From: an uncultured delta proteobacterium
GTDB lineage: Bacteria > Desulfobacterota > Desulfobulbia > Desulfobulbales > Desulfocapsaceae
Reading direction: 5' to 3'
Length of the DNA stretch: 55,564 nucleotides
NCBI GenBank assembly: GCA_903875445.1
Contig: CAIQWD010000032.1
Span: forward strand, 1-55,564
In this document: positions 1 to 55,564 of the stretch, one piece after another
Numbering within the stretch: the stretch's first letter is position 1
Layout: each line of letters starts with the position of its first letter
Notes under the pieces: generated by a model
The model's database searches: none
What the model saw: only the letters and a program-made list of their open reading frames with translations
What the model was told of the DNA's origin: nothing
Program-made: the position numbers and the translations under genes

Positions 1-98
1 GTCACAGTGCGGGGGCATAGCTATCACACCCGGGGGCATAACAGTCGCACTAAGGGGGGCATAGCTGTCACGCTAGGGGGGCATAACAGTCACACTCA
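1..98. repeat. Iteron array, about 22-bp units (probable replication origin edge)
   Basis: Four units begin with GGGGGCATA at 11, 32, 55 and 77 (spacing 21, 23, 22 bp), and a fifth is cut by the window edge (GTCACAGTGC at 1-10). Each continues with a variant of AGCTGTCACAC or AACAGTCACAC, and the two variants alternate. Same-orientation repeats spaced by about two helical turns are typical of Rep-binding iterons. In RK2 the replication gene trfA lies just upstream of trbA, which fits an origin or rep control region here. The unit differs from the RK2 TrfA iteron as I recall it. No rep gene is visible in the window. Confidence 0.7.
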
Positions 99-359
99 AG
101 CGATGAAAAATCGTCGGGAAGGCCAGTAATCATAGGCAGTTCCAACGATCGTAAAAATCAGCTAATCTTTTTTAATCTTTCTTTAATCATAAAAGAAAAG
201 GATAGACGCCAGGAAGGAAAAAATCTGGCTCAGTAAGACTACGAAGTCGTAAGGCAACTTGACAAAAACAGACGGGGAAAGATGAAAACAGATCACCCCA
301 ACAGAAAAAAGAATGCAGAGAATGAAAATCCAAGCCATCATAGTCCGGAATACACGAAA

Positions 360-372
360 TTTAGCGGCTAAT
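360..372. promoter_or_regulatory. KorB-type operator in front of trbA
   Basis: TTTAGCGGCTAAT matches the IncP KorB operator consensus TTTAGCSGCTAAA at 12 of 13 positions. It lies 28 bp before the trbA start codon. In RK2, KorB represses promoters of this backbone, including the trbA region. A perfect copy of the operator also occurs at 45666-45678. korB itself is not in the window, so it is expected elsewhere on the same replicon. Confidence 0.7.
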
Positions 373-399
373 GTTCAAAGCCTTCAAGGGGGAAAATCC

Positions 400-765
400 A
401 TGCATAGCTACATCTTTTTCACAAATATTCTGCGACTCCTAGGGGAGCGCAACATGACCAAGTCGGAACTGGCGGACCTTTCCGGAGTCTCTGTGTCGTT
501 TCTGTCGGATCTTACGACAGGCAAAGCTAACCCGTCACTGAGGGTTATGGAATCGATTGCCGCCGCCCTGGAAATGCCCCTGCCGGTCATGCTGGAGAGG
601 ACCGATCTCAGCAAGGAAGATCTGGCAACCCTTGCCGAGAATAAGGCGCATAAGGTGTTGCCCCAGGGCTATGAATGGGTGACCGCGGTCCTTCCCGAAC
701 AGAAGGCCTTTGTCGTCAGGAAATGGAGTGAAGAGGCGAAAAAGAAAATTCAGGCTCTAATGTAA
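400..765 (+). CDS. trbA: TrbA, HTH regulator of conjugation genes
   Basis: A 121-residue protein with an XRE-type helix-turn-helix near the N-terminus (MTKSELADLSGVSVSFLSDL) and the C-terminal block LPQGYEWVTAVLPEQKAFVV that is characteristic of IncP TrbA/KorA-related repressors. In RK2, TrbA represses trb and tra promoters and so couples transfer to vegetative functions. The start at 400 is chosen because AAGGGGG precedes it at normal spacing and gives the usual TrbA length. An upstream in-frame ATG at 313 would add 29 residues with no homology and would place the KorB operator inside the gene. The gene is followed by a strong terminator, so it is expressed apart from the trbB operon. Confidence 0.88.
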   Translation: MHSYIFFTNILRLLGERNMTKSELADLSGVSVSFLSDLTTGKANPSLRVMESIAAALEMPLPVMLERTDLSKEDLATLAENKAHKVLPQGYEWVTAVLPEQKAFVVRKWSEEAKKKIQALM

Positions 766-798
766 TTCGGGAGGAAGTTCAGTCCGATAAACCTTTAA

Positions 799-836
799 AA
801 CATCACGATCCCGGAATTCGCGGTCGTGATGTTTTT
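799..836 (+). terminator. Rho-independent terminator after trbA
   Basis: Perfect 10-bp arms AACATCACGA (799-808) and TCGTGATGTT (824-833) enclose a 15-nt loop and run straight into a T tract at 832-836. It separates trbA from the trbB promoter. Confidence 0.85.
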
Positions 837-846
837 CTTTCTGGAA

Positions 847-874
847 ATGACATTCGATATATCGAAACTATATC
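847..874 (+). promoter_or_regulatory. Probable trbB promoter with palindromic operator
   Basis: ATGACA (847-852), a 16-bp spacer and TATATC (869-874) form a plausible sigma-70 promoter between the trbA terminator and trbB. The perfect 14-bp palindrome TTCGATATATCGAA (853-866) fills the spacer, so a protein bound there would block RNA polymerase. TrbA is the obvious candidate because it represses trbB in RK2. I did not find the palindrome elsewhere in the window. Confidence 0.6.
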
Positions 875-895
875 TACTCTCGCCAACCAAAAACC

Positions 896-1867
896 ATGAC
901 ACTGACCATGACCCAAGAAGCACAGAACACTATCAAAGAAAGGGCAAAAAGAAAGCTGGAGCGGGATATGGGGCCGGATTTTATCGCGGCGCTGAATGAC
1001 CCGACAACCATCGAGATCATGCTTAATGCCGACGGCAAGCTCTGGCGGGAACGGTTGGGCGAGAAAACAATGCAATGCATCGGCACGATGCGGGTGGCTC
1101 AGGCTCAGGCGATAATCGAAACCATCGCCGGCTTCCACGGCAAAGAGGTCACCAGGAAGAAACCTATCCTGGAAGGCGAACTGCCTTTGGACGGGTCTCG
1201 CTTTGCCGGCCAGCTCCCTCCGGTTGTCTCGTCACCTACCTTTGCCATCAGAAAGAGGGCTGTGGCTATCTTTACTCTCGGCGACTATGTCGAGTCCGGG
1301 ATTATGAGCGAACACCACCGACAGGTCCTGATCGAAGCTGTTCGGGAGCATCGCAATATCCTGGTGATCGGCGGAACCGGATCCGGGAAGACAACGCTCG
1401 TCAATGCCGTGATCAACCAGATGGTTGTGAACGACCCAACCGAACGGGTCTTCATCATCGAGGACACAGGCGAGATCCAGTGTGCGGCTACCAATTACGT
1501 TCAATACCATACCAGCCATGACACTACCATGACGGCACTTTTAAAGACGACCCTGCGAATGCGACCAGACCGGATCCTGGTTGGTGAGGTGCGCGGTCCC
1601 GAGGCCCTGGATCTGTTGATGGCATGGAATACCGGCCATGAAGGTGGTGCGGCAACACTACATGCCAATAACGCAAAAGCTGGACTCGACCGGCTGGCGA
1701 TGCTCATCAGCATGCACCCGGAGTCGCCCAAACCCATTGAGTCGCTGATTGGCGAAGCGGTTCATAGAGTCGTCCATATCGCCCGAAAGAAAAACGGCCG
1801 CCGCGTTGAGGAAATTATCGAAGTCTTAGGATTTAGTGACGGAAAATACATAACCAAAACCCTGTAA
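896..1867 (+). CDS. trbB: TrbB, VirB11-type secretion ATPase
   Basis: A 323-residue hexameric traffic ATPase of the type IV secretion system, on the cytoplasmic face of the inner membrane; it powers pilus biogenesis and substrate transfer. Visible motifs are Walker A GGTGSGKT (about 159-166), IIEDTGEIQ, the [16 protein letters not shown] Walker B/Asp box and the His box GAATLHANN. The length matches RK2 TrbB (about 320). It is the first gene of the long trb-tra operon. There is no clear ribosome binding site before the ATG at 896, and a second ATG at 908 is possible. Confidence 0.95.
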
Positions 1868-1877
1868 GGAGATAGAC

Positions 1878-2261
1878 ATGCAGAACGTTTTTCAGATCAA
1901 CCGTAAGATGATTGTTAACCTTGCCCTTTTAGCCTTCATCCTGATGGCCGCACATCCGGCCATGGCTTCCACCGGCACAGGCGGATCCCTGCCTTATGAA
2001 AGCTGGCTAACAAGTCTGCAGGACTCCGTCACCGGCCCGGTGGCCTTTGCCTTGTCCATCATCGGTATCGTCGTGGCCGGCGGCGTACTGATCTTCGGCG
2101 GTGAACTGAACGCCTTTTTCCGGTCTCTGATCTTCATAGTCCTGGTCATGGCGCTACTGATCGGGGCCAAAAACATGATGAGTACCTTCTTCGGCCAGGG
2201 TGCAATCATCGCGTCAATTGATGCGAAAGCCTACATCCGCTCAATTTCGACCTTGGTGTGA
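1878..2261 (+). CDS. trbC: TrbC, prepilin of the conjugative (cyclic) pilus
   Basis: A 127-residue VirB2-like prepilin. The signal sequence ends in AMA at residue 30. The mature part, Ser31 to Gly108, is exactly 78 residues ([13 protein letters not shown] at the start, MSTFFGQG at the end), with two hydrophobic segments. As I recall it, the RK2 pilin is also 78 residues from Ser to Gly with nearly the same sequence; it is cut at both ends and closed head to tail by TraF. The leader and the C-terminal tail after Gly108 differ from RK2, as expected for parts that are removed. AAGGAGATAG precedes the start. Confidence 0.95.
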
Positions 2262-2263
2262 TG

Positions 2264-2575
2264 ATGGCCCTACGGATAATGCCCATACATCGGGCGGGAA
2301 ATCGAGAAAATCTGTTTATGGGTGGCGACCGTGAGCTGGTCATGTTCTCAGGCCTTCTTGCCGGCGCACTCATCTTCAGTGCCCAGGACCTGATGGCAAC
2401 TGTCTACGGCATCCTGTTATGGGTCGGGGCCTTATTTGTCTGTCGGCTTATGGCAAAGGCCGATCCGAAGATGCGGCCGGTCTATATGCGGCATCGCCGC
2501 TACAAGGAGTATTACCCGCCCCGTAGCACCCCCTTTCGAATAAATACGCAGGGCCAAGGGAGGCAATACCGATGA
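2264..2575 (+). CDS. trbD: TrbD, VirB3-like inner-membrane protein
   Basis: About 103 residues, VirB3 family, a small inner-membrane component needed for pilus assembly beside the TrbE ATPase. It carries NRENLFMGGDRELVMFSGL and a C-terminal RHRRYKEYYPPRSTPFR block that closely match RK2 TrbD, with two adjacent hydrophobic segments between them. Two ATG codons in tandem at 2261 and 2264 overlap or abut the trbC stop. The second gives the MALR start found in RK2. It overlaps trbE by 4 nt. Confidence 0.93.
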   Translation: MALRIMPIHRAGNRENLFMGGDRELVMFSGLLAGALIFSAQDLMATVYGILLWVGALFVCRLMAKADPKMRPVYMRHRRYKEYYPPRSTPFRINTQGQGRQYR

Positions 2576-5103
2576 TCGAATCCATCACAATTGTTGTTTC
2601 AGGTCTTGGGGCAGTACTCGTCATCATCCTGTTTCTTGAGGTCCGATTGGCTAACACCCAAATCAAATTAAACCGGCATCGATCAAAGAACGCGGGTGTA
2701 AGTGACCTGCTCAACTATGCGGCTGTCGTCGATGACGGCGTAATCGTCGGCAAAAACGGCTCCTTTCTCGCTGCCTGGCTGTACAAAGGGGACGACAACT
2801 CTAGCAGCACCGAAGAGCAACGGGAAATGGTGTCGCTCCGTATCAACCAGGCCCTTGCAGGTCTTGGAAACGGTTGGATGATCCACGTCGATGCCGTTCG
2901 AAGGCCTGCTCCTAACTATTCCGGGAGATGTTCCTTCCCCGATCCTGTATCGGCCGCCATCGATGAGGAACGCCGCCGGTATTTCGAGGGCCTGGGAACG
3001 ATGTACGAGGGATTCTTCGTGCTGACCATCACCTGGTTCCCGCCTGCCCTTGCCCAAAGAAAGTTCGTTGAACTTATGTTCGATGACGATGTGAAAATGC
3101 CAAGCTCGGGAGCCAGAACCAAGGGTCTCATCGAGCAATTCAAAAGAGAGATTGCCACCATCGAATCGAGACTCTCAACAGCGGTAAAGCTGATTCGCCT
3201 CCGTGGCCACAAGGTCGTCCAGGAGGACGGCTCGGCCGTCACCCACGATGATCTCTTAAGCTGGCTGCAGTACTGTATAACCGGCATTAACACCCCCATC
3301 CTGCTCCCGAGCAACCCAATGTATCTGGATGCATATCTAAGCGGACAGGAGTTGTGGGGAGGAACGGTGCCAAAAATCGGCCGGCACTTTCTCCAGGTTG
3401 TGGCCATCGAAGGCTTTCCCTTGGAGTCAACTCCCGGGATACTGAATGTCCTTGCCGAACTTCCGGGTGAATACCGCTGGTCCTCGCGGTTTATCTTTCT
3501 TGATCAACATGAATCGGTAAAGCAACTGGATATGTTTCGTAAAAAGTGGCGGCAGAAGGTGAGAGGCTTTTTCGACCAGGTCTTCAACACCAACTCCGGC
3601 CCGGTCGATCAGGACGCCCTTGCCATGGTAAGCGATGCCGAAACTGCAATTGCCGAGGTCAACAGCGGACTTATTGCCGTTGGCTATTACACCAGTGTCG
3701 TAGTGATCATGGATGAGTCCCGGAACAGGCTTGAGCAGTCTGCCCGCCAGATAGAGAAAGCTATCAACCGCCTTGGCTTTGCCGCACGGATAGAAACCAT
3801 CAATACGATAGACGCCTTCTTCGGCAGCCTGCCCGGGCATGGCGTCGAAAATGTCAGAAGGCCGCTCATCAATACAATGAATCTTGCCGATCTGCTCCCG
3901 ACCAGCACCATCTGGACCGGGAGCAGGAAAGCACCATGTCCTCTCTATCCTCCCAAGTCACCGGCACTCATGCACTGTGTGACTCACGGATCGACTCCTT
4001 TTCGTTTGAATCTTCATGTCCGCGATCTCGGCCATACCTTCATGTTCGGTCCGACTGGTGCAGGTAAATCGGTACATCTCGGTATCATAGCGGCCCAGCT
4101 CAGGCGTTATGAAGGCATGTCTATTTTCACCTTCGACAAGGGCATGTCCATGTATCCGCTGACCAAGGCCCTCGGAGGCCAGCATTTCTCCGTCGCCGCT
4201 GACGATGACAAACTCGCCTTCTGCCCGCTGATGTTTCTCGAAACCAAAGGAGACCAGGCCTGGGCGATGGAGTGGGTCAACACCATTCTCGCCTTGAACG
4301 GGGTGGAAACAACACCTGCGCATCGAAATGAAATAGGCAACGCCATTATGAGCATGCAGGCAAGCGGTGCGCAGACACTCTCTGAATTCTCGGTGACCAT
4401 CCAGGATGAACTTATCAGAGAGACCCTCCGGCAATATACGGTGGACGGCACCATGGGTCATCTCCTCGACGCCGAAGAGGATGGGCTGGCCCTTTCGGAC
4501 TTCACTACTTTTGAGATCGAAGAACTGATGAATCTTGGTGAGAAGTATGCCCTGCCGGTCCTTTTATATCTCTTTCGCCGCATCGAGCGCAGCCTGAAAG
4601 GAAAACCATCGGTGATCATCCTCGATGAGGCGTGGTTGATGTTGGGGCACCCAGCCTTTCGGGCCAAGATAAGGGAATGGCTGAAGGTCATGCGAAAAGC
4701 CAACTGTCTGGTGCTGATGGCCACGCAAAGCCTCTCCGATGCCGCAAACAGTGGAATCCTGGATGTTATCGTGGAATCCACCGCCACAAAAATTTTCCTG
4801 CCGAACGTCTATGCACGGGACGAGGACACAGCGGCACTCTATTCCCGCATGGGCCTCAATGGCCGACAGATCGAGATCATTGCCACCGCCATACCGAAAC
4901 AGCAATATTACTACGTCTCGGAAAATGGCCGAAGGCTCTATGAACTGGCCTTGGGACCGCTCGCTTTATCCTTTGTCGGTGCCTCCGACAAGGACTCGGT
5001 TGCCGCTATCAAAAGCCTCGAAGCCCAATACGGCGAGCAGTGGGTGCATGAATGGCTGGCTGGCAGGGGATTGAAACTCGAAAACTATGTGGAGGCCGCA
5101 TGA
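2572..5103 (+). CDS. trbE: TrbE, VirB4-type ATPase
   Basis: An 843-residue VirB4/CagE ATPase (RK2 TrbE is about 850), the large conserved energy source of the mating channel. It has an N-terminal membrane-proximal segment, a CagE/TrbE N-domain, Walker A GPTGAGKS (residues 493-500) and Walker B VIILDEAW (about 681-689), followed by the MATQSLSDA and AKIFLPN-type motifs of the family. It starts by ATGA overlap with trbD and ends by ATGA overlap with trbF, implying translational coupling. Confidence 0.95.
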   Translation: MIESITIVVSGLGAVLVIILFLEVRLANTQIKLNRHRSKNAGVSDLLNYAAVVDDGVIVGKNGSFLAAWLYKGDDNSSSTEEQREMVSLRINQALAGLGNGWMIHVDAVRRPAPNYSGRCSFPDPVSAAIDEERRRYFEGLGTMYEGFFVLTITWFPPALAQRKFVELMFDDDVKMPSSGARTKGLIEQFKREIATIESRLSTAVKLIRLRGHKVVQEDGSAVTHDDLLSWLQYCITGINTPILLPSNPMYLDAYLSGQELWGGTVPKIGRHFLQVVAIEGFPLESTPGILNVLAELPGEYRWSSRFIFLDQHESVKQLDMFRKKWRQKVRGFFDQVFNTNSGPVDQDALAMVSDAETAIAEVNSGLIAVGYYTSVVVIMDESRNRLEQSARQIEKAINRLGFAARIETINTIDAFFGSLPGHGVENVRRPLINTMNLADLLPTSTIWTGSRKAPCPLYPPKSPALMHCVTHGSTPFRLNLHVRDLGHTFMFGPTGAGKSVHLGIIAAQLRRYEGMSIFTFDKGMSMYPLTKALGGQHFSVAADDDKLAFCPLMFLETKGDQAWAMEWVNTILALNGVETTPAHRNEIGNAIMSMQASGAQTLSEFSVTIQDELIRETLRQYTVDGTMGHLLDAEEDGLALSDFTTFEIEELMNLGEKYALPVLLYLFRRIERSLKGKPSVIILDEAWLMLGHPAFRAKIREWLKVMRKANCLVLMATQSLSDAANSGILDVIVESTATKIFLPNVYARDEDTAALYSRMGLNGRQIEIIATAIPKQQYYYVSENGRRLYELALGPLALSFVGASDKDSVAAIKSLEAQYGEQWVHEWLAGRGLKLENYVEAA

Positions 5104-5831
5104 TATTTAAAAAGAAGCCGAATGCCGATCCCAGGCATGCAAACACAGAAATCATCGACGGCAGGCGGAAAGGGGAAAGCGACAATCCCTACTTATCCGC
5201 CAGGCGAACTTGGAACGAGCATGTACGAGGCGTTATTTCCTCCCGGCAGTCCTGGCAATTTGTAGGCCTCCTTTCGATGTTGATTACCCTTGCCAGCATC
5301 GGCGGAATCATCCATATCGGCAGTCAATCGAAGTTCATCCCCTATGTGGTCCAGGTCGACAAGTTGGGTGAGACCGTTGCCGCAGGTCCAGTAACAGCAA
5401 CAACCTCAGTCGATCCCCGGATACTTTCTGCCACCGTCTCCGAATTTATCTCATCTGCCCGAGTGGTCACACCTGATGTGGCCCTGCAGCGGAAAGCAAT
5501 CATAAAACTTTACGCATTGCTCTCCGCAAGTGACCCGGCAACGGAAAAGATGAACGAGTGGCTGAATGGCAACAGCCCCTTCAAACGGGCGGAAAAGGAG
5601 ATGGTCAGTATTGAGATCAAATCGGTTTTGGCGCAAACCGTGAATACCTGGCAGGTCGACTGGGTGGAGACCTTTCGTGACAGGCAAGGGGTAATAAAGG
5701 AAACAAAAAATATGCGTGCACTGATCACTGTCTACACAACAGGGAATACCGCCCAGACTACGGAAGAACAGATACGACTGAATCCCCTTGGTATCTATAT
5801 CCGTGATTTCTCCTGGTCAGGATTTCAATAA
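5100..5831 (+). CDS. trbF: TrbF, VirB8-like channel protein
   Basis: 243 residues: a cytoplasmic tail, one membrane segment (about residues 55-80, FVGLLSMLITLASIGGII) and a periplasmic VirB8-like domain ending in NPLGIYIRDFSWS. It forms part of the inner-membrane/periplasmic scaffold of the type IV secretion system. The start at 5100 is chosen because it overlaps the trbE stop as ATGA and is preceded by GGAGG. Confidence 0.93.
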   Translation: MIFKKKPNADPRHANTEIIDGRRKGESDNPYLSARRTWNEHVRGVISSRQSWQFVGLLSMLITLASIGGIIHIGSQSKFIPYVVQVDKLGETVAAGPVTATTSVDPRILSATVSEFISSARVVTPDVALQRKAIIKLYALLSASDPATEKMNEWLNGNSPFKRAEKEMVSIEIKSVLAQTVNTWQVDWVETFRDRQGVIKETKNMRALITVYTTGNTAQTTEEQIRLNPLGIYIRDFSWSGFQ

Positions 5832-5845
5832 TTACGAGGTGATGT

Positions 5846-6820
5846 ATGAAAATGAAATGTGTTTCAACTCTCTTTTTAATGGCGATGCTAACGACTCCAG
5901 CCATAGCAGCAATGCCGCCTGCATCTGCTGCACCATTCACTCCAGTGGAAGAACCTCAGCCAATTACCTCCTTTGAGCATGCCGAAGCTACCACTGTGCC
6001 CGAGAAGCAGGAGGACAAATACTTCGCAAAGGACAATCCGGTGCTGACGGATCAAGAGGAGGAGGCCCTCGCGATCACCAAAAGGTTAGATGAAGCAGCC
6101 ATAAAGCCCGTAGAGGGGAAAAATGGCTCGATCAGTTATCTCTTCGGTACGCAGCAACCGAGCATCCTCTGCGCGGTCCTGCAGGTCTGCGATGTGGCTC
6201 TACAGGCCGGAGAGAAGGTCAACAACGTCGAGCTTGGCGACACGGCCAGGTGGACGGTTGAGCCGGCTATCAGCGGGACAGGCGCTGGAGAGATCCAGCA
6301 CCTTATCATCAAGCCAATGGATGTCGGCCTATCGACAAGTCTCGTCGTGACCACCAACTGGCGGACCTATCACTTCAAGCTGCGCTCACATAGGAAAGCT
6401 TACATGCCCCAGGTGTCATTTACCTACCCCGATGAGACAGAGAAGAAATGGAATGCCATTAAGGCCAGGGATTTGCGGGAACGAAGTGAAAAAATAATCC
6501 CCCAGACAGGCGAATACCTGGGAGACCTGTCATTTGATTATGACATAGCCGGCGATGCACCCTGGAAGCCGGTGCGTGTCTACAATGATGGCCATAAAAC
6601 CATCATTCAAATGCCTTCCACGATGGAACAAACGGAGGCCCCGACCCTCCTGGTGTTGAGACACGAGAGGACATTTTCCGAGGATGAAACCGTCATGGTC
6701 AACTACCGGATACAGGGGGATCGCTACATCGTAGATACGGTTTTTAAAAAGGCGATATTGATCGCAGGCGTTGGGAAAGATCAAGATCGAATGACCATAA
6801 CTTGGAGGAAGAACCAATGA
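5846..6820 (+). CDS. trbG: TrbG, VirB9-like outer-membrane core protein
   Basis: 324 residues with a signal peptide (cleavage near AIAA, about residue 22), a Pro/Glu-rich linker and a VirB9/CagX beta-sandwich region (LIIKPMDVGLSTSLVVTTNWR, then the C-terminal VYNDGHKTIIQMPS and FKKAILIAGVG segments). VirB9 forms the outer-membrane core complex with TrbH and TrbI. GAGGTGATGT precedes the start. The gene overlaps trbH by 4 nt. Confidence 0.93.
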   Translation: MKMKCVSTLFLMAMLTTPAIAAMPPASAAPFTPVEEPQPITSFEHAEATTVPEKQEDKYFAKDNPVLTDQEEEALAITKRLDEAAIKPVEGKNGSISYLFGTQQPSILCAVLQVCDVALQAGEKVNNVELGDTARWTVEPAISGTGAGEIQHLIIKPMDVGLSTSLVVTTNWRTYHFKLRSHRKAYMPQVSFTYPDETEKKWNAIKARDLRERSEKIIPQTGEYLGDLSFDYDIAGDAPWKPVRVYNDGHKTIIQMPSTMEQTEAPTLLVLRHERTFSEDETVMVNYRIQGDRYIVDTVFKKAILIAGVGKDQDRMTITWRKNQ

Positions 6821-7251
6821 ACAGATCATTTCTTGTGGTGATCGTCTTTTTGATAGCCGGATGTGCTGTGAAGACAGAACAAAACTTCAATTTGGCACCA
6901 AAGCTCACTCAGGTGGAACAACAACAGATAGTCAGTGACACGGTGAGAAAACTGACTGAGTTCTATTTGCCGGCAAAAACTCGGCTCAGTGTTCAGGCAT
7001 TTGAGGACACTTTCGGAATTTCACTACTCCATAACCTGAGGGAACAAGGCTATGAAGTTCAAGAACAGACGCAGAACACGCCAAACGACTCTATAGGACT
7101 GCAGGTACGATATATCCTCGATCAGGCAGGCGACCTCTACCGCGTGACGGTAATGATAGGAAGCAATTCACTTTCTCGCCCGTACTCCGAGCAGAACGGG
7201 GTGCTCACTGCAGCCGGTTGCTGGGTTCACAAAGGTAATAAGCATGAGTGA
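6817..7251 (+). CDS. trbH: TrbH, outer-membrane lipoprotein (VirB7-like role)
   Basis: 144 residues with a short hydrophobic leader and the lipobox LIAGC, so the mature protein begins at the lipidated Cys (about residue 16). It occupies the trbH position between trbG and trbI and is near the RK2 TrbH length (about 160). In the family it anchors the VirB9-VirB10 core in the outer membrane. The ATG at 6817 sits in an ATGA overlap with trbG, with AGGAAG upstream. It overlaps trbI by 8 nt. Confidence 0.85.
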   Translation: MNRSFLVVIVFLIAGCAVKTEQNFNLAPKLTQVEQQQIVSDTVRKLTEFYLPAKTRLSVQAFEDTFGISLLHNLREQGYEVQEQTQNTPNDSIGLQVRYILDQAGDLYRVTVMIGSNSLSRPYSEQNGVLTAAGCWVHKGNKHE

Positions 7252-8560
7252 TATGGCCCCCGACGCATCCCCTGCGGGAGAAAGTAAAAGAGTCCGCCGG
7301 GTGAACAACCTGCCGATGATCATCATCGCAGTCCTCGTATGCATGTTTCTCCTGGTCATGATGTTTGTGGCAATCAAACGTGCTCAAAAAAATGTCGTCG
7401 ACGATAAAAAGAATGCCAAAAGCTCGTCCATGTTCGCAAGAGCAATCGTCGGCGATCAGTCCGGTGGCATCATAAAACCTTCAAAACCTCCTGAACTGCC
7501 CGATATGCCTACTTCTACGCAACAAGCAGCAAACGACAGCCTGCAAAAATCTCAGAACCCACTGAAAAAACAAGAATTGCAGCAGCAGGCGGGAAGAGAT
7601 CAAGAAGCGGAGAAAATACGGATGTCCAAGCTGCAGAGACTGGAACAGGCCGCCCAGGCGAAAACTGGGGTCCAGATTGCTCCAACTCGGGGCAGTGGAA
7701 ATGGGTCAGCCAGGGGATCATCAGAACTCTTGGCCGAGTTGCGGGGAAAGATTGACGCTGAGAAAAAAATCGATCCCATGGCCTCGTACAAAGAAAAGCT
7801 TGCTGAGATTGCCAGCTTAACGGGTAATGCCGGAAAAGGCGGTGAAAGCTCGTCGGTCAAAATCAGCAATAACTATTCGCAGTTTGCTGGTGGCAACGCT
7901 TCCGACCGCTGGAAGCTCGGTTCACGAATTGAGCCACCACGCTCTCCCTATGAGCTCCGGGCCGGATTCATCCTGCCGGCAACACTCATTTCAGGAATCA
8001 ATTCGGAGCTGCCGGGCCAGATCATGGCCCAGGTCTCGCAATCCGTTTATGACACCCCTACAGGAAAGTATCTCTTGATTCCCCAAGGTTCACGGCTGGT
8101 AGGCAGTTATTCAAGCGATGTGGCCTATGGTCAATCACGGGTCTTGATCGGTTGGCAACGCATCGTTTTCCCCGACGGCAAGGCACTTGATATCGGATCG
8201 ATGCCGGGTGCTGACAGTGCCGGATATTCCGGATTCTATGACCAGGTGAACAACCACTATCTCCGGATCTTCGGCTCGGCGATCATGATGTCCGGAGTCG
8301 TGGCGGGTATCAGCTTGAGCCAGGACAGTAATAGCACAACCTCAACCATGAATCAGCAGCGGGCAGGCGATGTCATGAGTGCGGCACTCGGCCAACAACT
8401 CGGCCAGGTAACCGCAGAGATGATCAGAAAAAACATGAATATCTCGCCGACGCTCGAAATACGGCCGGGGTACCGCTTCAACGTCATTGTTACCAAGGAC
8501 CTCACCTTTGAAAAACCCTATCAGCCCTTTAATTATTCCGCCAAGGAGGAAGAGCAATGA
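7244..8560 (+). CDS. trbI: TrbI, VirB10-like core protein
   Basis: 438 residues: a cytoplasmic N-terminus, one membrane segment (about 27-50), a long Gln/Ala/Lys-rich periplasmic linker with coiled-coil character (about 85-180) and a C-terminal TrbI/VirB10 domain (ELRAGFILPATLISGINSELPG, IPQGSRLVGSYSSDVAYGQ, VTKDLTFEKPYQP). It spans the periplasm and links the inner-membrane ATPases to the outer-membrane core. Confidence 0.95.
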   Translation: MSDMAPDASPAGESKRVRRVNNLPMIIIAVLVCMFLLVMMFVAIKRAQKNVVDDKKNAKSSSMFARAIVGDQSGGIIKPSKPPELPDMPTSTQQAANDSLQKSQNPLKKQELQQQAGRDQEAEKIRMSKLQRLEQAAQAKTGVQIAPTRGSGNGSARGSSELLAELRGKIDAEKKIDPMASYKEKLAEIASLTGNAGKGGESSSVKISNNYSQFAGGNASDRWKLGSRIEPPRSPYELRAGFILPATLISGINSELPGQIMAQVSQSVYDTPTGKYLLIPQGSRLVGSYSSDVAYGQSRVLIGWQRIVFPDGKALDIGSMPGADSAGYSGFYDQVNNHYLRIFGSAIMMSGVVAGISLSQDSNSTTSTMNQQRAGDVMSAALGQQLGQVTAEMIRKNMNISPTLEIRPGYRFNVIVTKDLTFEKPYQPFNYSAKEEEQ

Positions 8561-9321
8561 AAAAATACTTTTTACCGTTTGTCGTTCTGGCACTTTTCCT
8601 GTCCACCCCAGTGCGAGCCGGAATCCCGGTTATTGATGGAAGCAACCTGATACAAAACATCGTCAGTGCAATCGAGGAAGTTCTGCAGACGGCCAAGCAG
8701 ATCATGCAATACAAGACCCAGTTGGAGCAATATGAAGACCAGATCAAGAACACCCTTTCTCTTGAAACCTATATCTGGGATGAGGCCCAGTCGACCATAA
8801 GCGGCCTCATAGATACTGTCGATACGCTCAGCAAATTCAAGACGCAGATGGGCAGTATCGACGCCTACCTCGAAAAATTCCAGGATATCGACTACTACCG
8901 CAACTCACCGTGCTTTACCGCACAGGGGTGTTCGGATTCGGAAATGGCAGCTCTTAACAAGGTTCGCGCTCTTGGATCTGAATCGCAAAAGAAGGCCAAT
9001 GACGCCCTGATGAAGGGGATAGACAGTCAACAAGAGGCCTTGAAATCCGATGCGGCGAAGCTTGAAAGCCTGCAGCAGAGTGCCCAGAAAGCCGAAGGCC
9101 GCATGGAGGCCATTCAAGCAGCCAGCCAGATCGCCAGCCAGGAAGCAAATCAGCTGTTGCAGATTCGTGGCATTTTACTTGCCCAGCAGAATGCACTTGC
9201 CGCACGCAATCAAACTGTAATGGATAAAGAGGCGCAGGAGCGAGCGGCCGGTGAGCGGTTCCGTTCCGGTAGCCTCACTCCCAGCACACCCAAGTCCTGG
9301 ACAGTTGACGGCCCGAAATGA
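8557..9321 (+). CDS. trbJ: TrbJ, VirB5-like pilus-tip/periplasmic protein
   Basis: 254 residues with a signal peptide (cleavage near VRAG, about residue 22) and a largely helical, Gln/Ala-rich body with coiled-coil segments, as in VirB5/TrbJ minor pilins. AAGGAGGAAG precedes the start, which overlaps trbI as ATGA. In RK2 the entry-exclusion lipoprotein gene trbK follows trbJ. Here trbL overlaps the trbJ stop directly, so trbK is absent from its usual place. Confidence 0.92.
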   Translation: MKKYFLPFVVLALFLSTPVRAGIPVIDGSNLIQNIVSAIEEVLQTAKQIMQYKTQLEQYEDQIKNTLSLETYIWDEAQSTISGLIDTVDTLSKFKTQMGSIDAYLEKFQDIDYYRNSPCFTAQGCSDSEMAALNKVRALGSESQKKANDALMKGIDSQQEALKSDAAKLESLQQSAQKAEGRMEAIQAASQIASQEANQLLQIRGILLAQQNALAARNQTVMDKEAQERAAGERFRSGSLTPSTPKSWTVDGPK

Positions 9322-10769
9322 CAAGGAAGACTTGGCAATTGATAGGTGTCGTACTCCTTGCCGGCTTGCTTTTTGTAGCTGACGCCCATGCGGCAATCGA
9401 CAGCAATGGTGTTTTGGATAATGTCCTAGGCAAGTACTGGCAGGCGGCAAGTCAGTGGTCATCGACCCTAACTGATGCGGCAAAGAGGCTCTTTTGGTCG
9501 CTCGTCGTTATCTCCATGGTTTGGACCTTTGGTATGATGTTGTTACGAAAAGCTGATATCGGCGAGTTTTTTGCCGAGTTCGTCCGGTTCACGATCTTCA
9601 CCGGCTTTTTCTGGTGGCTTCTGACAAATGGGCCGGTCTTTGCCAACTCCATTATACAGTCTTTAACCCAGCTGGGCAGCACTGCCTCTGGTCTTGGCAA
9701 TTCATTCCTGCCGTCAAGTATTGTCGATGTTGGTTTTGGCATCTTTGGCAAGGTTATTGATGGCTCCAAGATCCTGGAGCCGATTGATAGTGCGATCGGC
9801 ATCATCATCGCCTTGATTATCCTTTTTATCCTGGCACTGATTGGCATCAACATGCTGCTCTTGATGGTGGCTGCCTGGATACTCGCCTATGCCGGTATCT
9901 TCTTCCTGGGCTTTGGCGGGTCGAGGTGGACTTCCGACATGGCGGTCAATTATTACAAGACCGTTCTTGGACTGGCTGCGCAAATAATGACGGTGATCCT
10001 CTTAGTGGGGATCGGCAAGACTTTTATCGACAGCTACTACACCAGCATGGACGCAGGCATAACACTGAAAGATATGGCGGTTATGCTCATCGTCTCCCTG
10101 GTCCTTCTTGAGTTGGTCAACAAGGTTCCGCATCTCATCGGAGGGATCGCCAACGGTTCGAGTCTCCACGGGCCTGGAGTCGGTAGCCATGGTGCAGCGG
10201 CGGGGCTCGGGATGATGGGTTTAGCTGCTGCGGCGGCGATGACTGGTGGGTCGGCGGTGAAAGCTGGCCTTACGTCTATTGGCGGTGGTGCCTCGGCGGT
10301 CATGGCCGCAGTTTCCAAAGGAAGTCAGAATGTGGCGGCAGGTACTGATTTTCTCTCAGGCTTTGGCGGGCAAAGTTTGCAAAGCGGTGGAAGTACAGGC
10401 AGCGGCGGCAGCAGTAGCGGTAGCGGGACACCTCTGGCTGAAGCGGCAGGCTTTTCAGGGAGTTCTTCGGTTTCCTCTGGCGGTAAAACCAACCAAAACA
10501 AAAGTAGCAGTCCTCTTCAAACGGCCGGCTCGGCAGGCAGAGTGGCGGTGGATGCCGTAGCCAATCTGGCCAAGGGCACCAAGGATGTAGCGAAGAACAA
10601 GTTCGATGACATGAAGGGATCGGCAATGCAGGCAATTTCTGAAAGTACAGGAGGCAAGATCGCTGCCGCCATCAGAAGGACAGGCTCGGAAAATCAAAAA
10701 GACGTTATGAAGAACCAGGAAAACGATATCGATACTGAGATATCAGCCTTCCGTGACGATTCCGACTAA
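9318..10769 (+). CDS. trbL: TrbL, VirB6-like polytopic membrane protein
   Basis: 483 residues. A leader-like segment and at least five hydrophobic helices lie within about residues 1-275 (for example FTIFTGFFWWLLTNGPVF and IIIALIILFILALIGINML), followed by a Gly/Ser/Ala-rich low-complexity cytoplasmic or periplasmic tail (about 280-483). This is the VirB6/TrbL inner-membrane channel component. It overlaps trbJ by 4 nt. The Gly/Ser-rich tail is the part that varies most in this family. Confidence 0.92.
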   Translation: MTRKTWQLIGVVLLAGLLFVADAHAAIDSNGVLDNVLGKYWQAASQWSSTLTDAAKRLFWSLVVISMVWTFGMMLLRKADIGEFFAEFVRFTIFTGFFWWLLTNGPVFANSIIQSLTQLGSTASGLGNSFLPSSIVDVGFGIFGKVIDGSKILEPIDSAIGIIIALIILFILALIGINMLLLMVAAWILAYAGIFFLGFGGSRWTSDMAVNYYKTVLGLAAQIMTVILLVGIGKTFIDSYYTSMDAGITLKDMAVMLIVSLVLLELVNKVPHLIGGIANGSSLHGPGVGSHGAAAGLGMMGLAAAAAMTGGSAVKAGLTSIGGGASAVMAAVSKGSQNVAAGTDFLSGFGGQSLQSGGSTGSGGSSSGSGTPLAEAAGFSGSSSVSSGGKTNQNKSSSPLQTAGSAGRVAVDAVANLAKGTKDVAKNKFDDMKGSAMQAISESTGGKIAAAIRRTGSENQKDVMKNQENDIDTEISAFRDDSD

Positions 10770-10786
10770 ATCCGGGACTTAAGGCT

Positions 10787-11545
10787 ATGGAAATTCATTC
10801 TCAATTGGTTGATGGGAATACGCTGAAAGGCAAGCAGGCTTTGACTGTTCTTCCTCGCTTGGTCCTGTCTGACGGAACGTTGGAGGCATTAAAGTGCCTT
10901 GGTCTGATCCTAATGACCGGCGATCACGTAAACAAGTATTTGTTCAATGGTACCTTACCTGTGCTGTTTGAAACCGGCCGCCTGGCCCTGCCGCTCTTTG
11001 TTTTTGTTCTGGCGTATAATCTAGCCAGGCCTCACGCTCTGGAGTGCGGGATCTACAGACGCACCATGATTCGTTTGGTGGTATTTGGCGGTCTTGCATC
11101 ACCAGCATTTATCGCCCTGGGCGGTCTCCGGTTTGCGGGCTGGTGGCCTCTGAATATCATGTTTACGCTTCTTGCCTTCATGGCAACGGCCTGCCTGGTT
11201 GAAAAAGGCAGGATCTTTACCGCAGGCCTTGTGTTTCTGGCTGGCGGTGGTCTTGGCGAATTCTTGTGGCCGGCAATAGCCTTCGGTTTGGCTGTGAGGT
11301 CATACTGCAAAAAGCCAAGCTTAGAAGCTGCGGCTGTCGCCCTTATTGCCTGTGCAACTTTGTGGTTGATCAATCACAACTTGTGGGCATTGGCGGCCTT
11401 GCCAGTCATACTGCTGGCCACGCGCTTTGATCTGCGGGTGCCGCGTCTTCGCCTGTTCTTCTATGGGTACTACCCTCTGCACCTGGCTCTACTCCTCTTG
11501 ATCCGCATCCCGATGCGCAAAGCTGGATATCTCTTTTTTATGTAG
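10787..11545 (+). CDS. trbP: TrbP, TraX-family pilin-modifying membrane protein
   Basis: 252 residues, mostly hydrophobic, with about seven membrane segments. It has the TraX/TrbP signature LKCLGLILMTGDHVNKYLF near the start and LRLFFYGYYPLHLALL near the end. TraX acetylates F pilin, and TrbP is needed for TrbC maturation in RK2. trbM, trbN (lytic transglycosylase) and trbO, which lie between trbL and trbP in RK2, are missing, so trbP follows trbL after 17 bp. Confidence 0.88.
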   Translation: MEIHSQLVDGNTLKGKQALTVLPRLVLSDGTLEALKCLGLILMTGDHVNKYLFNGTLPVLFETGRLALPLFVFVLAYNLARPHALECGIYRRTMIRLVVFGGLASPAFIALGGLRFAGWWPLNIMFTLLAFMATACLVEKGRIFTAGLVFLAGGGLGEFLWPAIAFGLAVRSYCKKPSLEAAAVALIACATLWLINHNLWALAALPVILLATRFDLRVPRLRLFFYGYYPLHLALLLLIRIPMRKAGYLFFM

Positions 11546-11557
11546 AATTTCGAGCCG

Positions 11558-13405
11558 ATGAAAATAAAAATCAACAATACAGCCGGTCCCCAGGTGCGCT
11601 CAACATCAAAGCCCAGTCTCCTGCTCCCATTTCTTGGTCTTTTCTCACTAATCGCAGGGATACAAATTGCCACCCAGTATTTTGCCTATCTCTTCGACTA
11701 TCAACCGCTTTTAGGAAGCCATATCGGACAGGTCTATCCGCCATGGGGCATCCTGCAGTGGGCGTCCAAATGGTATGGCCGCTATCCCGATGACTTCATT
11801 CGCTCAGGCAGTTTAGGTTTGTTTTGTTCGACCATAGGTCTCCTCGCAGTAGCCCTTGTCAAAGTAGTGACTGCCAATACATCCAAAGCCCACGAGTATC
11901 TGCACGGCTCTGCCCGCTGGGCGGGCTTTAAAGAGATCAAGGCCGCAGGACTTCTTGAAGGCGGTGTTTACGTCGGCGGTTGGATGGATAAACGGGGAAA
12001 ATTTTATTACCTGCGACATGACGGCCCGGAACATATCCTGACTTATGCCCCGACCCGTTCCGGAAAAGGTGTCGGTCTTGTTATCCCTACTCTGCTTTCA
12101 TGGCCGTCCAGTTGCGTTATCACCGATTTGAAAGGCGAGCTTTGGGCCTTGACTGCCGGCTGGCGAAAGCAGCATGCGAAAAATAAAGTCCTTCTTTTCG
12201 AGCCGGCGGCGTCCGAACGGGGGCTCTGTTGGAATCCCTTGGATGAGATTAGGTTGAACACCGATCATGAGGTCGGTGATGTGCAGAATCTCGCCAACTT
12301 GATAGTCGATCCTGACGGCAAAGGACTGGAATCCCATTGGCAGAAGACCGCCTTTGCCCTGCTGGTCGGTCTGATCCTGCATGCCCTCTACAAGGCCATG
12401 AACTCAGACTCTTCGGCTACCCTGTCCTCAATTGATGCCATGCTTGCAGATCCCACCCGGGACATCGGGGATCTGTGGACGGAAATGATCACCTATAAGC
12501 ATATGGGTGGCCGGAATCATCCGGCAGTTGGCTCAGCTGCCCGCGATATGATGGATCGGCCCGAGGAAGAGGCTGGATCCGTCTTGTCCACCGCCAAATC
12601 CTACCTGGTTCTCTACCGTGATCCCATTGTTGCCGAAAACGTCTCAAAGTCCGAGTTCCGGATTAAAGACCTGATGCATCATGATGATCCTGTCTCTTTG
12701 TACATTGTCACCCAACCAAATGACAAGGCCAGGCTCCGTCCTCTTGTTCGGATCCTGGTAAACATGATCGTGCGCATATCCGCCGACAAGTTGGTTTTTA
12801 AGGACGGTCTGCCGGTTGGCCAGTACAAACACCGTCTTTTGGTAATGCTTGACGAGTTTCCAAGTCTTGGCAAACTCGAAATCCTCCAGGAGTCGCTAGC
12901 TTTTGTCGCCGGCTACGGCATCAAGTGTTACCTCATCTGCCAGGACATCAATCAACTCAAAAGCCGAGAAACCGGCTACGGGCATGACGAATCCATCACT
13001 TCAAACTGTCATGTGCAAAACGCCTTTCCACCGAATCGCATCGAGACGGCCGAACATCTTTCACGGCTTACTGGTCAGACCACGGTCATAAAAGAACAGA
13101 TCACAACCAGCGGTCATCGTACAGCTGCAATGATGGGTCATGTCTCCCGCACCATCCAGGAGGTGCAGCGAGCTTTATTGACCCCCGACGAGTGTTTGCG
13201 TATGCCGGGACCCCGCAAGAATGCAAAAGGCGAGATAGAAGAGGCGGGAGACATGGTGATTTCGGTTGCTGGTTTTCCTGCGATATATGGCAGGCAGCCG
13301 CTCTATTTCAAGGATCCAGTTTTTGCGGCCCGGGCGGCAATCCTGGCACCTGATGTGAGTGATAAGACGGTTGATTGCAGCCATATTGGAGTCATCAAAC
13401 TATGA
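11558..13405 (+). CDS. traG: TraG, VirD4-type coupling protein
   Basis: 615-residue type IV coupling protein (RK2 TraG about 635). It has two N-terminal membrane segments (about 20-45 and 80-105), Walker A TRSGKGVGLVIPTLL (about 167-181), Walker B LLVMLDEFPSLG (about 426-437), and a C-terminal block ending in YGRQPLYFKDP. It brings the TraI-DNA complex to the secretion channel. In RK2 traG lies downstream of traI. Here it has been joined to the trb operon, 12 bp after trbP. Confidence 0.95.
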   Translation: MKIKINNTAGPQVRSTSKPSLLLPFLGLFSLIAGIQIATQYFAYLFDYQPLLGSHIGQVYPPWGILQWASKWYGRYPDDFIRSGSLGLFCSTIGLLAVALVKVVTANTSKAHEYLHGSARWAGFKEIKAAGLLEGGVYVGGWMDKRGKFYYLRHDGPEHILTYAPTRSGKGVGLVIPTLLSWPSSCVITDLKGELWALTAGWRKQHAKNKVLLFEPAASERGLCWNPLDEIRLNTDHEVGDVQNLANLIVDPDGKGLESHWQKTAFALLVGLILHALYKAMNSDSSATLSSIDAMLADPTRDIGDLWTEMITYKHMGGRNHPAVGSAARDMMDRPEEEAGSVLSTAKSYLVLYRDPIVAENVSKSEFRIKDLMHHDDPVSLYIVTQPNDKARLRPLVRILVNMIVRISADKLVFKDGLPVGQYKHRLLVMLDEFPSLGKLEILQESLAFVAGYGIKCYLICQDINQLKSRETGYGHDESITSNCHVQNAFPPNRIETAEHLSRLTGQTTVIKEQITTSGHRTAAMMGHVSRTIQEVQRALLTPDECLRMPGPRKNAKGEIEEAGDMVISVAGFPAIYGRQPLYFKDPVFAARAAILAPDVSDKTVDCSHIGVIKL

Positions 13406-13923
13406 AATTTCTCAAATATTTTTCCGTTGTTCTCATTTGCTTTGCCCTCCTTGGGGGCATTTGCCTTGTCGCCGGTATCAGGATCAACACCTCGGAAAGT
13501 ATCCCACTTGGTATCTATCGATCTTCCGAGGAACCGGTCGAAAAAGGGGATTATGTACTCTTCTGTCCGCCGCCGGACCCGGTTTTCGATATGGCCAAGG
13601 ACCGAGGCTATCTCGCCAGTGGCCTCTGTTCAGGCGGTTACGGTTATATGATGAAAGATGTTGCCGGAATATCGGGTGATGTCGTCGCCATTAAGGGTGA
13701 TGGGGTACGAGTGAACGGGATCTTGTTATCCAAGAGCAAGCCCTTACAGGTCGATCCAGCCGGACGGCCGTTGCCACACTTCCAAGCCGATTCTTATACG
13801 CTGGGTAAATCAGAGGTCCTGCTCATGTCAAATGTCTGCAGCTTGTCTTTTGACGGACGATATTTCGGTCCGATAAATCGATTACAGATCAAGACCGTCA
13901 TTCTTCCGGTCTTCACCTGGTGA
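13402..13923 (+). CDS. traF: TraF, signal-peptidase-like pilin cyclase
   Basis: 173 residues, S26-family serine peptidase with one N-terminal membrane segment. The catalytic Ser is in SIPLGIY (Ser33) and the general-base Lys in YMMKDVAG (Lys85), at nearly the spacing of Ser37/Lys89 in RK2 TraF. RK2 TraF removes the C-terminal tail of TrbC and closes the pilin into a ring, which fits the conserved 78-residue pilin here. The ATG at 13402 overlaps the traG stop as ATGA. Confidence 0.93.
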   Translation: MKFLKYFSVVLICFALLGGICLVAGIRINTSESIPLGIYRSSEEPVEKGDYVLFCPPPDPVFDMAKDRGYLASGLCSGGYGYMMKDVAGISGDVVAIKGDGVRVNGILLSKSKPLQVDPAGRPLPHFQADSYTLGKSEVLLMSNVCSLSFDGRYFGPINRLQIKTVILPVFTW

Positions 13924-13928
13924 GGACT

Positions 13929-16001
13929 ATGCGCTTATTTATTGGTGAAAAACCCTCTGTTGCACGGGCCATCGCCGACGTTTTAGGAGTCACCGGGAAA
14001 AGCGAGGGTTTTATCCAATGCGGCACCGATACGGTTGCCTGGTGCTTTGGGCATATGTTGGAACTGGCTGCTCCAGATGATTACACGCCCGAGGATGTCC
14101 CGCGTACCGGCACCGGCAAAAAGATCTGGCGGGTCGACGACCTGCCCATCATACCGAAAGAGTGGGTTCTGAGGCCTAAGCCAGAGGCGAAGAAGCAGCT
14201 GGCAGTGATCGGCAGGCTGATAAGAAAGGCGGGTCAAATCGTAAACGCAGGCGATCCAGATCGTGAGGGTCAGCTGCTTATCGATGAGGTGTTGGAGCAC
14301 TTTTGCAACACGAAACCTGTGGCTCGCTTCTGGGTCTCCGCTCAGGATGCCGTCAGCATTCAACGCGGGCTGGCTGCCTTGAAGGAGAACGCCGCCTATC
14401 ATGGCTGGGCTGATGCTGCGCGCGCGCGTCAACGAGCCGACTGGCTGATCGGCATGAACCTGAGCCGGGCCTATACCCTTCGGGCACAGCGCAGCGGCTC
14501 CCGGGTTTTGTTGACCGTCGGCCGGGTTCAGACCCCGACCCTTGCCCTGGTTGTTATGCGGGACAGGGAAATCGAGTCGTTTACTCCAATGCCATATTAT
14601 ACCATTCGAGCTGAGATCCAGCATGCGGGTGGCAACTTTGCTGCCGTCTGGAAGGCCAAAGAAAATCAGGCAGGGCTCGATTCCGGAGGCCGGCTTATCG
14701 ATAGGACCATTGCCGATACAATTGTCCACTCCGTCACGGGCCAGCCGGGCAGCATCGCCCAGTACCGGCAGGAAGCGAAAAAGCAGAACCAGCCTCTGGT
14801 TTTCACCCTTTCAGATATAACACTTCTCGCGTCCATCAGATACGGCTACAGCGCAGAAGAGGTTTTGAACGTCTGCCAGGCCCTTTATGAAACCCACAAA
14901 CTGACCTCTTACCCTCGCACCGATTGTCCCTATCTGCCGGAATCGCAACATGCCGACGCACCTCTGGTACTGGATGCGATAAGGGTTATAAAACCGGAGC
15001 TGGCAGGTCTGATCGATGCCGCTGATCCTCGGATCAAGTCCCGTACCTGGAACGACGCGAAGGTCACCGCTCACCATGGCATCATCCCGACCATGCATAA
15101 GGGCAACAAAGAGGCATTAAATGATCGGGAACGTAATATCTACGATCTGATCGTGCGGGTCTATCTCGCACAGTTTTTCCCGTTCCACGAATATCTCAGC
15201 ACTACTGTCCGGGTGGATGTGGCAGGCATTGCCTTTACAGCAACCGGCAAAGTTGTCACCAGAAACGGATGGAGGGATGTTTTTGATCTGGCAGAAGCAG
15301 AGGGTGATAGAGAGAAAGACGAGACCGATAAACAACAACTTCCGGCAATGGCACAGGGTGATGGCACCACCTGCATCAAAGCCATCAGAAAAGACGCTCA
15401 AACAAAGCCGCCGTCATATTTCACCGAAGGCACCTTGGTCCGGGCCATGGAGAATATCCATGCCAATGTGGTTGATCTAACGCATAAAAAAATGCTGCGA
15501 GAGGGTGACGGAATCGGCACATCCGCCACCCGGGCAAGCATAATTTCCGAACTGAAACGCCGTGGATTTCTGGAGACGAAGGGCAAAAAGATCATCAGCT
15601 CGATCTTGGGCAGAAGTCTTGTAGATGTCTTACCCGAGATCGTTACCAATCCGGTTCTGACAGCAATCTATGAGCGCATACTGAAAGGCATCGAGCAGGG
15701 AAAAGCTGATCTTCACTTATTCATTGCCAAACAGGAATCCTTTATCCGTGAACAGGTGGCACAGGCTGGTTTAAGGGCCATTTCCCTTGAAGGATCTCAA
15801 GAGGTCGCAACCGTTTCGACGCTCCATAAATGCATGGCTTGCGGAAGCGGTCTCACCCGCAGGCCGGGAAAGAAAAAGGGACAATTCTGGTGGGGCTGCA
15901 GCAATTTCCTCACCTGTAGGCAAACCTACCCCGACCTGAAGGGTCATCCAGATTATGACAGGAAAAGACAATCACAAAACAACAGGAGGATAGGACCATG
16001 A
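13929..16001 (+). CDS. traE: TraE, topoisomerase III-like type IA topoisomerase
   Basis: 690 residues (RK2 TraE about 690). An N-terminal Toprim domain ([18 protein letters not shown], acidic DPDREGQL), the type IA core with the active-site Tyr in [10 protein letters not shown], and a C-terminal zinc ribbon ([18 protein letters not shown]). It relaxes or decatenates single-stranded intermediates during transfer or replication. The start at 13929 follows GAGG and gives the standard [10 protein letters not shown] terminus. Confidence 0.93.
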
Positions 16002-16231
16002 CCACTGAACAAGAAAACAGACCTGAAGTAGTGAATACCGATATCTCACCCGAGGCTGTTATCCGGGAAAAATTGATTGACGCAATGACTCCCGGCTTTC
16101 AGGCGGAATTTGATCCCGACGAGGCGGATCAGGCCGGAGCTTTTATCGAAGATGCCTTGTCCGAAGAGGATGCGATGGCAAGTGATGTCGATCTCCTTGA
16201 ACCCATGTATCCCGATACGGAAGGGAGGTGA
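15998..16231 (+). CDS. Small acidic protein in traD position
   Basis: 77 residues, strongly acidic (many Glu/Asp), no membrane segment and no motif I recognise. A strong AGGAGG site precedes it; it overlaps traE by 4 nt and lies 3 nt before traC. RK2 has the small gene traD at this place, so a positional equivalent is likely, but I see no sequence similarity that would prove it. It is transcribed with the operon. Confidence 0.6.
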
Positions 16232-16234
16232 GCC

Positions 16235-19200
16235 ATGGCGGATAAAAGGAAGGCCTTTCATGAACAAGTTGCAGAGAAACTGATCGAACAACTGAAGCAA
16301 GGGACAGCCCCATGGCAGAAACCGTGGCAACCGGGAGAGCCCGGTGCGGGTATCCCGATCAATCCGGTCACCGGCAAGCGATATCGGGGGATCAACATCC
16401 TTCAACTGATGATGCAGGAGCGGACTGATCAACGTTGGTTGACCTATAAGCAGGCCGAGGCTGCCGGCGCCCAGGTGCTGAAAGGTGAAAAAGGGACCTC
16501 CATTCAATATTGGAAGTTCTCGGAGGAACAGACCATCACTGATGAAGCCGGAAGGCCAGTGCTTGACGACCAGGGCCAGCCCCGGAAAGGGCAATTGCCG
16601 CTGGAACGGCCGAGGGTGTTCTTTGCGACCGTCTTCAATGCCGAACAGGTAGAAGGCCTGCCGCCACTTGAGCGCAACGAGCCGTCATGGCAGGTCCTCG
16701 ACCGGGCCGAACATATCCTGCAGGCCTCTCAGGCGGTGATCCGTCACGGTGAACATGACCGGGCATTTTACAGGGCCTCAACCGACAGCATCCATCTGCC
16801 CGGCAGGAGTCAGTTCAAGACCGCCGATCAGTATTATGCCACCGCGCTGCATGAACTCGGTCACTGGACGGGTCATTCGTCGCGTTTGAACCGCGATCTT
16901 TTGAATCCCTATGGCAGCGTAGAGTATTCCAAAGAGGAGTTGCGGGCCGAGATCGCCAGCATGATCCTGGGTGATGAGTTAGGTGTAGGTCACGATCCAG
17001 GTCAGCATGCAGCCTATGTCAAATCATGGATCAAGGTTCTGGAGGAAAATCCTCTGGAAATCTTCCGGGCGTCGGCGGATGCCGAGAGGATCCAGGATTA
17101 TGTTCTGGCATTCGAACAGCAGCAGGAACTGGACCTCAGTCACATTCGAAGCCAGGTTGAAGAGCGAATTGCAGAACATCAGGCACAACCTTATGAGGTC
17201 AGCATGTCACAAACCTTACCACCCGAGAATACCTACCAGAAAGAACTTTCCCGGCTTCTAAATCTCTCCACCCTTACACCGAGTGTGTACACACCCACTA
17301 ACGAATTCAGGAATACCAACCATGCAGCCGTCTTTGTTGGTGATGCCCCTATCATTCTCTGTGGTTCGGCTGATGATTCCCTCTCTGTTGCAATGGCAGA
17401 GGCCCTGGCGGCAAGTGGTCATGTCCAGGTCGCCTGCCAGGCTGCAGGTATTTCCGGTCCGATCAAGACCGGAATTATCGTCGGCAGGAATATCCCATGG
17501 GGACAAACTGAATCGGCCATTGTTGCAAAGACTGCCGGTGCGGTTGACCAGGGCGGTGATGACGGGCCGGTGATCGCCGTTGTCTTGAATGATCCGGCAC
17601 AGGCCGTGGTCACCAGTCTCTGTGTGACCACCGAGACCGCCCGGATTTTCGATGCCAATGCTCCGGAACTTGACGACGGGCGGAACCTTACGGCCCTTGC
17701 GGGGAAGACTGTGGACCGAATTTATCTGGATGTTCCTTTCAAGGAAAAAGACGAAGCGAAGGCTATTGGCGCTCGCTGGGACCGCAGGGAACGGTCCTGG
17801 TTTATCTCAGCAGATATTGAATCTTCACCTTTTGAGAAATGGTTGAATAAGGCACCTTCATTGGAACAAGGTCTTGGCCAAGCTAAGGGCAATGAGCCGG
17901 CTCAACGTTTTGAGCTTCATGATCCTCGTTCTGATGTGACTTATCGATTTACAACTGCTGCCGATGTGATTGCTAAGGCTGATGAGATCGGCGGAAATCG
18001 ATTTTTGATGGTTTTTCCTGATGGCCAGTTTGAGCATATCAGCAAGGTGGATGGAGTTTGGAAACATGGGGATGGGAAAGCATTTCTCATTGATAGCCAA
18101 GGGTTGCAGATAAAATCAAGCACTGCAGCCGATCGTCAATATCTTGCCGTACCCTTTGGTGAGCGATCCGCGGCCAAGGCTGCTGGAGCGTTATGGGACA
18201 AAGCGGCTAAATCTTGGTATGTGGGACCGAAAGCAGATTTGGTGAAGCTTAAACGATGGGACATGGACAATGTCGCAGCTCAGGATCCGGCATTGACGCC
18301 AAAGGAAGAGTTTACTGAGGCCTTGGAGGCCCTCGGATGTGTCATCGCAGGAGATCATCCCATTATGGATGGTCAGAAACATCGGATTGGAGTTGAAGGT
18401 GACAGGAAAGGTGATCAGGCAGGCTTTTATGTCTGTCATCTGGACGGACACCCTGCGGGTTACATCAAAAATAACCGTACCGGCATCGACATGAAATGGA
18501 AGGCCAAGGGCTATTCGCTTGATCCGGAGGAAAAGGTAAAGCTGCAGGCCGTGACTGCAGCCAAACAGGCCGAACGTGCTGCAAGGCTGGAAGAAACCCA
18601 TGAGGCTACCTCACAACGTATCATTCGGCAGATGGAAGATCTGGTTCCTGTTGCCGAAGCGACTGCCTATTTGAAAGATAAAGGGATCCAGCCTCACGTT
18701 GGGGCTTTGACCGATGGCGACTATAAAACCACCTACATCCCGGCCTTCGACACTGGCGGCAAGCTGTGGACCATGCAATATATCCAGGAAAATGGGACCA
18801 AACGTTTCGCCAAAAACAGCCGCAAGGAAGGGTGTTTCCATCCGGTCGGCGGCATGGACGCTCTTGCTGGAGTACCGGTACTGGTCATTGCAGAGGGCTA
18901 TGCCACCGCTGCCACTCTTTCTGAGGCCCTGGGACATGTCACTGTTTCGGCATTCGATTCCGGCAATTTACTGCCGGTGGCCCAGGCTCTTCATCAGAAA
19001 TATCCCGACAAACCGATCATTATCGCAGGTGACGATGACTTAAACGTCGGAGCCACTCTGGGGATCAATCCCGGCCGTGTCAAAGCCACTGAAGCCGCCC
19101 GTGCTGTTGGAGGAAAGGCCATCTTTCCCATTTTTGCACCTGGTGAGCAGTCGGCTGACTCTAAGGTATTTACTGACTTCAATGACCTGGCAAAGGCTTC

Positions 19201-19381
19201 GATCTTGGGGATGGATGGCGTTAAACGCCAGGTTCAGCCCGTTATCGATAAGGCAATAGAAGGATTAGAGCAACGGATTGAATATAAACGAAAGTTGAAA
19301 CTGGAGAACGGGAAAGCAAAGGAAAAATTGGAACAGAGAACATCTCGTAAATCGATTAGTAGGCGCAGTATCCGGGCTTAG
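16235..19381 (+). CDS. traC: TraC, ArdC-domain DNA primase
   Basis: 1048 residues (RK2 TraC about 1060). The N-terminal ArdC-like part (about 1-300) has the ssDNA-binding segment GTAPWQKPW and the metalloprotease-like HELGHWTGH with downstream Glu. Two DUF5710-like repeats follow (YLDVPFKEKDEAKAIGARWD and YLAVPFGERSAAKAAGALWD). The C-terminal primase half has a Toprim domain with the IncP primase motif EGYATA and acidic GDDD. In RK2, TraC is sent to the recipient and primes the complementary strand; ArdC domains can protect incoming DNA from restriction. It is the last gene of the operon and ends in a basic Lys/Arg-rich tail. Confidence 0.93.
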   Translation: MADKRKAFHEQVAEKLIEQLKQGTAPWQKPWQPGEPGAGIPINPVTGKRYRGINILQLMMQERTDQRWLTYKQAEAAGAQVLKGEKGTSIQYWKFSEEQTITDEAGRPVLDDQGQPRKGQLPLERPRVFFATVFNAEQVEGLPPLERNEPSWQVLDRAEHILQASQAVIRHGEHDRAFYRASTDSIHLPGRSQFKTADQYYATALHELGHWTGHSSRLNRDLLNPYGSVEYSKEELRAEIASMILGDELGVGHDPGQHAAYVKSWIKVLEENPLEIFRASADAERIQDYVLAFEQQQELDLSHIRSQVEERIAEHQAQPYEVSMSQTLPPENTYQKELSRLLNLSTLTPSVYTPTNEFRNTNHAAVFVGDAPIILCGSADDSLSVAMAEALAASGHVQVACQAAGISGPIKTGIIVGRNIPWGQTESAIVAKTAGAVDQGGDDGPVIAVVLNDPAQAVVTSLCVTTETARIFDANAPELDDGRNLTALAGKTVDRIYLDVPFKEKDEAKAIGARWDRRERSWFISADIESSPFEKWLNKAPSLEQGLGQAKGNEPAQRFELHDPRSDVTYRFTTAADVIAKADEIGGNRFLMVFPDGQFEHISKVDGVWKHGDGKAFLIDSQGLQIKSSTAADRQYLAVPFGERSAAKAAGALWDKAAKSWYVGPKADLVKLKRWDMDNVAAQDPALTPKEEFTEALEALGCVIAGDHPIMDGQKHRIGVEGDRKGDQAGFYVCHLDGHPAGYIKNNRTGIDMKWKAKGYSLDPEEKVKLQAVTAAKQAERAARLEETHEATSQRIIRQMEDLVPVAEATAYLKDKGIQPHVGALTDGDYKTTYIPAFDTGGKLWTMQYIQENGTKRFAKNSRKEGCFHPVGGMDALAGVPVLVIAEGYATAATLSEALGHVTVSAFDSGNLLPVAQALHQKYPDKPIIIAGDDDLNVGATLGINPGRVKATEAARAVGGKAIFPIFAPGEQSADSKVFTDFNDLAKASILGMDGVKRQVQPVIDKAIEGLEQRIEYKRKLKLENGKAKEKLEQRTSRKSISRRSIRA

Positions 19382-19483
19382 GAAGAACCTCTGTGGATGA
19401 ATGAAAATCATATATGAAATTCAATGAAAGGAAAGGGGGCTTCTCACGAAACGGAATAAATTATACGGATGCGCCATGAAGCT

Positions 19484-19519
19484 TTGACACTATCTGCAAT
19501 GGTTATTATACTAACCATT
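19484..19519 (+). promoter_or_regulatory. Promoter and operator of the Phd/RelE-type module
   Basis: TTGACA (19484-19489), exactly 17 bp, then TATACT (19507-19512): a near-consensus sigma-70 promoter. The inverted repeat AATGGTTA / TAACCATT (19498-19505 and 19512-19519) is centred on the -10 box. It is a likely site for autorepression by the antitoxin-toxin complex. Confidence 0.8.
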
Positions 19520-19548
19520 ACAAACAACTCAACATGAGGGGTGCCCTT

Positions 19549-19812
19549 ATGCAGGTGATTGATTCATATGTCCCGATTACTCAAGCCAAAGCGAAGCTTT
19601 TGGATATGGTAAGACAGTTGCAGGGTACGAACGACACAATAGCTATCACAAAAAACGGTGTCCCGGAAGTTGTTCTACTCTCAATGAAGAAGTTTAATGG
19701 CCTGTTGGAAACCATAGACGTGCTTTCGGACCCGGCCATGATGGAGCAGATTCAGGCGTCTTCTCAAGATGTGAAGACGGGAAACCTTATTGATCTTGAT
19801 GAGGCGTTTTGA
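19549..19812 (+). CDS. Phd/YefM-family antitoxin
   Basis: 87 residues with the Phd/YefM DNA-binding fold signature (VPITQAKAKLLDMVRQL, IAITKNGVPEVVLLS) and a C-terminal toxin-wrapping tail. It neutralises the RelE/ParE-like toxin that follows and should repress its own promoter. The ATG at 19549 is preferred over 19534 because GAGGGG lies at normal spacing before it. The pair probably stabilises the plasmid. Confidence 0.88.
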   Translation: MQVIDSYVPITQAKAKLLDMVRQLQGTNDTIAITKNGVPEVVLLSMKKFNGLLETIDVLSDPAMMEQIQASSQDVKTGNLIDLDEAF

Positions 19813-20099
19813 TGCCTTTTCAGGTAAAGGTTACATCGCATGCAAATGAAGCAGGGAAAAAACTTAACCCGGAAATCAGAAAAGCCGCGAAAGCTGCATT
19901 GAAAGAGCTTGCTTTGAATCCATACTTGGGAAAGGAGTTGCAAGCAGAATTAAGCGGATTTTGGTCGTTGAGATTTCTGCGGTACCGAATTATTTATAGG
20001 GTCGATGTACCACAGAAAATCATTGTTGTTTGGGCTGTCGGGCATCGCCGAGACATTTACGAGGCATTTAACGAGTATGTGTCCAAAGCGGGGGTGTAG
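19812..20099 (+). CDS. RelE/ParE-family toxin
   Basis: 95 residues. ParE/RelE fold features include the N-terminal VKVTSHANEAGKKL, the helix pair up to GKELQAELSGFWSLRFLRYR, the strand IIYRVD and the C-terminal VVWAVGHRRDIYE. The GHRRDIY motif is typical of RelE-like ribonucleases of the plasmid-addiction type. Its ATG overlaps the antitoxin stop by one base (TGATG). Whether the target is mRNA (RelE) or gyrase (ParE) cannot be decided by eye. Confidence 0.88.
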   Translation: MPFQVKVTSHANEAGKKLNPEIRKAAKAALKELALNPYLGKELQAELSGFWSLRFLRYRIIYRVDVPQKIIVVWAVGHRRDIYEAFNEYVSKAGV

Positions 20100-20271
20100 A
20101 CCCGCACCGCGTAAAAGTGGGAATGCTGCCAACGAAAAACTTGGTTCGCACACCATATGATGTCTGCTCGAAATGAGACATAAAAACCGGAGCAGATCAA
20201 TTTTCAGAGGTCGAGTAGACCGGTTTCTCTAAGGGGATTTCGTTCCATTGGACTTCAAACCCCTTTAGGTG

Positions 20272-22959
20272 TTAATGGCTGTACATCTCTTTTCGTCGCA
20301 GGAACGCAGCAGGCCCACCTTCTAAAATGTCCATTACGCACTGTTTGGTCGCATCTGTGTCGATCGAACCCCGGTCTTTAGTCTTTCCACAGTCGTTTTC
20401 GCGGCGCATGGGAAGGATCAGCTCGGAATCACCAAGTACGGCGATGTTAGCATTGTGGGTCACAAGAATCACCTGACGCCTCTCTTTGATTGCCCGCAAT
20501 GTAGTGACAATGCTTGAGAAGATGAATGCATTGTCAAGGTCGTCCTCGGGCTGGTCGATCACCAGTGGTACATTTGTTTCAGCCAGCATTGCAATGGTCA
20601 GAAGAATCGTGTGACGTTGCCCATCCGAAAGCTGAAATACAGGGATTTCCTTGGGCGGTGTTGACTTTGTGCGAACCGTGATGATCGGTTTCGGCTGTTT
20701 CGCAAGCGCCTGAAGCTCAAACAGAATGTTCCAAAAACGAAGCTTAGCGACGATTTTCTCGGCCCAATCGAGTGAAACGTTGGCGGCAGTGGCTATCTTC
20801 TGGCAATTGCATTCCAGAACCAAGTCAGCGAGTTCTGATGGCGTGATGCGACTGCAAACGTTCTCTATCAAATTGTCTTGCAGGTACGTTCCATGCATTT
20901 TTTCCTGCATGAACGACTCGAACTCCACCGTGATTCCAGATTCGTCGTATTTCACGAATATGGTGTAATCCTTGATTGTCCCACCAAGATTAGCGTTAAT
21001 CCCCTTGAGCTGGGTCTTTCTCCGTTTGGTCATATTCTCTCGAACTTCCTTCAAATCCGCGCGCAGCTTAGCTCGTTGCTCTTGGCATTGTTTCCGCTCG
21101 TCGGTGCGCTGCTCAACCCCAGCAATTTCCTTCGCAACTGCCGTTTTCTGGCGAAGCAATAATTCCAAACCTGGAATGTCAGTGGCTAGACCACGAGCCT
21201 TTAAATCTGCAAGTTTCGTCGCCACCTCACCACTCATACGCTGATGGCTGATTTTTAGCTCCCCAGCCAGAGCCGTCAACTCCTTGGCGCAGGACTTTAG
21301 CAAGATGTTTAATTCCACCTCTTTCTGCTTCACCGCCGCGTTATTTTTGAAGAGTGCTGCCTTGACAGCCGCCATAGTTTTATTGGAAGTCTCATCCTGC
21401 GTGCAGATGCCAGCCGTTGCAACAATCTGATCGAAGCCGCGCTGAATGCCCGATAGGGAAAATCCGTTTGTGTATTCGGTTGCAATTTCCTGGATGGATT
21501 CCCGAACTGCTTTTTCCGAAGCGAGCTTGCTCTGCGTTCCAACCACCTCGCGCAGATTTCCATCTTCAGCGACTTTCAGCTTCTTTTCAATCTCTTCCAA
21601 CGACTTCTTTTTCACGGTCAGTTGCGAGAAGGCACTTTCGAGCGGGTGCAAACGGCCCGCATTTTCGCGCAGGCTCGTCACAAGGGATTCCTCGGTTTCA
21701 AGAAGGTCACGCAGGTTAGTGTGACGGTCCAAAAACTCCTGGAATAGGTCCGGGTGGTTGAGTGGGTCCTCAGCGACTTTAGCAAGCTCACCTTGTCCGA
21801 AATACTCGATGCGAAATGCGTCGACCGGCACATCGGTGACTGATTCATCCTCCTTGGCCTTTACCTCTATGTCGCCGCCGCGCGTGCGAACATAGCGGTA
21901 TAGAATACCGTTTTCGTCCTCGCAGAACACCGTGACAGAATTAGGGCAGTTATCGTAATCTCCGAATTCGTCATTCAGGCCGAAGGCGTATGCAATTGCC
22001 CGGATCGCTGTTGATTTACCAGTTCCACGTCCACCGATAAGACAATTGAGGTTGTCACTGAAATGAATCATCTCTTCGTGGAGGAAGCCTCCAGTGATTG
22101 CTATACCGTGCAGACGTGGGATGGAGCGGGGTACCGAAGCACTGGCACGCACGCGGGCCAATGGATCGACCATTGCAACGCGTAAGGCATTGAAGCTGAG
22201 TTCGGCGAGCTTGACGCGCGTCCATGGTTTGCTCGGGTCTTGATGTTCAAACTGCTTCATTGAATGTGCGTCGGAACCCTGTACGTGGGCGAAATGGTGG
22301 CGTGCGGAGAGTTCATGCTTCAACTGACGGGCAGTAAGCATTTTTTTGCGCTCAACTCCGGCTGATCCGGCCTCATCGTGTTCGGAATACCAAAGTAAAG
22401 CATCGACCGTATCGCATTCCAAACCATAAAGGCCAGGACTGGTGATGATATCTCTTTTCCAGTTCTGGAAACCTGGGGTGAACATATCAAAACCTGTCTT
22501 TTCTCGGTCGATGTGTGCGGCAATGCAGATTCCTCCAAGTTTCTCGACCTCGGTGATCGTGTCGGCCATCGACTTGGCAGTCCGAGTGTTTTCGGCACCC
22601 ATCTCTCCGATCAGGTCGAGCCGTGACAGAAACTTCGCAAGGTCGGTGGTGCGGTCGGGTGCGAAATAGGCAAGAAGATGGCCATGGGCAGTGGTGACTT
22701 CGACGCCCAGCAGCACGAGAATTTGTCCAGTGTAATTGTCCTGGGCGTGGACAACGGCTCGTTGCACATTCACGTTTGAGTTGTGGTCAGTGATCGCAAT
22801 GACACTCAGGCCCTGCCTAACCGCTGAGTCAACGATGGCCTCAGGGGTCATCATCATATCCTTAACATCATGTGAGGCACCGTAGGAATGAATGTGTAGA
22901 TCAACGTTGTGGAACCGTGCTCCATTATCAAGTAAGCAAATGTCCTTGAATTGAACCAT
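20272..22959 (-). CDS. PHP-SMC fusion ATPase, TrlF-like
   Basis: 895 residues. The N-terminal PHP hydrolase domain has DLHIHSY (21-27), ITDHN (56-60), GVEVTT and GSDAH (228-232), the metal-binding set of PHP phosphoesterases. An SMC/Rad50-like ATPase follows: Walker A GGRGTGKST (309-317), a long coiled coil (about 410-680), signature LSDGQRH, Walker B LVIDQPEDDLDN and H-loop VTHNAN. Proteins of this type are annotated TrlF-like and occur in defence islands. The likely role is ATP-dependent sensing of nucleic acid ends coupled to phosphoester hydrolysis; this is inferred. It starts 85 bp after the Res gene and may be co-transcribed with it. GAGGAACTAGGAA precedes the ATG. Confidence 0.85.
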   Translation of the reverse strand: MVQFKDICLLDNGARFHNVDLHIHSYGASHDVKDMMMTPEAIVDSAVRQGLSVIAITDHNSNVNVQRAVVHAQDNYTGQILVLLGVEVTTAHGHLLAYFAPDRTTDLAKFLSRLDLIGEMGAENTRTAKSMADTITEVEKLGGICIAAHIDREKTGFDMFTPGFQNWKRDIITSPGLYGLECDTVDALLWYSEHDEAGSAGVERKKMLTARQLKHELSARHHFAHVQGSDAHSMKQFEHQDPSKPWTRVKLAELSFNALRVAMVDPLARVRASASVPRSIPRLHGIAITGGFLHEEMIHFSDNLNCLIGGRGTGKSTAIRAIAYAFGLNDEFGDYDNCPNSVTVFCEDENGILYRYVRTRGGDIEVKAKEDESVTDVPVDAFRIEYFGQGELAKVAEDPLNHPDLFQEFLDRHTNLRDLLETEESLVTSLRENAGRLHPLESAFSQLTVKKKSLEEIEKKLKVAEDGNLREVVGTQSKLASEKAVRESIQEIATEYTNGFSLSGIQRGFDQIVATAGICTQDETSNKTMAAVKAALFKNNAAVKQKEVELNILLKSCAKELTALAGELKISHQRMSGEVATKLADLKARGLATDIPGLELLLRQKTAVAKEIAGVEQRTDERKQCQEQRAKLRADLKEVRENMTKRRKTQLKGINANLGGTIKDYTIFVKYDESGITVEFESFMQEKMHGTYLQDNLIENVCSRITPSELADLVLECNCQKIATAANVSLDWAEKIVAKLRFWNILFELQALAKQPKPIITVRTKSTPPKEIPVFQLSDGQRHTILLTIAMLAETNVPLVIDQPEDDLDNAFIFSSIVTTLRAIKERRQVILVTHNANIAVLGDSELILPMRRENDCGKTKDRGSIDTDATKQCVMDILEGGPAAFLRRKEMYSH

Positions 22960-23044
22960 TTCCTAGTTCCTCTTATAAGCTTTGTCGGGGTATGACCGTT
23001 TGTTGTTGGGCAACAAAGATTGATATTCAGTGAAATTATTCATC

Positions 23045-26017
23045 TCAGGAATACGTCAGCACGTCCCCCAAGGATCGCGCCACAACATATCTTGCCGGGT
23101 TTCCCCCGTCCTCAATCGCTTTGAAGTGAGCCTTGCCGCAAACGATCTTTGCTTTCTCTTTATCTCGCTGAGCATCGGCGAACAAGCCGCTCTTGGTCTC
23201 AACGACGAAGTACAGCCGTTCAGCACCATCCTCTTCTACGAGCACAGCCCAGTCCGGATTGTAACCGCCAAGCGGTGTGGGTACCGAGAACCAACCGGGA
23301 AGTTTGGTGTACACTTTGACGGCGCTGTTCTTTTCAAGTTGATCGGAAAAATTTGCCTCGGGAGCGGAGTCATAGACCACCTGCTCGTAGACCGATTTTT
23401 CAGCATCGAGCAGGTTCTTGAGGTAACCTGTCAGCTCCTCTTGCTCAAAGAGTTCCTGAGCGTAGAAGTGTTCGTTGCCCAGCTTCTGATATTTGATACC
23501 GTCCACCACTGCGAGACGCTTGCAGCGATTGACGGCCTCGGCGGCCAGTTCGATAAATTGCTGGGGGTTGCGCTTGAAGTCGTCAAGCCGGAGGCTGCCC
23601 GTCAGGATGCGGTGAATTGTCCGCCGGGTCAGCTGGGTGCGATCCTGAAGGTCGGTCAGCAGATCTGGCAATTCAATATCGGTTTCATCCAGCACAACCG
23701 TTGTTGCGCCCTGTCGTTCGATGGCTTCAACGCCAGCTTTTCCGATAGCGATATCGGCTTTCCGCCATTGCAAGCGAGGCCTCGGGATGGGAGGCGCATT
23801 GCGCAGAGCATCGATGCAGCTTTCGACCAGCTTCTCGTTGTCGAAATGTACCCGGTAGGTGGTTTTGTATTTGATGCGATCCCAAAGGGCCTTGAACTCG
23901 GGACTCTGCAGGATGACCTGCCGCGTCCGTACCTGGCGGCGCTCGTTTGCGTCTTTTACCTCCAAACGACCGGCAAGTTTCTTCAATATGGCGGCGATCT
24001 GGTCATTTTGGGCCGCAAAATTTTCAGGAAGATCGAGGGTCCCATCCTTCAGTGCTTTTTTAAGGGAATCCTGCACCTTGCCTTTCTTGTCGATATACCC
24101 TTGTTCTTTCAGATGGGCGCATAATGCTTTCGATCTCTCGGAGCCAAGCGGGACAATCTTTCCATTAGGATCAACAACGGTAATACCGGCAAACTGATGG
24201 TCCTCGACGATACCGAAACGGATACCGGTGTCAGCCTCGATCTCCTTCTGCAGATTCTCAGCAAACTGCTCGTAACTTTCGGTGGCAATGACCGTCAGTG
24301 TATTGACCTCAAAGCCCCGCACGCGCTGGCCATCCTGGTTAACACAAAGGCGTAGGCCGCGACCGATGGTCTGGCGGCGCTCGCGCTCAGTGCCCATTTC
24401 CCGCAGGGCGCAAATCTGGAAGACGTTCGGATTGTCCCAACCCTCGCGCAAGGCCGAATGGGAAAAGATGAACTTCAGCGGGGTCTCGAAGGAAAGCAGT
24501 TTTTCTTTCTCCTTCATGATCAGGTTATAGGCCCGCTCGGCATTGTCCCGATTGCCCTGATTGTTCTCGGCGGTGTCGGTCCATCCCCCTTTCTTATCGA
24601 TGGAAAAATAGCCGTTGTGTACTTCTTCCGCCGTGCGTGATAGATCGACTTCCTGAAAAAGGGTCGCGTAATCCGGGTTCTTCGCTGCCCGTCGGTACTC
24701 TTCCTCGAAAATGCGGGCATACGCACCCTTGACCGGCTGGCCGTCCGCATCGTACCCGCGGTACTTGCTCACCGCATCGATGAAAAAAAGTGACAAGACC
24801 TTGATCCCCTGCAACCGCAGACGTTTCTCCTTATCCAGATGCTGTCGGATGGTTCGGCGGATCATCTCGCGTTGTATGGCCAGTTCGTCCACATCGCCCC
24901 AGGCCTGACCGGGTTTCAGAAACATCTCGCCGCCGGGCACACGCAGTTCCATGAACTCGTTACCTTTCCCGACCCGGATTTCACCGACGCGACAATCGCT
25001 GTACATCGCCCGTTTGGTGGTTTGTTCCAGATTATCGCCGTCCTGCACCGTCACTTCCCGGCGCTGCACACCAACCGCAGCCTGCATGTCCAACTCGACA
25101 CGGGCTGAAATGAGGCCCCGCTTGTTCTCGACCGTGATCAGGCGAACAAAAGGTTTGTTAAAAGCATCCTCAACTGTCGCCGAATCCACCTCGATCTGCT
25201 TGACCAGCCGTTTTTCGTATGCGTCCACCGCATCAAGCCGGTAGACCATGTGATGTTTATCCGCATGGGTGGCGGAATAGCGCAGGGTGCACAGGGGATC
25301 CATGGCGTTCAATGCGGTCTTGCCGGCGCCGGAAAGACCGCCGTCGACACTCTGGGGCTCATCGACAATGACGATGGGCCGGGTCGCCCGAATCAGATCG
25401 ATGGGCTTCTCGCCGCCGGTCTTCTCGCTGTCCTTGTAGAGATTATTGACATCTTTTTTGTTGATGGCGCCGACCGTCACCACCATGACCTGGACCTGCG
25501 AGCTGGTCGCAAAGTTGCGGACCTGACCGAGCTTTAAGGAATCGTAGATGAAGAAATCGAAGGGTACCCCGGCATACAGTCCCTTGAAATGCTCCTCGGT
25601 GATCTGCAACGACTTGTATACACCCTCTTTGATCGCCACCGAGGGCACGACGATGACGAATTTGCAGAAACCATAGCGTTTATTCAGCTCGAAGATCGTC
25701 CGCAGATAGACATAGGTTTTTCCCGTGCCGGTCTCCATTTCGACGGTGAAGTCGCCCGAGGCCAGGGAATCGGATGGCGGCAAGCCATTGCGCAGCTGGA
25801 TATCGCTCAGGTTTTTCAGCAACTCATCATCGAGCAAGGTCAGCCGGTTGCCGATGCCAAGATCGTTTTCCATCCCCGGTAGATAGACGGCAGCTCCCAG
25901 GGCGCTTTTGGTCACCGTGAATTCCGTCCGGCATATTTCCTGGCCGCGGAACAGGTCGCACACCGCCTCAATGGCGGCCATCTGGTAATCAAGGTTTGGT
26001 TCAAAATGCAGTTTCAT
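23045..26017 (-). CDS. res: Type III restriction enzyme Res subunit
   Basis: 990 residues. N-terminal superfamily II helicase/translocase with Walker A GTGKT (97-101) in METGTGKTYVYLR, the DEPQ box in IVIVDEPQSVDGG, and QTIGRGLRL as motif VI. The C-terminal PD-(D/E)xK nuclease reads NPDWAVL, then VVETKSG. This is the restriction subunit that translocates and cuts with Mod. It is on the same strand as the methylase but separated from it by the Schlafen-like gene and a 251-bp gap, so it may have its own promoter. Its last ~40 codons recur in degenerate form at 40293-40405. Confidence 0.92.
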   Translation of the reverse strand: MKLHFEPNLDYQMAAIEAVCDLFRGQEICRTEFTVTKSALGAAVYLPGMENDLGIGNRLTLLDDELLKNLSDIQLRNGLPPSDSLASGDFTVEMETGTGKTYVYLRTIFELNKRYGFCKFVIVVPSVAIKEGVYKSLQITEEHFKGLYAGVPFDFFIYDSLKLGQVRNFATSSQVQVMVVTVGAINKKDVNNLYKDSEKTGGEKPIDLIRATRPIVIVDEPQSVDGGLSGAGKTALNAMDPLCTLRYSATHADKHHMVYRLDAVDAYEKRLVKQIEVDSATVEDAFNKPFVRLITVENKRGLISARVELDMQAAVGVQRREVTVQDGDNLEQTTKRAMYSDCRVGEIRVGKGNEFMELRVPGGEMFLKPGQAWGDVDELAIQREMIRRTIRQHLDKEKRLRLQGIKVLSLFFIDAVSKYRGYDADGQPVKGAYARIFEEEYRRAAKNPDYATLFQEVDLSRTAEEVHNGYFSIDKKGGWTDTAENNQGNRDNAERAYNLIMKEKEKLLSFETPLKFIFSHSALREGWDNPNVFQICALREMGTERERRQTIGRGLRLCVNQDGQRVRGFEVNTLTVIATESYEQFAENLQKEIEADTGIRFGIVEDHQFAGITVVDPNGKIVPLGSERSKALCAHLKEQGYIDKKGKVQDSLKKALKDGTLDLPENFAAQNDQIAAILKKLAGRLEVKDANERRQVRTRQVILQSPEFKALWDRIKYKTTYRVHFDNEKLVESCIDALRNAPPIPRPRLQWRKADIAIGKAGVEAIERQGATTVVLDETDIELPDLLTDLQDRTQLTRRTIHRILTGSLRLDDFKRNPQQFIELAAEAVNRCKRLAVVDGIKYQKLGNEHFYAQELFEQEELTGYLKNLLDAEKSVYEQVVYDSAPEANFSDQLEKNSAVKVYTKLPGWFSVPTPLGGYNPDWAVLVEEDGAERLYFVVETKSGLFADAQRDKEKAKIVCGKAHFKAIEDGGNPARYVVARSLGDVLTYS

Positions 26018-26268
26018 TTCAATTCTTCTCGCAAAGTAGCAATAAAAAAACCAACTATACCGTTATGTTGATGGAAATCTATTGCTAGTTTTTTTAGCTA
26101 ATCGTTTCCTATCGGCGATGTATTAGCAATACACACTTCCCATACTGGAAGCCATGCTGAGGGCTTGCTTCTTTGCTTATTAAGTAAAGAAAAATATCAA
26201 TGCGTTACGTATTATTTCCTTTGCTAATCTTTGCTAATTTTTTAGCAGTTTCCCTGTGTAGCAAAGGC
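26018..26268 (-). promoter_or_regulatory. AT-rich leader of res with repeated TTGCTA/TAGCAA words
   Basis: This 251-bp gap is the only sizeable break inside the main defence operon. It carries the short word TTGCTA or its complement, or close variants, near 26055, 26083, 26125, 26220, 26231 (TTTGCTAATC followed by TTTGCTAATT), 26242 and 26258. The pair TGCTAA (26232-26237) / TTAGCA (26242-26247) could form a hairpin. It probably contains a promoter or repressor sites controlling res apart from the methylase. I cannot pick one -35/-10 pair with confidence. Confidence 0.4.
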
Positions 26269-27987
26269 CTACTGGTTATCTCCAAGAATCCAGATCGGTG
26301 TTGCTCTTGACCCCGCATTGCGGATAAATCCGGCACGGCGAAGGGCTTGCAGCAGATTTCTCACCTTGTGTTCCTTCTGCTCCTCTGTGAGCACCTCGGG
26401 AAGTTTGGGAAAGAGCAGCTCATCCAGTTCGTTGCGACTGGCTTTTGAATATTTCTGGAGATACTCGGTGATCAAGCGCCGATAATAGTCGTCATCCAGC
26501 CCCCGGTTGCGGATGTAGTGCGCCTTCTGTTCGGTCCATTCCGCCACCTTTGCCGAGATGTAATAATTAGGCGCACGACCCTCTATCAGCTTTTCGGCCT
26601 TGAGCCATTTAGATGCTGCCGAAGTGATTTTCCGGTGTTTCTGCACTTGGTCGAGGAGGACCACTTGCGAAAGATTCAAGTCGCGTCGTTTCATCAGGAT
26701 CTGCGTATACTTTACGTCCAAAATCCGGCCATGAATGGCCACCTCGATTCTCGGTTTAACGGAGGTATCGGCGTCGATGAGGTAATCGGGCATAGGAAAG
26801 AACCGTTCCCTCTGGGTCTCGAACATCCTGCGGATACCGCTGCCCTGCTGGTCAATCATACGCAGCCGGATCATGCCGTCGATCAGCCATTGATTGCGAT
26901 AATGCTCCGGTGGGGATTGATGTTCCAGCATCCACTGAACACTGGGCGGGAGAAAAACACCCAGATTGGTAAAAACCAGCCGGTCCGGATGCTCGACCAC
27001 ATTGATTTTGCCGCCCATGCGATAGTCCTGATGGGCGATGCAGTTATGCAAGGCCTCACGGATAACCCAGGAATCGTATTGCGATACTGGAACAGGAAAG
27101 AGCGTACCATCCGGCATGTATTCCATGGAGACATTGCGGATGCATTTGAACAATCTCTCCGAGGCCAATAGCAGCGGCATGCTGAAATGCTGACCGCCAA
27201 CAACCCGGTTCTGTTCGTCACGCAGATTCCAGCTGATTTTTGTGTCCGCCGGGGCCAGGAAATGCGAGGCCTCGTCACGACCGAGCAGCAGAAGAGCGGA
27301 GCGGGTCAAACGTCCTTGCTTGGTCACATGCGCCTTGTTCAGGAGGGTGGCCACATCCCACGCCAGGGCTTCTGCCCGGATTTTCTCATGACGGCCGGTG
27401 TCCGGTTCGGTTTTTATCAGGTATTCGAGAAATTTGTTACGGGCGAAATCGACCGCCTCCGGATCAAGATCGTCAAAGGTGGCCTCGGGGACAATTTCTC
27501 CAGTCCAGTCTTCGATGCCGCCCAGCATCTCCCAAATCCGTGCCTCCTTGTCGGGATGTTCGGCTAATCTGGTGGTATGACTGTCGATGCGAATATAGCG
27601 ATCCCCTTTGAAAGCAAGAGGTGCAGACCTGGGTGGATGGATCTCCAGCATGACCACCTTGCCATCCGGATGCGCGACCTCATGGAACTGGAAATCCGGA
27701 CGCGGCTTGGTCTTTTGGGTCAGCCACATAACCAGCGACTGTTTGCCCTCGCCCTTGCTGGTAAAGGGATTGAAGGAAGTACCCTTTACGGCATGGGTTG
27801 TGTTATCTACCCCCCAGAGCAGCCAGGCCCGATCATGCCGTTCGAGGATAGCGGCATTGGCCATGGCCGAGAGATATTTGCCGATGTCGTCGGCAAAATT
27901 CCAGCTTGATTTGAACTCGATCGTAGCCTCCTCGCGTGGCAGGCTGCGGAATTGCTCAAGCAGGTGGAGTAAAACGCTGTTGTCCAT
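26269..27987 (-). CDS. Schlafen AlbA_2 / HATPase_c_4 protein
   Basis: 572 residues. The N-terminal AlbA_2 (Schlafen) domain (REEATIEFKSSW, WLLWGVDN, GDRYIRIDSHTTRLAEHP) is followed by a HATPase_c_4-type domain (IREALHNCIAHQDYRMGGKINVVEHPDRLVFTNLG) and C-terminal winged-helix segments. Such proteins are often annotated as ATP-binding transcriptional regulators or RecG-like. In this operon, between mod and res with a 13-bp gap from mod, it may act as a regulator or an effector of the restriction system. AlbA_2 domains in Schlafen proteins can be nucleases; whether this one is cannot be told by reading. Confidence 0.85.
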   Translation of the reverse strand: MDNSVLLHLLEQFRSLPREEATIEFKSSWNFADDIGKYLSAMANAAILERHDRAWLLWGVDNTTHAVKGTSFNPFTSKGEGKQSLVMWLTQKTKPRPDFQFHEVAHPDGKVVMLEIHPPRSAPLAFKGDRYIRIDSHTTRLAEHPDKEARIWEMLGGIEDWTGEIVPEATFDDLDPEAVDFARNKFLEYLIKTEPDTGRHEKIRAEALAWDVATLLNKAHVTKQGRLTRSALLLLGRDEASHFLAPADTKISWNLRDEQNRVVGGQHFSMPLLLASERLFKCIRNVSMEYMPDGTLFPVPVSQYDSWVIREALHNCIAHQDYRMGGKINVVEHPDRLVFTNLGVFLPPSVQWMLEHQSPPEHYRNQWLIDGMIRLRMIDQQGSGIRRMFETQRERFFPMPDYLIDADTSVKPRIEVAIHGRILDVKYTQILMKRRDLNLSQVVLLDQVQKHRKITSAASKWLKAEKLIEGRAPNYYISAKVAEWTEQKAHYIRNRGLDDDYYRRLITEYLQKYSKASRNELDELLFPKLPEVLTEEQKEHKVRNLLQALRRAGFIRNAGSRATPIWILGDNQ

Positions 27988-28000
27988 TCCCCAGCCTCCC

Positions 28001-30088
28001 CTACAAACTGCGGACGTTGCTCAGTCCGTGCTGGTTAAGAATGGCATCGAGGTTGGTCTTGGCGACATCGTCGGCAAAAGCACTGTCTCGAAACACGCAG
28101 GTAGAATCACCGGCCGGGGCAAGCTTCTTGCGCCAGGCGACGAGCCCCAAGGCCAGGGGTTCGACCTCGTCGCGGGTGATCTGCCCGGCCAGGCAGGTGA
28201 GCAGCACGCCGCCGCCGATGGCATGGACGGTTTTTCCGGCGATGAGGCGTTGTTTGATAGGCACGCAGAGGTCGAGACCGAGTTTCAGCAGCAGCTCGTA
28301 GAGGAGGTCCGCCTCCGTGCGGCCGGGTTTTATATGTTCTATTGAGTCGAAGAGAGTTTTTTCCAGGTTATCGCGGTCCGGCTCCCAAGCGCGGATGTTG
28401 CTGGAGTCGAGTTTGAAGACGCGGAAACCGGCGTCTCCATGGAATAGTGGATTTTTGTTTTTAATCTTTTTTCCAGCGCGACGGAGACGTTCTTTTGTTA
28501 ATTCAGCGATAGTTCGTGGCTTGCCGAGTTGGTCGCAAAATCCTGCTGCCACCTTCTGGCCCTTTTGGGTAGACGCTAGGGGTTCTGGCAACTGTACAAG
28601 AATGAACCGTCGCTGCCCGCCATTACGAGCGTTCAGTTCCAATATCGAATGCCCAGTGGTGCCACTGCCAGCAAAAAAATCCAACACAATTGCTGATGGG
28701 TCCCCACCAGTCGTATAGTCAATCAGCCTTGCAATCTCTTCATGGTCTTTAGGATTGTCAAAAATCTTTGAACCAAACATTTTTCTCATGTACTTAACTG
28801 AAACCTGAGATTGCTTGTAAAAATATGACCCACGTACTTGTGTGGCTAATTCATCATCTTCTTGATTGTCTATTTCACTTTCCGAATCGTCATCATTAGG
28901 CTCAAAAGTTCCCTCAATTTCAAATTCAATAGGGCGAATATGTGACTTTCTGATTGGTGGTTCTCTGTGGTCTTTACGAAACTCAACAACTCCGAGATCA
29001 ATCATTTGTTGCATTGTTTCTAATTTTGAGAATACCCACCCTCTCTCAGGTACTGCACAAGGTTTTTTAGTCTGTGGGTGTACAACGTCGTAAATAGGCC
29101 CACCACCTCCCGGCCAAGAGATATTGTCATCTCTCCATGGCCCATGTTTATCAATATGTTTGTAACGACTCCATTTTTTAGATGGATGGGACTTGGGCAA
29201 TTGAGAATACCAAATCTGCAAATCTGTTTCGATTGCCTTGTCATCTTCATCATATTGAGTTCTTAATTCCAGATATTTTTGCCAAATCTCCCGAGCACCA
29301 GGTTTTTCCTCACGCCACTTAGTTTTATTTTCTTTAAGGTAAGCTAAGGACTGCGCATAGACTAATAAATATTCATGGCCCACAGAGAAGAGCTTGGCAT
29401 CATTCTTCCGGCCTTTTTCCCAAACAAGTCGGGCAATAAAGTTCTCAGAGCCGAATATTTCGTCGCAAAGCATAGTAAGGTTCGCGACCTCTTGATCGTC
29501 GATGCTGATGAGGATAACTCCATCGCGTCGCAGCATATTTTTTGCATTTTTCAAACGCGGCAGCATCATATTCAGCCAGTCGGTATGAAACCGGCCGCTG
29601 GCCTCGGTATTGCTGGTCATCTTCTGCCCGCCTTCCACTTGGCCGGTCAGTTCCAGATAATTCCTGATATTGTCCTGAAAATTGTCGGGATAGACGAAAT
29701 CCTTGCCGGTGTTATAGGGTGGATCGATGTAGATGAGTTTGACCTTGCCCGCATAAGATTTTTGCAGGAGTTTGAGAACTTCGAGGTTATCGCCCTCGAT
29801 CATCAAATTTTGCGTGGTTGCCCAATCGACGCTTTCTTCCGGGCAGGGCCGCAGGGTGCCGGTAGACGGAGTGAGCGCCATCTGTCGGGCGCGACGTTTG
29901 CCATGCCAGTTGAGACCGTACTTCTCCTCGCGTTCCTCCAATACCCCGCCGAGCAATTGTTTAAGCACCTCAAAGTCGATCTTCCCCTCAACCACAGCCT
30001 CGGGGAAAAGGGTTTTCACCTGTTCGACATTTTCGGCCACTATATCGGCAGAGGCGGTTTCAGGGTCTTGAGCGATTATTTTTTGCAT
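28001..30088 (-). CDS. mod: Type III-like N6-adenine DNA methyltransferase (Mod)
   Basis: 695 residues. Motif IV DPPYNTG (122-128) comes before motif I DFFAGSGTTG (471-480), the beta-class order of N6-adenine and type III Mod enzymes. The region between (about 190-470) should include the target recognition domain; it has a very acidic stretch (DDDSESEIDNQEDDE). It would methylate one strand of a short site and direct Res. The ATG at 30088 is chosen because GGAG lies upstream; an in-frame TTG at 30100 is less likely. It lies 33 bp after the RecD-like gene. Confidence 0.92.
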   Translation of the reverse strand: MQKIIAQDPETASADIVAENVEQVKTLFPEAVVEGKIDFEVLKQLLGGVLEEREEKYGLNWHGKRRARQMALTPSTGTLRPCPEESVDWATTQNLMIEGDNLEVLKLLQKSYAGKVKLIYIDPPYNTGKDFVYPDNFQDNIRNYLELTGQVEGGQKMTSNTEASGRFHTDWLNMMLPRLKNAKNMLRRDGVILISIDDQEVANLTMLCDEIFGSENFIARLVWEKGRKNDAKLFSVGHEYLLVYAQSLAYLKENKTKWREEKPGAREIWQKYLELRTQYDEDDKAIETDLQIWYSQLPKSHPSKKWSRYKHIDKHGPWRDDNISWPGGGGPIYDVVHPQTKKPCAVPERGWVFSKLETMQQMIDLGVVEFRKDHREPPIRKSHIRPIEFEIEGTFEPNDDDSESEIDNQEDDELATQVRGSYFYKQSQVSVKYMRKMFGSKIFDNPKDHEEIARLIDYTTGGDPSAIVLDFFAGSGTTGHSILELNARNGGQRRFILVQLPEPLASTQKGQKVAAGFCDQLGKPRTIAELTKERLRRAGKKIKNKNPLFHGDAGFRVFKLDSSNIRAWEPDRDNLEKTLFDSIEHIKPGRTEADLLYELLLKLGLDLCVPIKQRLIAGKTVHAIGGGVLLTCLAGQITRDEVEPLALGLVAWRKKLAPAGDSTCVFRDSAFADDVAKTNLDAILNQHGLSNVRSL

Positions 30089-30121
30089 CAATAACTCCAA
30101 ACTACTGGGTTTGTATCAGGT

Positions 30122-33100
30122 CTATCCGTTCAAGTGCTTTTGGATTAGTTGTTGAACGGCAGAAAAATCGAAACCGTTAGCACTTGATTCCGTAGAGGTC
30201 ACAAGTGTGCCATGTGGACCACCACCTTCTTCAGCCGGTAGGATACCATTGGTTCGATACCAGGAAAGTTTGGCTTCCCAACTACGACGGTAGTCTTCTC
30301 TTTCCAATAAACCAAGGTGTTCCCAGTATATATTCCGCCCGGATATTTCATCCTCGATGGTGAAATCAGGGTAGCGGGTCCTGCCATTCAGGGTCAAGGC
30401 TTGCTCGTACTCGGGTAGATATCCCGCATGGCGAAGCTCCTCATAAATCAAGAGTTCTGATTTGGATCTAACGGCAATTCCGGTACTTGTGCGGTGGGTT
30501 AGGCCATCCTGCAGGAAGATACTCCCTTTTTGCTGGGGAAATTCCATCATACGGCATGGTTTCAAAAGATTGGTCATACGACGGGCGGTTTCTGAACGGT
30601 GCGGGGCGGCAAATTCCTTCAGTAGCGTGCGCGGTCCCTGGTGCATGACCACCACACGATCCTGATGGCGGGTGAGCGCCGTATATATAAGCTCACGTGA
30701 CAGAATCGGATGGCCTTCAGGCAACACAAGAACCACTAGCTTGAACTGGCTTCCTTGCGCTTTGTGGACCGTCAGAGCATAGGCAAGCTCAAGGGAAGCA
30801 TCACCTTCTTCTCTAAAGTCATTACCATAAAAATCGTAAGTAAAACCTTGTTGTGACGAGAATTCAACCTTGAGAATTTTGGGGTTGCCTCGGCTCTTCC
30901 ATTGACCCACAGCAATGCCGATTTCACCATTTGCTAGGTAGCCGAGGGCTCCCTCCTGCGGATATACCCGTTTACCATCTCGGCGATGGTTACCAAGGTT
31001 GATAACCTTATCACCGTAAACAATCCGTTCTGCTCCAAATGGTTTCGGAATGGAACGCGATCGAGCTGTTGCTAGTTGGAGAAATCCGGATCGGAAACGC
31101 TCATGAATCTGACGATTAATGTCGCAAACACCGAAGGGCATCCCGCGCAGGGGACTGAGAATCTGCCATGCCTCAACAGAAGCCACTGAACCGCTTTGTC
31201 CTTTACGGGTTGCATTGAAGTAATCGTAGTCGCCACTGACAGTCGCACCGAGCTCCCGGTTAAAACCTCTATGATCATCGGGTCCAGCAAGTTTTAATTC
31301 GTCTTTCAGGACATGGATCAACTTCTGTTGAAAATCTTCGGCCTTCTGCCACTCAACAAACCGTATCGTCTTGTGTTCATCAGTCCCGGCAAAAAAAACA
31401 TCGTCCTCACCAGCGGAAGGTGGCGTAGCGCTAAACCATCGTGCCAGCCGCAGGTCTGGTCGCTCCTTACCCACCTGTCGCCGCTCAATTGTGAGCTCGG
31501 TGTAACCGGGTGCAATCCGCGGGAAACGGGTTTCATAATCATCCGGCCGCAACTTGGCGATGATGTCCACAAATGGACGCCCAGCGCCAATGGGTGGTAA
31601 CTGGGCAGGATCGCCCACCAAAATAAAGCGTTTCACTCCCTGCAGGGCATCGAATAATGCACCAAGCATATCTTCGGTGAGCATGGAGGACTCGTCCACA
31701 ATAACCGTACCAAAGCCTGTTGCCTTTGGCCGCTTGCTCATAACGTACCGCCCTGAAGAAGTGTCGTAGCGACCGTGCTGATTGAGGAATTGGGCTATAG
31801 TCAGAGCCTTAGCTCCATCGCCTCCCGCCAATTCCTGCATGCGGACCCGAGCTTTTCCGGTAGGAGCCAGCAGAAGCAATCCTTCATCCCGAATCTCTGG
31901 CTGTTCACAGAGAATGCCAAGTACCGTTGTTTTTCCGGCTCCAGCCGGACCAGCCAAAACGCTGAAACGTGCCTCTGCAAGTTCTTTTAACGCCGCAACC
32001 TTCTCTGTACGTGCTCTCTTTTCTTCAAGGTCTGTGGTACCTCCAAATTTACTATCCACTAATGCCGACCAATTGGCGGTAAGGGTATGACGCTGGCCCG
32101 CAACACGTCCATTAATTTGTTTACGCACCAATTCGGCGATGGTGTTGTAGCGCTGAAGCTGGACGGCAACATCATCTTCAAAGGAAGTTGACACAATTTC
32201 GGGCATCATGTCGGCAATGCGTGCAGAAAGGATATCACCCGTGATGGGGCAGGGAGGGCGAACAGGGAAGCTACTGACAGTGTCAACCACCTTATTTTTA
32301 GAAATCAAGGTGTGACCCGCCAAAGCTGCTTCTTCGAGGGAGGCAATAGTAAAGGCTCGCAGGCGACGTAGATCGACCGCTGAATCAAGACGCGATGGCG
32401 GCTCCAGAGGATGTTGCAAGCGCACAGTATCCTCTGGGAAAACGCCGCGATCCACAGTCAGAAGCCGAATTCCATCTCGATTATGTCTGCTGAGTTCATA
32501 AAAAAGATATGGGTTGTGCAGAATTGCCTTATCTGTACCATCTAAGCCAGCTTTGTGTCGTGATCCTTCTTCGTAAAAATTCTTTGCCTGATCAGTTGTC
32601 AATTCAAAGCGACTGAGCAGACGCAGAAACATTCGGCGTTCTGAAGGTAATTTTTTCCAGATTGGTGCCAGTTCTTTGAAATCTCGATGAAGTTCTTTCG
32701 GTAGCACTGATTTCACTTCAGCAAAAGCCTTGTCAGCTAAAGGCCAGGGATCAACATTTTCGCCCGCTTTCTGTTGAAGGGCGTGCGCCACAAATATGCC
32801 TCGCGAGAGACCAAATGCTGCCAGGACAGCACCAAGCCCAGGGAACGGCCCGCGTACTTTCCATAAACGTACCAGTTCGTCATGTAACCACTGCCGTTGC
32901 CAACTGGTAACAATACCCTGTTCTGTCTCCATTCGACTGAGAGCAACATCCATAGAGAGAAGCGCGGCAATAGCGCCATCGTGGGTAACCAGTTCGCTGG
33001 CGTAGGAGAACTCGTTCCAATGCTCATCTTGGACTTTGGCGGTATAGCGGGCAAAATCCACCGCTGCATCTTGCTCAACGAGATGCAGCATCTGATGGTA

Positions 33101-33817
33101 TGGCATAAGGAATCCATCTTTGCCTTTGGGACGGATCGAATGTTGTATGGGCCGCTCCCAAATCATACCCCTCATGCCCATCCCATTGCGATGATACTCC
33201 GTAATGGAACCAATGTCCTTAATGCGTCCGGCACCAATCAAGATACGTCCGGTTCCTTCAGCAAACGGCACATGTTTGGCATAGAAAAGACAAAGAGAAT
33301 TCTCTGGTCGCAGATGACCGGCAAATGCATCCAGCAATTCCTTCTGGTTTTGGCCTTCGTGTATCCAGTTGGTATCATAATTAAGTGCCGGTTCCCGTTC
33401 GTCGTCAACGTCAAGATCAAAGAGTTCGCTGAAGCTCTCCATGTTTTTGTGCATCATCCAGAAAAACGGGACTACACCGGCCGAGTAAGGAGGAAATCGC
33501 AAAGGAGTCGATTGAAAATGGCCATAGATTTTTGTGTCTACTTTTGCCAAGGCATGGTTTTTGGAAAATTCTATTTCGAAAGGAGCCATAAATGCGGCTC
33601 GCTCCTCAATACAACAAGGCCATTGTTCATGTGGTAGTTCATCTAAGCTGCGGCCAGCAATAGGAATCTCTAAATCGTCTTTCTTATGACCAGCAATACC
33701 CTTGAGTTTTGCACAAGCTCCATTCAACTGAGGTGCTTGGCATACCGCTCCATTCCACCCGGTATCGTGCCAGGGTACCCGGATAGAGAGGTGACGAAGT
33801 GGAAATTTGCTGTCCAT
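30122..33817 (-). CDS. Giant RecD-like helicase with PD-(D/E)xK nuclease tail
   Basis: 1231 residues. Residues 1-600 have no domain I recognise. A superfamily I RecD-type helicase follows: Walker A GPAGAGKTT (623-631), Walker B VIVDESSM (705-712), GDPAQLPP (735-742), LTVHKAQGSQF (1015-1025) and YTALTR (1045-1050). The C-terminus has a PD-(D/E)xK-like nuclease: RSKSELLIYEEL (1117-1128), YPDFTI (1149-1154), YWEHLG (1164-1169) and a downstream Lys in EAKLSWY. It would unwind and cut DNA and is probably a core effector of the defence operon. It lies 12 bp after the DUF4391 gene. GGAGAAACC precedes the start. Confidence 0.82.
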   Translation of the reverse strand: MDSKFPLRHLSIRVPWHDTGWNGAVCQAPQLNGACAKLKGIAGHKKDDLEIPIAGRSLDELPHEQWPCCIEERAAFMAPFEIEFSKNHALAKVDTKIYGHFQSTPLRFPPYSAGVVPFFWMMHKNMESFSELFDLDVDDEREPALNYDTNWIHEGQNQKELLDAFAGHLRPENSLCLFYAKHVPFAEGTGRILIGAGRIKDIGSITEYHRNGMGMRGMIWERPIQHSIRPKGKDGFLMPYHQMLHLVEQDAAVDFARYTAKVQDEHWNEFSYASELVTHDGAIAALLSMDVALSRMETEQGIVTSWQRQWLHDELVRLWKVRGPFPGLGAVLAAFGLSRGIFVAHALQQKAGENVDPWPLADKAFAEVKSVLPKELHRDFKELAPIWKKLPSERRMFLRLLSRFELTTDQAKNFYEEGSRHKAGLDGTDKAILHNPYLFYELSRHNRDGIRLLTVDRGVFPEDTVRLQHPLEPPSRLDSAVDLRRLRAFTIASLEEAALAGHTLISKNKVVDTVSSFPVRPPCPITGDILSARIADMMPEIVSTSFEDDVAVQLQRYNTIAELVRKQINGRVAGQRHTLTANWSALVDSKFGGTTDLEEKRARTEKVAALKELAEARFSVLAGPAGAGKTTVLGILCEQPEIRDEGLLLLAPTGKARVRMQELAGGDGAKALTIAQFLNQHGRYDTSSGRYVMSKRPKATGFGTVIVDESSMLTEDMLGALFDALQGVKRFILVGDPAQLPPIGAGRPFVDIIAKLRPDDYETRFPRIAPGYTELTIERRQVGKERPDLRLARWFSATPPSAGEDDVFFAGTDEHKTIRFVEWQKAEDFQQKLIHVLKDELKLAGPDDHRGFNRELGATVSGDYDYFNATRKGQSGSVASVEAWQILSPLRGMPFGVCDINRQIHERFRSGFLQLATARSRSIPKPFGAERIVYGDKVINLGNHRRDGKRVYPQEGALGYLANGEIGIAVGQWKSRGNPKILKVEFSSQQGFTYDFYGNDFREEGDASLELAYALTVHKAQGSQFKLVVLVLPEGHPILSRELIYTALTRHQDRVVVMHQGPRTLLKEFAAPHRSETARRMTNLLKPCRMMEFPQQKGSIFLQDGLTHRTSTGIAVRSKSELLIYEELRHAGYLPEYEQALTLNGRTRYPDFTIEDEISGRNIYWEHLGLLEREDYRRSWEAKLSWYRTNGILPAEEGGGPHGTLVTSTESSANGFDFSAVQQLIQKHLNG

Positions 33818-33829
33818 GGTTTCTCCGTA

Positions 33830-34588
33830 CTAAAGTTTCGTTCGGACCGCAGCTTGCGCGGCTTCCAGGCGTTTGACTTCCAGATTCAGTTCCACCTGCC
33901 GGGCTATCTGTCTTTCCTTGGCAGCAGCAATCCGTAACTGGATGATTGCACTATCCAGCCGGTTGTATTCACTTAGAGCCTCGTGCTGCTGGGCTGCCTG
34001 TTGTTGGTCATCGGCGGGCCGCAAATTCCCTGTGATCCTGGCAATCTGTAGCGCCAGCAAGGTATCGATCCACCCTTGGTAAAGCGCATGGAGCGTGGCG
34101 GTCGGTTGTCGGCCAAGGGATAAAGCAGCACGAAACGCCGGCCAGTAGGCTCCGTCCCGTCCGGCATCCCACAGGGCGGAAAGAACCTCGCCATCGAGGA
34201 CCGTCTTGCCTGCCTCGTTCTGCGCCCAACGCTTATGGGCAACTGACAGATCGATCCGGGTGTTCTGTTCGGTCAAGAGCAGCATTGGATAGGGAACGGC
34301 CCGATGCACCAGCTCAACCAGTCGCGCCGTTTTGGCCCCAACCCGGAGTGTAAGACGCAGGACAACAATTTCCAGGTACTCTCGAATGTCATCCCGATAT
34401 TCGGAAATGCCGATGGTAGTCGGTTTAAGGGTCGCCAGCCACAACAAATCCTCAATGCCTTCGTTGATCTGGCGTTTGTCGGCGGCTGTCGGTGCACCGT
34501 TTTCAAGAAGCAGTTTTTTGGGAATACGCTGATCAACACGACAGGTGGTGGGCAGGTTAAGGGCGGCAAGAAAGGATTCGGCATTCAT
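33830..34588 (-). CDS. DUF4391 protein
   Basis: 252 residues with the DUF4391 pattern: IPKKLLLENGAPTAADKRQINEGIEDLLWLATLKPTT near the start, RLVELVHRAVPYPMLLL in the middle and a helical Gln/Ala-rich C-terminal third (about 190-252) with coiled-coil character. DUF4391 genes commonly sit beside SNF2-like helicases and methylases in restriction-like operons; the function is unknown. It overlaps the upstream helicase gene by 4 nt (ATGA), so the two are probably made in fixed ratio and may form a complex. Confidence 0.8.
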   Translation of the reverse strand: MNAESFLAALNLPTTCRVDQRIPKKLLLENGAPTAADKRQINEGIEDLLWLATLKPTTIGISEYRDDIREYLEIVVLRLTLRVGAKTARLVELVHRAVPYPMLLLTEQNTRIDLSVAHKRWAQNEAGKTVLDGEVLSALWDAGRDGAYWPAFRAALSLGRQPTATLHALYQGWIDTLLALQIARITGNLRPADDQQQAAQQHEALSEYNRLDSAIIQLRIAAAKERQIARQVELNLEVKRLEAAQAAVRTKL

Positions 34589-37500
34589 TGCTCCGCTCCG
34601 GGAAGAACTACCAGGAAGGCGAGCACTTCAAAATCGTTGATACCGGCAAACTCGCCCTTCATGGCATGGGTGCCACCGGGAATAAAAAGACTGGCTAAGG
34701 CGCGCTCCTCGCTCTTGCCGACAATGGAGGCCACGGCGGCGGCGAGCAGCCGTTGTGCGGCCAGCATATCCTCGCCCTGTCTGGTATCCTTGTCGAAACG
34801 GGCGCAGGCGTCGGCATCGGGCAGGTCTCGCCCCAGACAAAGACGTTTGATCCGGTCGAGGATGTGCTTGGCCTGGGTGTAGGGGAGAAATACCGGCCCC
34901 TTCTCACCCACATAGACAAGATAGTGTGCTCCGAGAGGATAGCCCGCATCCGGGATACGTTCAGTGGCGGCACCCTCGGCTCGCAGGCAAAAGATGATGC
35001 CCGGCGGCGTCTCAACTTCGAGGGTGGAAGTGACTGCGCATGTTCCAAGCGGCAGATTTTCCAGGACGTTTGGATGGGCTTTAATATACTCGGCAAGGTC
35101 GATACGGAAATCGGTAAGCGTCAAATCGGTAATGGAGACGCCGGAGGAGAGATCCTCAAGGTCGATGACCGTATCCTGAAGTTTCAGGAGCTGGCGACGG
35201 CGATATTCCAGATCGTTCATCTGATTGCCGGCCTGCTGCTCGATCAGGTTTTCCTCGCCGGTGGCTGAGATATCGAGGAGAACCATCTTGCCGCTGACCC
35301 TTTGTTCGAGGTTGATATACTCCTCAAGCTCCATATTGGGCCAAAAATTGACGAGCTGAATACAAGTGTTGGGCGAGCCGATGCGGTCAATACGGCCGAA
35401 ACGTTGGATGATCCGCACCGGATTCCAATGGATGTCGTAGTTGACCAGCCAGTCGCAGTCTTGCAGGTTCTGACCTTCCGAGATGCAGTCGGTGGCGATG
35501 AGCAAATCCAATTCGCCTTCGCTGTTCAGTTCCTCCGGCCGCTCCTTTGACCGTGGTGAGAAGGCGGAAAGAATCGAGGCCAGATCTTTACGCAGTCCAG
35601 GCAAGGTGGTCTGATTGCGGCCTGTGCCGGTAACCAGAGCGGTATCAATGCCAATTGCCGACTTGGCCCATGGGGCGATCTGCTCGTAGAGATAAAGGGC
35701 AGTATCGGCAAAGGCGGTGAAAACAATGATCTTGCGGTTGCCCGGATTAATCGGCCTGGTGCATTTTCGCTCAATCACTTGGCAGAGCGCGGCCAGCTTG
35801 GCGTCACGGGCAGCACCGACCTGGGCGGCCGCCGCGTGGAGGGTTGCCAGACGGTTGCGGTCCTCAATGAGATCTTGCCGCCAACGAACCAGGTCGACGT
35901 CCTTGAGCAACACCTTAACCTTACGGCCGACGAGTAGACTCTCGAAGGCGGGATCGTCAAGATCGACATCCTCGATTTCAATTTCCTCCACTTCCTCGAC
36001 GTGGTTTTCGATGCGAGCAAGCATCGCTTCTACATCCCGCAATTGTCGCTGAACCGTAAGGGCAAAAGACGATACCGAGCTTTCCATGCGTTTCAGCACA
36101 TTGACCCGGAGGAGATGGATCAGGCTCTCCTCACGGTCAACCTGGCGAAAGAACCCCTCGCCGCCGCGAATTTCGGTGCTATACTTCCTGTCATAGGCCT
36201 CCTGTTTGTGCGGCAATACATACCGGAGCGGTGCATAGGAAGCGAGGTTGAGCCGGCGGATTTCCCGATTGATCTCGCGAATCGAGCGGAACTCACCGGT
36301 AAGGTCAACATCCGCTTTGATGTTGATTGGTCTCAGTCTGTCTGGGAAACGTCCGGTTTCGGCGATACCGTAGTATTTTTCGATATGCTTGCGCGAGCGG
36401 GCTATGGTGAGAAGGTCGAGCAGGGTGAAATAGTCGAATCCCAGCATCTCGATGAGTCGCGTCGGAGTACGCTCGCTTTCAACCAGATCGAGCCAGCGAT
36501 TAAACTGCTTTTGCGCCAGACGCGTGGTGCTGTCGATGCTGCCGATACCGTGATCCAGCAGGGCTGTGTCGTTGCCCTCGGTGGCAAAGGCGATTTGGTT
36601 ACGCAGGTCGGCCAGACGATTATTGACCGGAGTGGCCGAGAGCATGAGCACCCGGGTTTTCACCCCTTCCTTGATGATTTTGCGCATCAGGCGGTCATAT
36701 CGGGTCTCGCTGCCTTGCCTGGGGGTTTTCTTGTTGCGGAAGTTGTGCGATTCATCAATGACGATAAGGTCATAGTTGCCCCAATTGACGTGGGTGAGAT
36801 CGATGTCGCCGGACAACCCACCATCTCGGGAAAGGTCGGTGTGATTGAGGACATCGTAGTTGAAACGATCGGGCGCCAGGAAGTTGCGGCGATCATTGGC
36901 TTTGTACAGCGTCCAGTTGTCGCGGAGGCGTTTGGGGCAGAGCACCAGAACTCTGTCGTTACGCAGTTCATGATATTTGATAATCGCCAGCGCTTCGAAG
37001 GTCTTGCCAAGGCCCACACTGTCGGCAATGATACACCCCCCGAACCGGTTCAGCTTGTCGATTGCCCCAACCACCCCGTCACGTTGGAATTTATAGAGTT
37101 TCTTCCAAACTATGGTGTTGCGAATGCCGGTGGCCGATTTGACAATCCGGTCTTCGTCGAGATCCTCGCCACTGGCACTGAAGAGATGGTGAAGAATGAG
37201 GGTGTAGACGCTGAACGGGTCTCGTTGGGCGGCATAGGCTTGCAGAGAGTCGATCAACTCGGATTTGACGTTGATATCTGTTGCAAGGGTGGACCAATGC
37301 AGATCAAACCATTGGCTGAGCAGCAAAGCCTCTTGTTCTGTTTCGGAAGCCTGGATCAGGTTTAATGGATTGCCGGGAGTTAAACCCAGACCATCGGTAC
37401 TGAAAGCCAGCGAGCCGAGCAAAGCCTGAGTGGGCTTTGATTCACCATCTCGAACCACGAAGGCGCCCTGCGGGACCGGACCAAGGGCACGTTTCACCTC

Positions 37501-37782
37501 GGTCTTATTGTGAATCCATTGCATGAGGCGACCCGCGAGCCACCTGTTTTGCAAACGATTGCGCATGGAGCGATCGGCATCTGATCCCAGTACTGCAAGG
37601 TTCCCTGTGGCAGGTGGCAGGAGAAGACGGCATTGCGCTATTTTATTGATTTCGCGTTGAACCTCGGCAAACGCAAAAAGCGAGAAAGCAGGCGTCACGA
37701 CATCAAGCAGGTTTCCCTGCACGAGTGTGGGACGAATGAGGTCAATAACGCGATTGGATCCTGTGTTGCCGACAAGTTTCAT
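34585..37782 (-). CDS. SNF2/RapA-like superfamily II helicase
   Basis: 1065 residues. Walker A DSVGLGKT (254-261), DEAH-type box VIDESHN (about 341-347), SATPVNNR motif III and, in the second half, IIVFTAFADTALYLY, ATDCISEGQNLQ and QRFGRIDRIGSPN. This is the HepA/RapA/SNF2 arrangement of a double-strand DNA translocase. It is the first gene of the defence operon. The ATG at 37782 is preferred; an in-frame TTG at 37824 lacks a clear ribosome binding site. DISARM also uses a SNF2-like helicase (drmD), but the partner genes here differ. Confidence 0.87.
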   Translation of the reverse strand: MKLVGNTGSNRVIDLIRPTLVQGNLLDVVTPAFSLFAFAEVQREINKIAQCRLLLPPATGNLAVLGSDADRSMRNRLQNRWLAGRLMQWIHNKTEVKRALGPVPQGAFVVRDGESKPTQALLGSLAFSTDGLGLTPGNPLNLIQASETEQEALLLSQWFDLHWSTLATDINVKSELIDSLQAYAAQRDPFSVYTLILHHLFSASGEDLDEDRIVKSATGIRNTIVWKKLYKFQRDGVVGAIDKLNRFGGCIIADSVGLGKTFEALAIIKYHELRNDRVLVLCPKRLRDNWTLYKANDRRNFLAPDRFNYDVLNHTDLSRDGGLSGDIDLTHVNWGNYDLIVIDESHNFRNKKTPRQGSETRYDRLMRKIIKEGVKTRVLMLSATPVNNRLADLRNQIAFATEGNDTALLDHGIGSIDSTTRLAQKQFNRWLDLVESERTPTRLIEMLGFDYFTLLDLLTIARSRKHIEKYYGIAETGRFPDRLRPINIKADVDLTGEFRSIREINREIRRLNLASYAPLRYVLPHKQEAYDRKYSTEIRGGEGFFRQVDREESLIHLLRVNVLKRMESSVSSFALTVQRQLRDVEAMLARIENHVEEVEEIEIEDVDLDDPAFESLLVGRKVKVLLKDVDLVRWRQDLIEDRNRLATLHAAAAQVGAARDAKLAALCQVIERKCTRPINPGNRKIIVFTAFADTALYLYEQIAPWAKSAIGIDTALVTGTGRNQTTLPGLRKDLASILSAFSPRSKERPEELNSEGELDLLIATDCISEGQNLQDCDWLVNYDIHWNPVRIIQRFGRIDRIGSPNTCIQLVNFWPNMELEEYINLEQRVSGKMVLLDISATGEENLIEQQAGNQMNDLEYRRRQLLKLQDTVIDLEDLSSGVSITDLTLTDFRIDLAEYIKAHPNVLENLPLGTCAVTSTLEVETPPGIIFCLRAEGAATERIPDAGYPLGAHYLVYVGEKGPVFLPYTQAKHILDRIKRLCLGRDLPDADACARFDKDTRQGEDMLAAQRLLAAAVASIVGKSEERALASLFIPGGTHAMKGEFAGINDFEVLAFLVVLPGAEQ

Positions 37783-38224
37783 GTAAAATCTTCGGATCTT
37801 GAGTTTTTGCTGTTGTAGCCCCAATTATGGCTATGAGAATCGAAAAAAAACAATAGCCTGCATCTCCCCCATCCTACCATTTTCACGACGTTTAGCGTAA
37901 AGATAAGGTACATGGCGCTGTTAGCACGTTTCGCTTGACCGAAGTGTCCTTCCCCTATTTGTTGTGATTTTGTTTGCTGCCATCTAAAAAGAACCATATT
38001 CTTTAAACGGGAAATGGCTAGAGCAGGGTTGACACCGTTTCTATTTGAAATGGTTACGCTATTATCTTGATTTCTGCACCAAAAAACCTTTTGGTTGGAG
38101 CGTAATTGATTCTTTGTCCGCCTATTTTTCGCCAGTCTTCTTTTCTTTCAGCTGTAACCACCCCTAGTAGGAGTCAATATCAGATGATTTGGGCGAACCA
38201 TCGGATGATTGTCGGATGATTTCA
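37783..38224. other. Gene-free stretch upstream of the defence operon
   Basis: 442 bp between the divergent ends of the helicase gene start and the Abi_2 remnant. It should contain the promoter of the defence operon (minus strand), but I see no convincing -35/-10 pair, operator or terminator. No credible coding frame is present. Confidence 0.4.
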
Positions 38225-38425
38225 TTATGGGATTGTACCGTCCTGAAAGGCTTGGTCTGGTCCATTGCCCGTCTTTTCGAAAAGGATCCAGTAGCCGCGC
38301 AGGCGGAAATAGCTGATATGGGAGAGATATCGAGAGGCCCGAGCTCGGTCAGAAATAACCATGCCGCGGGAAATGGGCAGATCAATTTGTTCATCGATGG
38401 CAAGTGGGGGCTTGGAGTATTTCAC
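38225..38425 (-). pseudogene. Abi_2 (AbiD/AbiF-like) gene, 5' fragment
   Basis: 66 residues matching the N-terminus of Abi_2 abortive infection proteins (YSKPPLAIDEQIDLPISRGM, then YLSHISYFRLRGYWILFE and FQDGT). Full proteins are about 300 residues. Here the homology stops abruptly after FQDGT and the frame closes two codons later, so about four fifths of the gene is lost. A GTG start with GGGG upstream is intact. A structured RNA element sits just before it on the same strand. Confidence 0.8.
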
Positions 38426-38438
38426 TCAATACCCCTAT

Positions 38439-38500
38439 AAAAAAGTAACCCGCCGGGGTGCGCATGCAGGGTCGAAACCCAGAGAGGCGTGGCGGGTGTT
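38439..38500 (-). ncRNA. Structured RNA element upstream of the Abi_2 remnant
   Basis: Read on the minus strand, outer arms ACCCGCC and GGCGGGT (38491-38497 and 38448-38454) enclose an inner hairpin GGGT-TTCG-ACCC (38469-38480) closed by a stable UUCG tetraloop, and six T residues follow (38439-38444). It ends 13 nt before the Abi_2 start and has a plausible promoter of its own. It may be a small RNA, an attenuator or simply a terminator. I recall reports of structured RNAs next to Abi_2/AbiF-type genes, which would fit, but I cannot verify that here. Confidence 0.5.
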
Positions 38501-38522
38501 GTTCGAAATGGATTGTGAAGGT

Positions 38523-38552
38523 ATAGTATTTCACTTGCCACATACTTTTCAA
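38523..38552 (-). promoter_or_regulatory. Possible promoter for the structured RNA / Abi_2
   Basis: On the minus strand TTGAAA (38547-38552), an 18-bp spacer and TACTAT (38523-38528) lie 20-30 nt before the structured element, so transcription would start just ahead of it. The spacing is slightly long and the -10 box is imperfect. Confidence 0.4.
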
Positions 38553-38682
38553 GAACATTTTTTGTCATAGCACAATTTGCTAGGCACATCTCTGCTGATC
38601 GTCCAGCAGTCTGTTGCATCTTTACCCAACTCTTTTATTGGTGCAACATGCTAACGCCCAAGGATCATGAGATAAGGCAAGA

Positions 38683-38844
38683 GGCTCTGTTTACACATTT
38701 AGCTTTTGCGGTGTCAGGCGATAGCCAATAGCGTGCATAATGGCGTTGATACTGGAAAGGGCGGGGTTGCCATTTTCCGAAAGAGCTTTTTGTACACCCT
38801 TTCGGCTTAACCCGGACTCTTCTGCAATTTTACTCACACCCTTT
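38683..38844 (-). pseudogene. HigA-like antitoxin, 3' fragment
   Basis: About 160 bp nearly identical to the 3' part of the intact antitoxin gene at 42480-42641. It encodes KGVSKIAEESGLSRKGVQ through GYRLTPQKLNV and the stop at 38691. The first half is missing: homology ends at about 38844, where it joins the DUF6088 fragment. This shows a second higBA-type module once stood here. Confidence 0.85.
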
Positions 38845-39024
38845 TATACTCCGGCATGCACGCCTGCTTTTGCCAGATTTGGTGAGATCAGAGAGCACAT
38901 TGTCGACCTGTTTCCTATCAAAAATATCTACGAAATAATTTGAGGAAAAAGCCCAACCCCTCCCTCTTCCGTATACTCTAGAAATAACTTTATTTACAAT
39001 GGATTGAGCCATATTTATTCTCAT
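38845..39024 (-). pseudogene. DUF6088/AbiEi-like antitoxin, 5' fragment
   Basis: The first about 55 residues resemble DUF6088 (type IV antitoxin) N-termini: AQSIVNKVISRVYGRGRGWAF, FDRKQVDNVLSDLTKSGK. The frame then runs into the HigA fragment in another frame and closes. The rest of the winged-helix antitoxin and any AbiEii-type partner are gone. It was probably fused to the HigA tail by a deletion. Confidence 0.65.
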
Positions 39025-39028
39025 TGGT

Positions 39029-39060
39029 TACCTAGAAAAAAGTACTATTTTTTCTAGGTA
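39029..39060. repeat. Perfect inverted repeat, 13-bp arms
   Basis: TACCTAGAAAAAA (39029-39041) and its exact complement (39048-39060) are separated by GTACTA. It overlaps the end of the recombinase fragment and lies just before the DUF6088 fragment. It could be a bidirectional terminator-like hairpin or a recombinase binding site. Confidence 0.6.
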
Positions 39061-39263
39061 GTATAGTAATGCATTTTCAAACTATTTAGAAAGATTCTTT
39101 GCAGCTTATTCAAACTTGTACCTGAATGTCTTAATGGATGAAATCGAAAATATTCAACCCCAGCTTTTTGGCAGAGTGATCTCGTAATATACTTCTCCCA
39201 TTGAACTGATAGGCGATAACGAGGTTGGGCCATTGTCATCATGGTCAACATCGAAATTATCAT
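39054..39263 (-). pseudogene. Tyrosine recombinase, C-terminal fragment
   Basis: A 69-residue open frame containing WEKYITRSLCQKAG and then YFRFHPLRHSGTSLN, which looks like the box II region (HxLRHS) of phage-type integrases. The N-terminal domain and the catalytic Tyr region are absent. Probably the remnant of the integrase of an older insertion in this hotspot. Confidence 0.5.
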
Positions 39264-39337
39264 ACCTTCAAGTATGGTGGCAATAAAAGCACCACCCTAT
39301 GGAATGGTCCATAGACCAAAAAAGCAGATTTATCCTA

Positions 39338-40207
39338 TTATTTAAAGGGAATGACTGCCCGACACGCCGGAAATTTTGAACACCCCCAGAATTTCTCGCC
39401 AGCCTTACTCCCCTGTCTCGCTACTCGTAATACCATGGCATTGTCGCATTTTGGACAAGTTGGGTGTTGCTCATGGATAGGGATTGATAAATTATCAGGT
39501 TGAGAAAACGGGGTAACCGTTGCCTTAGCGAGAATAACCGATTGCTTCGATAGTGCTTGCATAATCCTGTGCAGGGCCTTGGCATCCAGCAAGACGATAT
39601 TGTTAGCATTGGCAAAAGCTAAAGCATCCTTCGTGAATTCCCCTGAGGTTATGACAAAACCACCGGTCGCACCAACCCCGACCATGACCCCAAGCAATTC
39701 TCTGACAATTTTCACCCCGACTTTATAGGCTTTCCACTGCTTACATTGGACCAGGTGTTTTTCCCCGCTCCGCCTGAGGATAAGATCAACGCCTCCATCG
39801 GCACCGCCATTGGTTTCTTCAACGCTATAACCTTGCCGGCGGAAATGCTCACCAATCAAAAGCTCAAACTCCTGCCATGAATAATTATTCAATGGATTGT
39901 CCATCTTGCTGGAAAGTGCACCATCATAAAGCTTTTTTCTTTTAAAGGTGTTGAAGGCCGAGATAAGCGCCCCCATCAGAAAGGCAAATGGCAAGATATA
40001 TTGCCCAAAAAGAGCGAGAGTATGGAACAAACCAGCAGCCGCATACTTACCTAAGTCATTTGCTCCACCTGGATTTGGCAATTCTCGTATCGCGTATAAG
40101 TGGAGAGCGATATATGATATGAGAGCTAATATTACTCCAACCCACCAAGGCAGCTTTGCCGTGAGATCCATGACATCTTCAATTGTACTCTGTGATCGGC
40201 GAGCCAT
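39338..40207 (-). CDS. Membrane-anchored Mrr-type restriction endonuclease
   Basis: 289 residues. Two hydrophobic segments (about 20-42 and 57-82) precede an Mrr_cat PD-(D/E)xK domain: WQEFELLIGEHFRRQGY, GGADGGVDLIL (catalytic Asp141), HLVQCKQWK (Gln154, Lys156), then TGGFVITSGEFT and VVLLDAKAL-like strands. The C-terminus is a topoisomerase-type zinc ribbon (CPKCDNAM, WGCSKFPAC). Mrr enzymes cut methylated or foreign DNA; a membrane anchor suggests action at the entry site. The sequence from its start codon backwards (GAGGAACTAAGAA) is homologous to that in front of the PHP-SMC gene. Confidence 0.85.
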   Translation of the reverse strand: MARRSQSTIEDVMDLTAKLPWWVGVILALISYIALHLYAIRELPNPGGANDLGKYAAAGLFHTLALFGQYILPFAFLMGALISAFNTFKRKKLYDGALSSKMDNPLNNYSWQEFELLIGEHFRRQGYSVEETNGGADGGVDLILRRSGEKHLVQCKQWKAYKVGVKIVRELLGVMVGVGATGGFVITSGEFTKDALAFANANNIVLLDAKALHRIMQALSKQSVILAKATVTPFSQPDNLSIPIHEQHPTCPKCDNAMVLRVARQGSKAGEKFWGCSKFPACRAVIPFK

Positions 40208-40405
40208 TTCTTAGTTCCTCAACTATGTTTTATCAGGGAATAACTGCCTGTTGTTGGGCAATAAAAATCGATATTCAGCAAAAATGTCCGTCTTAAGTAT
40301 GTGTCAGCACGTCATCTAACGGACGTTCCACACATATCTTGCCGGATTTTCTCCGCTCTCGCTTGCTTTAAAGTGAGCCCTGCCGCAGACGATCTTTGCT
40401 TTCTC
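40208..40405 (-). pseudogene. Degenerate second copy of the res 3' end and spacer
   Basis: Matches 22960-23160, the spacer and last codons of res, over about 195 bp. The remnant reads EKAKIVCGRAHFKASESGENPARYV, then a one-base frameshift, then DDVLTHT and a stop at 40293, against the intact EKAKIVCGKAHFKAIEDGGNPARYV and GDVLTYS. The homology begins right at the start codon of the following gene in both places (PHP-SMC there, Mrr here). This implies a former res neighbour upstream of the Mrr gene. Confidence 0.85.
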
Positions 40406-40427
40406 AAAACCTTGGCGACGGTATATG

Positions 40428-41408
40428 TCAAAATCCATCAATCAATCCCTTGTGTTTGCGAACATTGAGAGCTTTCCATTCGAGCAGCGGTTGTACTAGG
40501 ATCCGTTTCTGAAGAATCAGATCGTCTGTCAAAATCGTCGGATCGATTTCTCCCTGGTCAAGAAGGAGATCAAGGAAGGCCCCTTCCGCCTCGTTGAAGG
40601 GCAGAACAACAGACAATGCCTGGCGACATTCGGCTACAAGACGAGTTCCGTATTCTGCGACTGCACTTTGTTTGGTCGATGGAGGAATCCGCAAAGTAGG
40701 TAACAACTGACGGGTCAGGTCAGCTTCATCAAAATTCACATCCTCAACCGAAACTGATCGCCAGTCTTTTCTGCTCATCGCACCATAGACTACGAAGGCA
40801 GTTCGTAATCGACCTTTGTCGAGATTTTTCATCTGCAGAATTGCATGGCTGTCAAACAGATCTCTGGCCTGCCTGCGTGCCAGTAATGCCGCCAGCTTGC
40901 CTGCCGCCAATTCGTGGATATCCAAAACCGGGATCCCTGTCGCCTGCCAATCGCCTACCGAAAATGAATTCATTATGGTTATCGGCCAAAGCGGAAGCCG
41001 GTACATGAAGTTGAGGTCGACCTCAAGATTGCCGGAGCGGCCTGCAGCGCTTTGATAACGTAAAGACCATTTGCCGCCGGCATGCTCATCCGGGGCGCGC
41101 CTGACAGTAAATCCTTCCCGGGCAAAGACCGCCAGAACTGCTTGCTCAACCTGAGGCCGTTCGGCAAGCATCGCCTCCAGGTCCGCCGCCCCGACATAGT
41201 TCAAGTCAATATCTACTGAAAGCCGGGGAACATTAAAGACAAAGAGGTTAAGAGCGGTCCCTCCCTTCAGGGCAAGTTTTCCTTTCAAGAATGGATGGCT
41301 GCGGAGGGCCTCGAGAAGTCCCAGCAAGTGAGCCACCTTTTCCAGAACATCGGGCCTGAAGCCGGTTGAAGTCGCTTGGGCCGTCAGTTTTTCAAGAGAG
41401 ACTTTCAT
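40428..41408 (-). CDS. abiEii: AbiEii-family nucleotidyltransferase toxin
   Basis: 326 residues. Nucleotidyltransferase signature: KLALKGGTALNLFVFNVPRLSVDIDLNYVG (GG followed by the DxD metal site), with the Arg/Lys-rich helical C-terminal half of the AbiEii/AbiGii family. AbiEii toxins transfer nucleotides to targets such as tRNA and cause growth arrest or abortive infection. It overlaps the antitoxin gene by 4 nt, the usual order for type IV modules. Confidence 0.9.
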   Translation of the reverse strand: MKVSLEKLTAQATSTGFRPDVLEKVAHLLGLLEALRSHPFLKGKLALKGGTALNLFVFNVPRLSVDIDLNYVGAADLEAMLAERPQVEQAVLAVFAREGFTVRRAPDEHAGGKWSLRYQSAAGRSGNLEVDLNFMYRLPLWPITIMNSFSVGDWQATGIPVLDIHELAAGKLAALLARRQARDLFDSHAILQMKNLDKGRLRTAFVVYGAMSRKDWRSVSVEDVNFDEADLTRQLLPTLRIPPSTKQSAVAEYGTRLVAECRQALSVVLPFNEAEGAFLDLLLDQGEIDPTILTDDLILQKRILVQPLLEWKALNVRKHKGLIDGF

Positions 41409-42211
41409 GCCACTTCCTCCCAGGATCGTTCGAGTACTTCAACTGGCACCACAAGGTTCCACTTCTTTATGAGTCTGCCGGGCTTGCGCATGGTATTTTC
41501 CAGATAATGTGGCTGTCGAGGAAGATTGTTCGAGAGTGATTTGAGATGGTCTTCTGCTACCATCAGCGATTTGCTATGCTGTTCCAGAAAGAAACCAACC
41601 TTTGCGGTCGTTGTCTTGTTGCCGAGGAGAAGGGCGTATTCCACCACCATATCGAGGTCGAAGAATTGAACAGATTCCAAGGAACGATATATTTCCTCCC
41701 AGCTGCCGGACAGATCGGGTCGGTCCAGGACGTCCACCAGAGTCCGCTCCAGAGAGGTAACGGGCACTTCCAAGCTGGACTGATCAACCGTATTTACACC
41801 GAAATTCTCTTTCTTTGCCGAGCAGAGTGCCAGAGGAAACCTCACACCACGGAAGATATGGGATCTGAAGGAGAATCGGGCTACAGGATGGGACGCCGAA
41901 TAGGTAATCTCTTCCCGTACTGAGTAGGCATGGCCGTATATCTCCAGAGCTGTGTGGTGGGATAAGACTGCATCGCCTGCCAACTTAGCCGCCACTAGAT
42001 AGGGATTAATCGGATAGGTTTCCGGATCGGCACCCGGTGGAATTACAGCATAGAGACCACGTCGAATAGGAACGAGGTGTCCGGACTTTCTATGATACGT
42101 CAGGAGCGACTCCTTGGCCCTGGAGCCCATTCCCCCCATAGCCGACATGTAGATATCCAGCTCCTCGCCTGTGAATACCGGATGTTTGCGGAAAAACGCT
42201 GCATGTTTCAT
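41405..42211 (-). CDS. abiEi: AbiEi-family antitoxin
   Basis: 268 residues: an N-terminal winged-helix region (LTYHRKSGHLVPIRRGLYAV) followed by the AbiEi C-terminal domain (YLVAAKLAGDAVLSHHTALEIYG, VTSLERTLVDVLDRPDLSG). The antitoxin represses its own promoter and counters AbiEii without binding it tightly (type IV). A promoter and a palindrome lie just upstream. Confidence 0.9.
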   Translation of the reverse strand: MKHAAFFRKHPVFTGEELDIYMSAMGGMGSRAKESLLTYHRKSGHLVPIRRGLYAVIPPGADPETYPINPYLVAAKLAGDAVLSHHTALEIYGHAYSVREEITYSASHPVARFSFRSHIFRGVRFPLALCSAKKENFGVNTVDQSSLEVPVTSLERTLVDVLDRPDLSGSWEEIYRSLESVQFFDLDMVVEYALLLGNKTTTAKVGFFLEQHSKSLMVAEDHLKSLSNNLPRQPHYLENTMRKPGRLIKKWNLVVPVEVLERSWEEVA

Positions 42212-42222
42212 AGGAAGCCTGT

Positions 42223-42279
42223 TTGAATTAATTCAATACAATACATAGCTATATTATGTTCTACAAAGTATTTATTCAA
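42223..42279 (-). promoter_or_regulatory. Promoter and operator of abiEi-abiEii
   Basis: On the minus strand TTGAAT (42274-42279), 17 bp, TAATAT (42251-42256). The perfect 14-bp palindrome TTGAATTAATTCAA (42223-42236) lies between the start of transcription and the abiEi ATG at 42211. It is a likely operator for AbiEi. Confidence 0.55.
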
Positions 42280-42317
42280 GTATAATCCACTCCATTTGGA
42301 ACATTTTTTTGGAAATC

Positions 42318-42460
42318 CATACTTTATTAGTGGATTTCATCGATAATTATCAGATTCAGAAAGTTGTGTCGTCTTTAACCCGCATCAGGGCACGGTAGTG
42401 CGGCCAGGAGAGTAGGGGAGGGGGAGAAAACATTGTGGGAATTCGCTACCCGTTGGGGAT
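42318..42460. repeat. Direct repeat, left copy, flanking higBA
   Basis: About 140 bp resembling 43199-43341 with scattered differences. Shared words include GGCACGGTAG and the 3' end ATTGTGGGAATTCGCTACCC. The two copies bracket the HigBA genes exactly. Non-coding; some internal complementarity (CCCG...CGGG in the right copy) suggests possible structure. Confidence 0.8.
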
Positions 42461-42487
42461 ACTCATGATATTTTCATGGGCTCTTGT

Positions 42488-42796
42488 TTACACGTCCAGC
42501 TTTTGTGGTGTCAGGCGATAACCCATAGCGTGCATAATGGCGTTGATACTGGAAAGGGCAGGGTTGCCATTTTCTGAAAGAGCTTTTTGTACGCCCTTTC
42601 GGCTTAACCCGGACTCTTCTGCAATTTTGCTCACACCCTTTACGCGGCTCAAAACGCGTAGTGAAGAGAGCAATGCCCCCGTGTTACCGTCTTCGGCGTA
42701 TGCTTCAAAAATGAGGTTGATATAGTCGTCAATCTCTTCTGGATGGTCTCGGAAGTAGGACTCTTCAACCTGATTGAATGTTCTATAATTTTTCAT
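42488..42796 (-). CDS. HigA-like XRE antitoxin
   Basis: 102 residues with a helix-turn-helix: GVSKIAEESGLSRKGVQKAL, then NPALSSINAIMHAMGYRLTP. This is the HigA/YddM-type antitoxin of toxin-first modules. The ATG at 42796, with GGAG upstream, gives the normal size and a 14-nt overlap with the toxin gene; longer frames upstream run inside the toxin gene and are not real. A truncated sister copy is at 38683-38844. Confidence 0.88.
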   Translation of the reverse strand: MKNYRTFNQVEESYFRDHPEEIDDYINLIFEAYAEDGNTGALLSSLRVLSRVKGVSKIAEESGLSRKGVQKALSENGNPALSSINAIMHAMGYRLTPQKLDV

Positions 42797-43127
42797 TGGC
42801 CAAATACTCCTGCCAGTAGGCTTTTGCTTTTTTGATGTCTTGTTGCTGGCTTCCTTTGTCGCCGCCGCAGAGCAAGACAACAATGTTCTCCGCGTCCTCT
42901 CCAAAATAAACCCGATAGCCAGTTCCAAAAAACATGCGCAGCTCACTAACACCTTCGCCGACTGGTTCACAGTCGCCATAGTTACCTTGCTCAAGGCGTG
43001 TGATCCGGATCAAAATATGCTTGCGGCCCACACTGTCTTTTAGACCATAAAGCCATTTTGTAAAAGGTTCGTTGCCGTTTTTGTCGGCAAAAACAATAAC
43101 TCGGGTTGGTTTTGCCAGCCTTGCCAC
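42783..43127 (-). CDS. HigB/RelE-like toxin (Gp49 family)
   Basis: 114 residues: FTKWLYGLKDSVGRKHILIRITRLEQGNYGD, then SELRMFFGTGYRVYFGED and VLLCGGDKGSQQQDIKKAKAYWQEY. This is the addiction-module killer type (phage Gp49-like HigB) that cuts mRNA. A GTG start follows AAGGAG. It precedes and overlaps the antitoxin gene, as is usual for higBA. Confidence 0.9.
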   Translation of the reverse strand: MARLAKPTRVIVFADKNGNEPFTKWLYGLKDSVGRKHILIRITRLEQGNYGDCEPVGEGVSELRMFFGTGYRVYFGEDAENIVVLLCGGDKGSQQQDIKKAKAYWQEYLANEKL

Positions 43128-43143
43128 TTGTGAGTCTCCTTAT

Positions 43144-43172
43144 ATTATATCACTGCGTACCACGGTACGCAA
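43144..43172 (-). promoter_or_regulatory. higBA promoter with palindromic operator
   Basis: On the minus strand TTGCGT (43167-43172), 17 bp, TATAAT (43144-43149). The inverted repeat GCGTACC-AC-GGTACGC (43155-43170) covers the spacer and touches the -35 box. It is a good candidate operator for the HigA antitoxin. Confidence 0.65.
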
Positions 43173-43198
43173 GAAGCGTGAATATTTTCTTTGAAAAT

Positions 43199-43341
43199 AC
43201 ACCCATTATTGATGGGTTTCATAGATAATTATCAAGTGCAGCAAGTTGTGCCGTCTTGAACCCGCATCGGGGCACGGTAGAGTGCAACCAGGAGAGGAGG
43301 GGAGAAAAGCATTGTGGGAATTCGCTACCCGTTGGGTATCG
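43199..43341. repeat. Direct repeat, right copy, flanking higBA
   Basis: Second copy of the repeat at 42318-42460. The remaining stretch to 43506 holds only an imperfect inverted repeat (CTACCCGT at 43324-43331 with ACGGGTAG near 43354) and no gene. Confidence 0.8.
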
Positions 43342-43506
43342 AATTCTCTTCCCGACGGGTAGAGAATCCTAAATCTGTCTGAACCGAACTGATAATATCG
43401 CCTGTAACCGATTTTTAGCTATCATCCCGAACAGCTTCCATCAATGGGAAAAAACTGTTGTGTCGAGCTGTAATAAGGGAAAAGGGGCAATCAATTGAAA
43501 GATCCT

Positions 43507-45660
43507 TCATCTGGTCCTCCCTTTTGTTTTGATTTTGCCCTTGGTAACGGTGATAGCATCACCAATCGCCAGTCGCTTGAGGCGTCGGGCAGTTGCCTGG
43601 TCGATCGGCAAGACCAAAATTGTATTACCACATTTCAGAAGAGTTAGCATTTGACCATCGACGTTTCTTATACCTGCGTATGTCAAAGGACTTTCAGAGT
43701 CGAAGTATCGGCAATGCTTGGGTATATCAAGACCACTGGCCCTTTTTTGCTCACGCTCGGCTATATATTTGTCCACCGACGTGATCCGCTCCTGGTTCAC
43801 ATCTGGTTCAAAAATTCTCCGTCGCAATGTGTTATCTGGCTGGGTTCCTGGCTGCTCCACGTGACCAGGTACATCACCCGGCAATAACACTTCAGTTCCA
43901 CTGGCGAAGCGAACCATACCGAGTTGGGACAGTGTTCGCAAACGGTGCCGGTTTTGGGGTGGCGGGTTTCGTCCAATGCGGCCAATGTCTGGCTTGTCAC
44001 TGAGGTTGCCGAATTTTCTGGTATCTGCTTGGCTGGTGTTTGGGCCTGCAACCGCTCGTGATCCAAAATAGCCATGGCCTCGGTGATTAATTTGTCCTCG
44101 GTTGTGGTGTTGGTCATTTTTGCTCTCCTTGATTAAAAGTTGCTGACGCCGATTTTCCAAAGACGGATCAGCAAAGGTAAGAGTGAGTTTGGAAGCAGCG
44201 GCTACTTGAGCAATCAGCTCTTTGAATCCAGCCGTGCCGTTGATGGCGATTCGGTTGCCATAGCGTGCAATCGCCAGCTGTAGGGCCGCCCGCAGGCTTT
44301 CCCTTGTGGCTTTTCGGGAAACCTGCAATTTGTTGCCATCGTCGCGCACGGCACTCTTGCCGGTATGGACGATGATCGTTCCCTTTTTTGTGATGTTATC
44401 TACCACGGTTGTATAGTTTGAGTTGGGGCCAGCTTGTCCTTCTCCTTTGATCGTATTGCCTTTCAGCCCCCGAGCTGCCTCGCGGGAACGCAGGGCGGCA
44501 AGGGCTTCCGCGTCACCATCCAGAGCTTTCTTTTTTAACCAGTCAGCCCATGTCCGCCGCTGGTACTGGTCTTTGAGGGTCTGGCGTTCTTTCTGGTAGT
44601 GATTGTTGATGGAATCGATTTCTCTCTGCAGTTTCTTATGGGCCTTGGCATACAGCAGCTTTTTTATTGGCCTTCCTTTCATTAATTTGATGGTCAGTCG
44701 AAGAAGATGGTTGGCCCTTTTTGCCGCCTCGATTTTCCTATTCTTCTGGTACCGGATCTTTTCAAATTCACGGCTCCCGGCAGCTGAGAGATTAAGGAGT
44801 TCACTCTTGTACTTGGCATACAACTCGACAGTGTTGATGCGCATCTGCACCGGCCGTTTTTGGTATTCCCTTTTCTTTCTGCCTGCTCGTTCTACTGATG
44901 CCTCGAACGGACCAAGCCGGTCTTCCAGTTTGGCCTTTGAAATGTCCCGAGCCACAGTGCTAGCCTTAACCATCGTTCCGTTACTTGCCTCGATGATTAG
45001 GCCGTTGGCACGTTCACGCAGTTCCAGTCCATTTTCGTGCAAGACCTGGTGCAGCTTTGACCAGGATTGTGCTCCCCGGATTTCCTCAAGGCATTCTCGT
45101 CTGATCCAGCTCAACAAGCTTTCAATCCCTGAGTGTCGTTCCATATCGGCAGCCCGTCCTTCGGCTGTCGTTCGGCGTGACTGATGATTATCCGATTCCA
45201 ATCCATAGTCCCTTTCCAGGACGCTGCATAATTCAGCAAGTGTCTGGTATGCCCTGTAGGGTTCCTGCATCGTCAGTCTTTTTGGGTGAATCTTGTTAAT
45301 GGCGATATGGATGTGGAAATTGTCGGTGTCGTGATGAACTACGCTCACCCGCTGATGTTCGCCATAGCCCAAACCGGAGCAGATTCGTTCCTCAATGGCC
45401 TTGAGAACTTTTGCATCGGGATTTTCTCCAGGCCGGAAGCTGACAAGCAGATGATATGTTTTATCACCTGTGGCTCTCGTGTTGAGTCGTTGGGTAGCAA
45501 GCACCTCTCCGATCACCGTGGTTATGGTATCGGCATCACAGTTTGTGGTGGTGCAGAGCCCCACCCGTTCGGTTTTCCCCTGTTCGTCCGTGATGTATTC
45601 GGCAAGACCCGCAAAGTCGCTCTTTTTCACCGACCGCATGGGAACGTGTTTGATGATCAC
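43507..45660 (-). CDS. traI: TraI, MOBP relaxase
   Basis: 717 residues (RK2 TraI about 730). The relaxase domain keeps the catalytic Tyr22 (LAEYITDEQGKT), Ser74 (YHLLVSFRPGE) and the metal-site histidines His116 and His118 (HHDTDNFHIHIAINKIHP), at the same positions as in RK2. It nicks oriT at 46211/46212, stays attached to the 5' end and is moved to the recipient. The C-terminal half is less conserved and contains the nested traH gene in another frame. The start lies 20 bp after the traJ stop, with a KorB operator in the gap. Confidence 0.96.
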   Translation of the reverse strand: MIIKHVPMRSVKKSDFAGLAEYITDEQGKTERVGLCTTTNCDADTITTVIGEVLATQRLNTRATGDKTYHLLVSFRPGENPDAKVLKAIEERICSGLGYGEHQRVSVVHHDTDNFHIHIAINKIHPKRLTMQEPYRAYQTLAELCSVLERDYGLESDNHQSRRTTAEGRAADMERHSGIESLLSWIRRECLEEIRGAQSWSKLHQVLHENGLELRERANGLIIEASNGTMVKASTVARDISKAKLEDRLGPFEASVERAGRKKREYQKRPVQMRINTVELYAKYKSELLNLSAAGSREFEKIRYQKNRKIEAAKRANHLLRLTIKLMKGRPIKKLLYAKAHKKLQREIDSINNHYQKERQTLKDQYQRRTWADWLKKKALDGDAEALAALRSREAARGLKGNTIKGEGQAGPNSNYTTVVDNITKKGTIIVHTGKSAVRDDGNKLQVSRKATRESLRAALQLAIARYGNRIAINGTAGFKELIAQVAAASKLTLTFADPSLENRRQQLLIKESKNDQHHNRGQINHRGHGYFGSRAVAGPNTSQADTRKFGNLSDKPDIGRIGRNPPPQNRHRLRTLSQLGMVRFASGTEVLLPGDVPGHVEQPGTQPDNTLRRRIFEPDVNQERITSVDKYIAEREQKRASGLDIPKHCRYFDSESPLTYAGIRNVDGQMLTLLKCGNTILVLPIDQATARRLKRLAIGDAITVTKGKIKTKGRTR
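43797..44117 (-). CDS. traH: TraH, relaxosome protein nested in traI
   Basis: 106 residues, read in a +1-shifted frame on the same strand inside the 3' part of traI. AAGGAG lies 7-8 nt before the ATG, inside traI codons. The C-terminal half has a Cys-rich pattern VCEHCPNSVWF and LKCYCRVMYLVTW that is not what a random shadow frame would give, and the N-terminal half is acidic. RK2 traH is also wholly contained in traI and stabilises the TraI-TraJ-oriT complex. Confidence 0.75.
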   Translation of the reverse strand: MTNTTTEDKLITEAMAILDHERLQAQTPAKQIPENSATSVTSQTLAALDETRHPKTGTVCEHCPNSVWFASPVELKCYCRVMYLVTWSSQEPSQITHCDGEFLNQM

Positions 45661-45665
45661 CGGAA

Positions 45666-45678
45666 TTTAGCCGCTAAA
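45666..45678. promoter_or_regulatory. Perfect KorB operator between traJ and traI
   Basis: TTTAGCCGCTAAA matches the IncP KorB consensus TTTAGCSGCTAAA at all 13 positions. It fills most of the 20-bp gap between the traJ stop and the traI start. It may modulate traI transcription or act as a ParB-like binding site, since KorB also serves in partition in RK2. Confidence 0.85.
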
Positions 45679-45680
45679 GT

Positions 45681-46058
45681 TTACGATTTCTTCCTGGGCA
45701 TAACTACTGCCATCATGACTTGCCCCATTTCATCCTGTGTCCTCTCTATCTTTGAGAGCAAAGCATGGATTGTCTCATGCCCGAACTGCGCTGCCCGCTC
45801 ATCATTGGTAAGCCAGAGTTTCAAAAGACCGCCCAATCGACCGAGATCGCCGCTTATACGGGCAAGTTCGCGCACTTTCTCATAATCCATAATGCCGGTT
45901 ATCCGGTAGCCCTGGCCGACATCACGCAGATATCGCGCTACGCTTAGGCCCGCTGCCTTAGCTTGTTGTCCAATGATGTCTTTTTCTTCAGGGAACACCG
46001 GCACTCTGAGATGATGACGTCGTCTCCGGCGGATATCAACTTTGTTATCTTGCTGCAT
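45681..46058 (-). CDS. traJ: TraJ, oriT-binding relaxosome protein
   Basis: 125 residues (RK2 TraJ about 123). A ribbon-helix-helix-type N-terminus (HLRVPVFPEEKDIIGQQAKAAGLSVARYL) is followed by the strongly conserved block VGQGYRITGIMDYEKVRELARI and GDLGRLGGLLKLWLTNDERAAQF. It binds the inverted repeat next to nic and recruits TraI. GAGGAAAG precedes the start. It is divergent from traK across oriT. Confidence 0.94.
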   Translation of the reverse strand: MQQDNKVDIRRRRRHHLRVPVFPEEKDIIGQQAKAAGLSVARYLRDVGQGYRITGIMDYEKVRELARISGDLGRLGGLLKLWLTNDERAAQFGHETIHALLSKIERTQDEMGQVMMAVVMPRKKS

Positions 46059-46099
46059 CTTTCCTCTTGTATTGGATTGACTGGCTCTTTTAAACGGCG

Positions 46100-46260
46100 G
46101 AAGCCGTCCAGGCCTCGCAGAGCAGGATGAACGTTGAGCCCGAAGGGGCGAATAAGGGCCAGTGAAGATAGCAACCTTTTTCGAAAAGGTTGGCTAACTT
46201 CACCTATCCTGCCCGGCTAACGCCGTTCGTTACAACCCACCTCTTGCGCAACTCGAATTT
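46100..46260. other. oriT: oriT with RK2-like nic site
   Basis: CTTCACCTATCCTGCCCGGC is present with ATCCTG at 46206-46211, so nic is predicted between 46211 and 46212. The imperfect TraJ-type inverted repeat (46162-46180 and 46184-46203, GTGAAGATAGC... with AAAAGGTT...CTTCAC) ends 8 bp before nic. GCCTCGCAGAGCAGGAT and GCGAATAAGGG on the left and CGGCTAACGCCGTT on the right also follow the RK2 oriT as I recall it. It lies between divergent traJ and traK, as in RK2. Confidence 0.93.
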
Positions 46261-46294
46261 CATTTTATCCACTATTTTATGAATGTAAAGAGAT

Positions 46295-46325
46295 CTGACA
46301 GCTTTTCTATTCTTGCATTTATATT
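46295..46325 (+). promoter_or_regulatory. Possible traK promoter
   Basis: CTGACA (46295-46300) and an AT-rich -10 region (TTTATA at 46318-46323 with a 17-bp spacer, or TATATT at 46320-46325 with 19 bp). It would read through the phased repeat array into traK-traL-traM. Confidence 0.4.
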
Positions 46326-46375
46326 ATACAATACACATAATAACAAGGTATTAACAAAGTATGAGGTTTTGACGC

Positions 46376-46490
46376 CAGTTAATGAACAGCGTATAAACTG
46401 CGTTACAATAGCGCGACAACGGCGTGGCAGTAGTGCGACAACAGCGCGTCAGCAGTGTCGTGACAGTGCGTTAACAGCGAGATAACAGCG
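46376..46490. repeat. Helically phased 11-bp repeat array before traK
   Basis: Ten consecutive units of exactly 11 bp (starts 46376, 46387, 46398, 46409, 46420, 46431, 46442, 46453, 46464, 46475) plus a partial CAGCG. Typical units are CAGTGCGTTAA, TAGCGCGACAA and CAGCGAGATAA, consensus (C/T)AGYGCGnnAA. One unit per helical turn puts all sites on one face of the DNA or bends it. TraK of RK2 binds and wraps this side of oriT, so TraK is the likely ligand. Confidence 0.8.
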
Positions 46491-46496
46491 TTTGGA

Positions 46497-46832
46497 ATGA
46501 ACATGACAAAAAGCTACACAGAGACCTTATCCGAGTGGGTGAAGAAACAAGAAACTGCCCGGACTAAACGCAACATACAGAAGATCGCATTTTTAGCCGT
46601 CAGAGCTGACGTAAAGATGGCGATTGAAGCCGGCTATACCCTCAAGACCATATGGGAGCACATGACGGAAACGGGGAAAATTACCTGTCGGTACGAAACC
46701 TTCCTGAAATACGCAAATCTGGAATGCAAAACTGTGCCGGCAGTAGAAACTCCTGAACAAAAAATAAATCCGCCGGCCAAAATCGCTGGCTTTACATTCA
46801 ACGCAATCCCAAAGAAGGAGGATTTGATCTGA
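46497..46832 (+). CDS. traK: TraK, oriT-binding protein
   Basis: 111 residues (RK2 TraK about 134). Conserved SYTETLSEWVKKQ, VAIF-like KIAFLAVRADVKMAIEAGY, TIWEHMTETGKITCRYETF and the C-terminal GFTFNAIPKKEDL. It wraps oriT DNA in the relaxosome. The 11-bp phased array ends 6 bp before its start. ATG codons at 46497 and 46503 are both possible; no strong ribosome binding site. Confidence 0.9.
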   Translation: MNMTKSYTETLSEWVKKQETARTKRNIQKIAFLAVRADVKMAIEAGYTLKTIWEHMTETGKITCRYETFLKYANLECKTVPAVETPEQKINPPAKIAGFTFNAIPKKEDLI

Positions 46833-47557
46833 TGGCTAAGATTCATATGATCTTGCAGGGAAAAGGAGGCGTCGGCAAATCGATGATTGCAGCAACTCTC
46901 GCGCAATACAAGTTAGCAAAGGGCCAAACACCCCTTTGCATCGATACGGACCCGGTAAACGCTACGTTCCATGGCTATAAGGCTATTCCTGTGCAACAAC
47001 TCAATATAATTGAGGGAGACGAGATCAGGACCCGCAATTTTGACGCCATAATTGAACTGATCGACAGCAGCAAAGATGATGTCATAATCGACAATGGGGC
47101 AAGCTCCTTCGTGCCGCTGTCGCATTACCTCATCAGCAACAAGGTCCCTGAGCTGCTCCAGGAGATGGGCCACGAATTAGTCATACATATGGTGATCACC
47201 GGCGGGCAGGCATTGCTTGACACTGTAAGCGGGTTTTTTCAAATGGTGGGCCAGTTTCCGGAACAAGCTCTTTTTGTAATCTGGCTGAATCCTTACTGGG
47301 GGCCGATAGAGCACGAAGGGAAGTATTTTGAGCAAATGAAGGCCTATACGGCAAACAAAAGTCGTGTGTCGGCCATCATTCACATTCCGGAGCTCAAGGA
47401 AGAAACATATGGTCGAGATTTTAGCGGCATGCTCCAGGCCCGCCTCACTTTCAATGAAGCCTTGGCGATGGAGTCCCTGACGATAATGAATCGCCAACGA
47501 CTCAAGACAATACGGGCCCAACTCTTTGGAAATCTCGATAACGCAATGGTGCTGTAA
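46832..47557 (+). CDS. traL: TraL, ParA/MinD-like ATPase
   Basis: 241 residues, the same length as RK2 TraL. Deviant Walker A KGGVGKSMIAATLAQY at the N-terminus, then DDVIIDNGASSFVPLSHYL as the second acidic motif. Its role in transfer is not well defined; a ParA-like fold suggests positioning of the relaxosome. Its ATG overlaps the traK stop by one base, with AAGGAGGA upstream. Confidence 0.93.
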   Translation: MAKIHMILQGKGGVGKSMIAATLAQYKLAKGQTPLCIDTDPVNATFHGYKAIPVQQLNIIEGDEIRTRNFDAIIELIDSSKDDVIIDNGASSFVPLSHYLISNKVPELLQEMGHELVIHMVITGGQALLDTVSGFFQMVGQFPEQALFVIWLNPYWGPIEHEGKYFEQMKAYTANKSRVSAIIHIPELKEETYGRDFSGMLQARLTFNEALAMESLTIMNRQRLKTIRAQLFGNLDNAMVL

Positions 47558-47976
47558 TGGAAAAAATCGAGGAAACCATAAAAGAAATCGCTATCAAACA
47601 TGGCGTAGCCGTTGGCCGTGATGATCCAATCATGATTCTCCATACGATCAACGAACGGTTAATGAAGGAAACTGCAGCAGCTCAGCGGCAAATCCTGCAT
47701 GAATTCAAGGAAGAGTTGGAATCTGCAGCTCATGAATGGGAGGTTTCAACCAAAAAAATCGCGGAGAGAATTCTCGATGTTGCATTGAGTGCTAGCAAAG
47801 AAGAAATTGCCGAAGGGGGAAAGAAAGTTGCGGAAGCCATTGGCAGAGAGGTCGAGTCCAGATTGGCCCAAACAAATGTAATTGTAAGGAAAACGCGTAT
47901 ATTAACTATGATAAATATTGCGGCAGCGGTTATCACCTTACTTTTTGCAGTTACAACATCATGGGTGATAAAATAG
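47557..47976 (+). CDS. traM: TraM, coiled-coil membrane protein
   Basis: 139 residues (RK2 TraM about 145). N-terminal conserved KHGVAVGRDDPIMILHTINERL, a central helical coiled-coil region and a single C-terminal membrane segment (about 118-138). It overlaps traL by one base, completing the rightward traKLM operon. Function in transfer not clear; probably accessory. Confidence 0.9.
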   Translation: MEKIEETIKEIAIKHGVAVGRDDPIMILHTINERLMKETAAAQRQILHEFKEELESAAHEWEVSTKKIAERILDVALSASKEEIAEGGKKVAEAIGREVESRLAQTNVIVRKTRILTMINIAAAVITLLFAVTTSWVIK

Positions 47977-48146
47977 CGTGGCTATTAATCAAACTCAGCC
48001 TGTCTCACCGGAACATGTGCTGCAGACAATAAGTTAAATCATGAATAATATCCTTTTCCTCTACATATGCGCCAGAAAGTGTTTGGAATGAAATAGATTA
48101 TGATTTATAACCCGGACTATACGAGGCGCAAGTGTTTACTTATTGA

Positions 48147-48263
48147 GAGTTACTGGACAAGACTTCATTTACAATAGACAAAGCGGTTGCTGACACTCAA
48201 AAAATAGAGGATCAACAACGTCTACAGCAGATCGAACAGCAAAAGCGTGAGACTGAGGGGTAA
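48147..48263 (+). pseudogene. Short coding remnant without a start
   Basis: A 38-codon open stretch encoding TIDKAVADTQKIEDQQRLQQ and further Gln/Glu-rich residues up to a stop at 48261-48263. It has no ATG/GTG in frame and an upstream TGA closes the frame. It looks like the tail of a coiled-coil or lipoprotein-like gene destroyed upstream. The rest of 47977-48146 shows no feature. Confidence 0.4.
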
Positions 48264-48269
48264 TATAAT

Positions 48270-49610
48270 ATGATTTCAGTGTCAAAGATTTTCGTAATCT
48301 TCACTGCTATTCTTTCTTTTGTTTCGATATCTTTTAGTAGCGAAAAAATATTCATGGTTCCAACAGATCTTCATATCTCGCTCTTGGATTTAGAGAAACA
48401 TGACTACAAAATGTTGATAACCACGAAAGATACACCATTACTGTATTGGACTGAATATAATCCCAATGCTGAGATTACAGAAACAGGGAAGGTCCTGAGA
48501 AAAGGTTCGATGATTAATTATGATGACAGGCATGATAGTTGTCCTATCCCTACTTATGAGGTACACCAAATTTCCAATGGAATGACATTGTTCATGTCTA
48601 ATACTCGTATTCCTGTTACGTCAGCAATGATTCTTTCTTCCGATGAGAGAGATCAACTTGTTGATATTTTATATCCCCCATTTAAGATGAAATCTAAATC
48701 GATTGCAGCGTCACATTTTAGATTTTTTCCAACTTTTCAAGATACTAAGAGTGCCAGCGGTGGTTTTTCTGAAAAGGAAATCGAAGTTGATGTTCTGCGA
48801 AGAACACAGGACAACAAGTGGTTTTTTGTTCGGTATTGGGATGATTCTTATAATGTTTGGTTAAAAGGTTGGGTTCCATCAACGGCCATTGATGTAAAGA
48901 TTTCTTCGGAAGTTAAACAAGTTAAAACCGAAGGAACTCTGGATAATTACGCAGAGGCAGAGGCAATTAAAATTAAATACGGGGTCCCGGTTTATGGCGA
49001 TATGCCTTTATATACATACAAGGAAGAAAGGCATATCGCTATCACTCAAGTTGATACTCCGGCATATACTTATCAAGTGTACGGAGGAAAAAAGGCAGAA
49101 GAGACGCCATATACACTTAAAAAGGGTTCTCTGTTTAGTTACGAAAAAGAAGATGCTAAATACAACCCATTTCCAATTTATGCATCGAGACTTTGGTTTA
49201 ACGGAGCTAGAAGGGATCTTTTTATTCCAGAAAAAAATATAAAAATTGTATCAGCAATTGATAGAGAAAAGCTGATTGACTTATTATATCCTCGTTTATC
49301 AAGGCAAGGCAAATCAACGGGAAAGGTTTCTCTTAAAGAACTTCCTGATATGAGTTCATTGGATATAGATGAAGGATTTAGTAAAAATGAAAGCAAGAGA
49401 ATCGAAGTTGTAAGGCGAACGACCGATTACAAATGGTATTATATATCTTATTTAACAAAAAATTCCGACAAAGAATACGTAGGTTGGGTTCCTGCAGATG
49501 CTGTTGAACTCGAAGCAGAGGTATTTCATCCCGCAACCTCAGAAAGAAAACAGCCAGAAGGAGCTGATGCTCATTTTGAGATAATATCTGAGAAGACAGG
49601 AAATTTCTAA
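48270..49610 (+). CDS. Exported protein with duplicated SH3b-like unit
   Basis: 446 residues. Signal peptide (about 1-23, hydrophobic FVIFTAILSFVSISFS). The rest is two copies of one unit, about 25-215 and 236-425. Each has a kinase-free N-part with a Tyr-rich KKGSLFSYE/RKGSMINYD motif, an EKLIDLLYPRL/DQLVDILYPPF segment, and a C-terminal SH3b-like end (VVRRTTDYKWYYISY...GWVPADAVEL and VLRRTQDNKWFFVRY...GWVPSTAIDV). It probably binds peptidoglycan or a peptide in the periplasm; function unknown. AT-rich codons differ from traM. GAGGGG precedes the start. Confidence 0.75.
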   Translation: MISVSKIFVIFTAILSFVSISFSSEKIFMVPTDLHISLLDLEKHDYKMLITTKDTPLLYWTEYNPNAEITETGKVLRKGSMINYDDRHDSCPIPTYEVHQISNGMTLFMSNTRIPVTSAMILSSDERDQLVDILYPPFKMKSKSIAASHFRFFPTFQDTKSASGGFSEKEIEVDVLRRTQDNKWFFVRYWDDSYNVWLKGWVPSTAIDVKISSEVKQVKTEGTLDNYAEAEAIKIKYGVPVYGDMPLYTYKEERHIAITQVDTPAYTYQVYGGKKAEETPYTLKKGSLFSYEKEDAKYNPFPIYASRLWFNGARRDLFIPEKNIKIVSAIDREKLIDLLYPRLSRQGKSTGKVSLKELPDMSSLDIDEGFSKNESKRIEVVRRTTDYKWYYISYLTKNSDKEYVGWVPADAVELEAEVFHPATSERKQPEGADAHFEIISEKTGNF

Positions 49611-49880
49611 TTGGGCTATGCACTTGACTCAACCACCCACAATATGTAGTGGTTGCTCAGATTTATGTCTTACCCAAGCCAGGCGTTGGCGTAGCGGTCT
49701 GCTCCAGGGGCTTGCGTGAACTTCCGCCGACGATCTCACATGCTGGAACCGAGGCTGAAGTACCAGACTGCTGGACCATTCGATACGTGCGACCCCTGAA
49801 TTCCGACAAAGTGTGCGGGTAGTGTTCCATGCCAGAGCGCTACATGTAGTGGGTGGTTGAGTCAAGTGCATAGCCCAATT
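49609..49880. mobile_element. MITE-like element, 272 bp, 32-bp perfect terminal inverted repeats
   Basis: The ends are inverted copies: 49609-49640 matches 49849-49880 perfectly, and extends to 41 bp with two mismatches. The inside has no coding frame. AATT at both edges could be a 4-bp target duplication or part of the repeat. It sits directly at the stop codon of the preceding gene without damaging it. No transposase in the window has been linked to these ends, so it is probably moved in trans by an unidentified one. Confidence 0.8.
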
Positions 49881-50108
49881 TTGGAAAATACGCTATTTCT
49901 GCAGACGTCCCCAAACTCAGATCTCACATCCGGTGTGACTGCTTCATGATACTCTCTGTGCGAAATTGTTTGGTTGACTTTCTGTTCGCACATTGATCGG
50001 GGGGAAATTACACTACCTTTTTCAATTGTCTTTTTTTTCAGTAAATTTTGTCTTTCTGAACCTACTCAAGGTAGGAGTTCATGATAAACACCTAAAGGAG
50101 GGGCTGAG

Positions 50109-50426
50109 ATGTTAGAAGTCATAGGCGAAGTTGATTCGAAAGAAAGAAGCCAAATGATGAGGCCAGGAGTTGTAAAACCAGATCCCAACGAATTTCTCCA
50201 TATTCCAGTTTTTCGGCTACGAATTCTTCTTTCTTCAGGAAAACTTTTGCAGGTTTTATATAAAGGTGAACCGCCGGGAGATGCCGACATTGGCGAGCAA
50301 GTTATCGTAAAAGGGGTGGACAGAGGTGGTGTCCTTCATGCGAGAAGCATTTACAACCTTACAACAAATTCATGGGTAACTGCTGCACCAGGATTCATTC
50401 AAAAAATATTTGGAGATTTTTTTTAA
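50109..50426 (+). CDS. Small protein of unknown function
   Basis: 105 residues with a very strong ribosome binding site (AAAGGAGGGG). Alternating strands (FRLRILLSSGKLLQVLYKG, GEQVIVKGVDRGGVLHARSIYN) suggest a small beta-barrel such as an OB fold, ending in a hydrophobic FIQKIFGDFF. No family recognised. It is isolated: a small hairpin-like repeat (CCTAC-TCAAG-GTAGG, 50061-50075) lies before it, and 349 bp separate it from the next gene. Confidence 0.6.
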   Translation: MLEVIGEVDSKERSQMMRPGVVKPDPNEFLHIPVFRLRILLSSGKLLQVLYKGEPPGDADIGEQVIVKGVDRGGVLHARSIYNLTTNSWVTAAPGFIQKIFGDFF

Positions 50427-50775
50427 AGGCAATGTCAAGTGCAATTGGGAAGGGTGTATGGACTACTGAGAAGATCATTTGGTGCCGTACCATAGCTGCA
50501 ATAACGTTAAATAAATTCTAGCTATCGCGAATTGTTTCGTATCGAGTCTGCACCTTGGTTTTGTGAAATAATATTGGGAGACCGAAAATGATATGTTCAT
50601 ATTGCGATTGAGAAAAGTTACCATTAGCAATATTTACAGCGCACAAATATGGACAGATAACGTTGGTTCCCCATATTCGGTAGGTTCAAAACAACGAGCT
50701 AGGCCAAAACCCACCTGCCAACGGAAAAAAACAACAGCCCCCGCATTTATGAAAAAGACTTCCTAAAGGCTTCAC
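50427..50775. other. Gene-free stretch before the HerA-like gene
   Basis: 349 AT-rich bases with no credible coding frame, terminator or repeat. It should hold the promoter of the HerA-like operon; I cannot identify it with confidence. Confidence 0.4.
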
Positions 50776-53700
50776 ATGGCAAAAGACAAAAACATACCAG
50801 CGGATGATGACATAACCAGTTCAATACAGATTCTGGAGCGAAGAGATCTTGATCTCGTTACCAATATTGATTTATCTGGTTATGCAAAATCGGGAAGTTC
50901 TGCAGCTTGGGGGGGAGCACAGTTTCAATTCCTGAGAGTTAAGGCTATTTCAAGGGCGCTTGCTGACAAGAAGTCTGATGTTGAGCGGTACTTGATGGAA
51001 GATGTGTTGTCTGGTCTGAATGGTCTTAAAGCTCCTTTTGTCTATTTAATAATTGGATCTAGATTGAAGGTTAGCATATATCTCGGGATTTTGAATAAAT
51101 CTACGTTAAAATCCACTTTTCCTCTTCACCTTGATATGCTCTCAAGCTCTTTACAGAGTACTTTCCCTGATATAGAACTTGAACCGTTAAGCAAAGAGTC
51201 TGTTGATCGTAATATTGGGAACTTTTTTCAGAAGTGCCGAAACTACGGCATAATGACCGGAGTTCCAACAGCTAAAATAGGAGTAGAAGAACATGGCATC
51301 GAACAGATAGAAAGATTGTTGAGAGGACTGTACCGACAGGAATTTGGATACATGGTAATTGCAGATCCTATTAATGATATTGAGGTAATTAATGCGTTTG
51401 ACGACATAGCAAATGATATCAGAGAAAAATCGCCCTTAATAAAGGAATCGAAGCAGTATACTCAGACGTCAAGAGTGACCGTGACTGGAGAGTCACTCAA
51501 TAGGTCAATGCAATATTATATCGAATTGTTAGAAACACTGCTTGAGAAGCTACAGTTGGCTAAAGCTCAGGGCATGTGGCGAACGATGTCTTATTTTTTT
51601 TCACCTGACCCCGCAACCACCGCCAAGATGGGAAACCTGCTAAAAACTGTTTTTAGTGGAGAAGAGTCAGTTCCTGAGGCCATCCGTACTATTACCTTAA
51701 CAGGAGGTAATCCATCAGCAATACTCGCTAAATTCCGGCAAATAGAACTTGAATTAAATTTCCACCCTGCCTTTTCATTAGAGCACCCGCTGCAAAAAAT
51801 CATAAAACATAAGTTTGTTTCAGTTCTGAATTCCCGTGATTTGGCAACATTGACTCATCTCCCCAAGGAGGAGATGCCCGGTTATGATGTTAAAGACACT
51901 GCACGGTTTGGTGTCTGTCTTCCTGATAGAAAACCGGCTGACACCGTTTTTATTGGTGAGATAATCGATCGTGGAAGTGGTACTGGAAACCAGTATGGCG
52001 TCTACGTACAAGAATTAGTCAAGCATGGTTTGATTGCAGGGGTGACTGGTAGTGGCAAGACTAATACCTGTCTGAATCTTCTGGATCAGTTATGGAAAGG
52101 GAATTCTGGGACACCTTTTTTAGTTATAGAACCTGCTAAAGCTGAATACAGATCTCTCTTGAATGTGGAAGGGTCCGAAGACCTGCGGATATTCACTCTT
52201 GGGGATGAGATGACCTCTCCGTTCAGGCTGAACCCTTTTGAGATAATGGAAGGTGTAAAACTTCAAACACATATAGATAATTTAAGGGCAGTTTTTAATG
52301 CTAGTTTTGTGATGTATGCCCCGATGCCGTATGTCCTTGAGCGATGCATCCATGAGGTGTATCAAGATAAAGGATGGGATTTGACTACCAACCTCAATCG
52401 GCTTTCTGAAAGAGCTGAAAAAAGTCCCTTTGGCATATTCCCAACTTTAACGGATCTCTATGAGAAAATTGATCCCGTGGTTAATGCCTTGGGTTATGAG
52501 GATAGATTGACCATGGATATTAAAGCTGGATTAAGGGCAAGGATCGGTAGCTTAAGGATAGGTGGGAAAGGATCAATGCTTGATACGGCTTTGTCAATTC
52601 CAATGGACAATTTATTGAATAAGCCCACAATTCTGGAGCTCCAGAGTATTGGTGACGATGAGGAAAAAGCATTTATCATGGGACTCCTGATAGCGAAGCT
52701 TTATGAATACAGAGAGATTGAAAGCAAGAAAAGAGGCAGTAATTCAGGGTTAAAACATGTCACCCTCATAGAAGAGGCACATAGACTTTTATCTAAATCC
52801 TCCACGGATTTTAGCAATCTAGAAAACGTTAGCACTAAGGCAAAGGCAGTGGAGACCTTTTGTAATATTCTCTCTGAGATTAGAGCCTTCGGAGAGAGCA
52901 TATTAATAGCGGAGCAGATACCTTCAAAGCTTGCCCAAGATGCCATTAAGAACACAAATCTCAAGATCATGCACCGGATTGTCGCTAAAGATGACCGTGA
53001 TTTGATGGGCGACACCATGAATCTGAACGAACAGCAGAACAAGTTCGTTTCGATTATGTCTAAAGGCGTAGCTGCTGTTTTTTCTGAAGGGTTTAATGAG
53101 CCCTTTCTTGTGCAGGTTTCACATTATCAGTCTATGGTGAAAATGCTTAATCCTAAGGTGATGAACGTTCAGGATATTGATATTAGCCGCTTTATGGCCA
53201 AAAAACTGATTCCCCTGAATCATATATTTGGGAGACATACCGGTTGTAAGCAGTGCCAGAGTAAGTGTACCTTTAGGGATGTGGCAAATTGTCTGCTCTC
53301 CAACCCGGAAAATATTAGAAACTTTAGCAAGTTTATATTTGCAATCATTGAAACAACCGGCAATCTAACAGCTCTTTTCCCTTTGTTTAGAGACACCCTC
53401 TTGCAAGAAATAAGAGATTCATTGCAAAAAGATGGAGAGGCCAATGGCATTATGTTCTGTTTTTTGATCACATCGGGCGAGTCTTACATCCGGAATAAAG
53501 GCAGGCAGTATGACCTTTCTTCGCACAAAAAGATTGTTTTATTAAACGCTTACAACAATGTTGTAAATTCCTATTTTGCCATTCCTGTGAAGACTCAATT
53601 GTCAGCGGATACTGAATTCTACCTCAAAGATTTTCAAAGGAGTTACAAGGAAAGCTTTGGAATTGACAAGGGACCTTTCCCGGGATGTAATGAGTTTTGT

Positions 53701-53976
53701 AAAAATAAATGCATATTCAGGTATGAGGTTGAACCGTGGGCGCGGGATCAAGATGTTGATGACAAATTTATGCAAGCAATCAAGAGTAAGAGCGAGCCTG
53801 AAGCTAGACTTCGAGTTAGAAGCCTCTGCATTGATGTGGCACACAAACTCGCCAGCGGAAACAGTGGTGAGTTTGTTAAAAATTTAGCTCTTTGCTTCTT
53901 CATTCAAAAATCCGTGCAGTGGAGCACCATGAAAGTAGTACAAAATATAAACAAATGGTTTTTTAAAGTCGACTGA
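50776..53976 (+). CDS. HerA/FtsK-like ATPase with two Cys clusters
   Basis: 1066 residues. Residues 1-400 have no recognised domain. A HerA/DUF87-type ATPase follows: Walker A GVTGSGKT (422-429), then TPFLVIEPAKAEYRSLL, PFRLNPFEI, and Walker B HVTLIEEAHRLL (661-672), with AEQIPSKLA and VAKDDRDLMGDTM after it. The C-terminal part has two related Cys motifs, GCKQCQSKCTFRDV and GCNEFCKNKCIFRYE, likely metal sites. Hexameric HerA ATPases pump DNA and appear in defence systems with nuclease or NAD-ase partners, but no such partner is recognised beside it. Probably the core of an uncharacterised module with the next two genes. Confidence 0.8.
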   Translation: MAKDKNIPADDDITSSIQILERRDLDLVTNIDLSGYAKSGSSAAWGGAQFQFLRVKAISRALADKKSDVERYLMEDVLSGLNGLKAPFVYLIIGSRLKVSIYLGILNKSTLKSTFPLHLDMLSSSLQSTFPDIELEPLSKESVDRNIGNFFQKCRNYGIMTGVPTAKIGVEEHGIEQIERLLRGLYRQEFGYMVIADPINDIEVINAFDDIANDIREKSPLIKESKQYTQTSRVTVTGESLNRSMQYYIELLETLLEKLQLAKAQGMWRTMSYFFSPDPATTAKMGNLLKTVFSGEESVPEAIRTITLTGGNPSAILAKFRQIELELNFHPAFSLEHPLQKIIKHKFVSVLNSRDLATLTHLPKEEMPGYDVKDTARFGVCLPDRKPADTVFIGEIIDRGSGTGNQYGVYVQELVKHGLIAGVTGSGKTNTCLNLLDQLWKGNSGTPFLVIEPAKAEYRSLLNVEGSEDLRIFTLGDEMTSPFRLNPFEIMEGVKLQTHIDNLRAVFNASFVMYAPMPYVLERCIHEVYQDKGWDLTTNLNRLSERAEKSPFGIFPTLTDLYEKIDPVVNALGYEDRLTMDIKAGLRARIGSLRIGGKGSMLDTALSIPMDNLLNKPTILELQSIGDDEEKAFIMGLLIAKLYEYREIESKKRGSNSGLKHVTLIEEAHRLLSKSSTDFSNLENVSTKAKAVETFCNILSEIRAFGESILIAEQIPSKLAQDAIKNTNLKIMHRIVAKDDRDLMGDTMNLNEQQNKFVSIMSKGVAAVFSEGFNEPFLVQVSHYQSMVKMLNPKVMNVQDIDISRFMAKKLIPLNHIFGRHTGCKQCQSKCTFRDVANCLLSNPENIRNFSKFIFAIIETTGNLTALFPLFRDTLLQEIRDSLQKDGEANGIMFCFLITSGESYIRNKGRQYDLSSHKKIVLLNAYNNVVNSYFAIPVKTQLSADTEFYLKDFQRSYKESFGIDKGPFPGCNEFCKNKCIFRYEVEPWARDQDVDDKFMQAIKSKSEPEARLRVRSLCIDVAHKLASGNSGEFVKNLALCFFIQKSVQWSTMKVVQNINKWFFKVD

Positions 53977-53987
53977 GGAGGTGAATT

Positions 53988-54662
53988 ATGAAAGAATCTT
54001 CTGAGGTTTCTGAGAGCTTAGAAAAACATACAATGAGATCTGCTGAGAGGAGGGGTGAAAGTTTCGATGAATTGAGAGCATTTGATAACTCTAGCCATAT
54101 CGAGACGTTTGATGACATAAGAAAGCAGGGCTCTGACAAGTCAATTGAAACCTTTGATGATTGTCGAAGTGAGACCGAACATGGCGACGTTAAGGAAGAG
54201 TTCAAGTCAGGAGAAAACGAGCGTCTCTCTAATTCAGCGACGAAATTGAGTATCGATAGAGGGAGACATAGAGCCTATGTAGCAATAAAAGAAGGCTATG
54301 ATAACAACCCGGCAAAGCTTAATGATGTATACACCCAAACAGATGGTCAAAATTTTATAGATAGAAGAGGTATCACTAATGTAAGCTTTGATGAGGATGT
54401 TCTTAACTCAGAGGATATGCAGAATTTAATGAAAGAGCATGATTTTAAAAATTGGGAACAAGGCCAGGTGGAACATAAGGGTTTCACTTACAATGATCAT
54501 GTGAAGGAATTCGGCCGGTTGCATGAGTGTCAGGAGGCGATAAAAAATGGGCATTCACCTAACGAAATAGAAGGCCTTTTCGGGAAAGAACATGCTGACA
54601 CGTATAAAAGATTTTATGAGCGAGACCCGATCGAGATTAATCGAACAGTTGAGATGGAGTAA
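53988..54662 (+). CDS. Acidic protein with three FDDIR-type repeats
   Basis: 224 residues, highly charged, no membrane segment. The N-terminal third repeats a short motif three times: ESFDELR, ETFDDIR and ETFDDCR, spaced about 15-17 residues. The C-terminal two thirds look globular (DRGRHRAYVAIKEGYDNNPAK, HVKEFGRLHECQEAIKNGHS). No family recognised. GAGGAGGTGAATT precedes the start, 11 bp after the HerA-like gene, so it is very likely a functional partner of the ATPase. Confidence 0.65.
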   Translation: MKESSEVSESLEKHTMRSAERRGESFDELRAFDNSSHIETFDDIRKQGSDKSIETFDDCRSETEHGDVKEEFKSGENERLSNSATKLSIDRGRHRAYVAIKEGYDNNPAKLNDVYTQTDGQNFIDRRGITNVSFDEDVLNSEDMQNLMKEHDFKNWEQGQVEHKGFTYNDHVKEFGRLHECQEAIKNGHSPNEIEGLFGKEHADTYKRFYERDPIEINRTVEME

Positions 54663-54838
54663 TTGCATAAATATATTGTATCAAATCGATATATACGATA
54701 TGCGAAAAAACAGGATTATGTACAAATTTGAATTAATAACTGTACTGAGATATCTAAGGTACCTCAATAACACTCAAACGCGGTTGGTTTTTAGTCGATT
54801 CGCGACAATCAATAGAGAGGAGACTTTCTGAGATAATT

Positions 54839-55189
54839 ATGAGCGGATTTGATAAGGCATTATGGTTTTGGCTACCGGTTCTGATATATAAAGCAATTTC
54901 TGCTTGTTTTAGGACAATTTGGAAATTCAATCTTTGGATCCTCCAGACGATTAGCGGTGTCCCACTTTTTTATTGTCGGCCCGAATATCGGTTGCCGGCG
55001 ATTTTCATTGGGACCATCGGGACCCTGTCAACTTTTAACTTTCTCTGTTATGTATTTGCGTTGGGTTCTGCCTCTGGCGTGAATGGGTCCCCAAGAGGAT
55101 TACCCGTGAATGATTTGTTGACGATGGGGCTGGTTGGCATTGGGCTGTTAATAGTGTGCAGATTACTGATAAGACGAGGCTCAATATAA
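54839..55189 (+). CDS. Small membrane protein, unknown
   Basis: 116 residues with two clear hydrophobic segments (about 55-78, IFIGTIGTLSTFNFLCYVFAL, and about 93-110, LLTMGLVGIGLLIVCRLLI) and a basic N-terminal Trp-rich region that may be amphipathic. GAGAGGAG lies about 15 nt before the ATG. It follows the repeat protein after 176 bp in which I see no gene. It may be the membrane component of the HerA-like module. Confidence 0.6.
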   Translation: MSGFDKALWFWLPVLIYKAISACFRTIWKFNLWILQTISGVPLFYCRPEYRLPAIFIGTIGTLSTFNFLCYVFALGSASGVNGSPRGLPVNDLLTMGLVGIGLLIVCRLLIRRGSI

Positions 55190-55194
55190 GAGCT

Positions 55195-55470
55195 ATGGAA
55201 TTATTTTTTAAAATTTGCTCTTCTGCTCGGAATCTTACAGAAATTGTGCCGGAAAACTAATTTAAGGAAAAACTGATTAAACTGGCTAAAAGGGATCTCG
55301 ACAACTTTCTCCTTGGAGGAATCTTCCCAGTATTGCCAAATGGTGGTTGCATAAAGCACTTTACTTGTGGCATGCAAGCCAAGAAGGCGAAAAAAGAGGC
55401 GGTCGAGAATAAGAGAGGGGAAAAGTGGCTCAAGATCTATCTGACTTCAAGAAACTTGAAGAGTTTTTAA
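55195..55470 (+). pseudogene. Open frame interrupted by one stop codon
   Basis: An ATG at 55195 opens a frame of 91 codons broken only by TAA at 55258-55260. The second part reads FKEKLIKLAKRDLDNFLLGG and continues with Cys and Lys-rich residues. No family recognised. It may be a recently inactivated small gene, or chance. Confidence 0.3.
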
Positions 55471-55564
55471 CTTTAGCAAAAACAATTGATGTATTTAAAA
55501 GCTGCCAGGACATTTTTGATGTATTTGGAATCAAAGATAAAAACGCATCTCTTTATGATATTCA
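55425..55564 (+). CDS. Gene start running off the window
   Basis: GTG at 55425 preceded by GAGAGGGG opens an uninterrupted frame to the window end (46 codons seen: AQDLSDFKKLEEFLTLAKTI, then DVFKSCQDIFDVFGIKDKN). No family recognised from this much. Confidence 0.45.
   Translation, partial: MAQDLSDFKKLEEFLTLAKTIDVFKSCQDIFDVFGIKDKNASLYDI

Follow-up and report, generated by a model that had tools for sequence, protein, structure and literature searches.

A SNF2 helicase–DUF4391 gene pair accompanies type III Mod–Res genes in a putative four-gene restriction core with variable passengers

Type III restriction enzymes recognise a short asymmetric site, which they methylate on a single strand, and cut DNA in an ATP-dependent reaction that needs two unmethylated sites arranged head-to-head; the classic Mod–Res enzymes function without partners of the SNF2 or DUF4391 type. 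In class 1 DISARM, the SNF2 helicase DrmD occurs with an adenine methylase, and DISARM also comprises DrmA and DrmB, with DUF1998, and the PLD nuclease DrmC. BREX and its relatives are marked by PglZ or a DUF499 ATPase alongside a methylase of the PglX type. In the accessible text of the papers cited here, DrmC appears again (PMC12458937), type III enzymes are known as Mod–Res machines, EcoP15I being Mod2Res1 (PMC4490356), and BREX-related (BR) type 2 systems join an HKD-type SNF2 helicase to an N6-methylase, with Schlafen-type RNases that carry a histidine-kinase-like part as auxiliary effectors (PMC12839542). A methylase is also combined with a SNF2 helicase in the methylase–SNF2 dyads of polyvalent proteins, which are likened to type III enzymes in a paper that also describes SWI2/SNF2 proteins as translocating along double-stranded DNA with no unwinding (PMC5512222), and in MhgA of Bacteroidales elements (PMC8102008).

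The locus compared here with these systems lies within positions 20272–37782 of contig CAIQWD010000032.1 (assembly GCA_903875445.1), whose 55,564 nt form the window, that is, the whole stretch of DNA analysed. The seven minus-strand genes laid out by the original prediction (Table 1) were recovered at their places, with all seven open reading frames (ORFs) free of internal stops. The SNF2 and DUF4391 ORFs share 4 nt, and the following spacers measure 12 bp (DUF4391 to RecD-like), 21 bp (RecD-like to Mod, from a TTG start; 33 bp from an inner in-frame ATG), 13 bp (Mod to AlbA_2), 251 bp (AlbA_2 to Res) and 85 bp (Res to PHP-ATPase). The ORF tool called the SNF2 start at a TTG at 37824; the ATG at 37782 matches the N-termini of relatives. 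Conjugation genes stand on both flanks (an ArdC-N/Toprim protein at 16235–19381 and a TraI-like relaxase at 43507–45660), which in broad terms bears out the predicted placement between traC and traI.

Table 1. Genes of the locus in the window, with the role assigned to each in the reading adopted here
Feature	Coordinates	Strand	Role	Supporting match
SNF2-family helicase/translocase, 1065 aa; degenerate PLD-like N-terminal domain	34585..37782	-	core gene 1	
DUF4391 protein, 252 aa	33830..34588	-	core gene 2	PF14335, 235.8 bits (Pfam)
RecD-like SF1 helicase, C-terminal PD-(D/E)XK-like motif	30122..33817	-	passenger	PADLOC PDC-S68
Type III Mod, DNA methyltransferase	28001..30100	-	core gene 3	N6_N4_Mtase; PADLOC MTase_III
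AlbA_2 (Schlafen-type) + HATPase_c_4 protein, 572 aa	26269..27987	-	slot occupant	Pfam
Type III Res, helicase + C-terminal endonuclease domain	23045..26017	-	core gene 4	RE_endonuc
TrlF-family PHP phosphoesterase + SMC-like ATPase	20272..22959	-	passenger	NF045780

From sequence comparison, the conserved unit is best read as four genes, encoding the SNF2 helicase, DUF4391, type III Mod and type III Res. SNF2 was used as the sole anchor, which kept the neighbouring genes outside the query, and the best 80 of at least 580 loci, from many phyla, were compared over up to 10 kb on each side of it; all query members came from DUF4391 loci, which favours close relatives among the best 80, and many of these are metagenome bins whose organism names are possibly wrong. 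Where enough sequence was present among these best 80, DUF4391 was found at 69 of 70 loci (L090 has none in the 1.4 kb available there), Mod at 60 of 60 and Res at 48 of 50 (L094 and L109 show no Res above threshold). The order SNF2, DUF4391, Mod, Res is kept, Mod preceding Res in complete cores either directly or with intervening genes, as AlbA_2 intervenes in the window; the 4-nt SNF2/DUF4391 overlap recurs at 40 of 75 loci, and the core is complete at 59 of the 80 non-window loci, many of the others being truncated by contig ends. The helicase–DUF4391–methylase–Res operon that the original prediction had mentioned is thus real and widespread.

Moreover, all 11 DUF4391 plasmid loci examined (14 found) carry SNF2 and Mod together with a complete or partial Res, and the seven above-cut-off DUF4391 genes in 297 genomes, the window's included, all adjoin SNF2. 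In 48 intact sets plus the window, pairwise distances of the four core proteins correlate at 0.80–0.92 (permutation maximum 0.31), most strongly for SNF2–DUF4391 (0.92), and mean identity to the window protein is 0.63 for SNF2 and 0.63 for Res. Correlated distances are also expected from shared descent alone. The open literature searched yielded no description of the four-gene core as a system in its accessible text; a Cronobacter element that has both type III genes and a SNF2 helicase is not termed a system in the accessible part of PMC12757443.

The window Mod matches N6_N4_Mtase (100.1 bits) and PADLOC MTase_III (736.9 bits), and DPPY is present in all 56 Mod ORFs longer than 550 aa. Its middle, at residues about 240–450, is hypervariable: among 48 relatives, identity to the window protein is 2–24% at residues 241–450 versus 78–84% at 61–150, and segments 271–300 and 391–420 are 83% gapped. 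Res matches RE_endonuc (118 bits), ResIII (39.1 bits) and PADLOC REase_III (1333.8 bits), with PDW in 51 and E[TL]K in 51 of the 52 Res ORFs above 900 aa. Because the middle of Mod is hypervariable and the nuclease motif of Res is kept, the locus is read as type III restriction with a SNF2–DUF4391 module. The Mod and Res profiles used here match P1 Mod at 312 bits and P1 Res at 337 bits, and, as in EcoP1I of phage P1 and in EcoP15I, a Mod with a variable middle is adjacent to a helicase–endonuclease Res; unlike these enzymes, the core adds a conserved SNF2 and DUF4391, and its internal slots hold changing genes.

The SNF2 protein matches PADLOC C3a139 ("HKD+Snf2") at 370.8 bits, and the ATPase motif is found in 78 of 79 SNF2 ORFs longer than 950 aa. 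Its N-terminal PLD-like domain has lost the HKD residues, with QGA where the PLD-bearing L055 relative shows HAK; an intact-HKD pattern matches three of 78 SNF2 N-termini, and we take these matches as chance. Since its PLD domain is devoid of catalytic residues, the protein should move DNA or proteins rather than cut. DUF4391, which has no PADLOC match, is modelled by AlphaFold2 (pLDDT 96.2) as an alpha/beta domain plus a long C-terminal helical hairpin. For neither of two models did any PDB entry match at E ≤ 0.001, and recurrent weak matches to Imp4 and pre-ribosome chains (TM about 0.1–0.2) carry no weight as a fold assignment.

The three further defence genes are best read as varying from copy to copy of the core. 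Extra ORFs lie inside 29 of the 59 complete cores, GmrSD, RhuM, Fic, DUF1016, Schlafen and DarT types among them; four of the 20 inner ORFs scanned singly have no Pfam match. The AlbA_2/HATPase protein of the window (SLFN_AlbA_2 63.7 bits, HATPase_c_4 50.1 bits) has close relatives in the same Mod–Res slot at L112, L197 and L198. The RecD-like protein matches the PADLOC candidate PDC-S68 over its full length (1501.3 bits), and its C-terminal motif, which L150 and L151 retain, is in our reading a putative nuclease. Its family occurs near the core at two of the 80 SNF2 loci (L089, about 8 kb upstream, and L139, as a short piece) and TrlF at one (L097, downstream of Res), as judged with profiles built from one or two sequences, which distant members may escape. 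A PDC-S68 search of 395 genomes matched 298, dominated by ordinary RecD-type helicases; three non-window relatives from it, one of them partial, were followed further. The gene is part of the operon here, unlike in the four plasmid relatives examined of seven matched records, which have no core gene adjoining or nearby. The original prediction had bound helicase, DUF4391, RecD-like and AlbA_2 genes together to mod/res; that holds for the helicase and DUF4391, fails for the RecD-like gene and is occasionally borne out by AlbA_2.

Taken together, a type III restriction system with an added SNF2–DUF4391 motor module, a back-up AlbA_2/HATPase protein, and RecD-like and TrlF proteins as separable defences is the reading we consider probable. 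Going by their families, Mod would methylate adenine within a short sequence of host DNA and Mod–Res would cut DNA with unmethylated sites. With less certainty, SNF2–DUF4391 would constitute a second double-strand DNA motor with its adaptor, which may dock on Mod–Res or act on the same DNA, clear bound proteins or bring complexes together, and make cutting faster or less reliant on head-to-head site pairs. The AlbA_2/HATPase protein in the Mod–Res slot would be a back-up growth-arrest effector, and the RecD-like helicase–nuclease and TrlF would provide further separable defences, within or beside the operon. A bolder proposal, advanced tentatively, would add SNF2 and DUF4391 to Mod and Res as genuine third and fourth subunits, defining an ancient type III subtype that extends across many bacterial phyla and to an archaeal plasmid. 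In it a new-fold DUF4391 adaptor would let the SNF2 motor change the Mod–Res cutting rule, while operon slots would dock guard effectors able to sense restriction failure, the Schlafen-type protein being one example.

Some Mod–Res pairs of the same clade are found without this SNF2–DUF4391 (L143 and L194, the latter a phage record with no match to SNF2), so that the module is dispensable for some. The Mod–Res pairs of L184 and L186 have no SNF2–DUF4391 in the 3.5–4.2 kb available upstream, L147 retains a DUF4391 remnant only, and those of L144 and L145 are accompanied by another SNF2 and no DUF4391. Such pairs, together with the P1 and P7 records, which lack a SNF2 match at E ≤ 1e-10 (neither P1 nor the full P7 record is among the five phage records with a SNF2 relative), would be expected if this were plain type III restriction, with SNF2 and DUF4391 regulatory or hitch-hiking and outside restriction; we regard this as unlikely in view of the near-constant presence and order of SNF2–DUF4391 across phyla, the correlated divergence of the four proteins and a conservation of SNF2 equal to that of Res. 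In the Res tree, Res with and without SNF2 are interspersed, a pattern that suits an association of old date from which SNF2 was later lost in places; the label "with core" requires five changes there, L147 being scored as core, and the root is unsure because the P1 branch is very long. SNF2–DUF4391 could instead serve surveillance or abortive defence, watching over the restriction core and responding when that core is blocked, as the other likely guards in these operons and the close correlation of the pair might suggest, but no toxic domain is recognised in it, its N-terminal nuclease domain is degenerate, and it is nearly fixed whereas other guards vary; this we hold to be quite unlikely.

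That all seven genes make one multi-step system, as tight same-direction packing and the recurrence of AlbA_2 in the Mod–Res slot could imply, is improbable: we reject a seven-gene unit on the rarity of RecD-like and TrlF genes near the core at the 80 SNF2 loci, and both are found elsewhere without the core. The original prediction of a multi-step system was correct in expecting more than plain Mod–Res, but not in counting seven parts. It had also been reminded of DISARM by the SNF2–methylase pairing, a likeness that extends to SNF2 homology and nothing further. Kinship of the locus to DISARM or BREX, with Res borrowed from elsewhere, would account for a SNF2 helicase akin to DrmD and BrxH that adjoins a DNA methylase, a pairing which BR type 2 systems also show (accessible text of PMC12839542). 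Such a relationship is highly improbable: Pfam scans of 18 window proteins show no PglZ, DUF499, DUF3780 or DUF1998, SNF2 scores 128.6 bits for DrmD against its C3a139 match, the DrmA model, among the matches listed, hits the SNF2 protein only (81.5 bits), and the best matches of Mod and Res are type III models. In contrast to BR type 2, moreover, the HKD residues are lost, and Mod–Res is present instead of DUF499 and DUF3780.

The core also resembles the polyvalent-protein dyads and MhgA in combining a methylase with a SNF2 helicase on mobile elements; there, in the accessible text, they are domains of a single protein, whereas here they are separate genes accompanied by DUF4391 and a type III Res. 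TrlF is shared with the temperature restricting locus trlR-trlF-trlG of Photorhabdus, whose TrlG carries AlbA_2 and HATPase_c_4, the same two Pfam domains as the 26269..27987 protein (accessible text of PMC7554251). Unlike TrlG, the window AlbA_2 protein is longer, and the two are weakly alike (18.6 bits at best); trlF and trlG are adjacent in Photorhabdus, and in the window Res intervenes. The window PHP-ATPase scores 437.3 bits for NF045780 (cut-off 350), 31.6 for PHP and 46.8 for AAA_21, and bears DLHIHS, ITDHN and GSDAH, of the PHP His/Asp type, and the Walker A motif GGRGTGKST. Elsewhere TrlF is often paired with another AlbA_2 gene, and all ten ORFs tested beside it are AlbA_2+HATPase.

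If a SNF2–DUF4391 module does serve type III restriction, this widely conserved relative would reveal an alternative means by which it is powered or gated. The changing genes within the operon provide a natural experiment in the acquisition of back-up defences by restriction systems. A natural four-gene core is present on the E. coli plasmid pHNAH968 (NZ_CP104619, L148). Such a distant version in E. coli makes the core testable in laboratory strains: one Citrobacter query finds matches in 10 of 5426 complete genomes, nine of the ten covering at least 80% of it, and 10 of the 11 places are on plasmids.

The seven minus-strand ORFs at 20272-37782 of the window are open reading frames spaced as in the original prediction, and the gene names proposed there are borne out by Pfam, NCBIfam and PADLOC; their union into one multi-step defence system is not, the system being a smaller one of four genes that encode an SNF2 helicase, DUF4391 and the type III Mod and Res proteins. 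GTDB genome contigs were scanned with an SNF2 alignment and the best 80 of at least 580 relatives were taken as loci. DUF4391 was found in 69 of the 70 loci with at least 1 kb downstream of SNF2 (exception L090), Mod in all 60 with at least 6 kb and Res in 48 of the 50 with at least 9.5 kb (exceptions L094 and L109); these neighbours lie outside the query, but the SNF2 sequences of the query alignment were derived from DUF4391 loci. Gene order across the listed loci is SNF2-DUF4391-Mod-Res, with a 4-nt SNF2/DUF4391 overlap in 40 of 75 and a spacing of -10 to +20 in 69 of 75 (nearest in-frame start). By record title, the hosts include Pseudomonadota, Chlorobi, Bacillota, Planctomycetes, Verrucomicrobia, Nitrospinota, Caldilineaceae and others, many being metagenome bins. 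DUF4391 relatives occur in 14 plasmid records, one from the archaeon Methanomethylovorans, and the 11 examined all carry SNF2, Mod and whole or partial Res. In the window's phylum (297 genomes), DUF4391 has a match at E ≤ 0.001 in 11; seven of these exceed the cut-off, the window's own among them, and SNF2 adjoins DUF4391 in all seven. Five phage records hold a relative of the window SNF2, among them Erysipelothrix phage phi1605, which has all four genes. The four-gene core is real, widespread and conserved above expectation.

Features of the window and of related loci
Record	Feature	Position (strand)	Match or content
Window	Seven-gene stretch	20272-37782 (-)	
Window	SNF2 helicase		PADLOC C3a139, 370.8 bits
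Window	DUF4391		235.8 bits
Window	RecD-like helicase	30122-33817 (-)	PADLOC PDC-S68, 1501.3 bits
Window	Type III Mod		736.9 bits
Window	Slot protein between Mod and Res	26269-27987 (-)	AlbA_2 plus HATPase_c_4
Window	Type III Res		1333.8 bits
Window	PHP-SMC protein, TrlF family	20272-22959 (-)	437.3 bits (cut-off 350)
Window	ArdC-N/Toprim protein	16235-19381 (+)	ArdC-N anti-restriction domain, zincin-like peptidase, DUF5710, Toprim (primase-like)
Window	Short broken reading frames	about 38200-38850 (-)	
Window	Mrr_cat nuclease and AbiEi/AbiEii pair	39338-42211 (-)	AbiEi/AbiEii, 371 and 369 bits
Window	HerA-like region	48270-53976 (+)	DUF87 ATPase, 1066 aa
L195 (phi1605)	Four core genes	3111-11991	
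L195 (phi1605)	DUF4391	6374-7087	
L144	SNF2-Mod-Res operon	3838-12976	
L145	SNF2-Mod-Res operon	5044-12991	
L053	HEPN_Swt1-SNF2, Sacsin-domain protein, PDC-S68 RecD-like	8476-18727 (-)	
L184	Mod-TrlF-AlbA_2-Res	3539-12375	
L186	Mod-TrlF-AlbA_2-Res	4244-12612	

The core genes evolve together: across 48 intact sets and the window, the correlation of protein distances is 0.92 for SNF2-DUF4391, 0.86 for Mod-Res and 0.80-0.84 for the other pairs, with a permuted maximum of 0.31 (300 permutations per pair). Common descent adds to the distance correlation. In a Res tree built from 42 rows, of which 24 come from the 48 intact sets, Res proteins without SNF2 are scattered at several points among SNF2-bearing ones; L143, for example, stands next to L120 (support 100/97). 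This placement is consistent with an association of long standing that was lost later in places; the root is unsure because the P1 Res branch is very long. The Res proteins of L144 and L145, whose SNF2 is different, form one branch, and more than one form of SNF2 helicase has joined type III systems. The SNF2 of these two operons is shorter and of another type, and no DUF4391 is annotated in them.

Sequence features that mark type III restriction are present in the window core; those of DISARM and BREX/BR, where tested (18 window proteins scanned with Pfam), are absent. DPPY is present in all 56 Mod ORFs; in 48 relatives, Mod identity to the window falls from 78-84% at residues 61-150 to 2-24% at 241-450, as expected for a target-recognition region; endonuclease patterns are found in 51 of 52 Res ORFs, and the Walker A pattern DS[VI]GLGKT and DESH each in 78 of 79 SNF2 ORFs. 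The SNF2 N-terminus aligns to the PLD-like domain of the related SNF2 in L055 (PLDc_2, 31.1 bits), where HAK is replaced by QGA in the window protein, so that its N-terminal PLD nuclease is most likely dead. The overall logic of the core is most likely restriction; we infer that it would be guided by methylation, with SNF2-DUF4391 as a putative motor-plus-adaptor module. PMC5512222 argues that double-stranded DNA is the track along which SNF2 proteins translocate, and that a dyad of methylase and SNF2 may act like type III enzymes.

The AlphaFold2 model of DUF4391 (70 sequences; pLDDT 96.2, pTM 0.90) consists of an alpha/beta domain followed by a C-terminal helical hairpin. The PDB gave no match at E ≤ 0.001, either to the full model or to the N-terminal domain (pLDDT 93.0 when modelled alone). 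P99 is invariant across the 70 sequences, and P13, K24, Y71, E73, P101, R120 and Y170 are nearly so. In the literature searched, DUF4391 appeared in one paper, as a table row that gives no function, and the portions consulted held no description of the four-gene core as a system; those of PMC12757443 list likely core members together in a Cronobacter element, not joined as a system. PADLOC includes parts (C3a139, "HKD+Snf2"; PDC-S68; type III models) and DUF4391 is named in plasmid annotations, so the parts are already catalogued. Specialists should be surprised by the unrecognised DUF4391 fold and by how nearly constant its pairing with SNF2 is, and both are testable in E. coli.

DUF4391 is labelled a chemotaxis protein in phi1605 and in Vibrio alginolyticus AP026557 (H10), perhaps because of its helical end. 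The core is also found on E. coli plasmid pHNAH968 and a Citrobacter plasmid (L020), together with RepA and exonuclease genes and, on the former, dnaE; both appear to resemble phage-plasmids.

Extra ORFs of at least 120 aa lie inside 29 of 59 complete cores (33 at Mod/Res, 11 at DUF4391/Mod, 8 at SNF2/DUF4391). Pfam scanning of 58 inner or abutting ORFs gave GmrSD_N (6), DUF1016_N (5), Fic (4), RhuM (3), SLFN_AlbA_2, BRO and PLDc_2 (2 each) and DarT, S_4TM and AAA_13 (1 each), and 16 of 20 inner ORFs scanned singly received a Pfam name; given this variety, the operon has slots whose contents change. Three of five relatives found for the window AlbA_2/HATPase protein lie between Mod and Res of SNF2-DUF4391 cores (L112, L197, L198). 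Another stops about 65 bp ahead of a Res match (H107, H85), and for the last (L200) the 21 kb examined contain no core gene. According to PMC12839542, Schlafen-type RNases with a histidine-kinase-like part are widespread as auxiliaries in BREX and in systems related to it, and this supports AlbA_2 as a candidate back-up effector.

The RecD-like gene matches seven plasmid records, and in the four examined (one with the gene split) no core gene lies beside it. It is found near HEPN-SNF2 and a Sacsin-domain protein in L053, and in partial form ahead of the PLD-SNF2 protein in L055; the three-gene cluster of L053 is possibly a separate defence system.

Of the 297 genomes, 19 have a TrlF above the cut-off, counting the window's own. 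From 20 TrlF regions (19 genomes, one match just below cut-off), ten adjoining ORFs of 381-426 aa were chosen, and all ten contain AlbA_2 and HATPase_c_4, the TrlG domains; Photorhabdus TrlG mutants escape a growth limit at raised temperature, according to the part of PMC7554251 consulted. In the type III loci L184 and L186, from two genomes of one genus, such a pair sits between Mod and Res, and the window TrlF and AlbA_2 may be the same pairing, either rearranged or assembled separately; the window AlbA_2 protein is only weakly like the AlbA_2 partners of TrlF elsewhere. In one TrlF plasmid examined, TrlF lies near BREX genes.

Judged from sequence, the DNA around the seven genes looks like a conjugative element. 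One flank encodes a topoisomerase, the ArdC-N/Toprim protein and proteins of TrbE/VirB4, TrbI and coupling type; the other carries a TraI-like relaxase as well as AbiEi/AbiEii and an Mrr-like nuclease. Matches of the HerA-like ATPase to mad8 and HerA are weak, and the 446-aa protein upstream of it has no Pfam or PADLOC match. The Mrr_cat nuclease, a further defence gene like the AbiEi/AbiEii pair, has a zinc ribbon and a hydrophobic N-terminus, read as a putative membrane anchor. Upstream of the SNF2 gene, translation reveals broken frames that look like the last part of a helix-turn-helix antitoxin and the first part of an Abi_2-type protein. The ArdC-N protein lies near the restriction operon, and the same element thus likely encodes restriction together with a predicted anti-restriction protein.
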